Assembly (NCBI GenBank): GCA_031213475.1
Contig: JARUPZ010000034.1
Location: 5,246,680 to 5,310,679 of the forward strand
Direction of reading: 5' to 3'
DNA length: 64,000 nt
Origin: Nereocystis luetkeana
Lineage: Eukaryota; Sar; Phaeophyceae; Laminariales; Laminariaceae
The notes under the pieces were generated by a model. The model had not been told where the DNA came from. It searched no databases and worked only from the letters and a program-made list of their open reading frames with translations. Positions 1 to 64,000 of this stretch are shown piece by piece; positions within the stretch are counted from its first letter, which is position 1; every line of letters begins with the position of its first letter. A program made the translations under genes and the position numbers.

Positions 1-102
1 GGAACCATAGTTAATAGGACCAAAATATTGTTAGTAAAAATGGTTCAATATATAGGTTTTTTATGTATACCACAGGTCCTATTAACTATGGTCCCCCGTA
101 AT
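1..102. mobile_element. TA-target MITE, copy 1 (cut by left edge)
   Basis: Family A: about 105 bp, inverted ends TTACGGGGGACCATAGT and ACTATGGTCCCCCGTAA, TA duplications, and an AT-rich core with ATATATAGGTTTT. TA targets suggest a Tc1/mariner-like helper. This copy lacks its first bases. Confidence 0.85.
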
Positions 103-449
103 AATCGGGACCTTTTGCTTGTCAGCGACGTAACGCTCGGGCGCAAAAGTGCAAACCCCAACATCTTCGGTGTCGAGGGGTGCGATCGCTTTCCAGCGTT
201 TTGCACCGCTTGATTTTCCCCGGGACCGCCTGGAAGCCTGGAAGAGGTTTCGCTAAGACCGAACAACAACCAAGCATGGTGTTTTCGGAAAATATATCTA
301 TATCTGGTCGAGAAAGGGAGCCTTAGTTTTTCCGAAAATATTTTTTTCACGCTACGTACGCGACTTTTTTTCAGCACCCTTATATTCCGTTCTCAAACAA
401 GTCGACAAAAACGAGCGCATAAGAAACGGTCACACTCTCCCCTGTGCTA

Positions 450-601
450 TTACGGGGGACCATGGTGAATAGAACCAACTATTGTTAGTAAAAATGGTTA
501 AATATATACCAGGTAGGTTTTTATGTATAACATAGGTCCTATTAACCATGGTCCCCCGTAATACTGGTCCTACCAGGTATTAACTATGGTCCCCCGTAAT
601 A
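450..601. mobile_element. Family A MITE plus extra right end
   Basis: A complete copy at 450-562 is followed by a solitary right end at 578-601, with TACCAGGTA exactly between them (571-579). Confidence 0.85.
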
Positions 602-819
602 CCTCAAAAAAGTGTGTGTGTTTACTTTTCTCGTCGGATATTTTACGATTACTCATCAAGTGTAGGTTGTAAAGTGAAGCCCATGCTCGCGGTTGGAGAG
701 CCGACTTTTTTCACGAATGACTTTTGAGAGGTATCCTTCCTGTCACGCGCATTCCGAGGTCTACGAACGATACGTCTTTATCCCGTCCGTGCCAAGATGC
801 TACCAGGTACGTATTAGTA

Positions 820-925
820 TTACGGGGGACCATAGTAAATAGGACCGAATATTGTTGGTAAAAATAGGTTAACATATAGGCTTTTGTGTTTACCGTAGGT
901 CCTATTAACTATGGTTCCCCGTAAT
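820..925. mobile_element. Family A MITE
   Basis: Complete copy with both inverted ends and flanking TA. Confidence 0.88.
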
Positions 926-971
926 AGTCGGTCATGGGACTGAAAAAATGGGCATACATTTATTTGTAGCT

Positions 972-1054
972 TACCACTCCGATCGGAAATATAAGGAACG
1001 TTCATACATTCGTACGGAGACCAAGCGGCTCTTATATTCACGCTCAGGGTGGTA
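972..1054. mobile_element. Family C MITE (TACCACTC ends)
   Basis: About 80 bp; ends TACCACTCCG..GGAAATATAAGG and CTTATATT..GGTGGTA. Other copies seen at 23834, 30028, 59344 and 61624; diverged traces near 10710 and 22285. Confidence 0.65.
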
Positions 1055-1059
1055 CAACG

Positions 1060-1246
1060 TGAATCAACTGGTGACAGCCCCTTCGTTTTACGCGAGTCCG
1101 ACGAGGAAAGAATGGGGGCTGAAGTATTCTCGGGATAGAAATGCCTTCCAAGGATATAAATGCCTTCCAAGGCACGCATCGTCGCAGAGGGGGGGAGGGG
1201 GGGAGAAGGAGGGCCCGCCATGCGATGCCGGATCTGAGTTACGACT
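1060..1246 (+). repeat. Family E dispersed repeat, copy 1
   Basis: GCGAGTCCGACGAGG..GCTGAAGTATTCTCGGGATA, CCTTCCAAGGCACG, a G-rich run, then ATGCCGGATCTGAGTTACGA. Similar at 5535-5704 and 14438-14560. Here the CCTTCCAAGG piece is doubled. No terminal repeats seen. Confidence 0.6.
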
Positions 1247-1353
1247 ATTACAGGGGACTGTAATAAATAGGACTAACGATTGTTAGTAAAAAAGCGGAAT
1301 ACATAGGTTTTAGTGTGTACCGTAGGTCCTATTTAATATGGCCCCCCGTAATA
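1247..1353. mobile_element. Family A MITE
   Basis: Diverged left end (CAGGGGACTGTAATAAATAG). Its right TA abuts the TTAA of the next element. Confidence 0.8.
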
Positions 1354-1357
1354 TTAA

Positions 1358-1447
1358 CCCTTTTAAAGCTGCAGTCTCATTTTGGGAATATACCGCTCGA
1401 ATTCCAAGTAGTGTGCCCCCAAAACGGGACTGCGTTCTTAAAAGGCT
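1358..1447. mobile_element. TTAA-target MITE (piggyBac-like), diverged
   Basis: Family B: 90-95 bp, inverted ends CCCTTTTAGNACYGCAGTCC and CGTTTTGGGGACAAAC, TTAA targets. TTAA duplication and a CCC terminus are the signature of piggyBac elements. This copy has several substitutions. Confidence 0.75.
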
Positions 1448-1790
1448 TGACAGGAGGGAGAGAGAAGAAGAAAGCGAAAATAGTTCCATGGGATGGGGAA
1501 AAAAACACCAGGTATATACGTACGAATACACAAAAAATCACGTTATAAATAGGGATCATTTTGATCCAAAAATAGTATACAAACTGCGCGCATATGTAGG
1601 GGCAGACCGGTACATGTTTCTCGAACTCGTCAAAGTGGGAAGCGTAAAAAACAAAAACACACAAAAAAGCGGGTGCTATAACACCTCTAAAATAGAGGCC
1701 ACTTTTTCCTATATATATATTTTTTTTTCTACTCATTTCATCCCATCTGTCAGGAAATATCTCCGAATCTTCCTCTCTTTCTCCCCCTCA

Positions 1791-2623
1791 GACCTATGCC
1801 AATGCAAACGCGAAGTTGAAAAGTTTTTTTTCAAATATATGGCTTTCAAAAAACAGCCGAATTTTTTCTCGTACCGCCGCTGTGGGAAAAAAAGAGAAAA
1901 ATGTTTGATTTTGATTTTTTTTCCCCCAACGGCTGCAGGCGGCGCAATTTGTGTTTTTCTGGTCGCAAATTGTCAACACGGTGATCGAAACCAGCTCGTG
2001 CGACGATCGACGCTCGATCTCGACATAGACTTAGCCCACGGCCAACCCACTCGGTATCTGGCAAGCCCAACGAGTATAGATGACGGACTCGAAGATATCA
2101 GGTGGATCCATGGTCTAGGGGGCGAGAGCTTGCCGGCGGCGTCGCACGGTATCCTCCCAAACCTGAAAAAAATACTATTTTTTGCCATTCGAGACGGATG
2201 GAGAAGTTTTGTCTTCTGTTTTGTGCAAACCAGCGGCCAAATGTTTTTTTATCACACGCCTGGTCAGCTCCCGTCACATGACACCGGCCATGGTGTGAAG
2301 ACGGTGACCCTAGGGTGGGGTCGGAGCCCCTAACGAGCGCACTCCGTTCGGAATTCGTGACGCAATCGTTGGTTTTGTTGATCGACGTCTATCGAGGACT
2401 CGGAATCTCGCCGCTTCGAACCAAAGATCGGCCTGAGTTTTTCTCAAGCCGATGTTGGCCCAACATCGGCCCCAGATTTGCTTTTTTCGGGCTTTTCCAA
2501 AAGTTAGGAACTTTTTTTTTTTTTTTTAGGTGGCCCATAGGAAGCGTGTTCTGAAAAATTTTGGCGGGTATCTTTGAAATTCAAACTTTTTGTTGCAACT
2601 TCGCTGTACCATTGGCATAGGTC
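1791..2623 (+). mobile_element. 833-bp transposon with 3-bp duplications, copy 1
   Basis: Imperfect inverted ends of about 30 bp starting GACCTATGCCAATG; TCA at 1788-1790 and 2624-2626. A frame reading RSTLDLDID..HGQPTRYLASP, GLEDIR and ILPNLKK is shared with the other copy. No transposase motif is recognised. Three-base duplications occur in PIF/Harbinger and CACTA elements; the superfamily is undecided. Confidence 0.85.
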
Positions 2624-3377
2624 TCACTCGGCGCAGCTCAGATCTGGGGGTCACAAAAGCAGGCTCTTCTCCCTCCTGCCTCCCCACCACGGTATACCGG
2701 GTACATAAACACATACAATATATTATATAGATATACTTCTGTATATATCAGGTATATATATATATATATACACCTGGTAAATATTTTTTTGCATCACTTT
2801 TACTTTCCAGCCAAACTCGTAGGTAGGAGGTTTTTTTACCCTCAGCGATCTTCTTCCGGACAAGCCGTGGTCACAGGTGTCGTCCCTTTCCCCCCCCCCC
2901 CCGGTGCATGCCTTTATTTGTCCTCGCGCATAGATAGGGCTCAGCAATTCCCACGCTGCTCGTCCATTTCCATCGAACGTAGCCAACTCACGCTCTCGCG
3001 CTTCCCGCCACAAGTCATTTTTTTTTCCCGGGCACTTCTTCTTACAGGAATGTTCTGAGAGATCGACGTCGAAACGTAATTATGTTCATTTCCTTGTCAG
3101 TTGTTAACCCTTTTGGGGGCAAATTACAAGCTGCACATTGTCGGGTGGCAAGGCATATTTAACGTAAGAAAGAGTCCCTGCGAGCATGCACTCGGTGAGG
3201 CTCGAACCCACGGAGGAAACAAAAATACCACCCTGTCCCATTATATAAGCACCGGTTCTACACTAATTGTTAAACCAAAAGGTGCCTATATTTCGGTATG
3301 GAGAGAAGGGTTCAGCATGTTTTTACCGTCGCGTCGAAAAATGTGTTATATTTGAGACTTAAAACCACCATCCTTAA

Positions 3378-3466
3378 CCCGTTTAAGACCGCAGTCCCGT
3401 TTTGGGGACAAACTACTTGAAATTTGAGTGGTTTGTCCCCGAAACGGGACTGCGGTCCTAAAGCGG
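3378..3466. mobile_element. Family B MITE
   Basis: Left side TCCTTAACCC intact; the right end reads CTAAAGCGGATAA. Confidence 0.8.
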
Positions 3467-3502
3467 ATAAGGAGGCTGGAACCCTCGATCTCCACCAGAG
3501 TA

Positions 3503-3610
3503 TTACGGGGGACCATGATGAACAGGACTAAATATTGTTCGTAAAAAAAAAACCGAAATATATAGGTTTTAGTGTGTACCGTAGGTCCTATTTAATATGG
3601 TTCCCAGTAA
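3503..3610. mobile_element. Family A MITE
   Basis: Intact left end; the right end reads GGTTCCCAGTAA, so it is somewhat decayed. Confidence 0.82.
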
Positions 3611-3989
3611 AAGTAGTGTTCCAAGGTCAACCATGGTAGATCACCGGGGATATCTCGTAGTCTGGGTCTGGTGGCGGCAGCGGTACTGATGGCCGTGATA
3701 GCGATATAGGTAGCGGGGGTGGGTGTGAACCAGCCCGCCCCAGCCAAAGCAATCAATCATACAGCAAAGACGGTACGCACACCAAAAGCAGAACGTGGCA
3801 ACAAAAACAAAACACAAAAAACCCTCTAAAAACATTACAAAAAAAAACAAACGAACAAAACAAACAACCCCCCTCCCGAAAAAAAAAAAAAACGCAATAA
3901 AAACACACCCACACACATACGAACAAGACAGAAACAAAATACCTAAAAAACAAGAGCAGAAGCAGAAGCAGTAAAAAAACGCCCCTCGC

Positions 3990-4078
3990 CTCGAAGAAAC
4001 TAAACCCGTTACATGAGATAAAAATGATTATCAACGCCCCGCGTGTGGCGTAGACCCTATCTCACACCCGGTACTGGA
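3990..4078 (-). pseudogene. Decayed duplicate of PGAP3-like exon e
   Basis: On the minus strand this segment reads YRV-stop-DRVYATRGALIII, against YQSGVRDRAYAKRGALVVI in exon e, about 390 bp away. The DNA alignment covers most of exon e without its first 40 bases or so. The stop comes from CGA to TGA, one codon is missing, and the GT of the donor reads GC (CGAG/GCGAGG). It lies downstream of the good exon in the direction of transcription. I infer a local exon duplication that lost function; a skipped or poison exon is a less likely alternative. Confidence 0.65.
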
Positions 4079-4382
4079 AGCATAAAACCAAGGGAGAAAC
4101 ACACAAAACAACTTCCCCCCCCCCAAAAAAAAAAACAACCTCCCGCCCCCCCCCCCCCTCCTCCCCCCGTCCTCAAATCAATCAAGAATCAAACGAAAAC
4201 AGAGAGCGTGTCTGACGTATGGCGCAGCTCGCAAAAGTTGACTTTCAACCACTCCGAATCGGTCGGCTGCACGAGTACTCACAGCTGGAGTATTTCAAAC
4301 AAATCTCATGAAAAAAAAAAAAAAAAAACTAGAAGCAAAACAACCAAAAACGAATCACAACAGCAAAAAGGGGCACACTCAC

Positions 4383-4511
4383 CTCGAGAAGAATAGCCGC
4401 GTTCACGAGAATGACGACCAGCGCTCCGCGTTTGGCGTAGGCTCTATCTCGCACGCCGGACTGGTACCTCAGCCACAGCCCAGTGTGCATTAAGCCACCC
4501 ACCAGAGCCAC
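4383..4511 (-). CDS. PGAP3: PGAP3-like exon e (C-terminal helices)
   Basis: Acceptor GAGCAG/GTGGCT and donor CTCGAG/GTGAGT, exactly 43 codons, phase 0 at both ends. Reads VALVGGLMHTGLWLRYQ, then a basic loop, then GALVVILVNAAILLE. This aligns with the xxGLxxxxxW segment and the following helix that ends ..LLE(L)LDFPP in PGAP3. The next exon (family motif DAHxxWH) was not found between here and the left edge. Confidence 0.85.
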
Positions 4512-7500
4512 CTGCTCCGGATCGAATCAACCCATTGGCATGGTGGTCGGGCGGAGGCGGTGGAATAGGGGGAGGGGAAGGGGGGGTGTACCAGGTACTC
4601 GATAGAAGACATGTACTCGATCTCACCTCATGCATAGCTGTAGTCGTATGGGGGAGGGGGGGGGGAAGGGGGGGGGGGGGGGGGGTACCCGATAGGATAT
4701 GTACTCGATCTCATGCATGGCCGTAGTCGTATGAACCATAGACCCTTGTGTCCCTACAAATGCCGGGACGGAGCATGTCGGGTTTTCACCGAACAGGCAG
4801 ACATCATTGCTTACTTGCACCAAGCGCGCTTAAAGCGGCGTGAGGTTTCTGGCGAGTCGCATGAAGGGTGAGTTGCATCCTAGTAAGAACGGGTGGGGGG
4901 GGGGGGGGGTACTCGATAGGAGAGATGTACTCGATATCATGCATGGCCGTAGTCGTACGACCATAGACCCTCGCCTCCCTACAATGCCGGGACGGAGCAT
5001 GTCGGGTTTTCACCGACCAGGCAGACATTGCTTGCACCAAGCGCGAAGCGCCGTGAGGTGTCCGGCGAGTCGCATGAAGGGTGAGCTGCATCCTACTAAG
5101 AATCGCTTGTGAGGCGGACTTGCATATGGATGACAGCTCCAATGAGTTAATTTAATTCCCGGTGTAGGAGGGGGGGGGGGGGGGGGTACTCATTTGACCA
5201 TTGACCACGCATCCCTCTAGAGATGAAGGAACAATTTGAAGGGGGGGGGGGGGGGGGGGGTGTACTCGATATCATGCACGGCCATAGTCGTATAACCAAA
5301 GACTCTCGCATCCCTACGATGCCGGGACGGAGCACGTCGAGGTTTTCACCGACCAGGCATAGACACCGCTTGCACCAAGCGCGAGGCGAAACGTGAGGTG
5401 TCCGGCGAGTGGCATTTAAGGGGTGAGAGGTGCCATCCTACCGTAGGCGGGGGTGGACTCATTATCATGCATGCATGGCAGTAGTCGTACGACCATACAG
5501 TAGACCCTCGCCTCCCTACAATAAAAACCCAACGCGAGTCGACGAGGGAGGAAATGACTACTGAAGCATTCTCGCGATAAAAACGCCTTCCCAGGCACGA
5601 ACCGTAGTGGGGAGGGAGGGGGGGAGGGAGGGGGACGAGGGAGGGAGGGGAGGAGGGAGGGAGGGAGGGGGGAGAGCCTTTGCTGTGTTACTCCGGATCT
5701 GAGTCCATAGTAAATAGGACCTACGGTACGAAGAAAAACTTGGATATTTCCCCCTTTTCACTACCACTATTTGGTCCTATTTACTATGGCCCCCCGTAAC
5801 AGGGGGGAAGAGAGAAGAGAAGGGCGAAGGGAAGACACTACGAGGAAGAAGAGAACAAAAAAATCGGGGGGAAAAAAATGCAAAAACGCGAACGAAAATG
5901 CAGCGATGTTGGGTAGCTGGGGTACCCGTGGATACCCCCCCCCCCCCCCCCCCCGCCCCCGCCACCACAACAGAAAACAAAACAAAAAACTGGACGGTGC
6001 CATCGATAGGCAGCAAAAAAGTCCGCCTCGCCACAAGCGGTTCCCGGTGGGATGGCAGCTCCCACCCCTCTCACGCTACCTCTCTAGCTCAAACGCCTCA
6101 CGCGCTTTCGCTTCGCAAAGCTTGGCGCGAGCAAGACACGTCTACAACAGCCTGGTCGGTGCAAAACCCGACGATGTCCGTTCCGGCACCCTCGTACACA
6201 GGGAGGGATGCGAGAGTCTATGTTCATTCGACTCCGGCCGAGCATGAGGGGAGGCGAGGGTCTATGTCCATTCGGCTGCGGCCGTGCATGACCTCCACAC
6301 GGCCGGCACAAGATGGCGGCGGGGGGGTCGGTTAGTCGATGTAAAAAAAATGGGCCACTTACTATTACGGGGGACCATAGTTAATGGGACCTATGGTATA
6401 CATAAAAACCTATATATTTAACCATTTTTACTAACAATATTTGGTCCTATTAACTATGTTCCCCCGTAATAAAACATTTGCCCAACCGGGGCGCGAGAAA
6501 AAATCGACCATCCCCACCCTCTACCCTCACGATGTGCTCCTCGGGCTAAGAACACCTTCCCCGGGGGCCGCCAAATTGGCCTTGTATTATTTTCAGCCCG
6601 CGACGACTATAAAAAAAAACGTTTTGTCATACATGGTGGATTATTTTTTACACTACCCCCCCCCCCCCCCCCCCGGTCCAACAGATAGGGGGGTGAGACT
6701 ATTACAGTAGCAAAATATACTTTTAACGTAATATATGGGGGGGGGGGGAAACGTAACGAGCGTCTGAAAAGGGCGGAGGTGTCTCAAATAGAAGGGACGG
6801 TAAAATGGCGCTGCTCCGTCTCGAAAGGGATGCGTGGTCAATGGTCCAATGACCAAGGCAAGCAACAAATGAGTACCCCCCCCCACGGATCAACTCATTT
6901 GACGCCGTCCTCGTCTTCGCAGGATGCAGCTCTCGCCCTTCATGCGACTCGCCCAACACCTCACGTTTCGCTTCGAGCTTGGTGCAAGAAACGTCTCCCT
7001 GGTCGGTGAAAACCCGACGTGCCCCGTCCCGGCATTGTCGGGATGCGAGGGTCTATGGTCATACGACTACGGCCATGCATGGCAATGAGTATACCCCCCT
7101 CCCCCCCTTCTATTTTATATAGGTTGGGTTGGCGTCGGTTGGCAACGATACTCTGTAAAACATGCCGCTCACTACGTGAGCTAGACAACCCGGGTACCGT
7201 TTTTTTTTTTTGGCGGTTGCCCACAGCTGGTTGTCGAGTTAGATCATTTGTGCGAGGTAAATAACCTTTACTCCGCACCAGTGGGAAAGATCGTGTCACG
7301 TAGTGTTCAAGGTAAGGCACCCAAGAGGCAGTTACATAGTACTCCCATTGCTGTCTCTGGAAATGCCTACACCGGAAATTAAATCAACTCATTGAAGCTG
7401 TCGTCCATATGCAAGTCCGCCTCAAAAGCAGTTCTTAGTAGGATCCAGCTCACCCTTCATGCGACTCGCCAGACACCTCAGGGAGCGTCGCGCTTCGTGC

Positions 7501-10500
7501 AAGCAATGTCTGCCTGGTGGGTGAAAACCCGACATGCTCCGTCGCGGCATTGTAGGGATGCGAGGGTCTATGGTCATACGACTACGGCCATTCATGAGAT
7601 CGAGTACATATCTCCTATCGAGAATACCCCCCCCCCCCCCCCTCCCTCTCCACACCCCAGCGCGGGTGCTCTATGTAGCGGTCTTTGCAGGGCATGGCGT
7701 GGTGCCTCTCACCCACAATAAAGAGGCCGATTGACACAGGGGTGACCGGGGAAGAAGAATAATAATAAATAAAAAATAAAAAAAAGACACGCCGCAGCTT
7801 TGTTTCTTTTTCGCAACGTGGACAGGGGGGGGGTTACTCTTAAAACCAAGTAAAAAGAAATACTAAAAACGTGTTATTTTCACACTCCTGTGCTGTGATC
7901 GCAACGCTCCCGTTGGTTTTCGATTCTGACCTCTGGAGGTGTGGCGGTGTGCGTCGTTCTTTCCTTCTCGAGGGACGCGCCTAGCTTGAACCGTCAACAC
8001 CTCTCTAGACTCAATACACTGTTGTTTTATTCTTAGTTTGGGACACGCATATTATATACCAGGTATATATATGTATATATATATAAATATACCTGGTAGT
8101 TTTTCACTTTTTTCTTCACTTTTTTTTTCATCACTGTAAAAAAAAATAAAAACCAGGGTACCATATGTTTCATCCTCCGACGGGTTTTATATTCTGTTTT
8201 TAAACAAAGCTCAACCATTGTTGTCGGGGGGGGGGGGAAAGTTCAACCATTGTTGAGTAATTCGTTCCCGAAACGGGGCTGCAGTCCTGAAGCCACATTT
8301 TCCGCACACAGAAAAGAAAAAAACAATACCGCGCGTCAGCTTCACCCGTTCCTTGGACGGCTAACCGAGCTGAAAGGAACGAAGGTGACAAATACCATTG
8401 CATCATACACTATTCTTCCCACCCGCCATCACCGCCCCACCCCCCTACCCACCTTCATGTTGTAGCCGTAGTCGAACTTGACGAACCACATGAAGCTGAT
8501 GTGAAGCACGTAGTAGACCGACATCGAAATCCCAACCAGTGGTACCATCTTTCGCATTCGAGGCCTGTTCGACCGTTTCATTCCGCGTGGTTCCGTTTGG
8601 TCCCGTTTGGTCCCGTTTGGTTCCGTTTGGTTCCGTTTGGTTCCGTTTGGTTCGGTTCGGTTTGGTTCGGTGTTGTTCGGTTTGGTTCGGTTCGGTTCGG
8701 TTCGGTTCGATTCGGTTCGGTTTCGTTCGGTTTCGTTCGGTTCCGTTCCGTTCCGTTCCGTTCGGTCCCGTTCGGTTCGTTCGTCATCCGTTGTTACGCG
8801 CGAGGCGGTGAACCGAACCGAACCGGAACGAAAGGGAAAAGGACCCGTTGGACACCCCGTCAACCATTGGCGTGATTATTGCCGCGATACGGTGGGAGGA
8901 CCGTCGGACACCCCCCCCCAATCAACCATGTGGCGTAAGCCCGAGGACCGTAGGACGGCACCACCAACCATTGTCGTAATCGTTGAAACAGCACCATCAA
9001 CCATGTTGTACCGTTGGACACCATCCACGATTGGCGTAACCGTTGCCACGAGAGGCATGAGAAGTGGGGGCGGGGGCGGGGCGGAGGGGGGGCGGGGGGG
9101 AGGGTAGGTCAGAAGGGGGAGGGGGGGGGGGTACTCATTTGTTGCTTGCCTTATTCCTTTGACCATTGATCAGGCATCCCTTTCGAGACGGAGGGCGTAC
9201 CCATTTGGTTGCTTGCCGAATACAGTAATTTTGAGCATTGACCACGCATCCCTTTTCGAGGCGGAGCAAGCGGGGCAGGGGGGGTGTACTCATTTGTCAC
9301 GCGCGGCCGTGGTCGTATGACCATAGACCCTCGCCTCCCCACAAATGCCGGGAGGGAGCACGTCGAGCTTTCACCCACCAGGCATAAACATTGCTTGCAC
9401 CCAAGCTTTGCGAAGCGAAACGTGAGGAATTTGTCGAGTCGTATGAAGGGCGAGCTGCATCCTACTGACAAGCGCTTGTGAGGCGGACTTTCTGGCAACA
9501 TGGATGACAGCATCGAATGAATTGATTCGTCTTCCGATTTCGACATTTCAAGAGGCAGCAATGAGGTAGGGCAAAGGGGTGGGGGGGAGGGGGGGGGGGG
9601 GGGGGGGGGGGGTAAGAGGTATCGAAGCCCTTTCAGCACAAAGGCCGTCCGTCGAGCTATTATAGCGCGTTCACCAATGGCCGCAAAAAAAAAAGCTCGA
9701 CCCACGTGCGTACGACTAAGCGGTACCTGGCTTTTCTACCTTTACGTTGGTTGACCTTTGCGGGCGAATGCATTCGACGCGTTGACGTAACCAGCTACAG
9801 GTAAGTTTACAGATGAGTGCTTCTTCGCTATAACCGCGGGAAAGTGCAAGGAAAATTCTCCCTGGGAGCGTAGAACAGAGCAACACATCAGCAAATACTG
9901 CAACACCAAGACCGTGACTACACCAACCACCACTTACTATTACGGGGGACCATAGTAAACAGGACCAAATATTGTTAGTGAAAATAGGTAAATATATAGG
10001 TTTTTGTGTGTACCGTAGGTCCTATTAACTATGGCCCCCCGTAATAACAGCACAGCTTTGTACCGCAACCGCTAGCGCCGTCAACGGATTCAATCAACAC
10101 CATTGACATCATCACCATCAACAACACTACAAATATCACCTCGTCCAAGACCACCGCCCAGCCCCCCCTGCCCCCCTCCGCTTGGTGCAAGCAATGCCTG
10201 CCTGGTCGGTGAAAACCCGACGTGCTTCGTCCCGACACTGTAGGGATACGAGGGTCTATGCTCGTACGACCACGGCCATGCATGAGATCGAGTACCCCCC
10301 CCCCCCCCTCCCCCTCCTCCCCCCCCCCCCCCCTCCCGTGAAAAACGTGAAAACCCGACATGCTCTGTCCCGGCATTGCAGGGATGCGAGGGTCTATGGT
10401 CACACGACTACGGCTATGCATGATATCGAGTAGATCTCTCCTATCGAGTACACCCCCCTCCCCCCCCCCCCCCCTCCCTTCCCCTCCCTTCCCCTCCCTT

Positions 10501-12164
10501 CCCCTCCCCCCTCCATCAAGGGCAGCAACAGGCGTAAGAAAATGTGTCACCTTCGGCTCTGAGGTGGTCCCGCCACACGTACGATCGCTACCCACACCAC
10601 ATAAAACACATTCCTGCCGACGGGAGGGGCAGGGAAAAGGGGACGGAGGCGGGAAAATGGGGGGGGGGGGGGGGCGGGCGGGCGGGTGTTAAAACTGATC
10701 GCTTACGTAGTACCACTTTGAGCGGAAATGCAAGGATCGTTGAGAAACTAATGTGAAGACCGGGTGGTCCATATCTTTCCCTCAGTATAGGCTGCTAGGA
10801 ATACGGGGGACCATAGTAAATAGGACCAAATATTGTTAGTAAAAATAGGGAAATATACAGGTTTTGTCTGTACCGTAGGTCCCATTTACTATGGTCCCCC
10901 GTATATCGGGGGACCATAGTAAATAGGACCAAATATTGTTAGAAAACATAGGGAAATATATAGGTTTTTGTGTGTACCGTTGGTCCTATTAACTATGGCC
11001 CCCAGCACTATTAAGAAGTGATACATAAAAAATACTGTTTCCTTGCCTTGGCGCCCTGTGTGAGTAACGGAGGCTACTCGGTACCTGTGCTTCCATGTGC
11101 CAGAAGACTCTGGCACTGGGCACCGACTACTGTTAATAGTAAATGGCTACTGACCACTGCTGCAGCATACGCGTAGTACGTACCAATCTCAAACAGGGGA
11201 GGGGGGGGGGCGTACTCATTTGCAGCTTGCCTTAGTCATTTGACCATTGACCACGCATCCCTTTCGAGACGGAGAACCGTTCCTACTCCTAATAAAGACA
11301 CCTCCAACAATTGGGCGCTCATTACGTTGTTTCCATATATTACATAGACACTTTTTGCTACTCTTATCCCCTTCTTGTTTGGCCGCCTGTGGCCACCATC
11401 TATCTCCTAGGATAGCGATCGTTTTCTCGCTGCTATCTAGTGTATCAAACTCCTCCATGTCACATTCGTCTATTTTCCTCATCTCCTCTTCTAACACATC
11501 CCGTTCCTCCTTGTATATTTCACATTCTCCTACTATGTGAGTTCTACTCTCTATCGCTTTGCCACACGGGCACATCTGTGCATCTATTTCCTCCTCCTCC
11601 CGGCTACTGCTATACCTCTTTCTTCTTTCTGACAGGTCCAGGTCACCTACACGAAAGCGCAGCTTCAGCGTTCAAACAGGGGGGGGGGGGGGGTGCGTAC
11701 TCATTTGTTGCTTGCCTTAGTCATTTGGCCATTGACCACGCAGCCCCTTCGAGACGAAGCACTTGAGGGCGGGGTGTAAAATGCTCATTATCATGCATGG
11801 CCGTAGTCGTATGATCATAGATCCTCGCACCCCTACAATGCCGGGACCGAGCCGAGCGCGTCGGGTCTTCACCGACCAGGCAGACGTTTCTCACTCGCAC
11901 CAAGCTTGGCGAAGCGCCGTGAGGTGTTGGGCGAGCCGCATCAAGGTTGGGCTGCACCCTACTATAGAGCCGCTTCTGAGGTGGATTTTCTTGCATCAGG
12001 ACGACGACAGTGTCAAACTATTTAATAGTTGATTTATTTTCCGGTGTGGCCACTTCCAGAGACAGCAATGGGTTTACTATACCAGGTATATACTATCTAA
12101 CTGCCTCGTGGGTGCTTTGCCATATACCTGGTACGCACTACGTGATACGGCCATCCCCCTTGTG

Positions 12165-12197
<33 letters not shown>

Positions 12198-15100
12198 ATC
12201 TGAGTAGATAACCCTTTTAGAACTGCAGTCCCGTTTTGGGGGCAAACTACTTGAAATTAGACTACGTTGTCCTCAAAACGGGACTGCAGCACTACTAATA
12301 AAAGGCACAACCGTCAGCGGACGGGTTTGTGGCCGGATCACGGTACAACGGTAGGGTTTGTGGCCAATATCGCGGTACTGCGGTAGTATCTGTGGCCGGA
12401 TCACGGTACATCGGTGCCTTGGACAACGAGAGCTGCCGATACAAAAACAAACAAATAAATAAAAGGTGCTGACACTGCCGTGCGGCGGATTTGCCCAATA
12501 CAGTCGTGATGCCCTCAGCAGCAGTGTGGTATAGTGCCTGGGGAATCGCTTAGCACAGACGGGTTTCACCATTATCCCCTTTAGCACCGCAGTCTCGATA
12601 AGGGGACAAACCTTTCTAATTCCAAGTGATTTGTCCCCAAAACGGGACCGGGGTCCTAAAAGGGTTAGTACTGGTGGTATACAGTGTGCGGAGTATGTAG
12701 TGCCGATCGCCGGTATAATAGTTCCGGTATTGTTGACTGGTGCATACCTGGTACCTGGACTAAAACCGCCAAAGAGACGGGGCAACCCCCCCGGTATACC
12801 GTCTTAAGGTTGATACCCCCCCAAACAAATGCCATATATACAACGAGAACTTAACTCAATTCGCCCACGTGAGGCGGAAAATCTTGCTTGGGGATCAGAG
12901 TCCGCTAATTTTTGCAGCAGTGCAGTCAATGGAAGGGTTACCAAAAAAAAAAAAAGTTTTTTTTTTACAATGAAAGCAAATAAGCTTTGCAGTCGTAGAA
13001 AAACGGCAAAAAATAAAAAAATAAAAAAATGTAGAAAACAAAACGTCCTACGTACGCTAAAGGGCAACAAAAAAAAAAAAACACTTTCGCATGCCCTTAA
13101 CATCGAAACCGTTCAAAAGTATTCGAGTTTTTTTGTAGCCCTTAGATTTTTTTTTTTTTCCCCCAACTCTTTTAGGACCGCAGTTCCGTTTCGGGGGACA
13201 AACTACTTGGAATTTGAGCCGATTGTCCTTGAAACGGGACTGCAGTCCTAAAAGGGTTTAATAACAGCATCAAAAAGGGGTTCAAAACTAACACAACTAG
13301 GACGAAATCATGGACCACTCACACATGATGAGCTACGTACTTCAGTTCAAGGTAGGCCCGTTCTCGATCTTGGTTTAGCTCATGCTACCACTACCGGTTG
13401 GGACCCAAACAACCCTTATGATCTATAGCAGCACATGTTTATTGAGTGGGATCTGCCCTACAAGGCAGATCCTGCACACAAAACCTCTCACAACGGCGGG
13501 TGAGGAACCAGATGATCTGTCTGTAGATATATAGATAGATAGATAGATAGATCATGATCTGTACGATCTGTCTGTCAGAGATGTGAAAATCTTTCAAAAA
13601 CAACTACCAGGTACCAGGTACCAGGTACTAATAAAAAAAACATGATCACACACAGACCCTAAAAAAACAACAAGAAGCAAAAAAATAACAAAAACGAAAA
13701 AAATCAAAAACAAAAACAAAAACAAAAAACTTACAGAAGGGCAAAGAAGTAGTCCGCCGCTTCCGTCCAAGGAACATCCCTCGCGTGGAAAACCGTGGAC
13801 CAGAGCCAGGTGTTCATGCCGACCCATGGATAGAGCGATAGCCACAGGCGCATGTAGTTTCCCTGAGGGTTATACAGTCCTGGGCGGCGGGATGACAGCG
13901 GGGGGGGGGCGGGGGGGTGGGGACGAGGGGGGCTGCGGCGTGACTATCTCCAATCCATGGACTGCATCGCGTGACGTTCCCGAGGACAGCCCGGGGCAGC
14001 CATCTCGACGGCTGCCTCGGCCATCGAATTGCTCCACCACTCAAGCACCACCACGGTTCGGGAAGCCCTCGAGGCCCTCCCCAAAAGTCACCACCAACCC
14101 GGACGCCAAGACCAGATTGCTCCGAGGGGTATCAGATAGCACCACCTCAAGTGCAGCCCACACGCCGCTACGGTTCGCGCTTCGCTCCGCGCCCTCGGCC
14201 TCCGTCAGCGCCCTGCGGAGGGCTGATATATACTGCTGTAGTATTTCTGCACCATCACGTGGGAGCAGGTAAGGCTCCGGTCGCCCCTGTGGGTCAAGTG
14301 GTTAACCTCGAATTCTACTTGTGTTTGAGTCCTGGGTTCGAGCCCCAGGTGGGTCGGACTTTTGACTTTATTTGCAAAAAAAAAAAAAAAAGGACTCAAT
14401 TGTTGAGAGCGCCTTGCAGCGTGGGTAGGCACAATTTCGATGCGAGTCGACGAGGGAAGAAAAAGGCTGAAATTTTCTCGCGATAAAAATGAAGGCACGT
14501 ACCGTAGCGGGAAGGGGGGAGAAGAGCCTGCTATGTGACCCCGGATCTGAGTTACGAGTTGGAAGGAGAGAGAGAAGAAGATGTGCGAAGATAATAAATG
14601 GGATGAGAAAAAAAAAGAAGAACAAAAGCAGTGGTGCCAAATGGGGCATATATATATATATACTTCGTATATATATGGGTGGGATCAGGGTAGAGTCGAC
14701 GCGTTCTGCGATAGATGTAGCACATTTCCGCTAAAATATTTTTCTGGATGACGAGGTTCCGTAGCCCAAAATCGTCGGAATGCCAATCTTGTTTCGAAAA
14801 AACGAGTTTTTGTATACTTGGGCCGTGGGGCTACTCATCGGGTTGCAGTTTTGATTTTTGATGAAGTCAGTTTTCGAGTGAGGTATGGAGCCCCTTAGGT
14901 GAGGAGCCTCAGAAACGTTACTCGTTGGGTGAAGCTCTATCGTAGCACGACTCAGGTGTTTGACTAGAGTAATGAAAAAGCGGAGGTGTGGTTAGTCTGT
15001 TGGGCATCCCGTTTCACCCCTACTACTACTACTACTACTACTACTAGTGTGGAACACGAAAGGAAGACACTCAGAATAGCGTGTGGGCTGCACGCAGGTG

Positions 15101-18100
15101 CTGCAGTCGATACTGGTTGTAAATATAGGCGCCGTCCAGAGGGGTGGGGGTCGAGGGCTGGGGTGGGGATACTCAATCGTCGTCACGGTAGCTACATTTT
15201 CAGGACAATTGAGTTCGAGGCACTGCTGTGGAAGCAATCACAGTCAACATCATCATCATCATCATATTCACCAATACCGTAGGATGATGCTGGTCATTAT
15301 TTGCCATCACCAACACCCCCCCGTCCCCCCCCTCCGTGCTCCGTCTCGAAAGGGAAGCGTGGTCAATGGTCAACTGACGAAGGCAAGCAACAAATGAGCA
15401 CGCCCCCCCCCCCCCCCCCCCCCCCCCCCCCGCCCCTACATTATGTATCTCGTATATATAGGTTGTATTGGGTTGGGTTGGCGTCGGTTGGCAACGACTC
15501 TGTAAAACATGCCGCTCACTACGCGAGCTAGACAACCATGGTACCGTTTGTTTTTTTTCAGCGGTCGGTAGCAGCTGGCGATCGAGTTATAGATCATTTA
15601 GTGTGGGGTGAAGATCCTTAACTCCGCACGAGCGGAAATGACCGCATCACTTAGTGTTTACGGTAAGGCACCCACAGGGCAGTCAGATAGTATAGTAAAC
15701 CCATTGCCGTCTCTGGCCGTGGCGGCCACAAGGGCAAATAAATTAGCTCATCGAAGCTGCCATCCATGCGCAAGCCCGTTTCACAAGCGGTTCTTATTAA
15801 TAGTAGGATGCACCTCGCCCGTCATGCGACCCGCCGAGCGCCCCACGTTTCGCTCCGCGCGTGGTGCACGCAATGCCTGCCTGGTCGGCGAAAACCCGAC
15901 GTGCTCCATCCCGGCGTTGTAGGGATGCGAGGGTCTACGGTCATACGACCACGGCCATGCGTGACCTCGAGTACATCCCCCGACCGCCACCACCCCCACC
16001 ACCCCACAGCACCTTACCACACCTATGGCCCGCCCATCATCGCCATGACCAGCATCATTATCCTCGTAGTCGTCTCCACCAGCATACGATCGTACTGACA
16101 ATGACCCCCACCACCACCACCACCACCACCAACACGACCAACACCACCACCACCGATGCCGCTGCTACCGTAATGCATACCACCACGTTCCGAAAATATA
16201 TGAATGGCCGGTGGAGAAGGGGCGGCGGAGGTGCGGCGGAGGCCGGGGAGCGCGACCCGCCAAGCGAGCGGCCGAGGAAAAGCGAAAGCGAGCCGCCGTG
16301 CCGAACGGATTTGTGTCCGGGGACCCCCAAATCCAGTTTCCAAGCTGGGGGTTTCCACTGCACGCTGAGGCTTCCTCTAGATGGGCCGATCGGTCATATA
16401 TATATATACTTCGAAGTATATATATATCCATGCGAAGACATCAGCTCCGTCGGTAGAGCGTGCGCCTAAACGCTCACAGGCCATGATTCTCCGGGGGGAT
16501 CTAGTCGCAGGTCTGGACGTCAAGGGCCTCGCGCAGGCGCTACGGCGCCGAGCGGGCGGAATCGATCCGCGACGCCGGCCGTTGGAGACGAGGCGGGGGC
16601 ACACGCCTCAGCGAAGAAACCGCGCGGAACGGCGGTTCAGAGGCCGGAGAGATCGCCAGACCAAAATATGACCAGATTTTTCGGCTAAGAACTAAAAATA
16701 AGATACCAGGTAGGTGTATTTATATGCAACCGATCGTTCTAATTCGGGACAGAGTCGTAACATGTGCGGATTTCCTTACGCTGGTCGTTAGGCCGTTCGC
16801 TTGGTTGGGGGCTGAACAGAATTCACGCAAACAAAACGAACGGCACGGCTGGACCAATGGGCCGTTCGTTTCATATCAGCTGCACCAAAACGTCATCGGA
16901 CCGTACCTTTGCGTCACCCCGACGTCCGAATGCCTCCTCAAAGGGAAACCTGGTATACACGTACACCGATACCTTTCTTTGCGTTTCTACCTTTTACCTC
17001 GAGAGAAGATGACGTGGTAAAAGTGAGGAAGACCGTTTCCGGCTGAGAAGAGCGATGCGAACAGCTCCTGAATGCCCCACACTCGTCTGGAATTTTCCGA
17101 GAAAAATCGCGCGAAGGCGGCGGGAGGCATATGGGGGGGGGGGGGGGGGGGGGAGAGACGGCGGGGGTCGCGGTGGGCGCGCGGGTGGGAAGTCTAGGGT
17201 GGGAGTGGGGTCGAGGTGGGGGTGGGAGTTGCCGTTGGAGTAGAGGGGTAGGCGTAGAGGTGTGGGGGGGGTGTGTGGGGGGGGTAAGGTAGGTTTGCAA
17301 CCCCAGCTCTGACCCTAACCCCACTCCTCTACCCCCTATGAAGGTGAACATGTTCATTGCAACGCGAACATTGCACGCCCAGGACAGATCATGATCTAAA
17401 CTAGTAGATCAGATCTACAGTAGCAGTAGCTCTGCAAAAGGTACAGAACAAAAATTTCGAAGAAAAAAATATATATACCAGGTATATACAAACAAGAATA
17501 CCAAAAAAAAAGGGTTAAGGAGCTCCGCCCCGGCAGCCAGAAACGTTTTTTTTTTCCCCTCGAAATATGCCACTAATACTTGCTACCTGTGTTGTAGCAC
17601 GCGTCTTCTTTCCGAGTTTTTTTGTTTTAGGCGGTTCGGGGGGGATAAAGGTTGACCGCAAAACTCGAGTTTATTTGGTGCAATACTCCGCACTTCCGAC
17701 AGGTCGTCGCCTGCCAAAGGTCGTCGCCTCGACGTTCCAAGACAGATCTATATTCCCGATCGTGTATTATCTACTGTTTGTGCAGTACGGAGTACGGAGC
17801 CCATGCATGCCGGGTGGGGCACGCATAAAATCTGCATCATCCTGCACACGATGATTCCTGCGGGTGGGGTCTGTGCGCTATGACGCAGACCCCTCACGAA
17901 AAAAAACTCGCACAACGGCAGATGAGGAGCTACGGCAGTAGACGATCTACGTACACAGATAGATAGATCATGATCTACGTACGCAGATAGATATATCATG
18001 ATCTATCTGATCTGTGCGAGGTATGAAAACATTTTTTTTGAAGCTCGGCCGAGGTCTTTTACATGCCAGCTCTCACCTGAAGGGCCACTTCCCATGATAT

Positions 18101-18796
18101 TGCTGCACCTGCTCCCCTGCCTCTATCCTAAGCTCCACGTGCATTGTCATGCACTGGTAGCCGCACTCCGACTCACAGTCCCAGCCCATCGCCCGCAAAT
18201 GCCAGGGGGGGGAATGAACATATCTGTCAACGATGCCTCCTCCTCCTCCTCCTCCTCCTCCTCCAACCCCCCCCCTTCCTTCTTCTACCCCTTCCCCGCC
18301 CGCTCCTCCTTCTCCTCCTCCCACCCCCTCACCGCCAAATGCGACTCCCGCGGCGCCGGAGCCACGGCCACCGCTTACGCCAAGTCGCGCGTTTGTTAAC
18401 ACTGACGCTTCCCCCCCCGCAGCACCCTGTCCCCGCTCCCCTTTCTCTTCGTCCTCCGCGGATAACCTCCGCCGGCCCTCACCAACGGGATCGTTGTCGT
18501 CGTCGTCGTCGTCGTCGTCGATATAGTGGCCATTGTTGTTGTCGTTGATGTTGTTATGAGTGAGGGCATGTTCCCCCTCGGGTGCGCTGAGACTAGCCGC
18601 ACGTCCTTCCCCCTCCTCCTCCCCTCCTCCCCTCCCCTCCCGCAGCTGGCGTTGGTGCTGCCGCTGCCGCTGCCGCTGGAGCAAGTGCTCATCAAGCCGC
18701 TCCTGCAGCGCCTGCTGCTGCTGGTAGCGCAACATCGTCGGTGGCATGAGCGTTTCCTCGCGGACGTATTTTATTCCGCACAGCTGCTCGACACAC
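4383..18796 (-). CDS. PGAP3: Per1/PGAP3-like GPI-lipid remodelase gene (partial, five exons found)
   Basis: The Per1/PGAP3 family are ER/Golgi multi-pass membrane proteins of the CREST hydrolase superfamily that remove an acyl chain from GPI anchors. Seen here in order: CVEQLC near the N terminus, GWDCESECGYQCM, YHGKWPF, RVWGIQELFASLFSAGN, MNTWLWSTVFHARD, KFDYGYNMK and GLMHTGLWLRYQ. These are the family landmarks in the right order. All five exons join in compatible phase (2/2, 1/1, 2/2, 0/0), giving 398 codons. Not found: the signal-peptide exon, about 20-25 residues of a membrane helix expected between DYFFALL and the MVPLVG helix, and the C-terminal DAH..WH exon. Introns are about 0.1-5.2 kb apart from the first at about 1 kb, and hold MITEs, LINE ends and SINE-like repeats. 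The first exon carries a long acidic and Gly-rich insert not typical of the family. Assignment is firm; exact ends are inferred. Confidence 0.9.
4540..5450 (-). repeat. Cluster of 5'-truncated R repeats
   Basis: At least four partial copies in the minus orientation (about 4590-4670, 4680-4880, 4893-5160, 5250-5450), each starting on the plus strand with a G-run and TACTCGAT. A LINE stub lies at 5180-5240. Copies are separated by little or no unique sequence. Confidence 0.68.
5535..5704 (+). repeat. Family E dispersed repeat, copy 2
   Basis: CGAGTCGACGAGGGAGGAAA to ACTCCGGATCTGAGT, with a long GGGA-rich middle; cut by a family A MITE at its end. Confidence 0.6.
5705..5799. mobile_element. Family A MITE, left end missing
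   Basis: Begins inside the left inverted repeat (CATAGTAAATAGGACC) directly after GATCTGAGT, the end of another repeat. The core is diverged. Confidence 0.75.
6364..6470. mobile_element. Family A MITE
   Basis: Complete, TA on both sides; the orientation of the core is opposite to copy 1. Confidence 0.88.
6815..6895 (+). mobile_element. LINE 3' end, short fragment
   Basis: CTCCGTCTCGAAAGGGATGC..CAACAAATGAGTACCCCC, an 80-bp stub of the LINE tail. Confidence 0.65.
7124..7641 (+). mobile_element. SINE-like retroposon with C-tail, full copy
   Basis: Family R: starts TATAGGTTGGGTTGGCGTCG, passes GCTAGACAACC..GGTACCG(T)n, TCTGGAAATGCCTACACCGG, GCAAGTCCGCCTC, GGTGAAAACCCGACATGCTC and GGGTCTATGGTCATACGACT, and ends ATCGAGTACATATCTCCTAT plus a C-run. 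No coding frame is conserved. It shares the GAGTAC-poly(C) terminus with the LINE stubs, so it is probably mobilised by it. Confidence 0.7.
8453..8564 (-). CDS. PGAP3: PGAP3-like exon d (FDYGYN motif)
   Basis: Acceptor GAACAG/G and donor ATGAAG/GTGGGT. Encodes a membrane helix, VGISMSVYYVLHISFMWF, followed by VKFDYGYNMK; the FDYGYN Asp is conserved in the CREST superfamily. The phase fits exon c directly, but the family normally has a further helix between the two, so a short phase-2/phase-2 exon may be missing between 8.6 and 13.7 kb. On the transcript strand the bases just upstream of the acceptor are a purine-rich pentamer array and not a pyrimidine tract. Confidence 0.85.
8575..8785. repeat. 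(GGTTC/GGTTT) pentamer array
   Basis: About 40 pentamers of GTTCG, GTTCC and GTTTG. It lies immediately upstream of PGAP3-like exon d on the transcript strand, where it reads as purine-rich GAACC/GAACG. Confidence 0.9.
9122..9290 (-). mobile_element. Two LINE 3' stubs in tandem
   Basis: Each begins, on the plus strand, with (G)nGTACTCATTTG or GTACCCATTTGG and ends with TTTCGAGRCGGAG. Confidence 0.6.
9290..9560 (-). mobile_element. SINE-like R repeat, truncated
   Basis: Runs from GGGTGTACTCATTTGTCACG through TCACCCACCAGGCATAAACA to ATTTCAAGAGGCAGCAATG. Confidence 0.65.
9950..10044. mobile_element. Family A MITE
   Basis: Complete, inside the long PGAP3-like intron between exons c and d. Confidence 0.88.
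10185..10470 (+). repeat. Two truncated R repeat tails
   Basis: Tails at 10185-10312 and 10340-10460, each ending TCGAGTA plus long C-runs. Confidence 0.62.
10802..11001. mobile_element. Two family A MITEs back to back
   Basis: Copies at 10802-10904 and 10905-11001 meet at GTATATCGGGGG with no spacer, as if one inserted into the TA at the end of the other. Confidence 0.85.
11205..11640 (-). mobile_element. 5'-truncated LINE with ORF2 C terminus
   Basis: The minus-strand frame 11575-11216 reads MCPCGKAIESRTHIVGECEI, then YKEERDVLEEEM and WWPQAAKQEG, ending KGCVVNGQMTKASCK and a stop. CxCGxxxESxxHxxxxCxxY is the zinc-knuckle tail found after the reverse transcriptase in many non-LTR retrotransposons. 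After the stop come ATGAGTACG and a C-run, with no poly(A). Only the 3' end is present. Confidence 0.75.
11680..11765 (-). mobile_element. LINE 3' stub
   Basis: GTACTCATTTGTTGCTTGCC to TTCGAGACGAAG after a 14-G run; 40 bp from the longer LINE copy. Confidence 0.62.
11765..12075 (-). mobile_element. SINE-like R repeat, truncated
   Basis: GCATGGCCGTAGTCGTATGA to CCAGAGACAGCAATGGG; the tail side lacks its G-run. Confidence 0.65.
12209..12291. mobile_element. Family B MITE
   Basis: Left end AACCCTTTTAGAACTGCAGT; the right end is cut after CTGCAG. Confidence 0.75.
12576..12663. mobile_element. Family B MITE
   Basis: Both ends present, slightly diverged (CCCCTTTAGCACCGCAGTC on the left). Confidence 0.8.
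13165..13257. mobile_element. Family B MITE
   Basis: Both inverted ends clear; the left target is decayed. Confidence 0.8.
13735..13879 (-). CDS. PGAP3: PGAP3-like exon c (catalytic WSTVFHARD motif)
   Basis: Acceptor GCCCAG/GA and donor CTTCT/GTAAGT. Reads LYNPQGNYMRLWLSLYPWVG, then MNTWLWSTVFHARD, then VPWTEAADYFFALL. NxWxWSxxFHxRDxxxTExxDYF is the hallmark of the family, and its Ser and His are among the residues conserved across the CREST superfamily. A shorter alternative start at 13862 (CTCAG/GG) exists, but only the 13879 start matches the phase of exon b. Confidence 0.9.
14278..14397 (+). mobile_element. Possible tRNA-derived SINE with A-tail
   Basis: GTGGGTCAAGTGGTTAACC resembles a polymerase III A box and D arm. 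GGGTTCGAGCCCC matches the B box, within a stem CCTGG/CCAGG. About 30 bp on, a run of 16 A follows. The length fits a tRNA head plus short tail; no full cloverleaf was built. Confidence 0.35.
14438..14560 (+). repeat. Family E dispersed repeat, copy 3
   Basis: ATGCGAGTCGACGAGGGAAG to GACCCCGGATCTGAGTTACG. Confidence 0.6.
14701..14948. mobile_element. Family D foldback element, about 245 bp
   Basis: Ends GCGTTCTRCGATAGAKGT and CTCTATCGTAGMAC. The core shows TAGCACATTTCCGCTAAA, AATCGTCGGAATGCCAATCT and GAGGTATGGAGC..GAGGAGCC. Copies also at 39193 and 47377. No target duplication was defined. Confidence 0.75.
15335..15432 (+). mobile_element. LINE 3' stub with about 30-C tail
   Basis: CTCCGTCTCGAAAGGGAAGC..CAACAAATGAGCACG followed by a C-run; it abuts the start of the SINE-like repeat at 15443. 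Confidence 0.65.
15443..15990 (+). mobile_element. SINE-like R repeat, full copy
   Basis: Begins TATATAGGTTGTATTGGGTT and ends near GACCTCGAGTACATCCCCC. Confidence 0.68.
16397..16428. repeat. AT hairpin with TTCGAA centre
   Basis: Near-perfect palindrome of (TA) arms around ACTTCGAAGT. Similar hairpins at 14648-14677 and 56622-56651, which share the ACTTCGTAT core. Confidence 0.8.
16998..17086 (-). CDS. PGAP3: PGAP3-like exon b
   Basis: Acceptor TTTTCCAG/A and donor CGAG/GTAAAA. The first base completes the Arg codon left open by the preceding exon, giving KWPFRRVWGIQ. The rest reads ELFASLFSAGNGLPHFYHV, matching the QE(L/P)xSxLFSxxN segment that starts the first membrane helix in Per1 proteins. 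Exactly 29 codons plus one base on each side. Confidence 0.9.
18077..18796 (-). CDS. PGAP3: PGAP3-like exon a (N-terminal luminal domain)
   Basis: Reads CVEQLCGIKYVREETL, then a Gln/Arg-rich coil, then an acidic and Gly-rich stretch of roughly 130 residues that includes eight Asp in a row, and ends in the conserved Cys-rich block and YHGKWPF. The donor is TCAG/GTGAGA at 18077/18076, leaving two bases. The acceptor CGAAG/G at 18797/18796 follows a C/T-rich tract and is the most likely one, but the exon could begin further upstream. A methionine codon at 18747 lies inside the exon and is probably not the start, because conserved cysteines precede it. The low-complexity insert could hide a small intron; I see no obligatory one. 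Confidence 0.85.
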
Positions 18797-18839
18797 CTTC
18801 GGTCGTGAGACGCGGAGGGAGGGGGGGGAGGGGGGAGTA

Positions 18840-21800
18840 GAAGGGCGGGGGGGGGGGGGGGGGCAGGAGCGCAGGATTCCGGTTAACGATTAAGAACGAA
18901 AAACAAGACGAACGATGGTGGCGGGAAGGGTGGCGGTGGCGGTGGCGGAGGGGGTGGGGCGGAGCAGCTCTTCGTGCACGGCCTCGGTGCCGTCGGCGTG
19001 CCACGATAAAGCAATGGCATCAGCCGCAGTGACATCAACAGCCCCGTAACTGCTTTTACAGCAGCGCTACTATTAATTCATACCTGGTACCTCCTATAAA
19101 TATAAAGAGTGTTGGCGCAGAACGAAAAATTGATTGGGCTTTTTCGTCGGTAAACTGTCTCTCCGGATTGCGCTTTTTATCAATTTTTAAATAGTGGCAT
19201 GAATTTCAAGATCTTCTCGGAAAACGAACCGATGGGTGTCGATGTGCAATAATCTGAACGTACGTCGTTTGCTGTACCAATCTCGTATACGCTGAGCGCG
19301 GTGTACCCGAGCCAAACACTGCTGCCGTTGTTGCGGTGTTCATGAGTGTTGTGAGTTGATACACAGCCGCGCTGCGGCGAGCCCTCCGAAGGCACCGCGC
19401 TGACCCGGCACAAGCACAGCAAAGCAAAGCAGCAGAGTACAGTAAACCTTCTGGCGGCCTGCGTTTCATCGCTTCCCCGTGCCCTGCCGCTCTCCCAACA
19501 CGTAGCAGCGAGGACCAAAAACAGGCGGTCAGAAACGACACAGCAAGATACTGTACCTCCTGGATGTACGCGCGTACTCGTGCTTTTACCCCCAGTCGCT
19601 TTCGTGGTACCGGTACCAGACACCAGGTACCGGTACACAATGATCACGACAGAAGAGCGCGGCTTCGGACACACTACGCACGAGAAAACGAGACAAGAGA
19701 GAGGCAGGAGGACCACCATACAGGAAGACAAGCCTATTATATCCCCAAAGGAGCTGCATCCGGCGACCAGAGCTAGCCGGGCTTCGCCTGTCTCGTCGGA
19801 GCTCGCCGAGGAAGGGGTTTCCGCACCCAAAGCTACCTCTGAACACAGCTAGCTAGCTGCAGCTGCTGCTGCTGCTGCTACGGGTCTTGTAAACAGCATG
19901 GTCAACGAATAAAAAAGGCGGGAAAGCGAAGGGAATCCGCCATCACCACATCACCAGCCCCGTCCCCCACCGTGACATATAGCTCAGACCGCACGCCTAT
20001 CGCACGAGGGCCGTCTCGACACGTGCCGCTTCGCGCGGAGGTCAAAATATGTCGCGAGGCAACGACGCAAGCGCGTGTGGTCAGATGGTCAGCTCCATTG
20101 GGTCGCGCCTGCAGAGTATTCGTCGGGTGTGCTTGACCAACCACGGAGGCTCGGGGAGATGTAGACCAACCGTCAAACGTGGTCGTTATCCATTTCGGCT
20201 CTATGTCCGTTTTTCTGGCTCTACGAAATTTTGCCTTTCGAATATACATAACTCGGCCGTATTTGAGTAAATTTGGAAAATGTTATTTGCTAAGCGTCGG
20301 TAATTGGGGAGTACAACTGGTCGTTATAGTCAATTTTTCACAAAGAGCTAACACTTTTCTTACTTCGTATAAGTTCTGTACATACTTCTACTACCACTAC
20401 TAGTACGTACTACTACTGCTACTACTACTATTCATACTGACCGTTGCTGCTGCTACTGCTCTACGGTTGTACTTACGGACGCTTATTTACTCGTGGATAA
20501 TTACCTGGTACGTACGTGATACCATCACGTACGTAGGACACCTCGCACAGGACAACAGCTGCCAGTACTGTTGCACTCGTCATCTAAATACGAGTACCAT
20601 ACGTACTTGTACCAACTTGACGTTTTTTATTGTACATCGGCTACGCTACGGCCGCGGGTCTTTTCTCGCGCTCTCGGCTGCGGGACACGCGAGGGGGGGG
20701 CGCATAGACAACACGGCACCAGTGGGGGTCCCGGCTGGGCTCCGTGGCGCGTGCTCTGGGCGTTCAAAGTCGCGAAATCTGGCAAGTAATCGCGGTTAGG
20801 CAGGCGTCCCGCCGAGCTAGAGCCAATCAGGATGACGGAGGCCGCGGCACAACACAGGGGGGCCGCGTATACACGACGGCGCAAGTGTGGGTCCCGTTCG
20901 GGCTCCGTGGCACGTGCTCTGGGCGTTCAAAGGCGCGAAATCTGGCAAGAAGTCGCGGGGAGGCGTCCCGCCGAGCTAGAGCCAAGCAGGACGATGGAAA
21001 CCCCACCGTACCATGTATTTATCCCACCGTCCCTCAAGCTCTCAAGCTCTTTGCTTTGTGGGGTAGACACGACAAAGCAGCAGTCCCACATCAAGCTCTT
21101 TCTTTTGCGACGACGGCCACCGACTGTGAATCTGTTCGAGTGATCGTATTAATTGCCATGTTCTCTGTCGACTTACAGCAGCGGTAGGAAATAGAAGAAC
21201 ACATAATCTCGAGAGATGTGCAGCCCAGTCAAATGGATGCTGCGCAGGGGGGCGGGGCGACACACACGCACGTCCTCGGGAATTCGAAGGCAGCCGCGGC
21301 GGTGCACACCACAATAGCAACAACAACAACAACAACCACGGCACTAGCGCTTCAAACCCTATGTAACTCCGGCCTTCGTGACAGCCACGGGTGTTTTTGT
21401 GTCCCGTCTGTTAGACCAGGAGATACACGAAGAGTACACACTTACCAGGTACTTCCTATGCACACAACAGCAGTCACTACGGCGTAATAATACCTGTACA
21501 CATCCAAAACAATATTAACAGGTACCTTGTACCTGGTATATACAAATTTGAAATCAAACATACGTCGTCGAATTTCATCCTGCCATCCTGTATAGCAGCA
21601 TAGCAGCAATACACAGCAGCAAATACTCGGAGCAAATTCGTAGGGGCGCCTGGTGATGACGCCCCTCCTTTTTGACTTGCGATACTCACGGTATTTCAAA
21701 GCGACCACATCCGGAAGGGGAACCTTGTACTTACTATCATACTCGTACTGCTGTAAATACGACGCATCTTGTACGACGTATAGGTACTTTTGTACGTACA

Positions 21801-23180
21801 GTCAGTACCAGGCAGGTACGAATATGACGTACCAGGTACGACACAATCACCAGTGTCTGGTATACTGGTAGCAGGGATGGGGGGCACTATGGATAGATGG
21901 ACACACTTGTCTACATCGCATGGCAAGGGGAGAGGCTTTTATGCCCTGACACCTGACACATCTCGCGTGTTCGTGTGAGCACGGGTTCACGCAACAGAAC
22001 ATACCAGGAAGCAAACCCAGACCCGGCGAGAGTTCAAAGCGTCCGCGATGTTCAGAGCAGCTACACGGGCAGGCGGGTACTGCTGTAGTGCATGCAGCCG
22101 ACCGCTGTGGACACGACGCCGCGGACGATAGACTGAATGGGTCAGGGCAGAGAACGGCCTGTGAGGTGCTCCGGCACTCTCGCACGGCTCGGCCTGCTTT
22201 GTCTCGTCTCGCATGCTCGGGACCAGCAGAAGACAGGGTCGGTGTCGTTCGGGGGTAGGGGACACCCAATATCCTGGAGGTATCAATCACTCTGTTCGAA
22301 AATGTAAGGACCGTTTTATTATAAACATGCGAATAAAATGATTCATATATTTTCGACCAGGTAGGGAGAAGCTAAACCATCTTGCAGAAGCTCGGAAGCA
22401 ATATCACCAACAGGCTGAAGTGCGAGCGAGCTAAGTGCATACGCTTAGGGAACAAGCACGCTTCTATAGAGGGAGCAGGGGATTCGGGCAAAGGCTTCCA
22501 CCGCAATCGCTCTGTAGGGGCGTATAGCCACAACGAAAGCATTGCTGCACACAAGAACATGGCAGCGGCGAGAGTTACGTATCTACTGCTACTGTGTGTG
22601 GTAATAATATGTACAACGACAACCCAAAATAATTAGACCGCTCACCTGTCTAGGCAGTTGGTGTACACCGTGTCCCGGTCCCCATGGGAGGCCTCGCTCA
22701 AGGACGCAACAGTGAACCACAGGAAACATGCGTACGATAACGGGGGCATCGATGCTCTCCACATTCGTGCATGCGGCAATAACTACCAAGGCTAAAGGAA
22801 AGCAAATTGAACGCGAAGGGGAGGCAATCAATTCGTGAATTCAAAGCGAAGGGTTTCAATTGTTTCGAAGGATGTTTGTTCCGATATTTCCGGGGTTGCT
22901 TGCAGATATCATCGTTCCGCCCCCGACCTGTGCAGCGCACACGGCCTGAGAAGCAGCACAGCTCGCAGCTTGGTGAGCAACCCGAAACATTCCCTTCTTG
23001 GCTGAAGAGGCCGCTTCAGACTGATCTCGCCGATGCCCTTGCACAGGGCCTAGAATATTTTCGATCAACCAACAGTCCATCTCTCCACCTACAAATGTGA
23101 ATGTTCAACAAGCGAAAAACACACAAAAAAAACATAAAAACAAGATCGGGATCACACAGGCAAGCAAAAGCAGCAGATGA
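18840..23180. other. Region without a recognised gene
   Basis: Holds G-runs, several TACCWGGTA sites, the 170-bp tandem pair and scattered short open frames. A frame with a hydrophobic stretch near 19390-19470 (minus, TVLCCFALLCLCRVSAV) could hold the missing PGAP3 signal-peptide exon, but no splice junction supports it. Confidence 0.5.
20680..21000 (+). repeat. Tandem pair of about 170 bp
   Basis: Both halves contain GGGCTCCGTGGC, GTGCTCTGGGCGTTCAAA, GCGAAATCTGGCAAG and GCGTCCCGCCGAGCTAGAGC, about 170 bp apart. Moderately diverged. No function recognised. Confidence 0.75.
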
Positions 23181-23189
23181 AGCACAGCA

Positions 23190-23240
23190 GCAACAACAGC
23201 AGCAACAGCAGCAGCAGCAGCAGCAGCAGTAGCACAGCAG
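23190..23240. repeat. CAG triplet run
   Basis: About 15 CAG units with a few changes; other CTG/CAG runs at 24080-24137 and 63433-63490. Not inside a gene I recognise. Confidence 0.85.
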
Positions 23241-23540
23241 CACATAACTCACAGAGCAAGACCATTCCCCCCTCTGCGCTGAGCACGCCCCCCCCCCCCC
23301 CCCCCCCCCCCGCTCACGCGCGAGCTCCAGCACGATTGTCTCGGCAATTGCCCCCGTTCTCACCACGCGCTGCTTTGCTTGAATTAGGGAGACAACATCA
23401 GTATGGCGGCGAGGCATATAGAGAACGAGATACGAGACTTTTCTCTGTGTCCGAAAAAGGAAAGGAAAGGAAGCAAGGCCCGCAGAGCAAATGGAGTGGA
23501 AGATGCTGTTCTCCACTCTGCGCTGAGGCTGTCTCTGCAG

Positions 23541-23604
23541 AGGATCCTCAGGGAGACCCCCCCCTCCGACGCGGCGAAGTCTCGGGACTTCTCCGTCTAC
23601 ACAG
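23541..23604 (+). CDS. Candidate short exon
   Basis: Acceptor GTCTCTGCAG and donor ACACAG/GTGCGC bracket RILRETPPSDAAKSRDFSVY. Good splice sites and mixed composition, but the minus strand is open too and no neighbouring exon was recognised. Confidence 0.25.
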
Positions 23605-23833
23605 GTGCGCTGTCGCTTGGCTCGGCTCGGCTGGGATATGTGCAAACACTCTGGGAGAGCGAGAAAGCAGAGAGGGTTCAATGCAATACCAGGTATTCAG
23701 TAGGTACAGTATTAATAGTATTAATACAGCAGTAGTAGTGTACTTTTAACGTACAGCTATATACCTGGTATGTACCAGGTACACGTTTGCATGATCCCGA
23801 ACACACCCGAACTTTGAACTTTCGACTTTTGCG

Positions 23834-23910
23834 TACCACTCCGTCCGGGAATTTAAGAGCTAGATTATATGTATTATAATATAAAAGAGGTGCTTATATT
23901 CCCGTACATA
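23834..23910. mobile_element. Family C MITE, right end decayed
   Basis: TACCACTCCGTCCGGGAATT on the left and CTTATATTCCCG on the right. Confidence 0.6.
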
Positions 23911-24099
23911 ACGTTACCTGTACATCATGTTTGAGGGCAAGTGTTCGTGATTTTACATTACCAGGTACAGATTAGTCCTGCAAGAGCAAGCAGTGGAAAC
24001 TGTGTGGACTGAAACACATTTCGATCGTTTTTTCACGGGTCCAGATCTCCAGATACTTTTTGGAGACAAGTGCAAAACTCCGCTCGCCGCTGCTGCTTC

Positions 24100-24135
<36 letters not shown>

Positions 24136-24529
24136 AGCTGAGGCAAGAGAAGGAAAGCAGAGCAGGCGAGTAACGCACTCACTGCAAACAAGGAATTCGT
24201 TTGCGTACATGTATGTACACACAAGCACAGGAAAGCGAAGAAACCAGAGAAAAACAACCGAGCGAGGCAGGTACGTAAAGCGAACCAATGCGGAAGCAAA
24301 GCAAGAAAAGCAAACCAGACCGCACAAACAGGCAGACAGAGCGAAGTAAGAAATACAACAAAACAAGTACGAGCGCACAGCAAGGGAGCTGAAAAATGTA
24401 GGCTAGCAAAAGCAAAGCAACCTAACATAGGCGTGCAACCCCATCCAAACGAGGCAATTCGAAACAGCAAAGCAAGCAAGCGACGCCGTTCAAAGCAAGA
24501 CTACTGCTGTAGTAAATAAAGCAAGCAAG

Positions 24530-24885
24530 CAAACATGGCAAGCAAAGCAAGGCAACACAGAGGCAAGCTGGGCAGAGCACAGCAAAGTAAGGCAAGCCGA
24601 GCGGAGCAAAGCAACGCAGCGCAGCGCAACGCAGCGCAACGCAACGCATCGCAAAGCAAAGCAACCCAAAGCAAAGCAAAGCAAAACAAAGCAACGCAAC
24701 GCAAAGCAAAGCGAAGCGAAGAAAAGCCAAGCAACGCAAAGCAAAGCAAAGCAAAGCGAAGCAGAGCAAAACAAAGCAAAGCGAAGCACGGCAAAGCAAA
24801 GCAACGCTACGCTACGCTACGCAAAGCAAAGCAGAGCAGATCAGGCAGAGCAAAGCAAAGCAAGCAAACGAGCAAGGCAAATCAA
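24530..24885. repeat. (GCAAA)-type pentamer array
   Basis: AGCAAAGCAA, GCAACGCAA and GCGAA variants over about 350 bp; a second weaker stretch lies at 25205-25480. Confidence 0.9.
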
Positions 24886-25510
24886 GCAACGAAATGAGGG
24901 AGTGTGGCTGCCAACGAATCAAAAGCCACAGCAGCAGCGAAGCAAGTGCAAGGGTAATCGATTCCCAGTTGATGATCTACAGCAAACCTTTCAGGGCAGA
25001 TGATCTACACGATCTGTATGATCTGTATGATCTAGCCCATGTTGCTGGGTGGGAGCCGTATAAGCTGCATGATACCGCACGTGTTTCCTGGGTTGGGTAT
25101 GTACTACGCAGATCCTGCACAACCTCTGACAACGGCAGCTGAGGAACTAGATGATCCATCTGTGGATGATCTATCGAATCTGTAGATGATATCTGTCTGT
25201 CCGAGGTGTGCAAGCAAGCAAAGCCGCGCACCCCTTGGTACCTGGTAAGGAGTAGGCGAAGCAATGCAAGCAAGCACACAGGGAAAGCGAAGTAAAACAA
25301 ACACGGCGATGCAAAAAAGCAAGCATCCAAGGCAAAGCAAAGCAGAGCAAAGCAAAGCAAAGCAACAGCAAAATCAAAAGCAATGCAAAGCGAGGCAAAC
25401 CAAAGCGAACCGAGTAAGCAGAGATGAGTAGGCAAAGCAAACCAGAGCAAGGACCGAAGCGGAGCAAAGCAGCAATCACACCGTATATCGAACCCAGCAG
25501 TTCCATTTAA

Positions 25511-25598
25511 CCCTTTTAGAATGCAGTCCCGTTTTGGGGACAAACCCCTCTAATTCTAGGTACTTCGTCCCCAAAACGGGACTGCGGTGCTAAAAGCA
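25511..25598. mobile_element. Family B MITE with TTAA on both sides
   Basis: TTAA at 25507-25510 and 25599-25602 bracket the element. Confidence 0.88.
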
Positions 25599-25602
25599 TT
25601 AA

Positions 25603-27298
25603 AAAAACGAAAGGAAATAACACCTCAGTTGTGCGATCGACATTTTCCTCAAAGGTATTCATGTTGTCCCGTGTCCCGTGCACACGTATTAGCCGACGGC
25701 ATCCCAAGATCGTTCGAACGCGAGGCTAGGGAGCGCTCTGGCCATCACTCCATCATCGTGGTTCGTTGCCGTTATGTATGACCAGCCGTGCCTCTGATCC
25801 TACCCACGATATCAGGGATGCGTGTTGCGAACGCGTGTCTTGAAGGAGGTGTGAACGGCGCCCGTTCTCGCCCGTTCGCCCGAAACTGTCCAAACAATGC
25901 GAACGGCACCCGCGAACGGCACCCACAAAAATATGGAAAGGCGTTAATACAGGGGATGGCACACTATCGTCCCCTTTCGAGACAACAACAACAACAACAA
26001 CAATAACAACAACAAAACTTTCCAATGTACATGGAGATATTTCGTATCAGTATTTCCCACCCTGGGGGGCAATTTTTTTAATTCGTACGAACTGTATCTC
26101 GAACAACAAGAATTTACGAGAAAAAAAAAAAAAATGCGAACGGCGCGTGGATTTTCCCGCGCGGTTGGCAAAGCATACCGCCGAAGCTAAACGGGCGTAC
26201 AAACGCCTCGGTCTCGAAATACATCGCTCGCATTTTCTATCCTCCGTTTCCGCTCCCCTCGATCGAAAACCCTTCGGACGCGGAGCGGCAACTAGCTCGT
26301 TCGTCCGAGTCCTCCGCGTCTGATAGTTCTCATGATGCTGTTGCAACGACGACAGCCATGAAGGCCTTGGTCCTGCCAACTGGATCCTCGGTTGGGAGTT
26401 CCCCCCCCCCCCCCGGAAATCCTGCGTGTGTACATACGTGTATCGGGTAACTCGCTCCCTGTCCTATAATTACGTGATCCTGGCGTGTCTTCCACGGTGT
26501 GTGTATACCCAGGTCAAGGAAGGAAAGTGCCAGTGATATCGAGTCGAACCTCTACCCAGGGAGCACCCCCAAAGACAAGGCACGGGAGTAGGCCCATAAC
26601 CAGCCCCTAACCCCATATAACCCTAATCTAATCTGAGCGTGACCCCAAGCCAGACCACTGCGATCGACCTCATCATTTTTTTCGGAGCTCTTGACGGGTC
26701 AGGAAGTGGGCGAAATCTCACGGGTCGGGTCGGGTCGGGTCAGAGGAGGCTTTGAAATTCTCGCGGGTCGGTTCGGGTCGGGTCGGGCCCCCCTTACCCC
26801 ACCCGACCGGACCTGACCCGCGAGGTTTGACCCGACCCGTGAAGGGCCCTGAGTAGTTTCGTTACTAAAAATACCGTTGTATTGACGGGTCGTGGTATAA
26901 GGATTTTGCCCTGGGCTGGGGTGATCGATCTATCTTTTTACTGAGCTAGGTAACAGCTTCACGTTTGACGTTGTCGAGGACACGGGTTCGAATCTCACTC
27001 TAAGCGTTTCTTTGATAGAAGCGCTTGCGCTTGCGTCCCTGAACACCCATGTCTTCCCTGATTCCCCAGGTATGGAAACGAAGCGGGTAGGTCAGCGCAC
27101 GGCCGTACACGGTGGTGCCGACGCCCCAAACATCCCGCCATTCAGAGGCGGGGAGAGTGTTATATGGATTACCCTGGGCCGGGTAATCGATCGATATTTT
27201 ACCACTGTAGCTCACAAGGTCAACACCTCCCAAGTCGTACGTAAACTAGCAAGCAAAGGTCGAGAGGAGGGGCTGACGCAAGAAGAGCCGGGAAGGAG
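25603..27298. other. Region without a firm gene
   Basis: A plus-strand frame around 26140-26400 reads SIPPKLNGRTNASVSKYIAR and later ENPSDAERQLARSSESSASD. It has mixed composition and no start codon and might be an exon, possibly 5' of the LanC-like gene, but splice sites are unclear. The (GGGTC) block and a B-box-like GGGTTCGAATCTC (26983) lie further right. Confidence 0.35.
26705..26850. repeat. Inverted (GGGTC)/(GACCC) pair
   Basis: CGGGTCGGGTCGGGTCGGGT at 26721 and a second run near 26770, then ACCCGACC..GACCCGCGAG and GACCCGACCCGTGAAGGGCC; the ends CTTGACGGGTCAGG and GACCCGTGAAGGGCCC are imperfect complements, so the block can fold back on itself. Confidence 0.7.
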
Positions 27299-27403
27299 GT
27301 CTACACCAAGGTTGTGAACCGAAAACCGAAAGTCGTGTTTTTCGGTCGTTTTTATTTCGGTTTTTCACGACCGAAAACCAACATATATATATAGATATAT
27401 ATA

Positions 27404-27509
27404 TTACGGGGGACCATAGTTAATAGGACCTATGGTGTACATAAAAACCTATATATTTAACCATTTTTACTAACATCATTTGGTTCTATTAACTATGTTC
27501 CCCCGTAAT
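27404..27509. mobile_element. Family A MITE inside the hAT-like element
   Basis: Complete copy with TA on both sides, 20 bp from the nested 831-bp element. Confidence 0.88.
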
Positions 27510-27529
27510 AGGAATATTTCTGTATGTTA

Positions 27530-28360
27530 GACCTATGCCAATGGTACAGCGAAGTTGCAATAAAAAGTTTGAATTCCAAAGATACCCGCCAAAATTTTTC
27601 AGAACACGCTTCCTATGGGCCACCTAAAAAAAAAAAAAAGTTCCTAACTTTTGGAAAAGCCCAAAAAAAGCAAATCTGGGGCCGATGTTGGGCCAACATC
27701 GGCTTGAGAAAAACTCAGGCCGATCTTTGGTTCGAAGCGGCGAGATTCCGAGTCCTCGACAGACATCGATCAACAAAACCAACGATTGCGTCACGAATTC
27801 TCAACGGAGTGCGCTCGTTAGGGGCTCCGACCCACCCTAGGGTCATCGTCTTCACACCATGGCCGGTGTCACGTGACGGGAGCTGACCAGGCGTGTGATA
27901 AAAAAACATTTGGCCGCTGGTTCGCACAAAACAGAAGACAAAACTTCTCCATCCGTCTCGAATTGCCAAAAATAGTCTTTTTTTCAGGTTTGGGAGGATA
28001 CCGTACGACGCCGCCGGCAAGCTCTCGCTCCCTAGACCATGGATCCGCCTGATATCTTCGAGGCCGTCATCTATACTCGTTGGGCTTGCCAGATACCGAG
28101 TGGGTTGGCCGTGGGTTGAGTCTATGTCGAGATCGAGGGTCGATCGTCGCACGAGCTGGTTTCGATCACCGTGTTGACAATTTGCGACCAGAAAAACACA
28201 AATTGCGCCGCCTGCAGCCGTTGGGGGAAAAAAAAGAAAAAATCAAACTTTTTTCTCTTTTTTACTCACAGCGGCGGTACGAGAAATTTTTCGGCTGTTT
28301 TTTGAAAGCCATATATTTGAAAAAAAACTTTTGGACTTCGCGTTTCCATTGGCATAGGTC
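27530..28360 (-). mobile_element. 833-bp family, copy 2 (inverted, nested)
   Basis: 831 bp, in reverse orientation to the copy 25 kb upstream; TTA at 27527-27529 and 28361-28363. Very similar along its whole length. It sits inside the hAT-like element, so it is younger than that insertion. Confidence 0.88.
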
Positions 28361-28458
28361 TTAATAGTTGAAAAAAAAAAACGAAACCAGCCGACATTTT
28401 CGGTTTTTCGAAACACCGTTTGGTTTCGGTTTGCTTTTAGCTTGTAAAAAATAAATAA

Positions 28459-29312
28459 GGGCCCATCTTATCGAGTTTTTTTTTTTTTTTTCAATTTGAT
28501 CTGTTTTTTTCAAAATTCAATTTGCATCTGATTGCCCGAAGAGTGAATCACCAAGCAGGCATTCTCAGGGTAAATTAAAAAATTCAATTTGAGTGAAGTG
28601 TTTCATGAGACTTTTTTCGTGTGATTTTTTCTAATTTCAATTTGGAATTTGGGAGTTCATCAGCCTTGATATAGCATGTTCATGGTGGGTAAACACCTCC
28701 GGTGGAGTCTGGAGTGATTCTTGGCTTTTTCGGTGACCGGGATTCAGGCGACAAAACGCGAACCTCAACGAGAGGAGACCGGAGCAATAGCCGCGCCCAC
28801 GCCCACAGACCATAGCACATCGTACCCCGGCGGTGGCGCCTCAAAAGTAATCATGGCGGCCGCAAGCCCTATTTTTCGGCCTGCTCGATCGGCCAACAAT
28901 CACGAAAACCGAGCAAACGAGCAAAAAAACGGAGGATACGCTCGAGACCTCGATAGCTGCATCACCGCTGCTGTTCCGCACGTGGCGCTTGAGGGCTCCC
29001 TCCGCCCACTCAAGACACCCTGAGAGTGATAGCTTCCTATCCTGCGCCACCAAAAAGAAAAAGAGGGTGCCGGCGGCGCGCGCGCGGCAGCGCAAACCTT
29101 CGCTCTTTTCTACGCTCGTCGCGGTTTTGTCGGCTGGGCGTTGTGTGACGTGGTGCTTTCTTCCAGGTTTATTCCGAATTATTTTTCGTCCTACATTTAG
29201 TACGCCGCTCCCCCATGGGACACAAACACTTTTTTTTTCGAAAATTATAAATAAAATTCATTGAAATTAAATAAGTTATTTTCCAAATAGCGTTCCCCGT
29301 CAAGATGGGCCC
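28459..29312 (+). mobile_element. Harbinger-like element, copy 1
   Basis: Ends GGGCCCATCTT and, inverted, GGGCCCATCTTGACGGGGAA; TAA at 28456-28458 and 29313-29315. TWA duplications and GGGCC ends fit PIF/Harbinger. A frame around 28770-28900 (SYPGGGASKVIMAAASPI) is shared with copy 2, suggesting an old coding relic. Too short for an autonomous element. Confidence 0.82.
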
Positions 29313-29822
29313 TAAGAACGAAACCGGCCGAATTTTCGGTGAAAAGGCGAAAAAACGACCGGGCCATTTTCCGTTTTCGGTTCACAACCCTGGTCTGCAC
29401 ACTGTCTGGTTCTTTGTCTTTGTCTGGCCATCAGCAGCAGCAGCAGCAGCAGGTCTTTCTGAGAGAGATACGAGCAGAACCTCGCGCACACAAACCAAGT
29501 GCAAGTATAAACGATCGGTTAACTCGTCTTGCCGCGTGCAATTGCTTTTTGTGTTGTCTCTGATCAAGTGTGCAGGTCGGGTCGCTCTCCCCGAAAAACT
29601 TCCCAACATGAACCGATCGACGACGTCAAACTCTACAGCTACGAGCTTCAGCTGTCTGCATTGCCCCGTGGGTCAACCCCGTCCTTCGCTGTCCTCATGC
29701 CCCCCCCCCCCCCCCGTCATCAATGTCTGATCGCCCCTCCTCCATCCTCCATCTCATCCTCTCTCTTTTGTCTACCTCTCCACGTCTATACCGGTACATA
29801 TTTGTTTGACACTATTAATAGG

Positions 29823-29960
29823 ACGGGGGACCATAGTAAATAGGACCAAATGTTGTTGGTAAATATTGGTAAATATATAGGTTTTTGCGTGTATCGCAGG
29901 TCCTATTTATCATGGTCCCCCGTTATATAGTACTGCGGGGGGCCGTAGTGAATTGGAACC
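29823..29960. mobile_element. Family A MITE with half copy
   Basis: Complete copy at 29823-29925 ending CCCCCGTTATA, then a left half (GGGGGGCCGTAGTGAATTGG) at about 29934-29960. Confidence 0.75.
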
Positions 29961-30027
29961 CCCAAGGGGCCCATAAAGAGTGTACCCCCCTATGTTCGCA
30001 CGCCGTGTTTGGTTCTGATTACTATTA

Positions 30028-30110
30028 TACCACTCTGTCCGGAAATATAAGGGCCCTTTCGTTTCCATATAAGTGCGTAACTGGGGCCTATATTTCCGCT
30101 CAGATTAGTA
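30028..30110. mobile_element. Family C MITE
   Basis: TACCACTCTGTCCGGAAATA on the left, CTATATTTCCGCTCAGATTA on the right. Confidence 0.65.
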
Positions 30111-30510
30111 TGTTCCCCGGCAGTAGTCTGCAGCAGTATCTCCCTCGCTCCCTCCCTCCTTGTAGATCTCGTTCTCTCGCACACGACGCCACCTCGCAGA
30201 ATCTCTCCCCCCCCCCCTCGTTTTCTGTCTCGTTCACTCTTTTACGTATCTCTCTTTCCACCCCCCCCCAACCCCCCCCCTCTCCCCCTCTTTATATCAT
30301 GCATTATCTCCGTCTTCCCCCTCCTTCCCGTCCCCCACACGACTACGGCCATGCATGAGATCGAGTACATCTCTCCTATCGAGTACACCCCCCCCCCTCC
30401 CCCCCCCCACCTTTCCCCTCCTTCCTACCCCCCCCCCTTCCCCCCCTCCTCCCTCCATCTGCAATCCCCTTCCTGCAACTGGTTGACGGTACCGCACTGC
30501 ACTTGGCGAG

Positions 30511-30594
30511 GCAGGGACGGCCGGCTACTGCCTCCTGTTCCTGGTGCTCCATTCCAGAGGGATAGGCTTCGGTCCCGCGGGCCGCACGGGCCAG
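30511..30594 (+). CDS. LANCL: LANCL exon 1 of those visible
   Basis: Reads AGTAGYCLLFLVLHSRG and continues to RTGQ with donor GGGCCAG/GTATTT. It corresponds to the YTGxAGxAxLxLRL helix of the family; the codons just before it spell LGE in frame. The acceptor is either GGCGAG/GCAGGG (30511) or GGCAG/GG (30515), after a long C/T tract. Only the first keeps phase 0 without further assumptions. Confidence 0.65.
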
Positions 30595-33500
30595 GTATTT
30601 ACACCGTTGATACCTAACTTTTACGTGTTTTTTTTCCGTGTGCGATTTCATTCAGGCTGTAACCCCATGTGCGATTTCATTCAGGCTGGGTTACAGTAGT
30701 GGGGGTACGATAAACCAGTCAAATTCTAAGTAATGTAGTGGGGGTACGATAAACCAGTCAAATTCTAAGTAATGTAGTGGGGGTACGATGAACCAGTCAA
30801 ATTCTAAGTAATTTAGTGGGGGTACGATAAACCAGCCAATTCTAAGTAATTTAGTGGGGGTACGATAAACCAGTCAAATTCTAAGTAATTTAGTGGGGGT
30901 ACGATGAACCAGTCAAATTCTAAGTAATTTAGTGGGGGTACGATAAACCAGTCAAATTCTAAGTAATTTAGTGGGGGTACGATAAACCAGTCAAATTCTA
31001 AGTAAGTTGTCCCCTAAACAGGACTGCAGTCGTGAAAGGGTCAAGGGAGGTCGAAATAGCTTGGCACACATGAACCGCGCCCACCTTTTTTTTTTTTTTT
31101 TCGGAAACGAGTACGAGTACTTGGAATTTGTGTGGGGTCATTTTTTATGGTACGTAGTATGTGTGCAAATGTATCATCAGAGAGGGCCGTAGGCCCGTGT
31201 TTTGAGAGACGTTTCCTACAATAGTTGATGATTTAGATCATTCAGGGCAGACATATTCCTGATCTGTACGATCTTCCGACAATAGTTGATGATTTAGATC
31301 ATTCAGGGCAGACATATTCCTGATCTGTACGATCTGTAGGACATGTGTGATCTGTATGATCCGTATGATCTAGCTCATAGGTGAGACCTTTGCCCCGCAC
31401 AATGGAACTGATCGTGTCACGTAAAGTTCATGGTATGTCACCCGAGAGTCAGTTGCATAGTGATCCCATTGCTGTCTCTGGAAGTGCCTACACCGGAAAT
31501 TAGATGCACTCATTGAAGCTGTCATCCATATGCAAGTCCGCCTCACAAGCGGTTCTTAGTAGGATGCAGCTCACCCTTCACGCGACTCGCCGGACACCTG
31601 ATCCCATTGCTGCCTCTGGAAGTGCCTACACCGGAAATTAAATTCACTCATTGAAGCTGTCATCCACATGCAAGTCCGCCTCACAAGCGGTTCTTAGTGG
31701 GATGCAGGCCACTCTTCATGCGACTCGCCGGACACCTCACGGTGCTTCGCGCTGGGTGCAAGCAATCTCGGCCTGGTCGGCGAAAAGGCGACATGCTCCG
31801 TCCCGGCATTGTAGGGATACGAGGATCTATGGTCATACGACTACGGCCATGCATGATATCGAGTACATCTCTCCTATCGAGTACACACCCCCCCACCCTC
31901 CTCCTCCACCTTCTCTTCCTCTTTTCGCTGTCGCAATTCGGGCGGTCTCGCATGCCGCGCTGGCACACAGGTGGCGGGCTACGCGAACCCTTTGGAGCTT
32001 GCGGCTGCTTACTTGGACGCGGCGCAGGCGTCTGTAGAGAGACAGGTGGCCAAACGGGGAGCGGGGAGCCAGGCGAGTAACCACGCGCGAGCGACGGTAC
32101 CAGGAAGTAGATTAGAGAAGCTAAGGGTAGGGTAGGGTAGGATAGGGTGGGGCAGAGTAGGGTAGGGCGAGGCAGGGTAGGGTAGGGTAATAGGGTAGGG
32201 TAGGGTAGGGTAGGGTAGGGTGGGGCAGAGTAGAGTGGGGCAGGGTAGGGTAGGGTAGGGTAGGGTAGGGTAGGGTAGGGTAGGGTGGGGTAGAGTAGAG
32301 TGGGGCAGGGTAGGGTAGGGTAGGGTAGGGTAGGGTAGGGTGGAGTGGGATGAGGTAAATTAGGGTAGGGTAGAGTAGAGTAGAGTAGGATAGAGGAGCT
32401 GAGAAGAGAGAACAGGAAAGGAGAGGAGAGTAAAGTTGAGTAGACTAGAGTAGAGTAAAGTAGGAAGAAAGTTTAGGGAAAGGGTCGAGCAAAGTAGTGG
32501 AGAGTAGAGTAGCGTAGAGGAGAGATGGGGAGAAGAGAGTGCATGAGAGTGCATTGGAGTGGAACCGCAGCAGATTGCAGTACAGTACGGCAAACTTCTG
32601 ATACTGTAGTAGAGTACAGTATAGTACGTATAGCAATACAACAGAGTAGTTTTGTGGCCTCATTTTGCGAGCTCGTTTTGCGAGCTCATTTCGCGACCTC
32701 GTTTTTTATCCTCATTTTGTCACCTCACTTTGGTTTTATTCAGGGGTTCGCCTTTCTCACCGGGTCGGCGGGGGTGCATGCCGTGGGAGCGGCGGTAGCA
32801 CAGCGGGTGGGCGATGCCGCCCGATCCAGGCGACACGCGCGAGAAGTGGCCGACATGGAAGAGCGAGGCAAGATGGGGGTGATAGTGGTGGTGGTGGTGA
32901 TGGTGATGGTGGTGGTGGTGGTGGTGGTGGTGATGGTGGTTGAGGGAGGCGGTGATGGTGGTGTGGGTGTTGGTGTTGTCGCTGTTGCTGTGGTACAGAT
33001 TGGTCCGTGTTTTGTTTTTCATCGTTCTCATTGGAACCTACTTGTCCTTCCTTACTCCCTCCCTCTCTTTATTTTTCCCGCCTTCTCTGTTATCCCCCGT
33101 TTCCCAATCTCCCGAAATCCTTCCTCCTTCCCTGCCCCCCGCCCCTCCCCCCCCCGCGGGGGGTACCCCCCCCCCGCTCTCTGCCTACGTTTCTATCCCC
33201 GCCCCCCCGTCCCTATCCCCTTTCTTCCATTTCAACTGGCCGAACATTTCGTGTGACAGATTATTCGGAACTCAATTGGATATACTTCCAATAGTTAAGA
33301 GTAAAAGGTTAGCTCCGACCCCCTCCCCCCCGTCTCCGTCTCGAAAAGGATGCGTTGCCAATCGTAAAATTACCAAGGCGAGCAACAAATCAGTACGCCC
33401 CCCCCCCCCCCCCCCTCTCTCTAAACAACCACTCTCCTTCACAACTCCCCCTCTTCCCTTCCTCTGCCTCGGCAGTGCTAGCGGAGGACGAGCCGCGATC

Positions 33501-35897
33501 ACATGACGTGCTCAATGGCCTGGCGGGGTATCTGAGCGCCCTTCTCTTCGTCAGGTCAAACACGCGAGAGTGAGTTGGGTTTGTGAGTTGTGTAATTTTT
33601 CTTGTGTGTGTGCTTTGTTGTCCTTGTGCTGTTGACGGTTACCCCCTTTTTTGTGCGTGCGTGCGTGCGTGCGTGCGTGTGTGTTTGTTTGTTTGCTTGT
33701 TTCTCCTTGTTTGTTGCCTTTCGCTCCCTGTTGTCGTTTCTGTTGTTGTGGCTTTTTTTATTTACGTTCGACCAACCAACGAATCAAAACCCACGAGCCA
33801 ATCGACCAACCAAGTGACGGTCACATACACAAACCCGCCTGCGTATCAACCAACCAGAGTATCGATGCACCCCAGCCAACAGACCAACCACCCGACCAAC
33901 AAACCAAACCATCCAACCGACTTCACGAACAACCAATCGACCAAGAGACCAACAACCCTCCCAAAGATCAATCCACCAACCAACCAACCACCAACCAACG
34001 GATGAAACAACCCAACCCACAAATAAGGCAACCAATGCACCCAGCCGACAAACCAAATCAACCAACCTGACCAGCAACTATCGGACCAACAGGGCAACCA
34101 CCAACCTAACGACCAACCAGCCAACCGACCAACGAATTACTGAAAAAAAAAAACACCCACAAACTTTTAAGCTTTTGATGACTGCGCGGACGTTTTTCTG
34201 GCCCAAAATACCTGAAAATTGCGTGTGATGATTTTTTGCAGAAGCACGTATGTATAGTGAGCAGCAAAGCTGGTTCAAAACTCTAAACAAATCACCCCAA
34301 AACACATTTTCCTGTTTTGCATTCCACGCGTGGTAGGGATAGGAGTACAACACTTTTTGGTTCAAAACATTGCTGACCGCCGGGGGTGGGGTTAATTAAC
34401 CGTTTTTTGGAGCGCAGTCCCGTCTTGGGGGACAGACTATTATGGGGGGCTATAGTAAATAAGACCTACAGTACACACAAAAACCTTTCTGTTCACCAAT
34501 TTTTACTAACAATATTTGTTCCTATTTACTATGGCCCCCCGCAACACTTATAATTTAAGTTGTTTGTCCCCGAAACGGAACTGCAGTTTTTTACCCCAAA
34601 CGGGTCGATTTATGTCTCTTAGGGAAAAACTGACGATAGAAAAGCTTTATTTTTACCAATCCGCCGGAGGACAAATATTAAAAAAAAACAAAAAATGCCG
34701 ACACGTGATACATCAACGACCACTGCTGCGTTGATTGGGGGGGGGTGGTACTGAAATCCGTGTCCGACTCACAAAACGCAAGAGGAGTCGCCCGGCCCGG
34801 CTGCGACACATTGACCCATGAACCCGTGCTGCCGCTGGGCGCTCTCACGCTGCGCGTAGAATGTAGGTAGCATCAAAGTTACCAACCATTGTTTCGGCCA
34901 ACCATTTGTTTTGGTCGCTATCTCGAGGTCCGGGAGGGGTTATATAGCCCACCATGGTTGGGATGCCATGGGTGTTTTACCACATTGTGTCGTGATGTAG
35001 TCAATAAGGCTTTAGGTTTTTGCAACGTTTTTTTTTTCTCCTGCGTGAAAAAACGCTTTTTGGGTGACTTACTAACGACATTACTAGTAGTATTTAGAGG
35101 TCGTCGATTGAACGGCGTTGGAAAAAAAAATGGTGCACATCGGCCAACGCACGCACCATTCTCCTGTTGACCTTCGATATGTGTCCAAGGGAGTTTGCTT
35201 ATATCCCACAGGATCTGGGTTTTTTTTTTTTTGTGTGTCGCGGGCGATCCGGAAATAGTAAGGCCTCGGTTGGTGGGACCGTTTCCACGTCTACGGCTGG
35301 GTGTGATGTCCTTAATTATTTCGTAACGAAAAGCTTGCTTCTATGCACAACAGGGAGGTCGGAGAGGAAGAGGCGCCGGACCAACTTCTCCTTCGAGTGG
35401 TGGACCGAATCATCTCGGACGGAACCGACGCACCCTCGGAAGGACGATGGGGGTCGCCGAACTCCCCTTCCAACTCCCCGAACGACAACAACGACGGCCA
35501 TGGCGGTCATGACGACGGCGGTGGAAGCGGTGGAAGCGGCGGAACCGACAACGACCAAGACTGCGGCGGAACTGACAACGGAAACCGTTTCAAGAGCGGC
35601 TCTTTTTCCTCTCTCCCCCCTTCCCCACCCCCCGCGGTGACCGCCGCCGCCGCCGCCGGCATCTCCAACTCCAGTGAAACGGGCAACGATAACGACAGTC
35701 TCGCGGGTCCCGTCGGCAGCGGCGGCGGCAGAGGTAACACCGGCGGGGCCGGCAGCCAATCAGGAGGCGAGGCCGCCCGCGCCGACCAATGGGGGGAGGT
35801 CGACCCCGACGCGGGGGAATGGGAGGACCCGAACAACCGACGAGTTGTTGATGTCGATGTTGATGTCGGTGGTGGTGGCGGCGGTGGCGGCGGCAGG

Positions 35898-35931
<34 letters not shown>

Positions 35932-38900
35932 GTGGTGGTGGTGGTAGCGGCGGCAGCGGCAGTGGAGGCAGGCGGAGGCGGCGAGGGGGGAAGGGGCGTG
36001 GACCGTCTCTCGGTGGGGAGAGGGGCAGCAAAGGGGAGGCCGTGGTTGGGGGGGGGGTGGCGCAGACTACGCCGGCGCAGTCGCAGGCCCAGTCGCAGGT
36101 AGCGGCAGCATCGGCGGCGGCGGCAGCAGCGGCGGCGATGGCGACGGTCGAGGCGAGCGAAGGGTACGGAGGAGTGTTGACGTACGAGTGGCACGGCAAG
36201 ATGTACCTGGGGGCGGCGCGAGGGATTTCTGGCATCCTTTTCGTGCTTATGCAAGGTGAGCCCGGGGGCGGGGGTTGGGGTGGGGGCGGTGAGCGGTGGG
36301 TCAAGGTGAGGGCGGGGGCAGCTTTGGAACGCGTGGGGGGGGGTAGGGGGGGGAGGTGAAGCGGGTGGGGGGAGTGGGGGCAGTGGGGGGGGTTGGGGCG
36401 AGGGGGTAGGTGGAAGGGTTCGTGACGGGGTGGGTGGGTGGGTCAGGGTTACCTTGTGGGTGGGTGGGTGGGGTGGATGGATGGGTAGGGTGAGGGGTTA
36501 GCTTGTGCGCCGGGACTGACGGTCGTCGACATCCAGATGGCCAGCCGGGCGCGCCGACAATCGCAACCGTTGCCGTTCCCTCCGCAAGCTATTGATGGGC
36601 CCCCATTTCGACGGACGTCCCTTTTGATGACGGAAGAAATTGACCCAAAGTAGTCTCGCAGGTCGTCTCTGATACCCAACCCCCCCCCCCCCGCCCCCCT
36701 CCTCCCCGTGAATATCCTACCGCAGCTCTCCAGACGGTGTACGGGGAGTCGCTTTTGGTGGGGGCGCGAGGAGGAGAGGGAAATGACAGGGCAGACCTGC
36801 CCCCTCAGGTGATAGTTGCGGCCTTTAGCGGTGGTGGCGGCGGCGGTGGTGGTGGTGGTGGTCATAGTGGTGTTTTTTTTTTGTCGTCGTGGTCGATATT
36901 GTTGTTGTTGCTGCTGCTGTTGCAGCTGCTGTTGTTGTTCTTATTTGTGTTCTCGCCGTCGTCGTGTCCGGGCAAAGTCAGATCATGAGCACGACGCAGC
37001 AGCAGCAGCAGCAACAACAGCAGCTCATTTCATTTCGCCCGCCCAGCACCGTCAATGCTCGGCAAGCGTAGAAACCCTCGGTACTATTTAAAGTGAATTC
37101 CTAGGACACAAACGTATCCTCTTCTTCTTGGTATTTACAGTTCTCCCCAGGGCAGTGCCATAGCAATTCACCCCTCCCGCCCCCACCCCCCATGCCCTAC
37201 CCCCCATGCCCTACCCCCCCACCCCCTCACCCCCTACCTCCCACCACCTCCCGTCTCCAGCCTCCAGCCCCCACCCCTAAGCCCTCATCCCTTGCCCCTC
37301 ATTCCCTTCCCCCCATCCCCCATCCCCTACCTCTCATCCCCTACCCCCCACCCCCTCCCGCCTTCACCCTCCATCCCCTACCCCGGCGCTCTCGCCATCC
37401 CCCCTAGGCGGCAGATCAGCTTTACCTGATCCGCAACACCGTGGACGCAGTTCTCGCCACGGCCTTACCTGAGGGCAACTTCCCCTCTAGCCCGGTTTCC
37501 GCGGACGACAGGTGGGAGTTTTCTTTTTCTTTTTCTTTTTCTTTTTCTTTTTGGATATGTTTGGCTGCGGTTGGAATTAGATCGTTAGCGACTGTCCTGT
37601 TGCCAGGTGTAGGCTCAACGGCCATTTATCATTCATGCTTGCTTGCCGTCGAGACAGGGTCGTTGGTGCCTCCCAACCATTTTGCTACGCCGTCCAGTAC
37701 GGCACGGGACCGCTGGCGTTCGTGTTGGGGGGTTGTTTGTGTCGTACTGGAAAGGGGTTTGTGGAGAGGTGGAAGAGGGGAGGGAAGGGGGGAGGGAAGA
37801 TGTGCGGGAGGGGAGGTGGGGTGGGAGAGAGAGAGAGAGAGATGGAGAGAGACTAGACCGGGGGCTGCTCGTGGGCTTGCTCGTGGGCTTGTGCTTTTGA
37901 GTGTTTGCTAGTTTGTGTCTGTGCGTGATGGCGTTTGTGGTTGTGTTCGTGCTCGTGCTTGCGCGTTTGCGCTTGTGCGGATGCCTGCGCCTTTGCTAGT
38001 GGTGCGTGTTCATTGCCCGGCGGGCCCTTGCGGTGCTGTTGCAGCTTGCGCCCTTCACAGGGCCGGCCCACCGTTTTGCGCGCTGTGTTCTCTGCATCCC
38101 GGTTTGGTGCGTTGTTTCATGCATGTCCGTGCCACGTATCCAGTGCCCGGTATCATGCGCTGTGTTACATGTGGCATACCAGGTACCAGGTACGCCTTAC
38201 GCCCTGTGATGTGTGTCCCGTGTCACACGAGGTTTGCCCTATGCTCTGTACCCTGTGCGATCTGTCCCGTGCCCCGTGTCACGAGCCCGCCCAAAAATAA
38301 ACCTAAATTAAGCAGCACATCCGAAAACCAGTAGCCAAGCCCCCCCCACCCCCCCCCGCCCCACCCATCCTCGAGACAACCCTGCACTGGCAACTCCCGC
38401 TTGGACCGCAAAAACGCGTTTGGCGGGGCAAGCAAGAGCGATTTGTAGTAGCCATTGCCACCAGAGCAGAGTTGCTGATTCAGGGTCTCCCGTGTCCCGT
38501 ATCGAGTGTCCCGTGCCCAGTGTCCAGCGTCCTGTACGAGGTTAGTGTTTTGTGTGTGCTGTGTCCCGTGTGCTGCGTCCCGTGGCATGCTTTTTTGGTG
38601 TTCTGGGTCTCAAATCCCTGTGTCCTGTGTCCCTGTGTCCTGTGCGCCGTGCAATGAATCACACCTCTGGCAGATCATGATCTATCTATCTACCATCAGA
38701 TATATGATCTAGTTCCTCGCCTGCCGTTGTGAGAGGTTGTTTGTGCGGAATCTGCCTTATAGGGCAGATCCCCAGCCCTGGAAACAGGCGCTGCTATAGA
38801 TCATGCGGACTATACGGGTCCCAGCCGGCAACATTAGGCACAGCAGCAGATCACACTAGATCGGAAACCTATCTGCCTCGAAAGATCTACATCATGAACC

Positions 38901-40975
38901 GTGCGATTCGATAATCTGTGGATGATCTGTCCGAATTGAATCGATGTTCCCTGCGTCAACTGTAATGTATACCGTGTCCTGTCCTGTCCTGTGTCGTGTC
39001 CCGTGTCGTGTGTCCCGTGTTTTTTTGTTTTTTGTCCCGTGTCCAGGTTGGTCCAGTGGTGCCACGGGGCGCCCGGTGTGATCCCGATGCTCACAAAGGC
39101 CCACGAGGTCTTCGAGGACGACCGGTGAGGGAAGCGGGCGAGACGTGTGTCATGGGAGGGCTGGGAAGGGGGGGGGGGGTGGGGGTGTAGACGCGTTCTA
39201 CGATATAGAGGTAGCACATTTCCGCTAAAACTGTTTTTCTGAGTGAAAAAAGTTCCTCGGCCCCCAAAATTCGACGGAAGGCCAATCTTATTTCGAAAAT
39301 CGACGTTTTTTGTATGCTTGGGCCATGGAATTATTCGTCGGGATGCAAATTTGATTTTTGCTGAAATCAGTTTTCGGGGGTGAGGTATGGAGCTCCTCTA
39401 TTGAGGAGCCTGGGAACAATCAGGGTGAACCTCTATCGTAGAACACCTCTGTACTCCATTGTCATGCATGACCGTAGGCGCATGACCATAAGACCCTCGC
39501 ATCCCTACAATGCCCGGCGGGGGGGGGGGGGGGGGGGGGGTGCTTGAGGGGTGTTCTTTTGTTGCTTGCCTTGGCCGTCTGACCATGGACCACGCACCCC
39601 TTTCGAGACGGAGCACAGTTTTTCCTAGCGCCGTTCCGAACACTTGGGCGCTCGTCACGGCTTTTCCATGTATTACATAGAAACGTTTTGCCATTTCTGT
39701 CCCCGTCCTGTTTCGGTGTCTGTGGTCACCATCTATTTCCTAGGGGAGGGGGGGGGGGGTGCTCGAAGGGGGGGGAGGGGAGTACTCGATATCACGCATG
39801 GCCGACATCACGCGTGGCCGTGGTCGTACGACGATAGACCCTCGCATCCCTACAATACCGGGACGGAGAACGTCGGGTTTTCACGGACCAGGCATATCAA
39901 GTAGATCATACGGCGTCCACCCGGCAACATGAGCTAGTTCATACAGACCATACAGATCAGGTGCTGAATCATCTAGATCGTACTCACAGCGATCGTTTTT
40001 TTGTTTTTGTTTGTTTGATTGTTGATACCTTGTTCCCGCCCGTTTATTTACCGTGTCTGGCAAGTTTTGGCCACCCCCCCCCCCACTTCGTCGTTTTTAT
40101 GACGGAAAAGTATCCACACAACACCATCGCTGCTGCTTTTTTCTTTTTTTTTCTGCTACTGCTGCTGCTGCTGCTCATTCCTCGCTTCCGTCCGCTTCTA
40201 CCTAAAGTTTGGCAAGGTAACCATGGCGTAGATGAAGACATCCGTCGATCTTGGGGTTGTGACTAGAAGTCGTATCATTGCTCTATACCCATACCCATAC
40301 CCACGAATGCGATCTTGTTCCCGCCCGTATTACCGTCTTTTCGAAGGTATCCATCTCCTATCGACCGCCTTTTTTTTGTTTTGCTACAACAGTATGTGTA
40401 TAGTATCCGTATATACGTGTGATCTTGTCCCCGTCCGTTTTACTGTATTCCGAAAGATATCTAGAGATGGCGAGGCGGTCGTCAGACGTGGTGTGGAAGC
40501 GAGGCTTGCTGACCAAGGGCAATGGCATCTGCCACGGCGTGGCGGGAAACGGGTACGCCTTCCTGTCGATGAGGAAAGCCGATGGGGCCGACGGGCGGCA
40601 CCTCCACCGGGCCAGGAAATTCGCGGGTAGGTGTAGACGTGTTTCCTTGGCTTTTTCTCGGTGTTGCCTTTTGTTATCTGTGTATCTGTGATCTGTGTGT
40701 CTGTGATATGTGTCTTGTTTGTGTCTGGGTGTGTTGTGATCTGCTTTGTGTTTGTGATTTTGTGTGATTATGTATGGGCGTGTTTGTGATTTGTCTGCTT
40801 TGTTCATGGGTGTGTTTGTGGTCTGCGTGCTTGTGACCTCTTTCGTGTTTCGATCGATGTTGTTTTGTGATCGATCCTGTTTGGCGGACCCGTATGTTTG
40901 TCTTCTGCGTGTGTCTTCTGTCTTTCTGTTCTCGTGTTGTCTTGTGTGTCTGTCTCTCTGTTTGTCGGTCTGTCG

Positions 40976-41009
<34 letters not shown>

Positions 41010-42150
41010 TCGTATCTATGTCCGTGTCGGTGTGTGCCAGTGTGTGTAACCTTTACTGCTGTGACATATTCTGTGAACGATTTTGCGGTGTCGCAAGCGA
41101 TACGATGGCTGCTGGTGTTGGTCAACCGCGACGGCAGTCGGAGCCGCGCTCGTGATTGCTGCCTAGTATAGCGATCGCGAGGGTAACCGTCACGAGCTCG
41201 AGTCCGCCGCTTTTTTCCAGCGTGTCCGACTTCATTCGCCGCCTGATTTAGGTCTTTTTCGTTTTTGCGCGTGGGTGATACTGCGCGAGCAGGACCCCGG
41301 ATGCCCCAGCCACTTTTACGAGAGTCGCGAGCCCCCCCCCCCCCCCCTTAACCCTCCTCATACCCCCTCCCTCTTTCTCTTCCTCTCCGCCTTTGCCCCC
41401 CCCTCCCTCCCTCCTGCCCCCTCCCTCTCGTCCCTCTCCTCTCCTCCCGTCTCTCCCCCCCCCTCCCCAACCATCTCCCTCGTCTTACTCTCTCCCTATT
41501 CTTCCTCCCCTCTTCCCGTGTCCCTCTCCTACCCTCTCCTCTTCTCCCCCCCCCCCACCCCACCTCCCCCTCCCCCCTCCCATTCAGGCTTCACCGCCTC
41601 GGCGGTCTTGGGCCCAAACCCCTCCGCGGGAGAACACGCCTTCCGTGGAGACCCCTTCGGGCCCGGCGCCCACGCCCACCCCAGGGGCGCCGCCGGCGGC
41701 GGCGGCCTGGGCCGAGCATCGCCCCACGACAACGGCAAACCTTTTCCCACCTTCGGTTGGCCCGGCAGCGCGCACCACAAGTCTTCCGGGAGTGGCGTGG
41801 TCAACGCTGCTGCCGCTGCCGCCGCGGCTTCCGCGGCGGCGGCGGTGGTGGTGGCCGTGGGCAACGGTGGTGGCGGGGTGTGCGGTGGCGCTGCGGGCGG
41901 GGGTGGGGGGAGGGCCGGCGCGGGGGGCGGGGGTCGGTTGGACTCCGGCGGGGGGGGAGGCGGAGGCGCGGGCGGGTCGGGGGGAGAGGTGAGGCGGGAG
42001 CGGACGGAGCTGCCGTGCCAGGCCCTCCCGGACCGACCGATGTCGCTGTTCGAGGGCCTCGCGGGAGCGGCGGCTTTTATGGCGGACATGGTGCCGGAGT
42101 CCGGGGCCGGGGAGCATGCCTGGTTTCCGTCCTTGGAGCTGTTTCCGTGA
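30511..42150 (+). CDS. LANCL: LanC-like protein gene (nine exons, 5' exon not found)
   Basis: LANCL proteins are zinc-dependent relatives of the bacterial lanthionine cyclases; mammalian ones add glutathione to dehydroalanine and dehydrobutyrine residues. The landmarks occur in family order: GEAGTAGYCLLFL, FLTGSAGVHAVGAAVAQ, HDVLNGLAGYLSALLF, LTYEWHGKMYLGAARG, FPSS..DDRLVQWCHGAPG, GICHGVAGNGYAFLS and RPMSLFEGLAGAAAF. The nine exons chain in phase (0,0,1,2,1,2,2,1) to a TGA stop, giving 723 codons against about 400 in animals and plants. The excess is low-complexity sequence in exons 5 and 9. The zinc ligands are present (Cys in WCHG, Cys-His in ICHG), and so is the Asp of HDVLNG. The His of GAAHG is Arg. 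The N-terminal exon lies upstream of 30.5 kb and was not identified. Confidence 0.92.
30690..31010 (+). repeat. Eight tandem units of about 39 bp
   Basis: Unit GTAGTGGGGGTACGATAAAC + CAGTCAAATTCTAAGTAAT, nearly identical across eight copies. The last unit runs into TTGTCCCCTAAACAGGACTG, the right half of a family B MITE. Confidence 0.9.
31211..31337 (+). repeat. 63-bp tandem duplication
   Basis: CAATAGTTGATGATTTAGAT..GATCTGTACGATCT twice in a row, almost identical. Part of the GATC-rich repeat family. Confidence 0.88.
31380..31900 (+). mobile_element. SINE-like R repeat with internal duplication
   Basis: The central part (GATCCCATTGCTG..CCGGACACCT) is present twice, about 140 bp apart. Lies 70 bp before LANCL exon 2. 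Confidence 0.68.
31971..32045 (+). CDS. LANCL: LANCL exon 2
   Basis: Acceptor CACACAG/GTG and donor AGACAG/GTGGCC, 25 codons, phase 0 on both sides. VAGYANPLELAAAYLDAAQ is the amphipathic helix that precedes the FxxGxAG motif in LANCL proteins. The joint to the next exon gives SVERQGFAFLTGSAG with family spacing. Confidence 0.8.
32115..32520. repeat. (TAGGG) pentamer array
   Basis: TAGGG units with AGTAGAG and GGGCAG variants, in the LANCL intron between exons 2 and 3. Telomere-like, but one T short of TTAGGG. Confidence 0.9.
32744..32867 (+). CDS. LANCL: LANCL exon 3, likely GC-AG intron donor
   Basis: Acceptor ATTCAG/GGG. Reads GFAFLTGSAGVHAVGAAVAQ and then a basic helix. It aligns with VTFICGRAGVCALGAVAAKH of plant LanC-like proteins. 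The GT sites nearby leave the wrong phase for the next exon, whereas GAG/GCAAGA at 32867/32868 gives phase 1 and fits exactly. GC-AG introns are a known minor class with AG/GCAAGT donors. An alternative is the GT at 32879 with an acceptor at GCGGAG inside the next exon. Confidence 0.8.
33330..33414 (+). mobile_element. LINE 3' stub in LANCL intron
   Basis: CTCCGTCTCGAAAAGGATGC..CAACAAATCAGTACG plus a C-run, 62 bp before exon 4, whose pyrimidine tract it partly supplies. Confidence 0.62.
33476..33554 (+). CDS. LANCL: LANCL exon 4 (HDVLNGLAGYL)
   Basis: Acceptor CTCGGCAG/TG and donor GTCAG/GTCAAA. Reads LAEDEPRSHDVLNGLAGYL and SALLFVR. It matches the (D)ELLYGRAGYLxALLF segment of eukaryotic family members, but DVLNG is closer to the D-V-I-x-G form of bacterial LanC enzymes, in which this Asp is catalytic. 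The donor is weak beyond GT. Confidence 0.85.
33770..34135. repeat. (ACCA)/(ACCAACC) array
   Basis: Degenerate CCAACCAACC repeat over about 360 bp in the LANCL intron between exons 4 and 5, preceded by a TGCG/TTTG run. Confidence 0.85.
34400..34600. mobile_element. Family B MITE interrupted by family A
   Basis: Left part to 34439 and right part from 34544. A segment with AAAGCTTTATTTTTACCAAT and CCGCCGGAGG follows to about 34680; it recurs, reverse-complemented, inside the 53.6-54.1 kb copies. Confidence 0.78.
34440..34543. mobile_element. Family A MITE inserted in a family B MITE
   Basis: It splits a TTAA-type MITE (34400-34439 and 34544-34600) at GGACAGACTA, which dates family A activity after that family B insertion. 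Confidence 0.82.
35354..36255 (+). CDS. LANCL: LANCL exon 5 with large Ser/Asn/Gly insert
   Basis: Acceptor ACAACAG/G and donor GCAAG/GTGAGC; 300 codons plus one base on each side. The first 25 residues (APDQLLLRVVDRIISDG) and the last 30 (LTYEWHGKMYLGAARGISG, ILFVLMQ) are family sequence. Between them lie about 240 residues rich in Ser/Pro/Asn, then Gly runs of up to about 25, then Gln/Ala repeats, at a point where relatives have a short loop. The codon at 36219-36221 is CGA (Arg) where LANCL and LanC proteins have the conserved His. The insert may contain an intron that codon reading cannot reveal. Confidence 0.85.
37415..37511 (+). CDS. LANCL: LANCL exon 6
   Basis: Acceptor GGCGGCAG/AT (not the nearer CTAG, which breaks phase) and donor GACAG/GTGGGA. 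Reads DQLYLIRNTVDAVLATALPEG and then NFPSSPVSADD. It matches LVKPTVDxVxxLxFPSGNYPSS..GDDR of the family and completes Arg with the next exon. A CTTTTT array begins just after the donor. Confidence 0.88.
39047..39124 (+). CDS. LANCL: LANCL exon 7 (zinc-ligand WCHGAPG)
   Basis: Acceptor GTGTCCAG/G and donor GACCG/GTGAGG. Reads LVQWCHGAPGVIPMLTKAHE and VFEDD. WCHGAPG is the most conserved motif of eukaryotic LanC-like proteins, and its Cys is a zinc ligand. The exon is preceded by a CCGTGTC-type minisatellite. Confidence 0.93.
39193..39445. mobile_element. Family D foldback element
   Basis: Best-preserved ends: TTCTACGATA on the left and ACCTCTATCGTAGAAC on the right. Lies in the LANCL intron after exon 7. 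Confidence 0.78.
39450..39900 (-). repeat. R repeat pieces around a LINE end
   Basis: R tail pieces at 39455-39515 and 39780-39895 flank the LINE fragment; the second contains ATGGCCGACATCACGCGTGG, an internal doubling. Confidence 0.6.
39535..39745 (-). mobile_element. LINE 3' end, longer fragment
   Basis: Matches the 11.2 kb copy from its tail through to CACCATCTATYTCCTAGG, with many substitutions. Homopolymer G precedes it on the plus strand. Confidence 0.65.
40457..40626 (+). CDS. LANCL: LANCL exon 8 (zinc-ligand ICHG)
   Basis: Acceptor CGAAAG/A and donor GCGG/GTAGGT. Reads YLEMARRSSDVVWKRGLLTK, then GNGICHGVAGNGYAFLSM and HLHRARKFA. The Cys-His pair of ICHG supplies the other two zinc ligands. 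The acceptor is placed by phase and by the match YLxxAxxxxxVVWxRGLL. A CTGT/TGTC array fills the following intron. Confidence 0.93.
40680..41045. repeat. TGTG/GTCT array in LANCL intron 8
   Basis: GTGTCTGTGAT-type repeats grade into (GTCT) at about 40940-41010. Confidence 0.85.
41588..42150 (+). CDS. LANCL: LANCL exon 9 (C terminus, Ala/Gly insert)
   Basis: Acceptor CATTCAG/G after about 200 bases of C/T tract. It opens with GFTASAVLGPNPSAG, runs through about 115 residues rich in Pro, Ala and Gly, then returns to family sequence: LPDRPMSLFEGLAGAAAFMA, followed by WFPSLELFP and TGA at 42148. RP(F/Y)SLFEGxxG and a terminal FPxxEL are the family C terminus. The insert stands where relatives have some 20 residues. 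Confidence 0.88.
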
Positions 42151-44850
42151 TTTGGGGCCGGTGGCGGTGGTGGGGGTGGGTGGGTGGGTGGGTGGGTGGG
42201 AGGGGGTGGTGGTGGGGGAGGGTGGGAGTAGGGGTTGAGGTGATGGTGGGGATGGTGGCGGTGGCGATGGCAATGGTGCGGATGACGATGGTGGGGATGA
42301 TTGGGATGGTGTGGCTATTGGTGATGTAGGATTGTGCTCGTGGTCGTGGTCTTGCTGGTGACGGCGGCGGCGGTTGCGGCGGCGCGGCAGCGGCGGCGGC
42401 AGTGGTGGTGGTGGTGGTGGTGGTGGTGGTGGTGCTAGCGGCGGCCTTGGTAGCGGTGGGGGGTAGAAGGAGTCTGGCGATGGCCTTAGCTGGGAAGAGG
42501 GCTCGTCGTACGGTTTACGCATATCTAGGGGGGGGGGGGGAGGGGGGGGCAGCACAGCAGGGCCCGAAGAGGTCGATCGCAAAATCAGCGTGTAGCGTCG
42601 CCTACGAACACTTCCTGCGTCCCAAAAGGGAGCAGCGGCGATGTGACCCCCGATGGGCCTCCTATGCTCAAATGCTTGAAAATTGCAGCGGCATTCTAAG
42701 CAAGGTCCGCAGCAGTGCCGGCTTCTAAAAAAGCCCCCCCAAATAAATGACGTCGACCGGCAGCGGCTATGTACCTCGAAGATGCCGCCGTCATGACCGA
42801 AAACGGCGCCATTGACAGTACCGCCACCATCCGAAGCAAAAGCAGCGCCGACATGAATGGTCATATCCCGAGAAATCGTCGCTGACGTCCGAAAATCAAT
42901 CGCCGACATGGCGAGAGTCCGGATCAAGCACTGCCGACGACCCAACGAAAGCAGCTGCCACGTCGAAAAGCTAGCGCCGCCTACGTGCGAAGACAGCCGA
43001 GGGGACTTCGGAGCAAACCAGGGATAGACATCCCAAGCACCGCCGGCGTTCATGGCTCTAACCGGCATCCAAGAAGGCACGTGAGGTATAGTCGTCCAGG
43101 GGAGCAAGAGCGGCGGGGACATCCGAAGCAACGTCTGCGGCAAACCTAGCGCACCGGCTGTGGCGGACATGGAACACACCCGAAGCAACCACCCGCTAGC
43201 GTTAAACCTTGAAAAAAGGCAGCAGCAGCAGCAGCGGCAATAACAGCGGCGGCGGTGGCTGTGGCGTCGGGGGCTCCTTGGCCCGAAGCTTGTACCGGGA
43301 GAACGGGTGGATGGATGGATGGATGTATTGGTGGAACGGTGGATGGATGGATGGATGGATGGAACGATGGATGGAAGGATGAATGGAAGGATGGATGGAT
43401 GGGTGTCGCTCTCGCAGAGAAATAATCCCATCGTTTTATTTTCTTGATCTATCCCCCCCCCCGCCTTCGTGCCAAGGACTCGCTCGATGCATACAGGGGA
43501 GGGGGGGGGGGTCTAAATTTCCCGACCGGCGGGAGGTGGCAGGGGTCTAAATTACGTGATCGGGGAGGGGAAGGAAGGGGGGAGAGGGTTGGGGGGTGGT
43601 GGACATGGGCAGGAGGGTGTACCGGCGGGGGGGGGGGGGGGGGGGGGAGGTATCCTCCTTTCTTTTTTCGCTTGCGATAGGCCTCGGCCGGGCGAAGGGG
43701 CGATCCTGCCGCCCCTTGGCCGCTGAAGATTGGCAGCAGCGGTGGTAGCACCAGCTCTCTGCAGTGGCGATGGTTCTTGTCGAATATCACCATATATCCC
43801 AGAAATGCAAGGGGCCGTTTGGGGTCTTCCCGTTTGTGCCAAAACGGTGAAGCCTACGTTTCCGGAGAGGGCTGTGCCTGGTATGATATGTTCTGTAGTT
43901 TTTGTACGTCTTCGGTTTGTACGTCTCTCGTGCGTGGTTTGTGTGATCGTGGGATGGTTTTCGCTTCGACGTGGCGGTGACGCTTCTTGTCGAACACCGC
44001 CCTTGTCCCGGGAAAAGAGGCGAAAAAAAGGACCGTTATTTTTTGGTATTCCTAGTAACTCCAAAACGATCCGTATGGTACGATTCTGGACACAACAGCG
44101 CCAAAACAACAGCCCGTACAGCAGTTCTGGACTGAAGGTTGCGTCGGTAGCTTTTTTGGGTATCAGGGGGAACGTCTTGTTTTGTAAGTTCGCGTGTGTG
44201 GTGTGATCGGGTCATCCTTTTCGCTGGAGCAGCGGCGGTCGAACCGGTTCTAATAGTAGTGGTAGTGGTAGTAGCAGTAGTAGTAGTATAGTGGTAACTG
44301 CTGGATGGGCTAGGTTTGCGCAAATGCATTAAGCTCGTACGTTTTTTTTTATCGGGGCCCGGGGGGGGGGGGGGGGGGGGGGGGAGGTTGCACGATCCTA
44401 CGGGCGTTGCATATGGAGGAAGGGTTGTTCTCAAGCGGGGAGGGAGGGGGGTGGGGGCGGATGTTTTGTTTTTTTCCCCCGCTCTGCCTCCGTCTCGAGC
44501 AGTCCCGATGTTTTTGTTTTTTGTTGACTTGTTGCTTTGTGGCGGAACCCATTACATATATACGTACCTGGTACCCGTTTTTTTTGTCGCCGCCGCCGTT
44601 GCTGTTGCCGTTGTTTTGTATTGTTTTGTTTTGTTTTTTTTTTGTCATTTTTGCTCTGTTTTTTTTTGTGCATCTACGTACGTATGTATTGTTCCGGGTT
44701 GTTCCTTTTTTTTCTTGTTTTCTTGATATTTTTTGCACGTTTTTCCGTGTTCTTGTTTCGTTGTCTTGTAGTACTGTGTTCTTCTTGTTTATTGCTCTTA
44801 GGGTTGTGTCCCTTTCCTTGGCTCTACCCCCCCCCTACCCCCCCCCCCCC
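42151..44850. other. Low-complexity stretch after LANCL
   Basis: G/T-rich runs to 42450, then an imperfect repeat (42740-43210) built from CCGAAGCAA and GCCGACATG phrases, the GGAT array, and C/G runs. No gene recognised; a GTAAGT near 44186 follows a short open frame (VASVAFLGIRGNVLF) of unknown meaning. Confidence 0.5.
43300..43410. repeat. (GGAT) array
   Basis: GGATGGAT units with GAACGGT interruptions. Confidence 0.85.
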
Positions 44851-44859
44851 CTCCCCCAG

Positions 44860-45057
44860 AGGCTAGCCCACCGACAACACAAAGGTCGTCAGGGTTGCGT
44901 TCCCCTCGCCGTTTTCGGGAAACGGTGCAGGTCAATGGTTGGGGGAAGCAATCAGCGAGCAGGAGGAGGGGAACAAGAGACGTCCGTGCGAGGAGCGGCA
45001 AGAGAGAAGGAACGATTAGAGAGGCTACAGGCGGAGAGGTCGACTATTATTTCGTAG
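44860..45057 (+). CDS. Candidate terminal exon
   Basis: A long C/T tract ending CCCCCAG at 44859 is followed by RLAHRQHKGRQGCVPLAVFG, then KRCRSMVGGSNQRAGGGEQE and a helical tail, AAREKERLERLQAERSTIIS, with TAG at 45055. The acceptor is excellent and the tail looks like coiled coil. A second frame is also open, so the call is weak; upstream exons were not found. Confidence 0.3.
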   Translation, partial: RLAHRQHKGRQGCVPLAVFGKRCRSMVGGSNQRAGGGEQETSVRGAAREKERLERLQAERSTIIS

Positions 45058-45833
45058 TATGTTACTATATGCTGCCGTGACACGGCACCTACCTGTGATT
45101 GAGCGGCGCGTGTATTATTGCTGGTGTAGTAGTAGGAGGAGTTTGGCTGTCCGTGTGTCCTGTTGTTGTGTACAGCATCGTGTTGCGTGTTTTGTTTTTC
45201 CGCCTGGTACACAGTAAAAATACACAAATGTAGTTCTTTCCCCCTTCCTCTCGTTCGCGGCTCTGCTCTGTGCACTCCTTCCTTTGGCCTACGCGTGCTG
45301 TGTGTCCAGCATGCCCAGTATCTCCAGAAGGTTCAATGGTGTAGTTGTTGCTGTAATCTTTCCGTGTCTCTCACGTACACAGCACGTCACGGAGTCCGGT
45401 GCGTTTTACACGATTGCCCTCCCCCCTCCCGACCCCCACGCCCGCCCCCGCCCCCGCCCCACCGTGTTCCTTGGCATCCCGGGAGAGACACACTAGACGA
45501 ACAAAATCTGAACGGGACTATTTTTTGTTGGTTGTGACTGTCGCGACTCTCTTGTCATCAAAGGAAAAAAAAAGTCTGGCAAGGGTCGTAATAATGCTTC
45601 AGTTTTATTGGGGCTATATGTGGCAGGAAGTCGAAGTGTGCCCGTTCCGACCGACTTAAGTTGCTGCTTGGGGAGGCCCAACACCGCAGAGGCTTTTTTA
45701 ATCGTCCTGTAGCCCCCGAGTAACATCCAGGGGAGTCACTAAACTAGTGTATCCCTATGGCGAGGAATAAGTGCAGAACACGCGCGGACACTCCACCCTG
45801 CCACACCACTTGAAAAACTGAGTATCAACTATA

Positions 45834-45943
45834 TCACGGGGGACCATAGTTAACAGGACCTGTGGTGTACATAAAAACCTATATATTTAACCATTTCTAC
45901 TTGACAATATTTGGTCCTATTAACTACGATGGTCCCCCGTAAT
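45834..45943. mobile_element. Family A MITE
   Basis: Complete copy; the left end reads ATCACGGGGGACC and the right end has a short duplication (TACGATGGTC). Confidence 0.82.
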
Positions 45944-46679
45944 TAACAACTGCCTGGTATCCCCGACAAAAAACGGCCGAGATAACCGGGACAGGCCCGC
46001 TTAGATCTATCTACCGTGGGCGGGTCTTCCATTGAACTTCAGCGCACTCACTCAGGGAGACAAAAAGGATCTCGTGCCCGCACTTTTCTGATTGGTCATT
46101 TTTTTCGGTCCGGAATTTTTGATTGGTGGGAAATCCCTTCCTCAACAATCTGTGCCTCTCGGTTTCCCACACATCTATCTGCTCACACCCGAGCACTTCT
46201 AATCTCCAGCAATAATCTGATCCACGTAGCACCGAAAGCACATCACCATTTTAATAGTTGCGAGGCACGGAGTACGCCCCCTCCCCCCCCCTCCCCGGTC
46301 GTGGTGGTTGTGCGACACCGACCATTGAGGGCATGCGGCTTAAGGTCGTTAGGACCAGACTCCCTTTTTGGGTGGGCAAATTGCTTGAAAGTACAGTAGG
46401 CTGAAATACTTGTTTGTTTACAGTGCAGTCCAGAAAGGGTGTGACCCCTCTCTCTCTCCCTTTCTTCTGGGTGGATGCTCGCTCTTGTGGAGAGGCGCTC
46501 GCACATTAGCTCCATGCAAAAGCACACGTACACGCAGCAGTACTACTGCTACTTTTTCAATGATATGCCCCTCCCTGCACATGAATCCCCTACGCACCCA
46601 CCCAAACCCCAATATCCTTGGCCTCTCCAGAAATAATCCAATCAACACAGCGCCGAAATGCCAGCAAGTGGTTGCCAAC

Positions 46680-47035
46680 CTCTGGACAGATCAGATAGAT
46701 AATTTCTACAGCATGATCTACAGTACAACTTTCAGGGCAGATAATCTGTATGATGTGTATGATCTAGCTCATGTTGCCGGGTGGGAGCCGTATAATCTGC
46801 ATGCTTTACTACTGCTGTGGGGTAGGTTTCCTGGGTCGGGTATCTGCACTATACAGATCCTGCACAAGATCTCGAAACGACCAGTTAGGCTTCAAAAGAT
46901 CTAGAGGATCTATCTGTAGATGATCCATCCGTACACGATCTATCTGTAGATGACCTATCTGTAGATGATCTATCTGTAGATTATTCATCTGCCCTACGTG
47001 TGAACTGGTGATCTATAAATGGTAGGCACGGATCA
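46680..47035. repeat. GATC-rich palindromic repeat family
   Basis: GATCTGTATGATCTAGCTCA-type sequence with GCCGGGTGGGAGCCGTATAA, CAGATCCTGCACAA and then many GATGATCTATCTGTA units. Related stretches: 13435-13595, 17745-18020, 24965-25210, 31205-31380, 38670-38950, 39895-39985, 54180-54490. No clear ends. Confidence 0.7.
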
Positions 47036-47376
47036 TCCCCGCCTCCATATCAACGGGAAAAAGACTGCCCACGAGGAGTGGCAATCTTTCTTTCTTTTTT
47101 TTTGAAAAAAACAGAAGAAAAGGAGAAAACAAAAAGAGGTGAAGTGTCACTCGAACTTCGACCACCCTCGGCAAAAAAGAAAACTCCCCGCTCTTTGTAT
47201 TTCCTTGTGATACGTACCAGGTATATATTTTCGTTTTTTCGTACGTAGATACGAGATGGTCTTTTGATTCGTTTTTTTTTTTTCTCAAGCACGTACTTAG
47301 TGTTAGAAACGGGCGGGGGGGGCGCCATCAACCGCAACAAAAAACAAAAAACGAACAACGCAACCTCTGTCGAGAC

Positions 47377-47616
47377 GCGTTCTACGATAGAGGTAGCACA
47401 TTTCCGCTAAATGTTTTCTGAGTGACGGGGCTTCTCAACCCAGAATCGTCGGAATGCCAGTCTCGTTTCGAAAAACGACGCTTTTGTATACTCGGACCAT
47501 GGGACTATTCATCAGCAAGATATTCGAATCTTGCTGAAGTCAGCTTTCGGGTGAGGTATGGAGCTCCTCAAGTGAGGAGCCTCAGAAACATTGGGGGGAA
47601 CCTCTATCGTAGAGTG
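47377..47616. mobile_element. Family D foldback element
   Basis: TTCTACGATAGAGGTAGCAC on the left, GAACCTCTATCGTAGA on the right. Confidence 0.78.
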
Positions 47617-47740
47617 CCGCTCGAGTCGTGCACTCCGCCATGACTACGCGGCGTCAGCATGCAACGACTACAGGGACGACGACGACGACGGTGGACGAAT
47701 CGCACGAGGGCGAAGCGAATCACGAAACGCAAGCATGAGC

Positions 47741-47775
<35 letters not shown>

Positions 47776-48042
47776 CGAACGTTGGAAATCATGGAACTCC
47801 CGAACTGTACGAAGTAACTGAACGTGTAAACGAACGAAGTCATGGAACAAACAAACCAATGAGAGTCATGGACCAAACAAACGAACGAAATCATGGAACG
47901 AACATACGAAATATATTATCATGAGACGAACGCAAGCACGAACGCAAGCACGCAGGAACAAACGCCACTGGACAACCCCCGATCAAAACGAACCGACACT
48001 AAAAAACAAAACTACTGTAGCGAGCGAATCGAAAACAAAGCG

Positions 48043-48232
48043 TCACTCGAAGTTGCGCACGAAGTTACCCCTACCAAGAGAAAATAGTCTCTCCGTCTCC
48101 CGCTCCCCCAGGCCAACATCAATCTGTCCGAACTCCACGCTCGCCACCGACCACCCCCCCTCCTCCCCCCCCGCTTCCACCGCCCCCGGCATGTCCAGCT
48201 CAACTACGCAGAACGCCCCGTGCTCCCTCAAG
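48043..48232 (-). CDS. Unknown minus-strand gene, terminal exon
   Basis: Acceptor CTTGGCAG/C. Reads LREHGAFCVVELDMPGAVEA, then a short Gly/Glu patch, then SVASVEFGQIDVGLGERETE and NFVRNFE before TGA. Mixed composition here argues for real coding, unlike the flanking repeats. No homolog recognised. Confidence 0.45.
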
Positions 48233-49333
48233 CTGCCAAGCGCGGCCACCGTACACTCACCAATTCGGCAACCTACCCCCCCCTCATCCCCCCCCCCCCG
48301 CCTCTACTCGGTCTACGTAAGGGGCGGTGGTGGCGGCGGCGGCAACAGCAGCAGCGGCGGCAGCGTCGTCGCTGCTGCTCTTGCTGCTGCTGCTGCTGCT
48401 ATTGCCCTGCCCTCCCCCCACGCTTTCGGTGGAGCCCCCCCGCGTCACACACGCCTCCGAAACCGTCGCGGCACCGCCCGGGACGCTCTCGGCACATCCC
48501 GCGAGCGCCTCGCGGACCGCAACGAGCGCCCCCGGCCCTGAGCACGCGTGGAGCAACACCCCACCCCTTTGCGCGTCCTCGCCCTTCTCCAGTAACTCCT
48601 GCAACCACCGGTCGTGTTCGATCGCCCACAGCAGCTTGAGCAGTGCGGCAGCCTTCGCTGCCGCGGCCGTTGACACTGCCACCGCTGCCGCCGCCACCGC
48701 CGACTCGTGCTTTTTCCGCACAGAAGCCAAGTCCAGGCGCGCTGCCGCTAAGGCTGCCATTTCCGCGGTTGCTTCAGCAATTGCTGGCGTCACTCCCACG
48801 CCGTCATCGACACGACGACGACCACCACCACCACCACTATGACCACCACCACCACCACCACCACCATCATCATCGCTGTCCTCCGTGGGGGGCTTCGCGC
48901 CGCCGCTCACCGCCCGCGCGCCACCCAGTCTTGTCAGTAAGATCACCGACTCGTCCGGGGTAGTGCTCCCACTCTTGGCCCTGCCGCTGCTGCCTCCACC
49001 GCCACCGCCGCCGCCGCCGCCGCCGCTTCGACCTACCACCGATGCCGCTACAACCGCGGGCATCGAAGCTCGCGCCTTGCTGCTTCGGCCGAGCGCCTGT
49101 ATCTCGAGGACGATTGGGTCATCCGGTGTGCCCCTGCCCCCTCCCCCCCCCCCCCCCCCCCCGTCCTCCTCCTCCTCCCCCCCGTCCTCCTCCTCCTCCC
49201 CCCCGTCCTCCTCCTCCTCCTCCTCTTCCCGCAGCTGAGGGATGCGGCGGCAGCGGCAGCGGCAGCGGGAGCAGAGGCGTCCCTGTTGCTCTCGCCCCGA
49301 ACGAGGATGGAACATTTTCACCGCGCCACGGGG

Positions 49334-49364
<31 letters not shown>

Positions 49365-51802
49365 CGTTGCTGCCGCTGTCGCAGCCGGGGCATTACCCTT
49401 GCTCTCTTCCTCGGCACGCGCCGGCTGCTTCTCCTCCCCCTTCTGCTGGCGGCGGTGGTGGTGTTGGTAGGGAGCTGGTCCTTCCTCTAATTCTTCGGTG
49501 TACCCGGCGGCGTACAGGCCGGGGGCTAGGCGTAGCCTGCGCCTGCATCAGGTATGTCAGGAAACAGGTGGGGTAGGGTTAGGGTTAGGATTAGTTCGGG
49601 GGTGCGGGTGTACTCATGTCCACGCATGGCCGTGTAGTCGCATATGACCATAGACTCTTGCACCCCCGCAATGCCGGGGAGGGGTGTACTCACTATCATG
49701 CAATGGCCGTATATAAGTCATGTGACCATAGACCCTCGCCTCCCTACAATGCCGGGATGGAGAACGTCGGGTTTCCACCGACCATGCAGACATCGCGTGC
49801 TTGCACCAAGCGCGAGGCAACGGGCGTCGTGAGGTGCTCGGCGAGTCGAACGACGGGTGAGCTGTATCCTACCAAGCTTTGGGGGTGGGGCTGGGGGTGG
49901 GGGGAAGGGGAGCGGGGGGGGGAGGGAGAGGCGTGCTGGGGCCAGAGTGGTCGTTTAGGCTTGGCAGTGGGGGGGGGGGGCGAGACAAGCAATACGACAG
50001 TCCCACTAATTCCTGAGCTTTCTCGATCTCGGATCTACTTGATGGTGCTGCTGCCGCTTCTGTGGTTTCAGCCTCGCTTTTGCCTCTGCTGCTGCTACTG
50101 CTGTTGATGATGATGATGATGATGTTGATGATGATGATGATGTTGATTATCTACCGTCGCAGTGCCGCTACCGTGCTATTTTAGTGTATTCGGCCACTCG
50201 ATGAAACACAAAAATAAAGGAGCATGTCCCACCCCCCCCCTTTTTCCAGGTTATACCTGGTATTATATTTAGGTTGGGTTGGCGTCGTTCGGCAATGACA
50301 CTGTAAAACATGCCGATCACTACCTGGGATAGACAACCAGGGACCGTTTTTTTGTTTTGGCGGTCCGTCACAGCTGGTGATCGAGTTATATCGTAGATCC
50401 TTTGCGCGCGGCGGAGAGCCTTCACTCCGCACAAGAGCAATGATCGCATCACATAGTGCTAATGGCAAGGCACCCACGAAGCAGTTTCACAGCACTCCCA
50501 CTGCTGTCTCTGAAAGTGGCCACGCCGGAAATTAAATTAACTCATTGAAGCTGTCCTCCATATGCAAGTCCGCCTCCAAAGAAAATCTTGGTGTGAATAG
50601 GATGGAGCTGCATGCGACTCGCCGGACACCTCACGGCGCTTCGCGCTAGGTGCAAGCAATGCCTGCCTGGTCGGTGAAAACCCGACGAGCTCCGCCCCGG
50701 CGTTTTAGGGATGCGAGGGTTTATGGTCATACGACTGCGGACAAGCATGATATCGAGTACACCCCCCACCCCCTCCCCTTCCGTCCCGAAAGGGATGCGT
50801 GGTCAATGGATAAATGACTAAGGCAAGCAACAAATGAGTACAATCCCCCCCCTCTCCCCTTCCCAGATACCTATCCAATTCACCTGTTCATCCATCCATT
50901 GATCATATGATCCCACATCCAATTCATCTAACCATCCATCAACCCAATTTAATCCATCAATCCATCCATACCAGAGGATGTGGCAGCAGGACCATACCCG
51001 ACATAATCCCCCCCTCTTACCCTACACTAACCTACCCTTCCCTGCCCTTCCCTACCCTACCGCACCCTGCCATACCCGTACCCTACCCTAACCTGGTCTT
51101 ACCCTGCTCTGCCCTTCTCTACCCTACCCTTCCCTACTTGATCCTTCCCTACCCTACCCTATTCTACCCTACCCTTCCACGCCCTACCATACTCTACCCA
51201 TTGACCTGCTCTTATCCTACTTCGCTCTACCGTGCCGTACCCTACCGTGCCCTACGCTACTCTGCCCTATTCTACCCTACCGCGCCTTGCCATACTCTAC
51301 CCGTATCCGTACCCTACCCTACCCTACTTTGCCCTACCCAACTCTACCCTACCCTACTTTGTTGTACTCTACGCTACCGCACCCTGCCATGCTACCCGTA
51401 GCCTGCCCTACTATGCCCTTACTCTGCCCCTCCCAACCCTACCCTTCCCTATCCTACCCTCGCCCCCCCTCGCCTACCCCCTCGCTCACCGCTGCAAGTT
51501 TTTCGACGTTGGCGTAAGCTGCACAGCCCCCCCCTCCTCCCTCCTCCCGCCCCGCCCCCGCCCCCGCCCCACGCCCCCCGGACCGCCCTGCCTCCCTCCA
51601 GCTCGAGCCGCTCGAACCCTCTCCGCGGCGCTCCTCTCCGAGTCAAGCTTCGCCGCGGCCGAGGACAGCGGTGTTAGGCCCCGCGCGGGGGGGTTCCTCT
51701 TGGCCAGGCCCAAACGCCTCCGCGGGTTTCGGATGGAGGGAATGATGGGATCGAGGGGTCCCGGGATGTACACGACGCGGCACACCGTATTCTCCAGTTG
51801 GG
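48043..51802 (-). CDS. Probable multi-exon gene of unknown function
   Basis: Four stretches on the minus strand look coding and carry plausible splice signals: 51802-51490, 49542 to about 49300, 49234 to about 48312, and 48232-48043 ending in TGA. I recognise no domain. The product would be largely disordered (Ala, Gly, Glu and Gln tracts) with some well-mixed parts, such as LLKLLWAIEHDRWLQELLEK and GAFCVVELDMPGAVEAG. The first junction (phase 2, CGG/GTGAGC to GCAG/G) fits; the middle junction does not resolve cleanly between frames and could include a further intron. The intron between the first two pieces contains a CCCTA array and two SINE/LINE fragments. No start codon is assigned. Confidence 0.5.
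48312..49234 (-). CDS. Unknown minus-strand gene, long low-complexity exon
   Basis: Opens after CCCTCAG with a Glu/Gly acidic run, then GTPDDPIVLEIQALGRS, a Gly run, TTPDESVILLTRLGGARA, a second Gly/Asp run, and a long Ala-rich helix with DLASVRKKHESAVAA and LLKLLWAIEHDRWLQELLEK. The two related phrases TPDD/ES(V/I)xL(E/T) suggest an internal repeat. It ends near a possible donor CTTAC/GTAGAC. The frame is open for more than 300 codons. Confidence 0.5.
49300..49542 (-). CDS. Unknown minus-strand gene, second exon
   Basis: Acceptor GATGCAG/G or GCGCAG/G (six bases apart, same frame). In the frame set by the previous donor it reads LRLAPGLYAAGYTEELEEG and then APYQHHHRRQQKGEEKQPAR, followed by an Ala run. 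The 3' end is unclear: the downstream piece is in another frame, so a donor near the GCAGCA repeat is assumed. Confidence 0.35.
49612..49880 (-). mobile_element. SINE-like R repeat, truncated
   Basis: Contains a duplicated tail (GGGGTGTACTCA at 49606 and 49682). Confidence 0.62.
50265..50775 (+). mobile_element. SINE-like R repeat, full copy
   Basis: Begins TATATTTAGGTTGGGTTGGC and ends ATCGAGTACACCCCCC. Confidence 0.68.
50780..50850 (+). mobile_element. LINE 3' stub
   Basis: CCGTCCCGAAAGGGATGCGT..CAACAAATGAGTACAATCCC directly after the C-tail of a SINE-like copy. Confidence 0.6.
50998..51480. repeat. (CCCTA) pentamer array
   Basis: The complement of the 32 kb array, more diverged (CCCTG, CCGTG, CCTTC variants). 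It lies just downstream of the first exon of the unknown minus-strand gene, inside its intron. Confidence 0.88.
51490..51802 (-). CDS. Unknown minus-strand gene, upstream exon
   Basis: Acceptor GCACTCAG/CC and a strong donor CAGCG/GTGAGC. Reads NTVCRVVYIPGPLDPIIPSI, then RNPRRRLGLAKRNPPARGL, then a Ser/Ala/Arg segment and an Arg-Gly run, and ends AVQLTPTSKNLQ. The opposite strand is Pro-rich with no comparable signals. No family recognised. Confidence 0.5.
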
Positions 51803-51886
51803 CTGAGTGCGTCCGTGCATCAGGTGTGTCAGGTGTGTCAGGTGTCAAGAGGTGAAAAAAAAACGAGGAGACATGGAGCAAAATTT

Positions 51887-51891
51887 GTTGA

Positions 51892-51930
<39 letters not shown>
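51887..51930. repeat. Longest G-run
   Basis: About 37 consecutive G following ACGG. Runs of 15-30 G or C occur at more than 20 other places (for example 5257, 12167, 15403, 39518, 44356, 52798, 57401). Confidence 0.85.
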
Positions 51931-52389
51931 AGAAAATGAGAAACGAATCAAGAAAAGGTTGGGGGAGGAAATAATCGTAGAAAACAAGGGTACGTGACGT
52001 TTTACGTGCGTGCGTTGTGTGTGTCCCAGGGGAGTTTTCAGGAGAAAATCGAGTACAAAAAACGGTGAGGAGAAAATGAGAAAAAAAAAACACACACACA
52101 CACACACACAGGAAAACTTGGGGGAGGGGAAACGTTAGTAGTTCGTGGGAAATCCAGGTGATCTACTGTACGTAACGTTTTGTTGTTGTTTCAAAAGGAG
52201 GAAGCTTTGGTAGAGGTCGGGAACCGTTTCGGATTTGGAAACAACACATTTCGTAGGGGTTTTGGTTCGAATCCTGTGCTGCGCTTGTCTGAGGATTGAT
52301 TGGCCCTGTGCATGGTGTGTGTGTTTCAATATGTGTAGCTTCTCGTTGGTAGAAGGAAGTGGGCGGGCAGTTCGGGGGGGGAGGGCGGG

Positions 52390-52680
52390 GGCGGGGCGGT
52401 ACTCGATAGGAGGGATGTACTCGATCTCATGCATGGCCGTAGTCGTATGACCATAGACCCTCGCATCCCTACAATGCCGGGACGAAGCATGTCGGGTTTT
52501 CAACGACCAGGCAGACATTGCACCAAGCGCGAAGCGCCGTGAGGTGCCCGGCGAGACGCATGAAGGGCGAGCTGCATCCTACGAAGGACTGCTTGTGAGG
52601 CGGACTGGCATAATGATGGCAGCTTCAAAGAGTTCATTTATATTTCCGGTGTGCCACTTCCAGGGGGGGGGGGGGGGGTC
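52390..52680 (-). mobile_element. SINE-like R repeat, truncated
   Basis: GCGGTACTCGATAGGAGGGA to TTTCCGGTGTGCCACTTCCA. Confidence 0.65.
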
Positions 52681-53007
52681 GGCAAGGCGCGGTGGAGGCT
52701 AGATAGCTAGTGCCAGGTAGCTGACAAGCGATGCGATGATGTTTTGTTTTGATGTGCGTAGGTTTCTTGTTGGTGGAGATAAGTGAGCGGGCGGTTTGGG
52801 GGGGGGGGGGGGGGGGGGGGGGGGGTGGACAAAGGGTAAGTTGGGAGAGGGAAGGGCCGGTGGAGGAGAGATAGCTATTATCACGAGTACGTACGCGAGA
52901 TCTAAATCACACCTACAGGGGCATACGAGTCATCCCCGGATCCCAGGCCTTACGCTTTGGGTTAGCGATGGGGTTAAGGGTAGTGGTGGTTACCGATCTT
53001 TAGCGCA

Positions 53008-53114
53008 GTGATAATTAAAGCGACGGGATTTTACTAGAGACCAGGTAACTATCAATCGTCCATCTAGTTGGGGTAAAAATCACGTAAAGTCCCGTCGCTG
53101 TAATAATTCTCAAA
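53008..53114. mobile_element. Small foldback element, about 105 bp
   Basis: AATTAAAGCGACGGGATTTT and, inverted, TAAAGTCCCGTCGCTGTAAT. Flanking AT-rich bases could be a duplication (AATT). A single copy is seen in the window. Confidence 0.6.
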
Positions 53115-53590
53115 GCCCTATAGAGGGCAGCTATTAATAACACGATTGATAGCTAGCCCTTACTCTATCCCCCAACCCGAACCCTATCTCCCACTCGAAA
53201 CGCAAGCAAGGCTTGAAACCCGGGGATGGCGCGTAGATGTCCCCATAGTTGTGATTTCAATATCTCGCCGACGTAGTCCGTGATAATCGCTTCCCTTGGA
53301 GCGATATGCGTAGCTATTTGTTGGTAGAGAGAAGTGGGCGGGCGGTTGAAGGGGTTGGGGGAAAGGGAAGCGGGGGGGGGGGAAGGCACCGTTGGAAGAT
53401 ACCTGGTACCTGGTAGCTATTAATAGCTATTCCGGGTGGGCATATGTAGTAACATTCGGAACCAAAAATGGTGTGCGAACTTAGGGGGATACGCGGTTTT
53501 GGAGTCCATCGTGGGTTCCGATTACTATGACCCCTGCGTATAGCTATACTCCGTGGCTGGCAGAGGCGAACGGTAGGCTACACCACGACC

Positions 53591-54147
53591 GCAACCACAC
53601 AAACTTGATCCTTTTTAGTACCGCAGTCTTTTTATTTTGTTGACCTCCGGCGGATTGGTAAAAATAAAGCTTAAAGCTCACTACATTTCCAGTCCCGTTT
53701 TGGGGATGAACTACTTGGAATTTCACTGGTTCGTCCCCAAAGACGGGACTGCGGTTTGGTCTAAAAGGGTTAAGCAACCACACAAACTTGATCCTTTTTA
53801 GTACCGCAGTTTTTTTTTTTTTTTTTGTTGACTTCCGGCGGATTGGTAAAAATAAAGCTTAAAGCTCACTACATTTCCAGTCCCGTTTTGGGGATGAACT
53901 ACTTGGAATTTCACTGGTTCGTCCCCAAAGACGGGACTGCGGTTTGGTCTAAAAGGGTAAAGCAACCACACAAACTTGATCCTTGTTAGTACCGCAGTCT
54001 TTTCTTTTTCTTGTTAACCTCCGGCGGATTGGTAAAATTAAAGCTTAAAGCTCACTACATTTCCAGTCCCGTTTTGGGGACGAACTACTTGGAATTTCAG
54101 TGGTTCGGCCCCAAAGACGGGACTGCGGTTTGGTCTAAAAGGGTTAA
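53591..54147 (+). repeat. Three tandem units of an enlarged family B MITE
   Basis: Units at 53591-53773, 53774-53961 and 53962-54147 each start GCAACCACACAAACTTGATC and end CTAAAAGGGTTAA or a close variant. Within each, GTTGACCTCCGGCGGATTGG and an AAAGCTTAAAGC segment interrupt the MITE after the left CCGCAGTC. Units differ mainly in a T-run and a few bases, so the tandem duplication is recent. Confidence 0.88.
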
Positions 54148-54634
54148 GCCGAACACAAAACCGAAACAGAGACCGTAGCCTGACCCTAAGACAGATTATA
54201 TCATCTAGACCCTACCTGTAGCCTGCCGCTGCGAGCGAGATGCTGCTGCTGATGTGCAGGATCTGTGTACGACTACAGATCAAATCCGGGGGGGGGGGGG
54301 CGAACATGGTGCTTCGTATTGATAAATAGCTCGTGCAGATTTGCACGGGAAACCCAACCGGCGACATGGACTACACGTATCGCAGATCGTACATCTCAGG
54401 AACCTCTCTGTCCCTGGAAGATCTATTAATAGATCATGAAGTGGGAATGATCTATCTGATCTGTATCTGATACTGTTACGTGCGATGTGTGTAACCCTGA
54501 AGGGCAGTCGTACGTATCGGATTATTTGTTTTTTGACCGGAAACGTAACCGGAACGTCGGCAGCGACGAATGCTGTAAGGTGGGGGCGGGTACACCTACA
54601 ATCGTTTCTGAGGATTTTCACTCGAGGAACTTTA

Positions 54635-55792
54635 GGGCCCATCTTGACGGGGAACGCTAGTTGGAAGAAAAATGTTAATTTCAACGAATTTTAGTTTTGA
54701 GTTTCGCAAAAAAACCCCGTGTTTTGTGTCCTATCGGGAAACGGCGTATTAATTGCCGATCAAAAAGAATTCGGAATAAACCTGGAAGAACGCGCCGCGT
54801 CACACAACGCCCAGCCGACAAACAGCGACGCGCGTAGACGAGAGCGAAGGTTTGCGCTGCCGCGTGCGCGCCGCCGTCAGCCTCCTTTTCTTTTTGGTCG
54901 TGCAGGATAGGAAGCTATCACTCTCAGTGTGTCTTGGGTGGGCGGAGGAAGCCCTCAAGAGCCACGTACGGAACAGCAGCGGTGATGCAGCTATCGAGGT
55001 CTCGAGCGTATCCTCCGTTTTTTTGCTCGTTTGCTCGGTTTTCGCGATTGTTGGCCGATCGAGAAGAATTGGGCTTGCGGCCGCCATGATTACTTTTGAG
55101 GCGCCACCGCCGGGGTACGATGTGCTATGGTGTGTGGGTTTGGGCGCGGCTATTGCTCCAGTCACCTCTTGTTGAGGTTCGCGTTTTATCGCCTCGATCG
55201 TGGTCACGGAAGCGAGGACCTCTAACCATCTGGGAGAAGGGATCTTTAGGTTGGTAGGCTGTTCTGGTGTTTTGGTTCCTGTTGGGATCAAGGTTCGGGC
55301 GAAGACCCAACCCAACTCCTGACTCTCACCCTAACCCTAACCCTAACCCTGACCCCAAACCGCAGCCAAAACGGGCCAAAACTCGCCATAAACGCGGCTG
55401 CGCCGCGTTTGCATCGAACCAGGAAATTTCTCAGTTCCGGACGACGATTCCGAAGTGCAGACCACGCTGCGCATTTTTCAAGTCAAAAACATCCCTAAAG
55501 ATCCCTTCTCCCAGATTGCTAAACCTACTCACGGAAGCAGCCAAGAATCGCCCCAGACTCCACCGAGGGTGTTGACCCACCATGAACATGCTACGTCAAG
55601 ACCGAGGAACTCCCAAATTCCAAATTGAAAGAGAAAACTCACACGAAAAAAAGTCCCAAAAGACTTTTCACTCAAATTGAAATTCTATAATTTGCCTGCT
55701 TGGTCGTTCACTCTTCGGCCAATCTGATGCAAATTAAATTAGAAAAAAACACAAAAAACAAATTGAAAAAAGTTCCCCGTCAAGATGGGTCC
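54635..55792 (-). mobile_element. Harbinger-like element, copy 2 with inner insertion
   Basis: Ends GGGCCCATCTTGACGGGGAA on the left and GTTCCCCGTCAAGATGGGTC on the right; TTA at 54632-54634 and 55793-55795. Reverse orientation relative to copy 1, and about 300 bp longer because of the segment at 55230-55514. Confidence 0.85.
55230..55514. mobile_element. Inserted segment with inverted ends inside Harbinger-like copy 2
   Basis: Bounded by CTGGGAGAAGGGATCTTTAG and CTAAAGATCCCTTCTCCCAG. The interior has a CCCTAA run (about 55320-55355) and GGCCAAAACTCGCC..AACGCGGC; a related stretch occurs at about 58850-59040. Absent from copy 1. Confidence 0.65.
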
Positions 55793-56349
55793 TTACTTCT
55801 CACCCAAAAACGGCTATTTTAAACAAAAAACAAAAAATTGTACGCAATTTTTAGGGCCGATAATATTGAAGAACTTTTCGTTCTACTGTACGTACACTTC
55901 CAGATTTTTCGGGGTTTTTTTTTCCAAAATACGTGATTATATTATAAGCGTTCCTGAGATTGTGGTCTTCTTCTGTTACATTTCACAAATTATGACAAAA
56001 AATTGTGACAGAACGCCTATATACGCATCTCGGCACAATTTCACAAATCGAGAAAATTTAGGAAATCTGGGGAAACATATACGTACGCCGATAAAAACGG
56101 CCCTTTAGTCCAACGAGCAATATCCCATCGCCTAAAAGTCCACAACGAAACATTCCGCTAATATAAAAAACTATACCGGGTACGACAAGACAAAACGAAA
56201 GACCTCTATCCCCAAAAAAGTCACATAATACGTAAAAAAAAAACACCAGTGGGGTGGTGGGATTTCTGGAGGCGAATGAACACACGAAAAAACAGAAAGT
56301 GTTTTTCCCCTAAAAGTTTTGTTTCAACTTTTGAGGTAATCAACCTTAA

Positions 56350-56438
56350 CCCTTTTAGAACTGCAGTCCCGTTTAGGGGACAACCCACTCTAATTTCAAG
56401 TAGTTTGCCCCCAAAACGGGACTGCGGTGCGAAAAGGG
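56350..56438. mobile_element. Family B MITE with perfect TTAA targets
   Basis: TTAA at 56346-56349 and 56439-56442; the ends CCCTTTTAGAACTGCAG and AAAAGGG are well preserved. Confidence 0.9.
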
Positions 56439-56469
56439 TTAACCCCTTCTGTTTGGGTCTCGAAAACGG

Positions 56470-56514
<45 letters not shown>

Positions 56515-57234
56515 CCTGTCTCATAAGTCTGTGCCGAATTGATTTTACGGCCTCTTAACCGTGTCCGATGTCCTCGGACATGTGTGATGTCTTAGTATAT
56601 GTATAAATATGTATGTTCTATATATATATATATATATACTTCGTATGTATCTAGTGGGGTGTTTTTTTTTTTTTTTTCAAGGGCCACTCCTGGGTCCTAA
56701 GCTGAGAAAGGAGGGCCATTCCTTGGACTGCATGCGGCACTCAAGTGCAGCCCACACGCAACTAGGGTTCGCGCTTCGCTTCGCGCTTTCGGCCTCCGGC
56801 GGCTCCTGCGGAGGGCTGATACTGCTGCTGTAGTACTTCTGCCCTATAACCGTTGCCAGATGCCGGGTAGGTTTCAGAGGGGTTTTGTTTAGGTAAAAGG
56901 CAGCGGGATGTTAGATGGCGAGATAAAATGATCGTCGGAGACATTGCGCGTAAGTGCTGCAGTCCATACATACAGGTTGTAAACATAGGATCCGTCCAGA
57001 AAGAAGCCCCCTCAGTCAGACACGTGTCGCCCATAAAGTGCTAAATACGAACCACTCCGGGCGTAAATAAAACGAAGACCAGCCGGTCCCTCCATTCCCA
57101 CCCAAAGCGGTTTGTTGCACCCCTATATATCGCAGTACGCCTCCAACCAACGAAACCTCTACGAAGCCCTACACCCATCCGTACGGATAGTATATATAGC
57201 TCGAACCGCTGAGGGAAAAAAAAAAAAAAAAAAA

Positions 57235-57353
57235 CCCGTCTTGCCTAGAGTGGCCGAAATCTCCCCTTCCTCCGCCGACAGCTGCTCTTCGGTCTCCTGA
57301 TCCACCGCCCAGCCCAAGGTTCGAGGGATGAAATCCCCACACACCGCGCACAT
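57235..57353 (-). CDS. Candidate exon with a CxxC pair
   Basis: Minus strand reads MCAVCGDFIPRTLGWAVDQE and then TEEQLSAEEGEISATLGK. Balanced, acidic composition with a CAVC pair. It may extend upstream in frame (EKAFD) to an acceptor AAGCAG. At the 3' side, CTAG/GCAAGA would be a GC-type donor. No family recognised. Confidence 0.35.
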
Positions 57354-57807
57354 GTCAAACGCTTTCTCACTGCTTCAACCCGGGTGGTGGCGGGTCGGGA
57401 GGGGGGGGGGGGGGGGGGGGGGGGATATGGGTGGGGGATGTGGTGGGAGTGGGGGGGGGGGAGAGGGGGTGGGGGTGGGGGTGGGGGTGGGGGTCGGGGT
57501 TGGGGTGCCGGCCAGCGATACTGGCACCGTGCCAGACACCAGTCCTATTTGAGATACCGGTACTTTCAAGTATTGCCAAGCGATTTCACCGGCAGTATGT
57601 ACAACACTGCTCAACCGGCACTATGGGGGCCTAGCCCCCCACCCTGCAAATACGATACGTACACCGGCAATAGGCACCATTCAACCGGCGCAATACGTAT
57701 CCAGCCCCCCCACTGCTGTCTATACGATACACGAGCAAAGGGGGTTCGTGAGCCTACAAAGGCAAAACACCGTCAAAACTAAAAGCACAGCAGTCTCTCA
57801 CCCCGCT

Positions 57808-57990
57808 ATGGCCCACTCCACCACCCTACCCGCAGAGGCCAGGTCTACATCCGCCAGCAGCAGTAGTCGGAGACGGGGGCGCGGAGTTGCTGGCCCGTTC
57901 CAATCGACAGAGTACTGGCGGCGGCGAAGGTTTGAGCGTAACGCGGAGGTTTTAGCGTCGAGCGAGGCGATGACAGGGAGGGAGGGAGGG
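57808..57990 (+). CDS. Candidate first exon of an unknown protein
   Basis: An ATG at 57808 opens MAHSTTLPAEARSTSAS, a Ser/Arg patch, then GPFQSTEYWRRRRFERN and AEVLASSEAMTGREG before Gly-rich sequence. The YWRRRRFERNAEVLAS segment looks like genuine coding sequence. The minus strand is also open here, but it gives mostly Pro/Ser/Thr text repeated 250 bp away. No donor chosen. Confidence 0.35.
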
Positions 57991-58079
57991 GGAGGAGTAG
58001 CGGGCATTGACCCGACATTCCGGGCGGGAGGGGGGGGGGGGGTGATTGGTGAGGATATATGAGTGGCTAGTGATTGGTC

Positions 58080-60570
58080 AATGGGGGTGGGCGATTGGAG
58101 ATTGGTTGTTATTGGTATGATAGCTTCAAAGTGAGTGAGTGAGTGAGTGAGTTGAGCAAGTGAACGAGTAAGTGGCGAGTGAGTGAGTGAGCGAGCGAGT
58201 GTGTAGGTGAGGGAGTGAGGGGGGCAGGGAGGGATGGAGACGGTGGAAGAAGTAGCGGCACATCGATCCGACGTTCGGGGCTGGAGGTAGGGGGGGGGGC
58301 GTTGATTCGTGATGAGTGATGATGTGTGAGTGACTATTAGTTGGCCAATGGGAGTGGGTGAATCGAGATTGGTTGTAATTGGCATGTTGAGTTTCAAATT
58401 TTCATGGCACAGCCTCTTAAAAATGCGTTTTTTCTCTAACTGCTGTAGAGCTGTAGTTCGATCTGTTTGTTTCAGATATTTAGCCCTACTGCTGTAGTAA
58501 TCCAACCCTGACCTCCATCGCCTAGGACTTTTTCTCGGAATCGCCCAGGAAATTTCTCGGAATGGGGATGCGCCGAGGAGTTTTACGAGGACAATGCAAG
58601 CGGTGCCCCGCAGGATTTTCCAGGGTTCGGGCTGATCGATTGTTCGCGGGCTAGGAAGCACTTCCTGGCAAATATGTCAGGAGACAGCACTTTCACCCCT
58701 TGACAGCCAGCAACTTTGCCTTGACATGCCTTGACTGGCACCAAGATACTTGGTTTTAGTGTGGAGCACTCGGCCCTGAACCCTTTGACAGCGCACGTTT
58801 TGCGTTGCTTGACGTGTCTCCTGACATCTTTGCTTCCTGGCGGGACCAAGGAACGGGCGTAGACCCAACCCTACCCCTACCCCCAACCCTGACCCCGACC
58901 CCAACCTGGGCCCAAAAACGGCCCAAAAACGGGCGAGAAATGCGGCCGCGCCTCTTTCGCATAGTTGTTCACAACATTCCTAACCTGCGGACCACGATTT
59001 TTCGATTTTTCCCCTCGCACTATCGGTGACTGAAAAATTCCCCGAAACTTCCCGGAAAGATGGCACCGGATGAGGTGCGAGCGAGTATATACCTACCGCT
59101 GTACAATTCGCACAGAGTTTAGAATACAAGAGTGTTGACTACCTGGGATTAATTAATATCAACGATTTTTTGTCGGAGCTGGGCCCGGGTCGTAACACCC
59201 AGAACACTACCACCGGTGCGTACTTCGGTGCCCCTAATCCCTGATGATTGGGGGTTGGAGGTATCGGGGTTTCTGCTTCAAGTGTCCACCTTGACCCCCC
59301 TAGAGCACCTTGACCCCCCTAGAGCACCTTGACCCCCCTACGACTTTGTCCCTGAATATAAGGAACATTTTATGTATTAATATTCAATCAAAACGAACCT
59401 CATTTATTTAGGGACGGAGTGGTACGTGCACATACCGATAGGACATGGGTATTTGCGAGCAGCAGCGAACGACCGGGGACTCTGGCCCGGCTGGGCTGGC
59501 CCAGCCTGGGTTATTGCTTCCTTGGGGGGAGGGGTCCATTCTGCATTTTTCTTGACTGAAAACTTCGGCGGAAGTACGAACGGCTGCCGAATTTCGTACC
59601 ACCATCTCCGTGCAGAAAGAGGTCTCACGAGCCTGGTCCTCTTCCACGTAGCGTTCGTGCTGCTGTGCGTATCATGCATATCATATCGTGCACCTTTGTA
59701 CCAGGTATTCGTCATGTTCAGAAATGGAGAACAATTGCATTTGCCTCAAAAACGACGAGGTCCGTTTGCGGCGCGATTTGGGCACGGAGGGTCGATCGCA
59801 GGGCGCGGGCGGGGGGCAACAGCGCTTGCGCGCTCTCACGCGCGTCACACCATGGTTTCCCCCTTCCCTTGAGCATGTCTCAGGTCCGCCACGATACACT
59901 GTCGTGTTAACGGGCTCTAACGCCCGCGGGTCTTGCTGGCAACCCTTGCGCGTGTTGCGATAACTTATGATACGCCTCTCTCTGCTCTGTGCTGAAGGTC
60001 TACTATGACAAGCAGTCAGGAAGCGGTACCGGGAGTACCTGCCTGTGTGCTGACTGGAGGTAGATAAATGTTCGTGTTTGGCACATTGATTTGGGGAAAT
60101 AATTTTCAACAGCGGTCTCTCACCTCCTCGATCGCCATATCGCGTGACTCGGGGCCACGGCGGAAGCTGGCAATATCTGCACCAGAGCTAACATTTCCTT
60201 TTTCTTCCATGTCTTGCGTTCGATAACAACAGCTGCGCCTGACCCAAGGGGTCGCCAGGGTGCTGCGGGTGGGCATCGTGATAGCACGGGAATTCCCGAA
60301 TGAAAAACGCTAACAACATGTAGTGGAACTCCCACATTCTTTGAATTATTTTCACGGACATGCTTCGCCTCCGCTCTCCCCGCGCCCACACAGAGCCACC
60401 CCTTGGCAAGACCTCAAGGGTTGCCGACGAATTTATACAAGCACCGAGAGATCTTTGGTGTCGGATGACTCGCAGTTGACTGGTAGCTTAGAGCAGAGGA
60501 CTTAGCAAAGAACTTCAAGCTCAACAATATAAGAGAAAAGCTGGTGCGAAGTTTTTTAGTTCCCGAGCGG
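58080..60570. other. Region without a recognised gene
   Basis: A duplicated 90-bp block (about 58010-58110 and 58260-58400) surrounds a GTGA array at 58130-58210. GACCC/AACCCT-rich sequence related to the insert at 55.2 kb lies at 58850-58930, and a family C MITE at 59344. A plus frame at 59426-59872 is open, but with no family match. Confidence 0.45.
59344..59424. mobile_element. Family C MITE
   Basis: CTTTGTCCCTGAATATAAGG on the left and TTAGGGACGGAGTGGTA on the right. It immediately follows a three-fold repeat of CACCTTGACCCCCCTAGAG. Confidence 0.65.
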
Positions 60571-60578
60571 TTTTTCGT

Positions 60579-61287
60579 ATGGGTAAGCGCAGCAGAGGCG
60601 GGGGAAGGAAAGGTAGTCAAGGCCATGCCCAGCATGGCCGTGGAAGCTGGCAGCAAGGCAGCGGGGGGGGGGCAACAAAAAAGCGTAGCTGGCACGAAAT
60701 GGGCAACCGCAGCAGCAACGGCAGTGGTGGCGGCGGCGGCGGTGGCGGCGGCTTTGGCCTAGTCCAGGCACCCTCAGCCAGGCCATTCGGCATCCAGGCT
60801 CGAGCAGGAGGTGGAGGTGGCTGGCCTGGGTCGAGCAAACGAAGCAACAAGCTTGGCAACGGTGGTGGGAGCGGTGACGGTGGCGGTGGATTTGCGTTGA
60901 CCAACCACGCAGCTAGGGGCGCATTACTCTCCCACTACCAGCAGGCTAAGCCGTGGCAGCAGCAGCAACAGGCAGGAGCAGGAGGTGGTGGTGGTGGTGG
61001 TGGTGGTGGTGGTCGTACCAGCTCTGGCAATGAAGAACCGTCACTATCTCCACCACCAGTAAAACCCGGTCGACCTATTAATAATAACAGCAATCGCGAT
61101 AGTATTGGTACCGGCAACGGCGGCGGTGACAGCACGGCGCGGGACTACCTGGCGTCCGCCGTCTCGCAGCACCCCCTGCGGCGCCGCATAGAGTTCCACC
61201 CGGCCAGCAAACCATCGACCGTGTTTTCTGCGCCGAGCACTGGTCAGGGCATTACCAAGGTGGTCGGAGGCGGCGGTAGCGGCAGCA

Positions 61288-61318
<31 letters not shown>

Positions 61319-61448
61319 CGGTAGTGGCGGCTCTGCTGACCGTGGGAAAGGACGAGTGAAGGCTGGGGGGGTCGATGGGGGGGGAGGGAAAGCGGTGGTG
61401 CTTGCGCGACTCGCGGACGAGAAGATAGGGCTGCCTTCGGGGGGTCAG
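60579..61448 (+). CDS. Probable first exon of an unknown Gly-rich protein
   Basis: An ATG at 60579 opens 290 codons that end at a good donor, GGTCAG/GTATGT, in phase 0. The start reads MGKRSRGGGRKGSQG, basic and Gly/Ser/Gln-rich, as in many RNA-associated proteins. Gly runs, a short poly(Gln) and GRTSSGNEEPSLSPP follow, then better mixed stretches: TARDYLASAVSQHPLRRRIE, FHPASKPSTVFSAPSTG and VVLARLADEKIGLPSGGQ. No domain recognised; a nucleic-acid role is only a composition-based guess. The next exon was not identified, though KCDLNIVLPPKETYEH at about 63540 is a candidate. Confidence 0.55.
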
Positions 61449-61520
61449 GTATGTTTAGCTGGATGTTTGATGCCACAGGCCCAATAGTAGGTACCACAGC
61501 AGGTAGCGCACCTGGGATAT

Positions 61521-61601
61521 AGGACTGCAGTCACATTCTGAGGACAATCCACTCTAATTTCAAGTAGTTTGTCCCAAAACGGGACCGCAGTCCTAACAGG
61601 G
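61521..61601. mobile_element. Family B MITE, left end truncated
   Basis: Begins at AGGACTGCAGTC and ends CCTAACAGGG followed by TTAA. Confidence 0.78.
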
Positions 61602-61623
61602 TTAAGTAGTACCGGTATGCCAC

Positions 61624-61705
61624 ACCACTCTGGACGTTAATGTAAGGAACGTTGGAATATTAAATCTGGTACTAAAACGAACCTTACATTTCCGGACAGA
61701 TTGGT
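61624..61705. mobile_element. Family C MITE
   Basis: ACCACTCTGGACG on the left and TTACATTTCCGGACAGATTG on the right, 20 bp from a family B copy. The right end runs into TACCAGGTA. Confidence 0.65.
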
Positions 61706-61709
61706 ACCA

Positions 61710-63430
61710 GGTACTGCTGCTGTATATATCTGGTACATTTCTTTCCCAAATATATATACCAGGTACCGGTACGTATTAATAGCACACCCGCACCTTGAAC
61801 TACTCTGCAACTTCAGATTTTGTCTCTTTTCTCATTTTCATCGACTGACTGCTGTGTACGTATGATATGCACCCTGCACGAGGCCATCTGAAACCCGTAG
61901 TACGCGCGATCGATTTATGTTATCACAAACAACTCGCGAATATACATGAGTTTCGACGAAATCCTTGATCTCACAGCTGTTTTTTTTTTTCAATTTTACA
62001 AAGCTCTTACGAGTATCTCAGGTGTGATATGATAATAAAATGACATGTTACATGGTATGTACAAGCGCTTCGCGTCACGGGCGGCTCCGCCCGCTACACT
62101 CGCTCACGAGTCATGAGGAAGAAGAATGGAACGGAACAGACGGTCCGAACAATTCATTCGGTGAAAACGGGCGATTTGCAATGTCAAGAGCTCCACGCTC
62201 CATCCAGGAAAACAACCCGAACGCCGCATGCCGCACGTACGTACATACCCCAGGTAGGGTACTTTTTCTTTTTTGATACGATGTGTCTACGAAAGAGAAA
62301 GTACAGCATGGCACAGCAGCAGCCCCGCAAAAACATTGAAAATTTAAACCGAAAATTTCGGGAAGAAAAAAACATCCCCGTCCCCTCTCATGTATACTAT
62401 TTTCCTGCCTGATTGGAACGCCTTTCACCGGTCAAAAATAAAAAAATCGAACAGCGGAGCTTCTGTCTCAGCCTCGTACACCGCCCGCCCCTCTCGCGAC
62501 CACCACGCCACCGATTCGGTCGGGGTAAATCTTACCCCCTATCTGCCACAGTGAGCCCCGCCGCCCGCCTCGCGTGAAGCCCGGTGGTCACCGTGGCCCT
62601 AGTTCGCCAGCTCGACAATGTTGGTGCTCAGACGGTGTAGCTCTCTCTGTGAACTTCAGCTTGGTCGCAAAAATAAGCACCGCTCGAATATTATTTTGCG
62701 GTCCCGAACGGCCCTCATAGACTGGTACATACTCTATCCAACTCCACAGATGGAGGCCAGACAGAGCCCATTCATGCTTTCCTCGTGTCTCGAGGCACAC
62801 GCGACGCCTAGGCACGAAAACGGCGATCGCGCTCCTCGCAACCCCCCCTCTACCCGGCAGCACCCGCTGACACCCGCGACGGCGCTGGGCTCGCCCGCGG
62901 TGCCGAGCTCTGAGTACGCGCACGCACACGAAACGAAAGAAGAACATAACTGAAAGTGCAAAAATAAAAACGAGGACACGAAGCACCGCTGGAAAGGTCC
63001 GGCAAGTAATGAAAGGAGGCGGTTTCGAAGTGGGGAGTTCTAAGAGGCCAGGGATGTACCAACCGAGCACGCTCAGAGAGTGAGATATCTGTAAGTAGTT
63101 CTATATACAAGGCTCCCCTTCGGGATGTGGTTCATTTGAAGTACCGAGGGTGTCGCAAGTTGATAAGGGGGGAAAATCACCCGATCAGGCGTTCCCATAT
63201 ATGTAAATGACGGGATAGGTTTCGACGATGTAGGTGGTCGATTAAACAATTTGGACCTGAAAACGTACTGCCTGCTGCTGCTACTGCTGCTGTAGTCATT
63301 GGTTTGCATCTTCTTCTGGTGGCGAAACGCTGCACACACACAAAACACAAGAAATCACCGTGAACGTCACGAAAAGACCCAGAGCGCGACGCGCGGGTGC
63401 TGTTGTGCCACTTGCTGGTTGACTGCTAGC

Positions 63431-63463
<33 letters not shown>

Positions 63464-63540
63464 GGCTGCTGCTACTGCTGCTGCTGCTGCTCTACTGTTG
63501 CACCGCTACCGTCGTTGGCTGGACGTTGCTTTGCAATCCT
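61710..63540. other. Region without a recognised gene
   Basis: AT-rich at first, with TACCAGGTA and (TA) runs. Open frames on both strands at 62.1-63.1 kb match nothing I know. A CTG run at 63433-63490 precedes the candidate exon at 63546. Confidence 0.45.
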
Positions 63541-63545
63541 GAGCA

Positions 63546-63593
63546 AGTGTGATTTGAATATCGTCCTGCCCCCAAAGGAGACTTACGAGCACG
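63546..63593 (+). CDS. Candidate short exon
   Basis: Reads KCDLNIVLPPKETYEH and ends at a possible donor, ACG/GTACCG. The residues are well mixed, unlike the CTG-repeat translation just upstream. It might belong to the gene starting at 60579, but no phase check is possible because the intervening exons are unknown. Confidence 0.25.
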
Positions 63594-64000
63594 GTACCGG
63601 TATGTGTTGGATTCGATTGCCTAGGGAGACAGAAATGGTGGCATACACACGCACACGAGCAGAAGCACACGGTCCGTCGCCGCCACCAAGGGAAGGAGCC
63701 TGATGTGGGGGGCTGCCGTTGTACCGCGTCCGCCGCAATGTTACTAAGCTCTCGAGAGCTGGAAGGACAGCAGCGTGACACAGCAGCGGAGCTAAAATAT
63801 CGAAATATCAAAGTATCAAGTCGTGGTGTTTGCATTGTCCTGGCAGGCAGGCTGGCTCGGGCTCGGCGGAAACAGATCACGCGCTTCGCTGGTTTTAGCG
63901 GCTTTGAACCCCCAGAGCACGCGCCGTGAACCTCGGCCGGGGTTCAAGCTTGAGCCGTGTGTACACGCGCGGCTCCTGCATGCCCCGCGGCCGAAAGCAC

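Follow-up and report, generated by a model that had tools for sequence, protein, structure and literature searches.

TACCWGGTA, a dispersed palindrome of Nereocystis luetkeana, as the probable excision footprint of a TA-inserting transposon

Why does the palindrome TACCWGGTA recur throughout a 64,000-nucleotide stretch of Nereocystis luetkeana DNA (contig JARUPZ010000034.1, positions 5,246,680 to 5,310,679; hereafter the window), and what process put it there? A first-pass annotation had reported about 34 exact sites, far beyond chance, and this excess was borne out: we counted 34 (22 TACCAGGTA and 12 TACCTGGTA), at positions within 1 base of those given earlier, against a mean of 0.30 and a maximum of 2 in 100 dinucleotide shuffles of the window and expectations of 0.4 and 0.8 under third-order and fourth-order Markov models, respectively. 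When every palindrome built from 4-base arms around a 0-3-base centre was considered, TACCWGGTA had the highest observed/expected ratio in the window. The motif is genome-wide, with 60 sites in 200 kb sampled from 20 other contigs, although the window is ~1.8-fold denser (34 per 64 kb), and extrapolation gives a genome total of roughly 140,000 sites in 465 Mb. The doublet TACCWGGTACCWGGTA occurred 15,917 times in the genome, compared with 2 occurrences of its reversed control, so that genome-wide counts greatly exceed expectation, and the sites fall in several unrelated repeats and outside repeats rather than in one repeat family. That sites lie largely outside exons, as also proposed, agrees with a weak test, in which none fell in the two Pfam-matched stretches among 10 scanned reading frames (Per1, 18079-18207; LANC-like, sub-cutoff, 36177-36254). 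Searches for Rfam families at the gathering threshold and for tRNAs each gave 0 matches. The doublet was also present in 9 stretches of viral contigs. A literature search found no published account of the motif, the listed texts containing both nonamers being judged unrelated from their titles and the starts of their abstracts.

The spacing and the centre of the palindrome are sharply defined. In the window, TACC-n-GGTA occurred 36 times with n=1 (A 22, T 12, G 2), 7 times with n=0, never with n=2, once with n=3, and 0-8 times at each spacing from n=4 to 15; a two-base centre was seen 9 times in the other 200 kb, 5 of them being the variant CCAGGG. The centre base of 98 TACCNGGTA in 264 kb was A in 58 and T in 36, together 94, with C in 2 and G in 2. 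Alongside these 94 CCWGG cores stood 12 CCGG and 5 CCAGGG, which could be repair variants, and TACCAGTA had a raw count of 15. One-mismatch copies were about twice background in the window (22 versus ~10 expected, hand-summed) and numbered 86 versus 48.9 expected in the 264 kb that hold the 94 exact copies.

Homologous repeat copies allowed an empty-site test, for which a copy spanning both flanks was required and for which 13 of the 95 site groups qualified (sites in the window are listed in Table 1). At all 13, copies fitting plain TA outnumbered those fitting the filled form, compared with 41 of 189 other TAN5TA places (Fisher p 1.1e-8); the closest vote was at L026:5762, with 26 copies empty, 22 filled and 6 ties, and family A supplied 4 of the 13 loci. 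At site 507, the insert was present in 0 of the 13 other same-strand family A copies in the window, of which 10 carried TA and 3 CA or AA, and in 276 kb 38 copies fit the empty and 13 the filled form. A single TA in the copies corresponds to TA...TA at the site, which is insertion at TA with the TA duplicated. The exact 7-bp difference was clear at 507, 571 and 4589 and unclear at 12080, which differs from its copies by more than 7 bp (11 bp relative to the copy at 15624-15743), and at 12125, which has further small differences from its copies. Comparison of these copies shows that members of several repeat families received an insertion at a TA already in place, of 7 bp wherever the difference is cleanly readable. 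Genome-wide, 952 family A copies carried CCWGG-TA at one TATATA hotspot, with 0 for the reversed control, and some of these copies may descend from fewer events. Among the 100 matches listed, scored by eye, the left TA was also retained at 95 places, and in the fixed orientation of the repeat 63 read CCTGG and 37 CCAGG (T over A, p 0.012).

Table 1 Footprint sites and empty counterparts in the window
Feature	Position	Strand	Evidence
Footprint in MITE-like repeat family A	507..515	.	exact match and copy comparison
Footprint within GGTCC-TA-TTAACTATGG of family A	571..579	.	spanning copies empty 2/2
Footprint	801..809	.	exact match
Footprint in repeat family B	4589..4597	.	spanning copies empty 9/10, 1 tie
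Footprint inside TA run	8057..8065	.	exact match
Footprint adjoining TA run	8090..8098	.	exact match
Footprint in repeat family C	12080..12088	.	spanning copies better empty 7/7
Footprint in repeat family C	12125..12133	.	spanning copies better empty 6/6
Footprint, then partial second unit (CCTGGA)	12745..12753	.	exact match
Three overlapping footprints, common TA, period 7	13605..13627	.	exact match
Footprint	16704..16712	.	exact match
Footprint inside TA run	17476..17484	.	exact match
Footprint with TA 7 bp rightward	19081..19089	.	exact match
Footprint	20502..20510	.	exact match
Footprint with TA 7 bp rightward	21443..21451	.	exact match
Footprint	21530..21538	.	exact match
Footprint	21830..21838	.	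exact match
Footprint	23687..23695	.	exact match
Footprint, close pair, member 1	23762..23770	.	exact match
Footprint, close pair, member 2	23773..23781	.	exact match
Footprint	23959..23967	.	exact match
Footprint	25239..25247	.	exact match
Two overlapping footprints, common TA	38177..38192	.	exact match
Footprint	44565..44573	.	exact match
Footprint adjoining TA run	47215..47223	.	exact match
Footprint	50254..50262	.	exact match
Two overlapping footprints, common TA	53400..53415	.	exact match
Footprint	59699..59707	.	exact match
Footprint	61705..61713	.	exact match
Footprint; overlaps TACCGGTA variant at 61764-61771	61757..61765	.	exact match
Family A copy, empty site (AAATATA-TA-GGTTTTTG), counterpart of site 507	9937..10046	+	
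Family A copy, empty site, counterpart of site 507	27402..27511	-	
Family B copy, empty site (GTG-TA-CTCGATAGG), counterpart of site 4589	30327..30403	-	

Sites also occur in arrays with a period of 7, in which adjacent units have a TA in common and A and T units are often mixed. The 85 arrays in 264 kb comprised 77 single footprints and 1 triple, and two mixed A/T triples were inspected as examples. Among the matches listed on C1, 59 plus-strand doublets scored by eye included 40 same-unit and 19 mixed, the former exceeding the 50% expected under independent resolution (p 0.009); together with the T excess at the family A hotspot, this indicates that duplication or inheritance has some role. 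With the scar removed and the two sides tallied independently, a TA stood 7 bp left of the target in 28 of 95 cases (p 1e-11) and 7 bp right in 32 of 95 (p 7e-15), against a background of 1006/15084 (6.7%), and the target preference in the flanks was symmetric and AT-rich. The footprint itself provides a TA at exactly 7 bp, which would explain the arrays.

We consider that TACCWGGTA is very probably the excision footprint, TA-CCWGG-TA, of a TA-inserting cut-and-paste transposon, composed of the target TA, CCWGG from the transposon end and the duplicated target TA. In the proposed mechanism, a transposon with both ends starting CCAGG (or CCTGG) would enter at TA and duplicate it, and at excision the transposase would cut five bases within each end, so that both flanks would carry a CCAGG 3' overhang. 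These overhangs would pair via CC/GG with a single central A-A or T-T mismatch, which repair would settle as A or T. The enzyme would prefer a TA with a second TA 7 bp away, a situation that the scar creates, and scars would thereby draw further insertions and lengthen into period-7 arrays. The earlier suggestion of an insertion or excision scar is thus supported by the empty sites, the hotspot copies, the A/T centre, the mixed arrays and the flank preference, its excision part being something we infer because the element was not found; that of a self-copying micro-repeat would survive only insofar as a scar perhaps makes a favoured next target.

Several observations weigh against an excision footprint: the missing parent, a scar that is 5 bp long and unusually uniform for end-joining repair, the larger differences at 12080 and 12125, the close vote at L026:5762, the share of family A in the counts, and the excesses of same-unit doublets and of T at the hotspot. 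No intact parent with CCWGG ends was recognised in 315 kb (3-10 kb stretches plus the 64-kb window), and a DDE_3 (PF13358) profile search of the genome gave 0 matches among 30 candidates scored. Inverted CCWGG ends, full sites included, formed 543 pairs in 276 kb, with the top scores stemming from footprint arrays, and half-sites formed 47 pairs in the 315 kb, the best of which (L012:964-1458) matched at 11 of 20 end bases and had no second copy there. The 96 half-sites were in no clear excess (33-111 for ten similar 7-mers); by eye, 11 of the 96 had a repeat-like left flank and none a clean element boundary. At the family A hotspot, CCWGG without a following TA was found at 53 + 27 places, and in 10 of 10 half-sites inspected among the 53, family A resumed within a few bases, which leaves no room for an element; seven of these were CCAGGG forms and three had an altered following T. 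We propose that intact elements are now rare or lost altogether. It is decidedly unlikely that the element, by its own or a domesticated transposase, was excised nearly everywhere in the sequenced cells, a near-obligate excision that would leave ~140,000 scars but hardly any elements in the assembly; excision would in that case be programmed or still under way, and scars would give rise to new insertions at the TA 7 bp off.

An alternative is that another process inserted 7 bp at TA with no full transposon ever leaving, which we regard as unlikely, and the variants of this idea (abortive integration, a TA-cutting nuclease with templated fill-in, or a minimal scar-only element) are, taken jointly, no likelier. 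The unrecognised parent speaks for such an insertion, as does a scar more uniform than published excisions, of which 8 of 94 were perfect in rice (PMC4423477), and the empty-site and target data demonstrate insertion, not excision as such. However, a symmetric CC-W-GG whose central W is free to vary is the expected residue of two identical transposon ends, and the Sleeping Beauty footprint has the same form.

Much less credible are two explanations that we reject as the origin of the motif. A binding site of a dimeric protein under selection would be a sharply defined palindrome at scattered positions and would have few single-mismatch relatives, as is seen here in the window, but it leaves the empty sites unexplained, since copies of the same repeat without the motif fit plain TA; in addition, the motif overlaps itself in mixed arrays, its flank preference 7 bp out resembles a TA target, and the extrapolated site number is very large. 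We therefore hold this origin, which the first-pass annotation had offered, to be highly improbable, while a binding role could be a later use of the scar. The chance that a heptamer microsatellite, (TACCAGG)n, expanded by slippage is equally slight: period-7 arrays and some same-unit doublet excess exist, and bacterial genomes contain such arrays, a triple being present in 40 stretches, yet the tandem units here are not uniform, 77 of the 85 arrays are single, long uniform arrays are rare in the 264 kb and about a third of the listed doublets are mixed, single copies were inserted at TA in unrelated repeats, and slippage is ruled out for the mixed arrays because it cannot yield mixed A/T units. 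By contrast, the bacterial triple-bearing arrays were uniform at 35 of 40 loci; they are mostly uniform heptamer repeats, a different phenomenon.

If the excision footprint is correct, a single transposon family was excised some 1e5 times, its visits can still be read from the traces, its target preference is met by its own scar, and tandem scars tally each return to the same place. The history of excision, the bias of repair (A versus T) and the choice of target could then be measured in one assembly, the five-base scar would exceed the range quoted for Tc1/mariner, and an over-used palindrome that might pass as a regulatory site would be accounted for.

Mariner-Tc1 elements are a class that targets TA. 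In the brown alga Ectocarpus they comprise 17 families and almost 12,000 copies, mostly short and non-autonomous, and the main text of that report does not contain the word 'footprint' (PMC12477816). Sleeping Beauty excision leaves TAG(T/A)CTA (PMC2874221), with 3' overhangs turning into the footprint in Sleeping Beauty/Tc1-mariner (PMC7827188), and the related ZB element favours a palindromic AT repeat as target, the quoted Tc1/mariner footprint being 2-4 bp (PMC7913693). The N. luetkeana motif is similar in its TA target, duplicated TA, central A/T and symmetric AT-rich target and, putatively, in retaining a few end bases, but differs in leaving five bases instead of 2-4, in its great uniformity, in having no parent recognised in the 315 kb and in its ~1e5 copies by extrapolation. 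piggyBac, which needs a TTAA target and excises seamlessly, does not fit a TA target with a scar, and PIF/Harbinger, with a 3-bp target duplication and mostly precise excision (PMC4561436), does not match the 2-bp TA duplication and 5-bp scar. Stowaway elements of Triticeae and rice offer a further likeness, since their excision overhangs consist of element sequence (PMC4561436), and end fragments flanked by TA, together with a second insertion at the same TA next to an earlier footprint, are described for a Stowaway MITE in Australopyrum (PMC1925063). Whereas those fragments are 1-4 bp, of several kinds and at single loci, the N. luetkeana scar occurs mainly in one form genome-wide and builds period-7 arrays.

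TACCWGGTA was counted 34 times in the window (22 A-centred and 12 T-centred on the plus strand) against a mean of 0.30 and a maximum of 2 after shuffling, in agreement with the roughly 34 exact sites of a dispersed palindrome reported in the first-pass annotation. Its observed-to-expected ratio was the highest among short palindromes of like form in the window. Centre and spacing are strict, with A or T at the centre of 34 of 36 TACC-N-GGTA and no TACC-NN-GGTA in the window; two-base centres numbered 9 in 200 kb elsewhere, five of them CCAGGG. The motif is not confined to the window, as 200 kb sampled from twenty contigs of this assembly, one 10-kb stretch from each, contained 60 copies, 0 to 8 per stretch, which extrapolates to ~140,000 in 465 Mb (roughly 107,000–180,000 from counting error alone).

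The best reading of TACCWGGTA is that 7 bp were inserted at TA, giving TA-CCWGG-TA, because most homologous repeat copies fit the empty TA form. At site 507, located in the MITE-like repeat family A, the insert was absent from all 13 other same-strand aligned window copies, which carried TA in 10 cases and CA or AA in 3 at the place of TACCAGGTA in this copy, while the six aligned copies at site 4589, in a second repeat, had TA (5) or TT (1). A systematic comparison covered 276 kb, made up of the window, 20 stretches taken at random and four loci of 3 kb selected for their doublets, and yielded 95 site groups, single or tandem, 13 of which had a homologous copy across both flanks. Empty copies (plain TA) outnumbered filled copies (TA-CCWGG-TA) at all 13 groups, with 134 empty, 40 filled and 10 ties, compared with an empty majority at 41 of 189 other TANNNNNTA places (561 empty, 1381 filled and 58 ties; p = 1.1e-8). 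Family A supplied four of these groups (507, 571, and L022:6298 and L026:5762 in sampled stretches), the vote at L026:5762 being narrow (26 empty, 22 filled and 6 ties). Other copies also lacked the insert found at 12080 and 12125, yet differed there by more than 7 bp.

Family A copies and other features of the window; the Pfam search covered 10 of the window's long frames
Feature	Position	Strand	Basis or context
Family A copy	1-103		
Family A copy	around 507		
Family A copy	818-926		
Family A copy	1245-1353		
Family A copy	3501-3610		
Family A copy	6363-6471		
Family A copy	9937-10046		
Family A copy	10802-11003		
Family A copy	27402-27511		
Family A copy	29823-29927		
Family A copy	45832-45943		
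Per1-like exon	18079-18207	-	Pfam, above cut-off
LANC-like stretch	36177-36254	+	Pfam, below cut-off
Tandem repeat, GGTTC/CCGTTTGGTT units	8573-8783		within long open frames on both strands

The Pfam matches, together with the genome size, point to a eukaryote. Family A, roughly 110 bp long with inverted ends TACGGGGGACCATAGT.../...ACTATGGTCCCCCGTA, is probably itself a TA-target element. Its TATATA hotspot carried CCWGG-TA in 952 copies genome-wide, against 0 for the reversed control; the pattern demands the right TA only, and the left TA was also kept in 95 of 100 filled places listed. Read by eye in family A's own orientation, the centre was T in 63 of these 100 places and A in 37, indicating that one target bears both forms. 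At the same hotspot, CCWGG was followed by A, C or G in 53 further copies and by T and then non-A in 27. Ten of the 53 were read, comprising seven CCAGGG forms (TA next in 4, GTA next in 2 and directly into family A in 1) and three with an altered following T; none is an element, since the family A sequence picks up again no more than a few bases later in all ten.

In arrays, adjoining units have a TA in common and a period of 7, and overlapping doublets occurred at 15,917 places genome-wide, compared with 2 for the reversed control. Doublets make up about 11% of sites, whereas random choice among TAs would re-hit ~1% of scars (hand arithmetic, with 0.5% of TAs scarred and two TAs each). With the insert removed, a TA lay 7 bp to the left in 28 of 95 and 7 bp to the right in 32, over a background of 6.7%; left/right counts at other distances were 19/20 (2 bp), 9/11 (3 bp), 27/21 (4 bp), 9/5 (5 bp), 7/9 (6 bp), 14/8 (8 bp) and 5/13 (10 bp). 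These 7-bp neighbours are not merely older worn scars, as, by eye, only about 4 of the 60 five-base spacers between the TAs differed from CCWGG by one base or none. The insertion TA further favoured a purine directly left and a pyrimidine directly right (sides pooled). A scar would itself place a second TA at precisely this 7-bp distance, creating a favoured target on which arrays could form, and the preference for a TA 7 bp away may explain them.

The protein-binding site raised in the first-pass annotation leaves the empty sites without account, making it highly improbable. A heptamer microsatellite appears just as remote, since it accounts neither for single footprints, which form 77 of 85 arrays, nor for mixed A/T units, which slippage cannot create. 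Among the 59 doublets in the plus-strand listing for C1, 19 were mixed by eye, two pairs of these overlapping in triples; A-T-A and A-A-T triples were read at two loci, both fetched for overlapping doublets, and the sole triple within 264 kb was A-A-A. Same-unit doublets were in some excess (40 of 59 listed, p = 0.009), and duplication may therefore account for part of the arrays. By contrast with the mixed arrays here, the arrays were uniform in 35 of 40 bacterial triple-bearing stretches. These bacterial TACCAGG heptamer arrays (L047-L086) come from Acidimicrobiia, Chitinophaga, Gemmatimonadetes and a Deltaproteobacteria bin, among others; some adjoin similar heptamers, for instance TACTTGG or TACTCGG, and a few bins hold several arrays per genome.

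A different insertion process producing the 7 bp alone is unlikely, although it would fit the failure to find a parent element. The earlier suggestion of an insertion or excision scar holds for insertion at TA (13 of 13 groups). Across 315 kb, nothing was recognised as an intact element ending in CCWGG; half-sites, single CCWGG ends next to TA, showed no clear excess, and a genome search for the DDE_3 transposase domain, with 30 candidates scored, gave 0. By the rule of three (hand arithmetic), none in 315 kb places intact parent copies below about 5,000 genome-wide, a soft bound because most stretches span 3–10 kb and the pair test would miss an element that is long or cut off. Scars would then outnumber standing elements by perhaps thirty to one, a surplus that is the real oddity, the parent being either extinct or hardly staying. 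One-mismatch copies in 264 kb numbered 86 against 48.9 expected, and this excess of about 37 beside 94 exact copies argues that most scars are little worn. Judging from sequence divergence, most are less worn than the window's family A copies, which share 76.5–92.7% identity with the query.

TACCGGTA was also over-used, with 7 copies against 0.65 expected in the window (e.g. 61764-61771, 29789 and 57555) and 12 copies across 264 kb, where 3.0 are expected. It may represent the TACCWGGTA scar minus its central base. TACWGTA (TACAGTA/TACTGTA) had 18 window sites (e.g. 32581, 32602, 32615 and 23705), 3–4 times a fourth-order model in the window and only 1.5 times the third-order expectation across 264 kb. 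Its shape is that of a 3-base TA-target footprint, and another element may be its source.

The excision footprint of a transposon is the probable origin of TACCWGGTA, and two predictions of this reading held, namely period-7 arrays of shared TA with mixed units and the TA 7 bp out. According to PMC7827188, a TA-target element duplicates TA and its departure leaves a few overhang bases. Two identical overhangs can anneal with a central mismatch, leaving the centre free to become A or T. The Sleeping Beauty footprint, quoted in PMC2874221 as TAG(T/A)CTA, has the same form as TA-CCWGG-TA, which differs in having five bases between the TAs.
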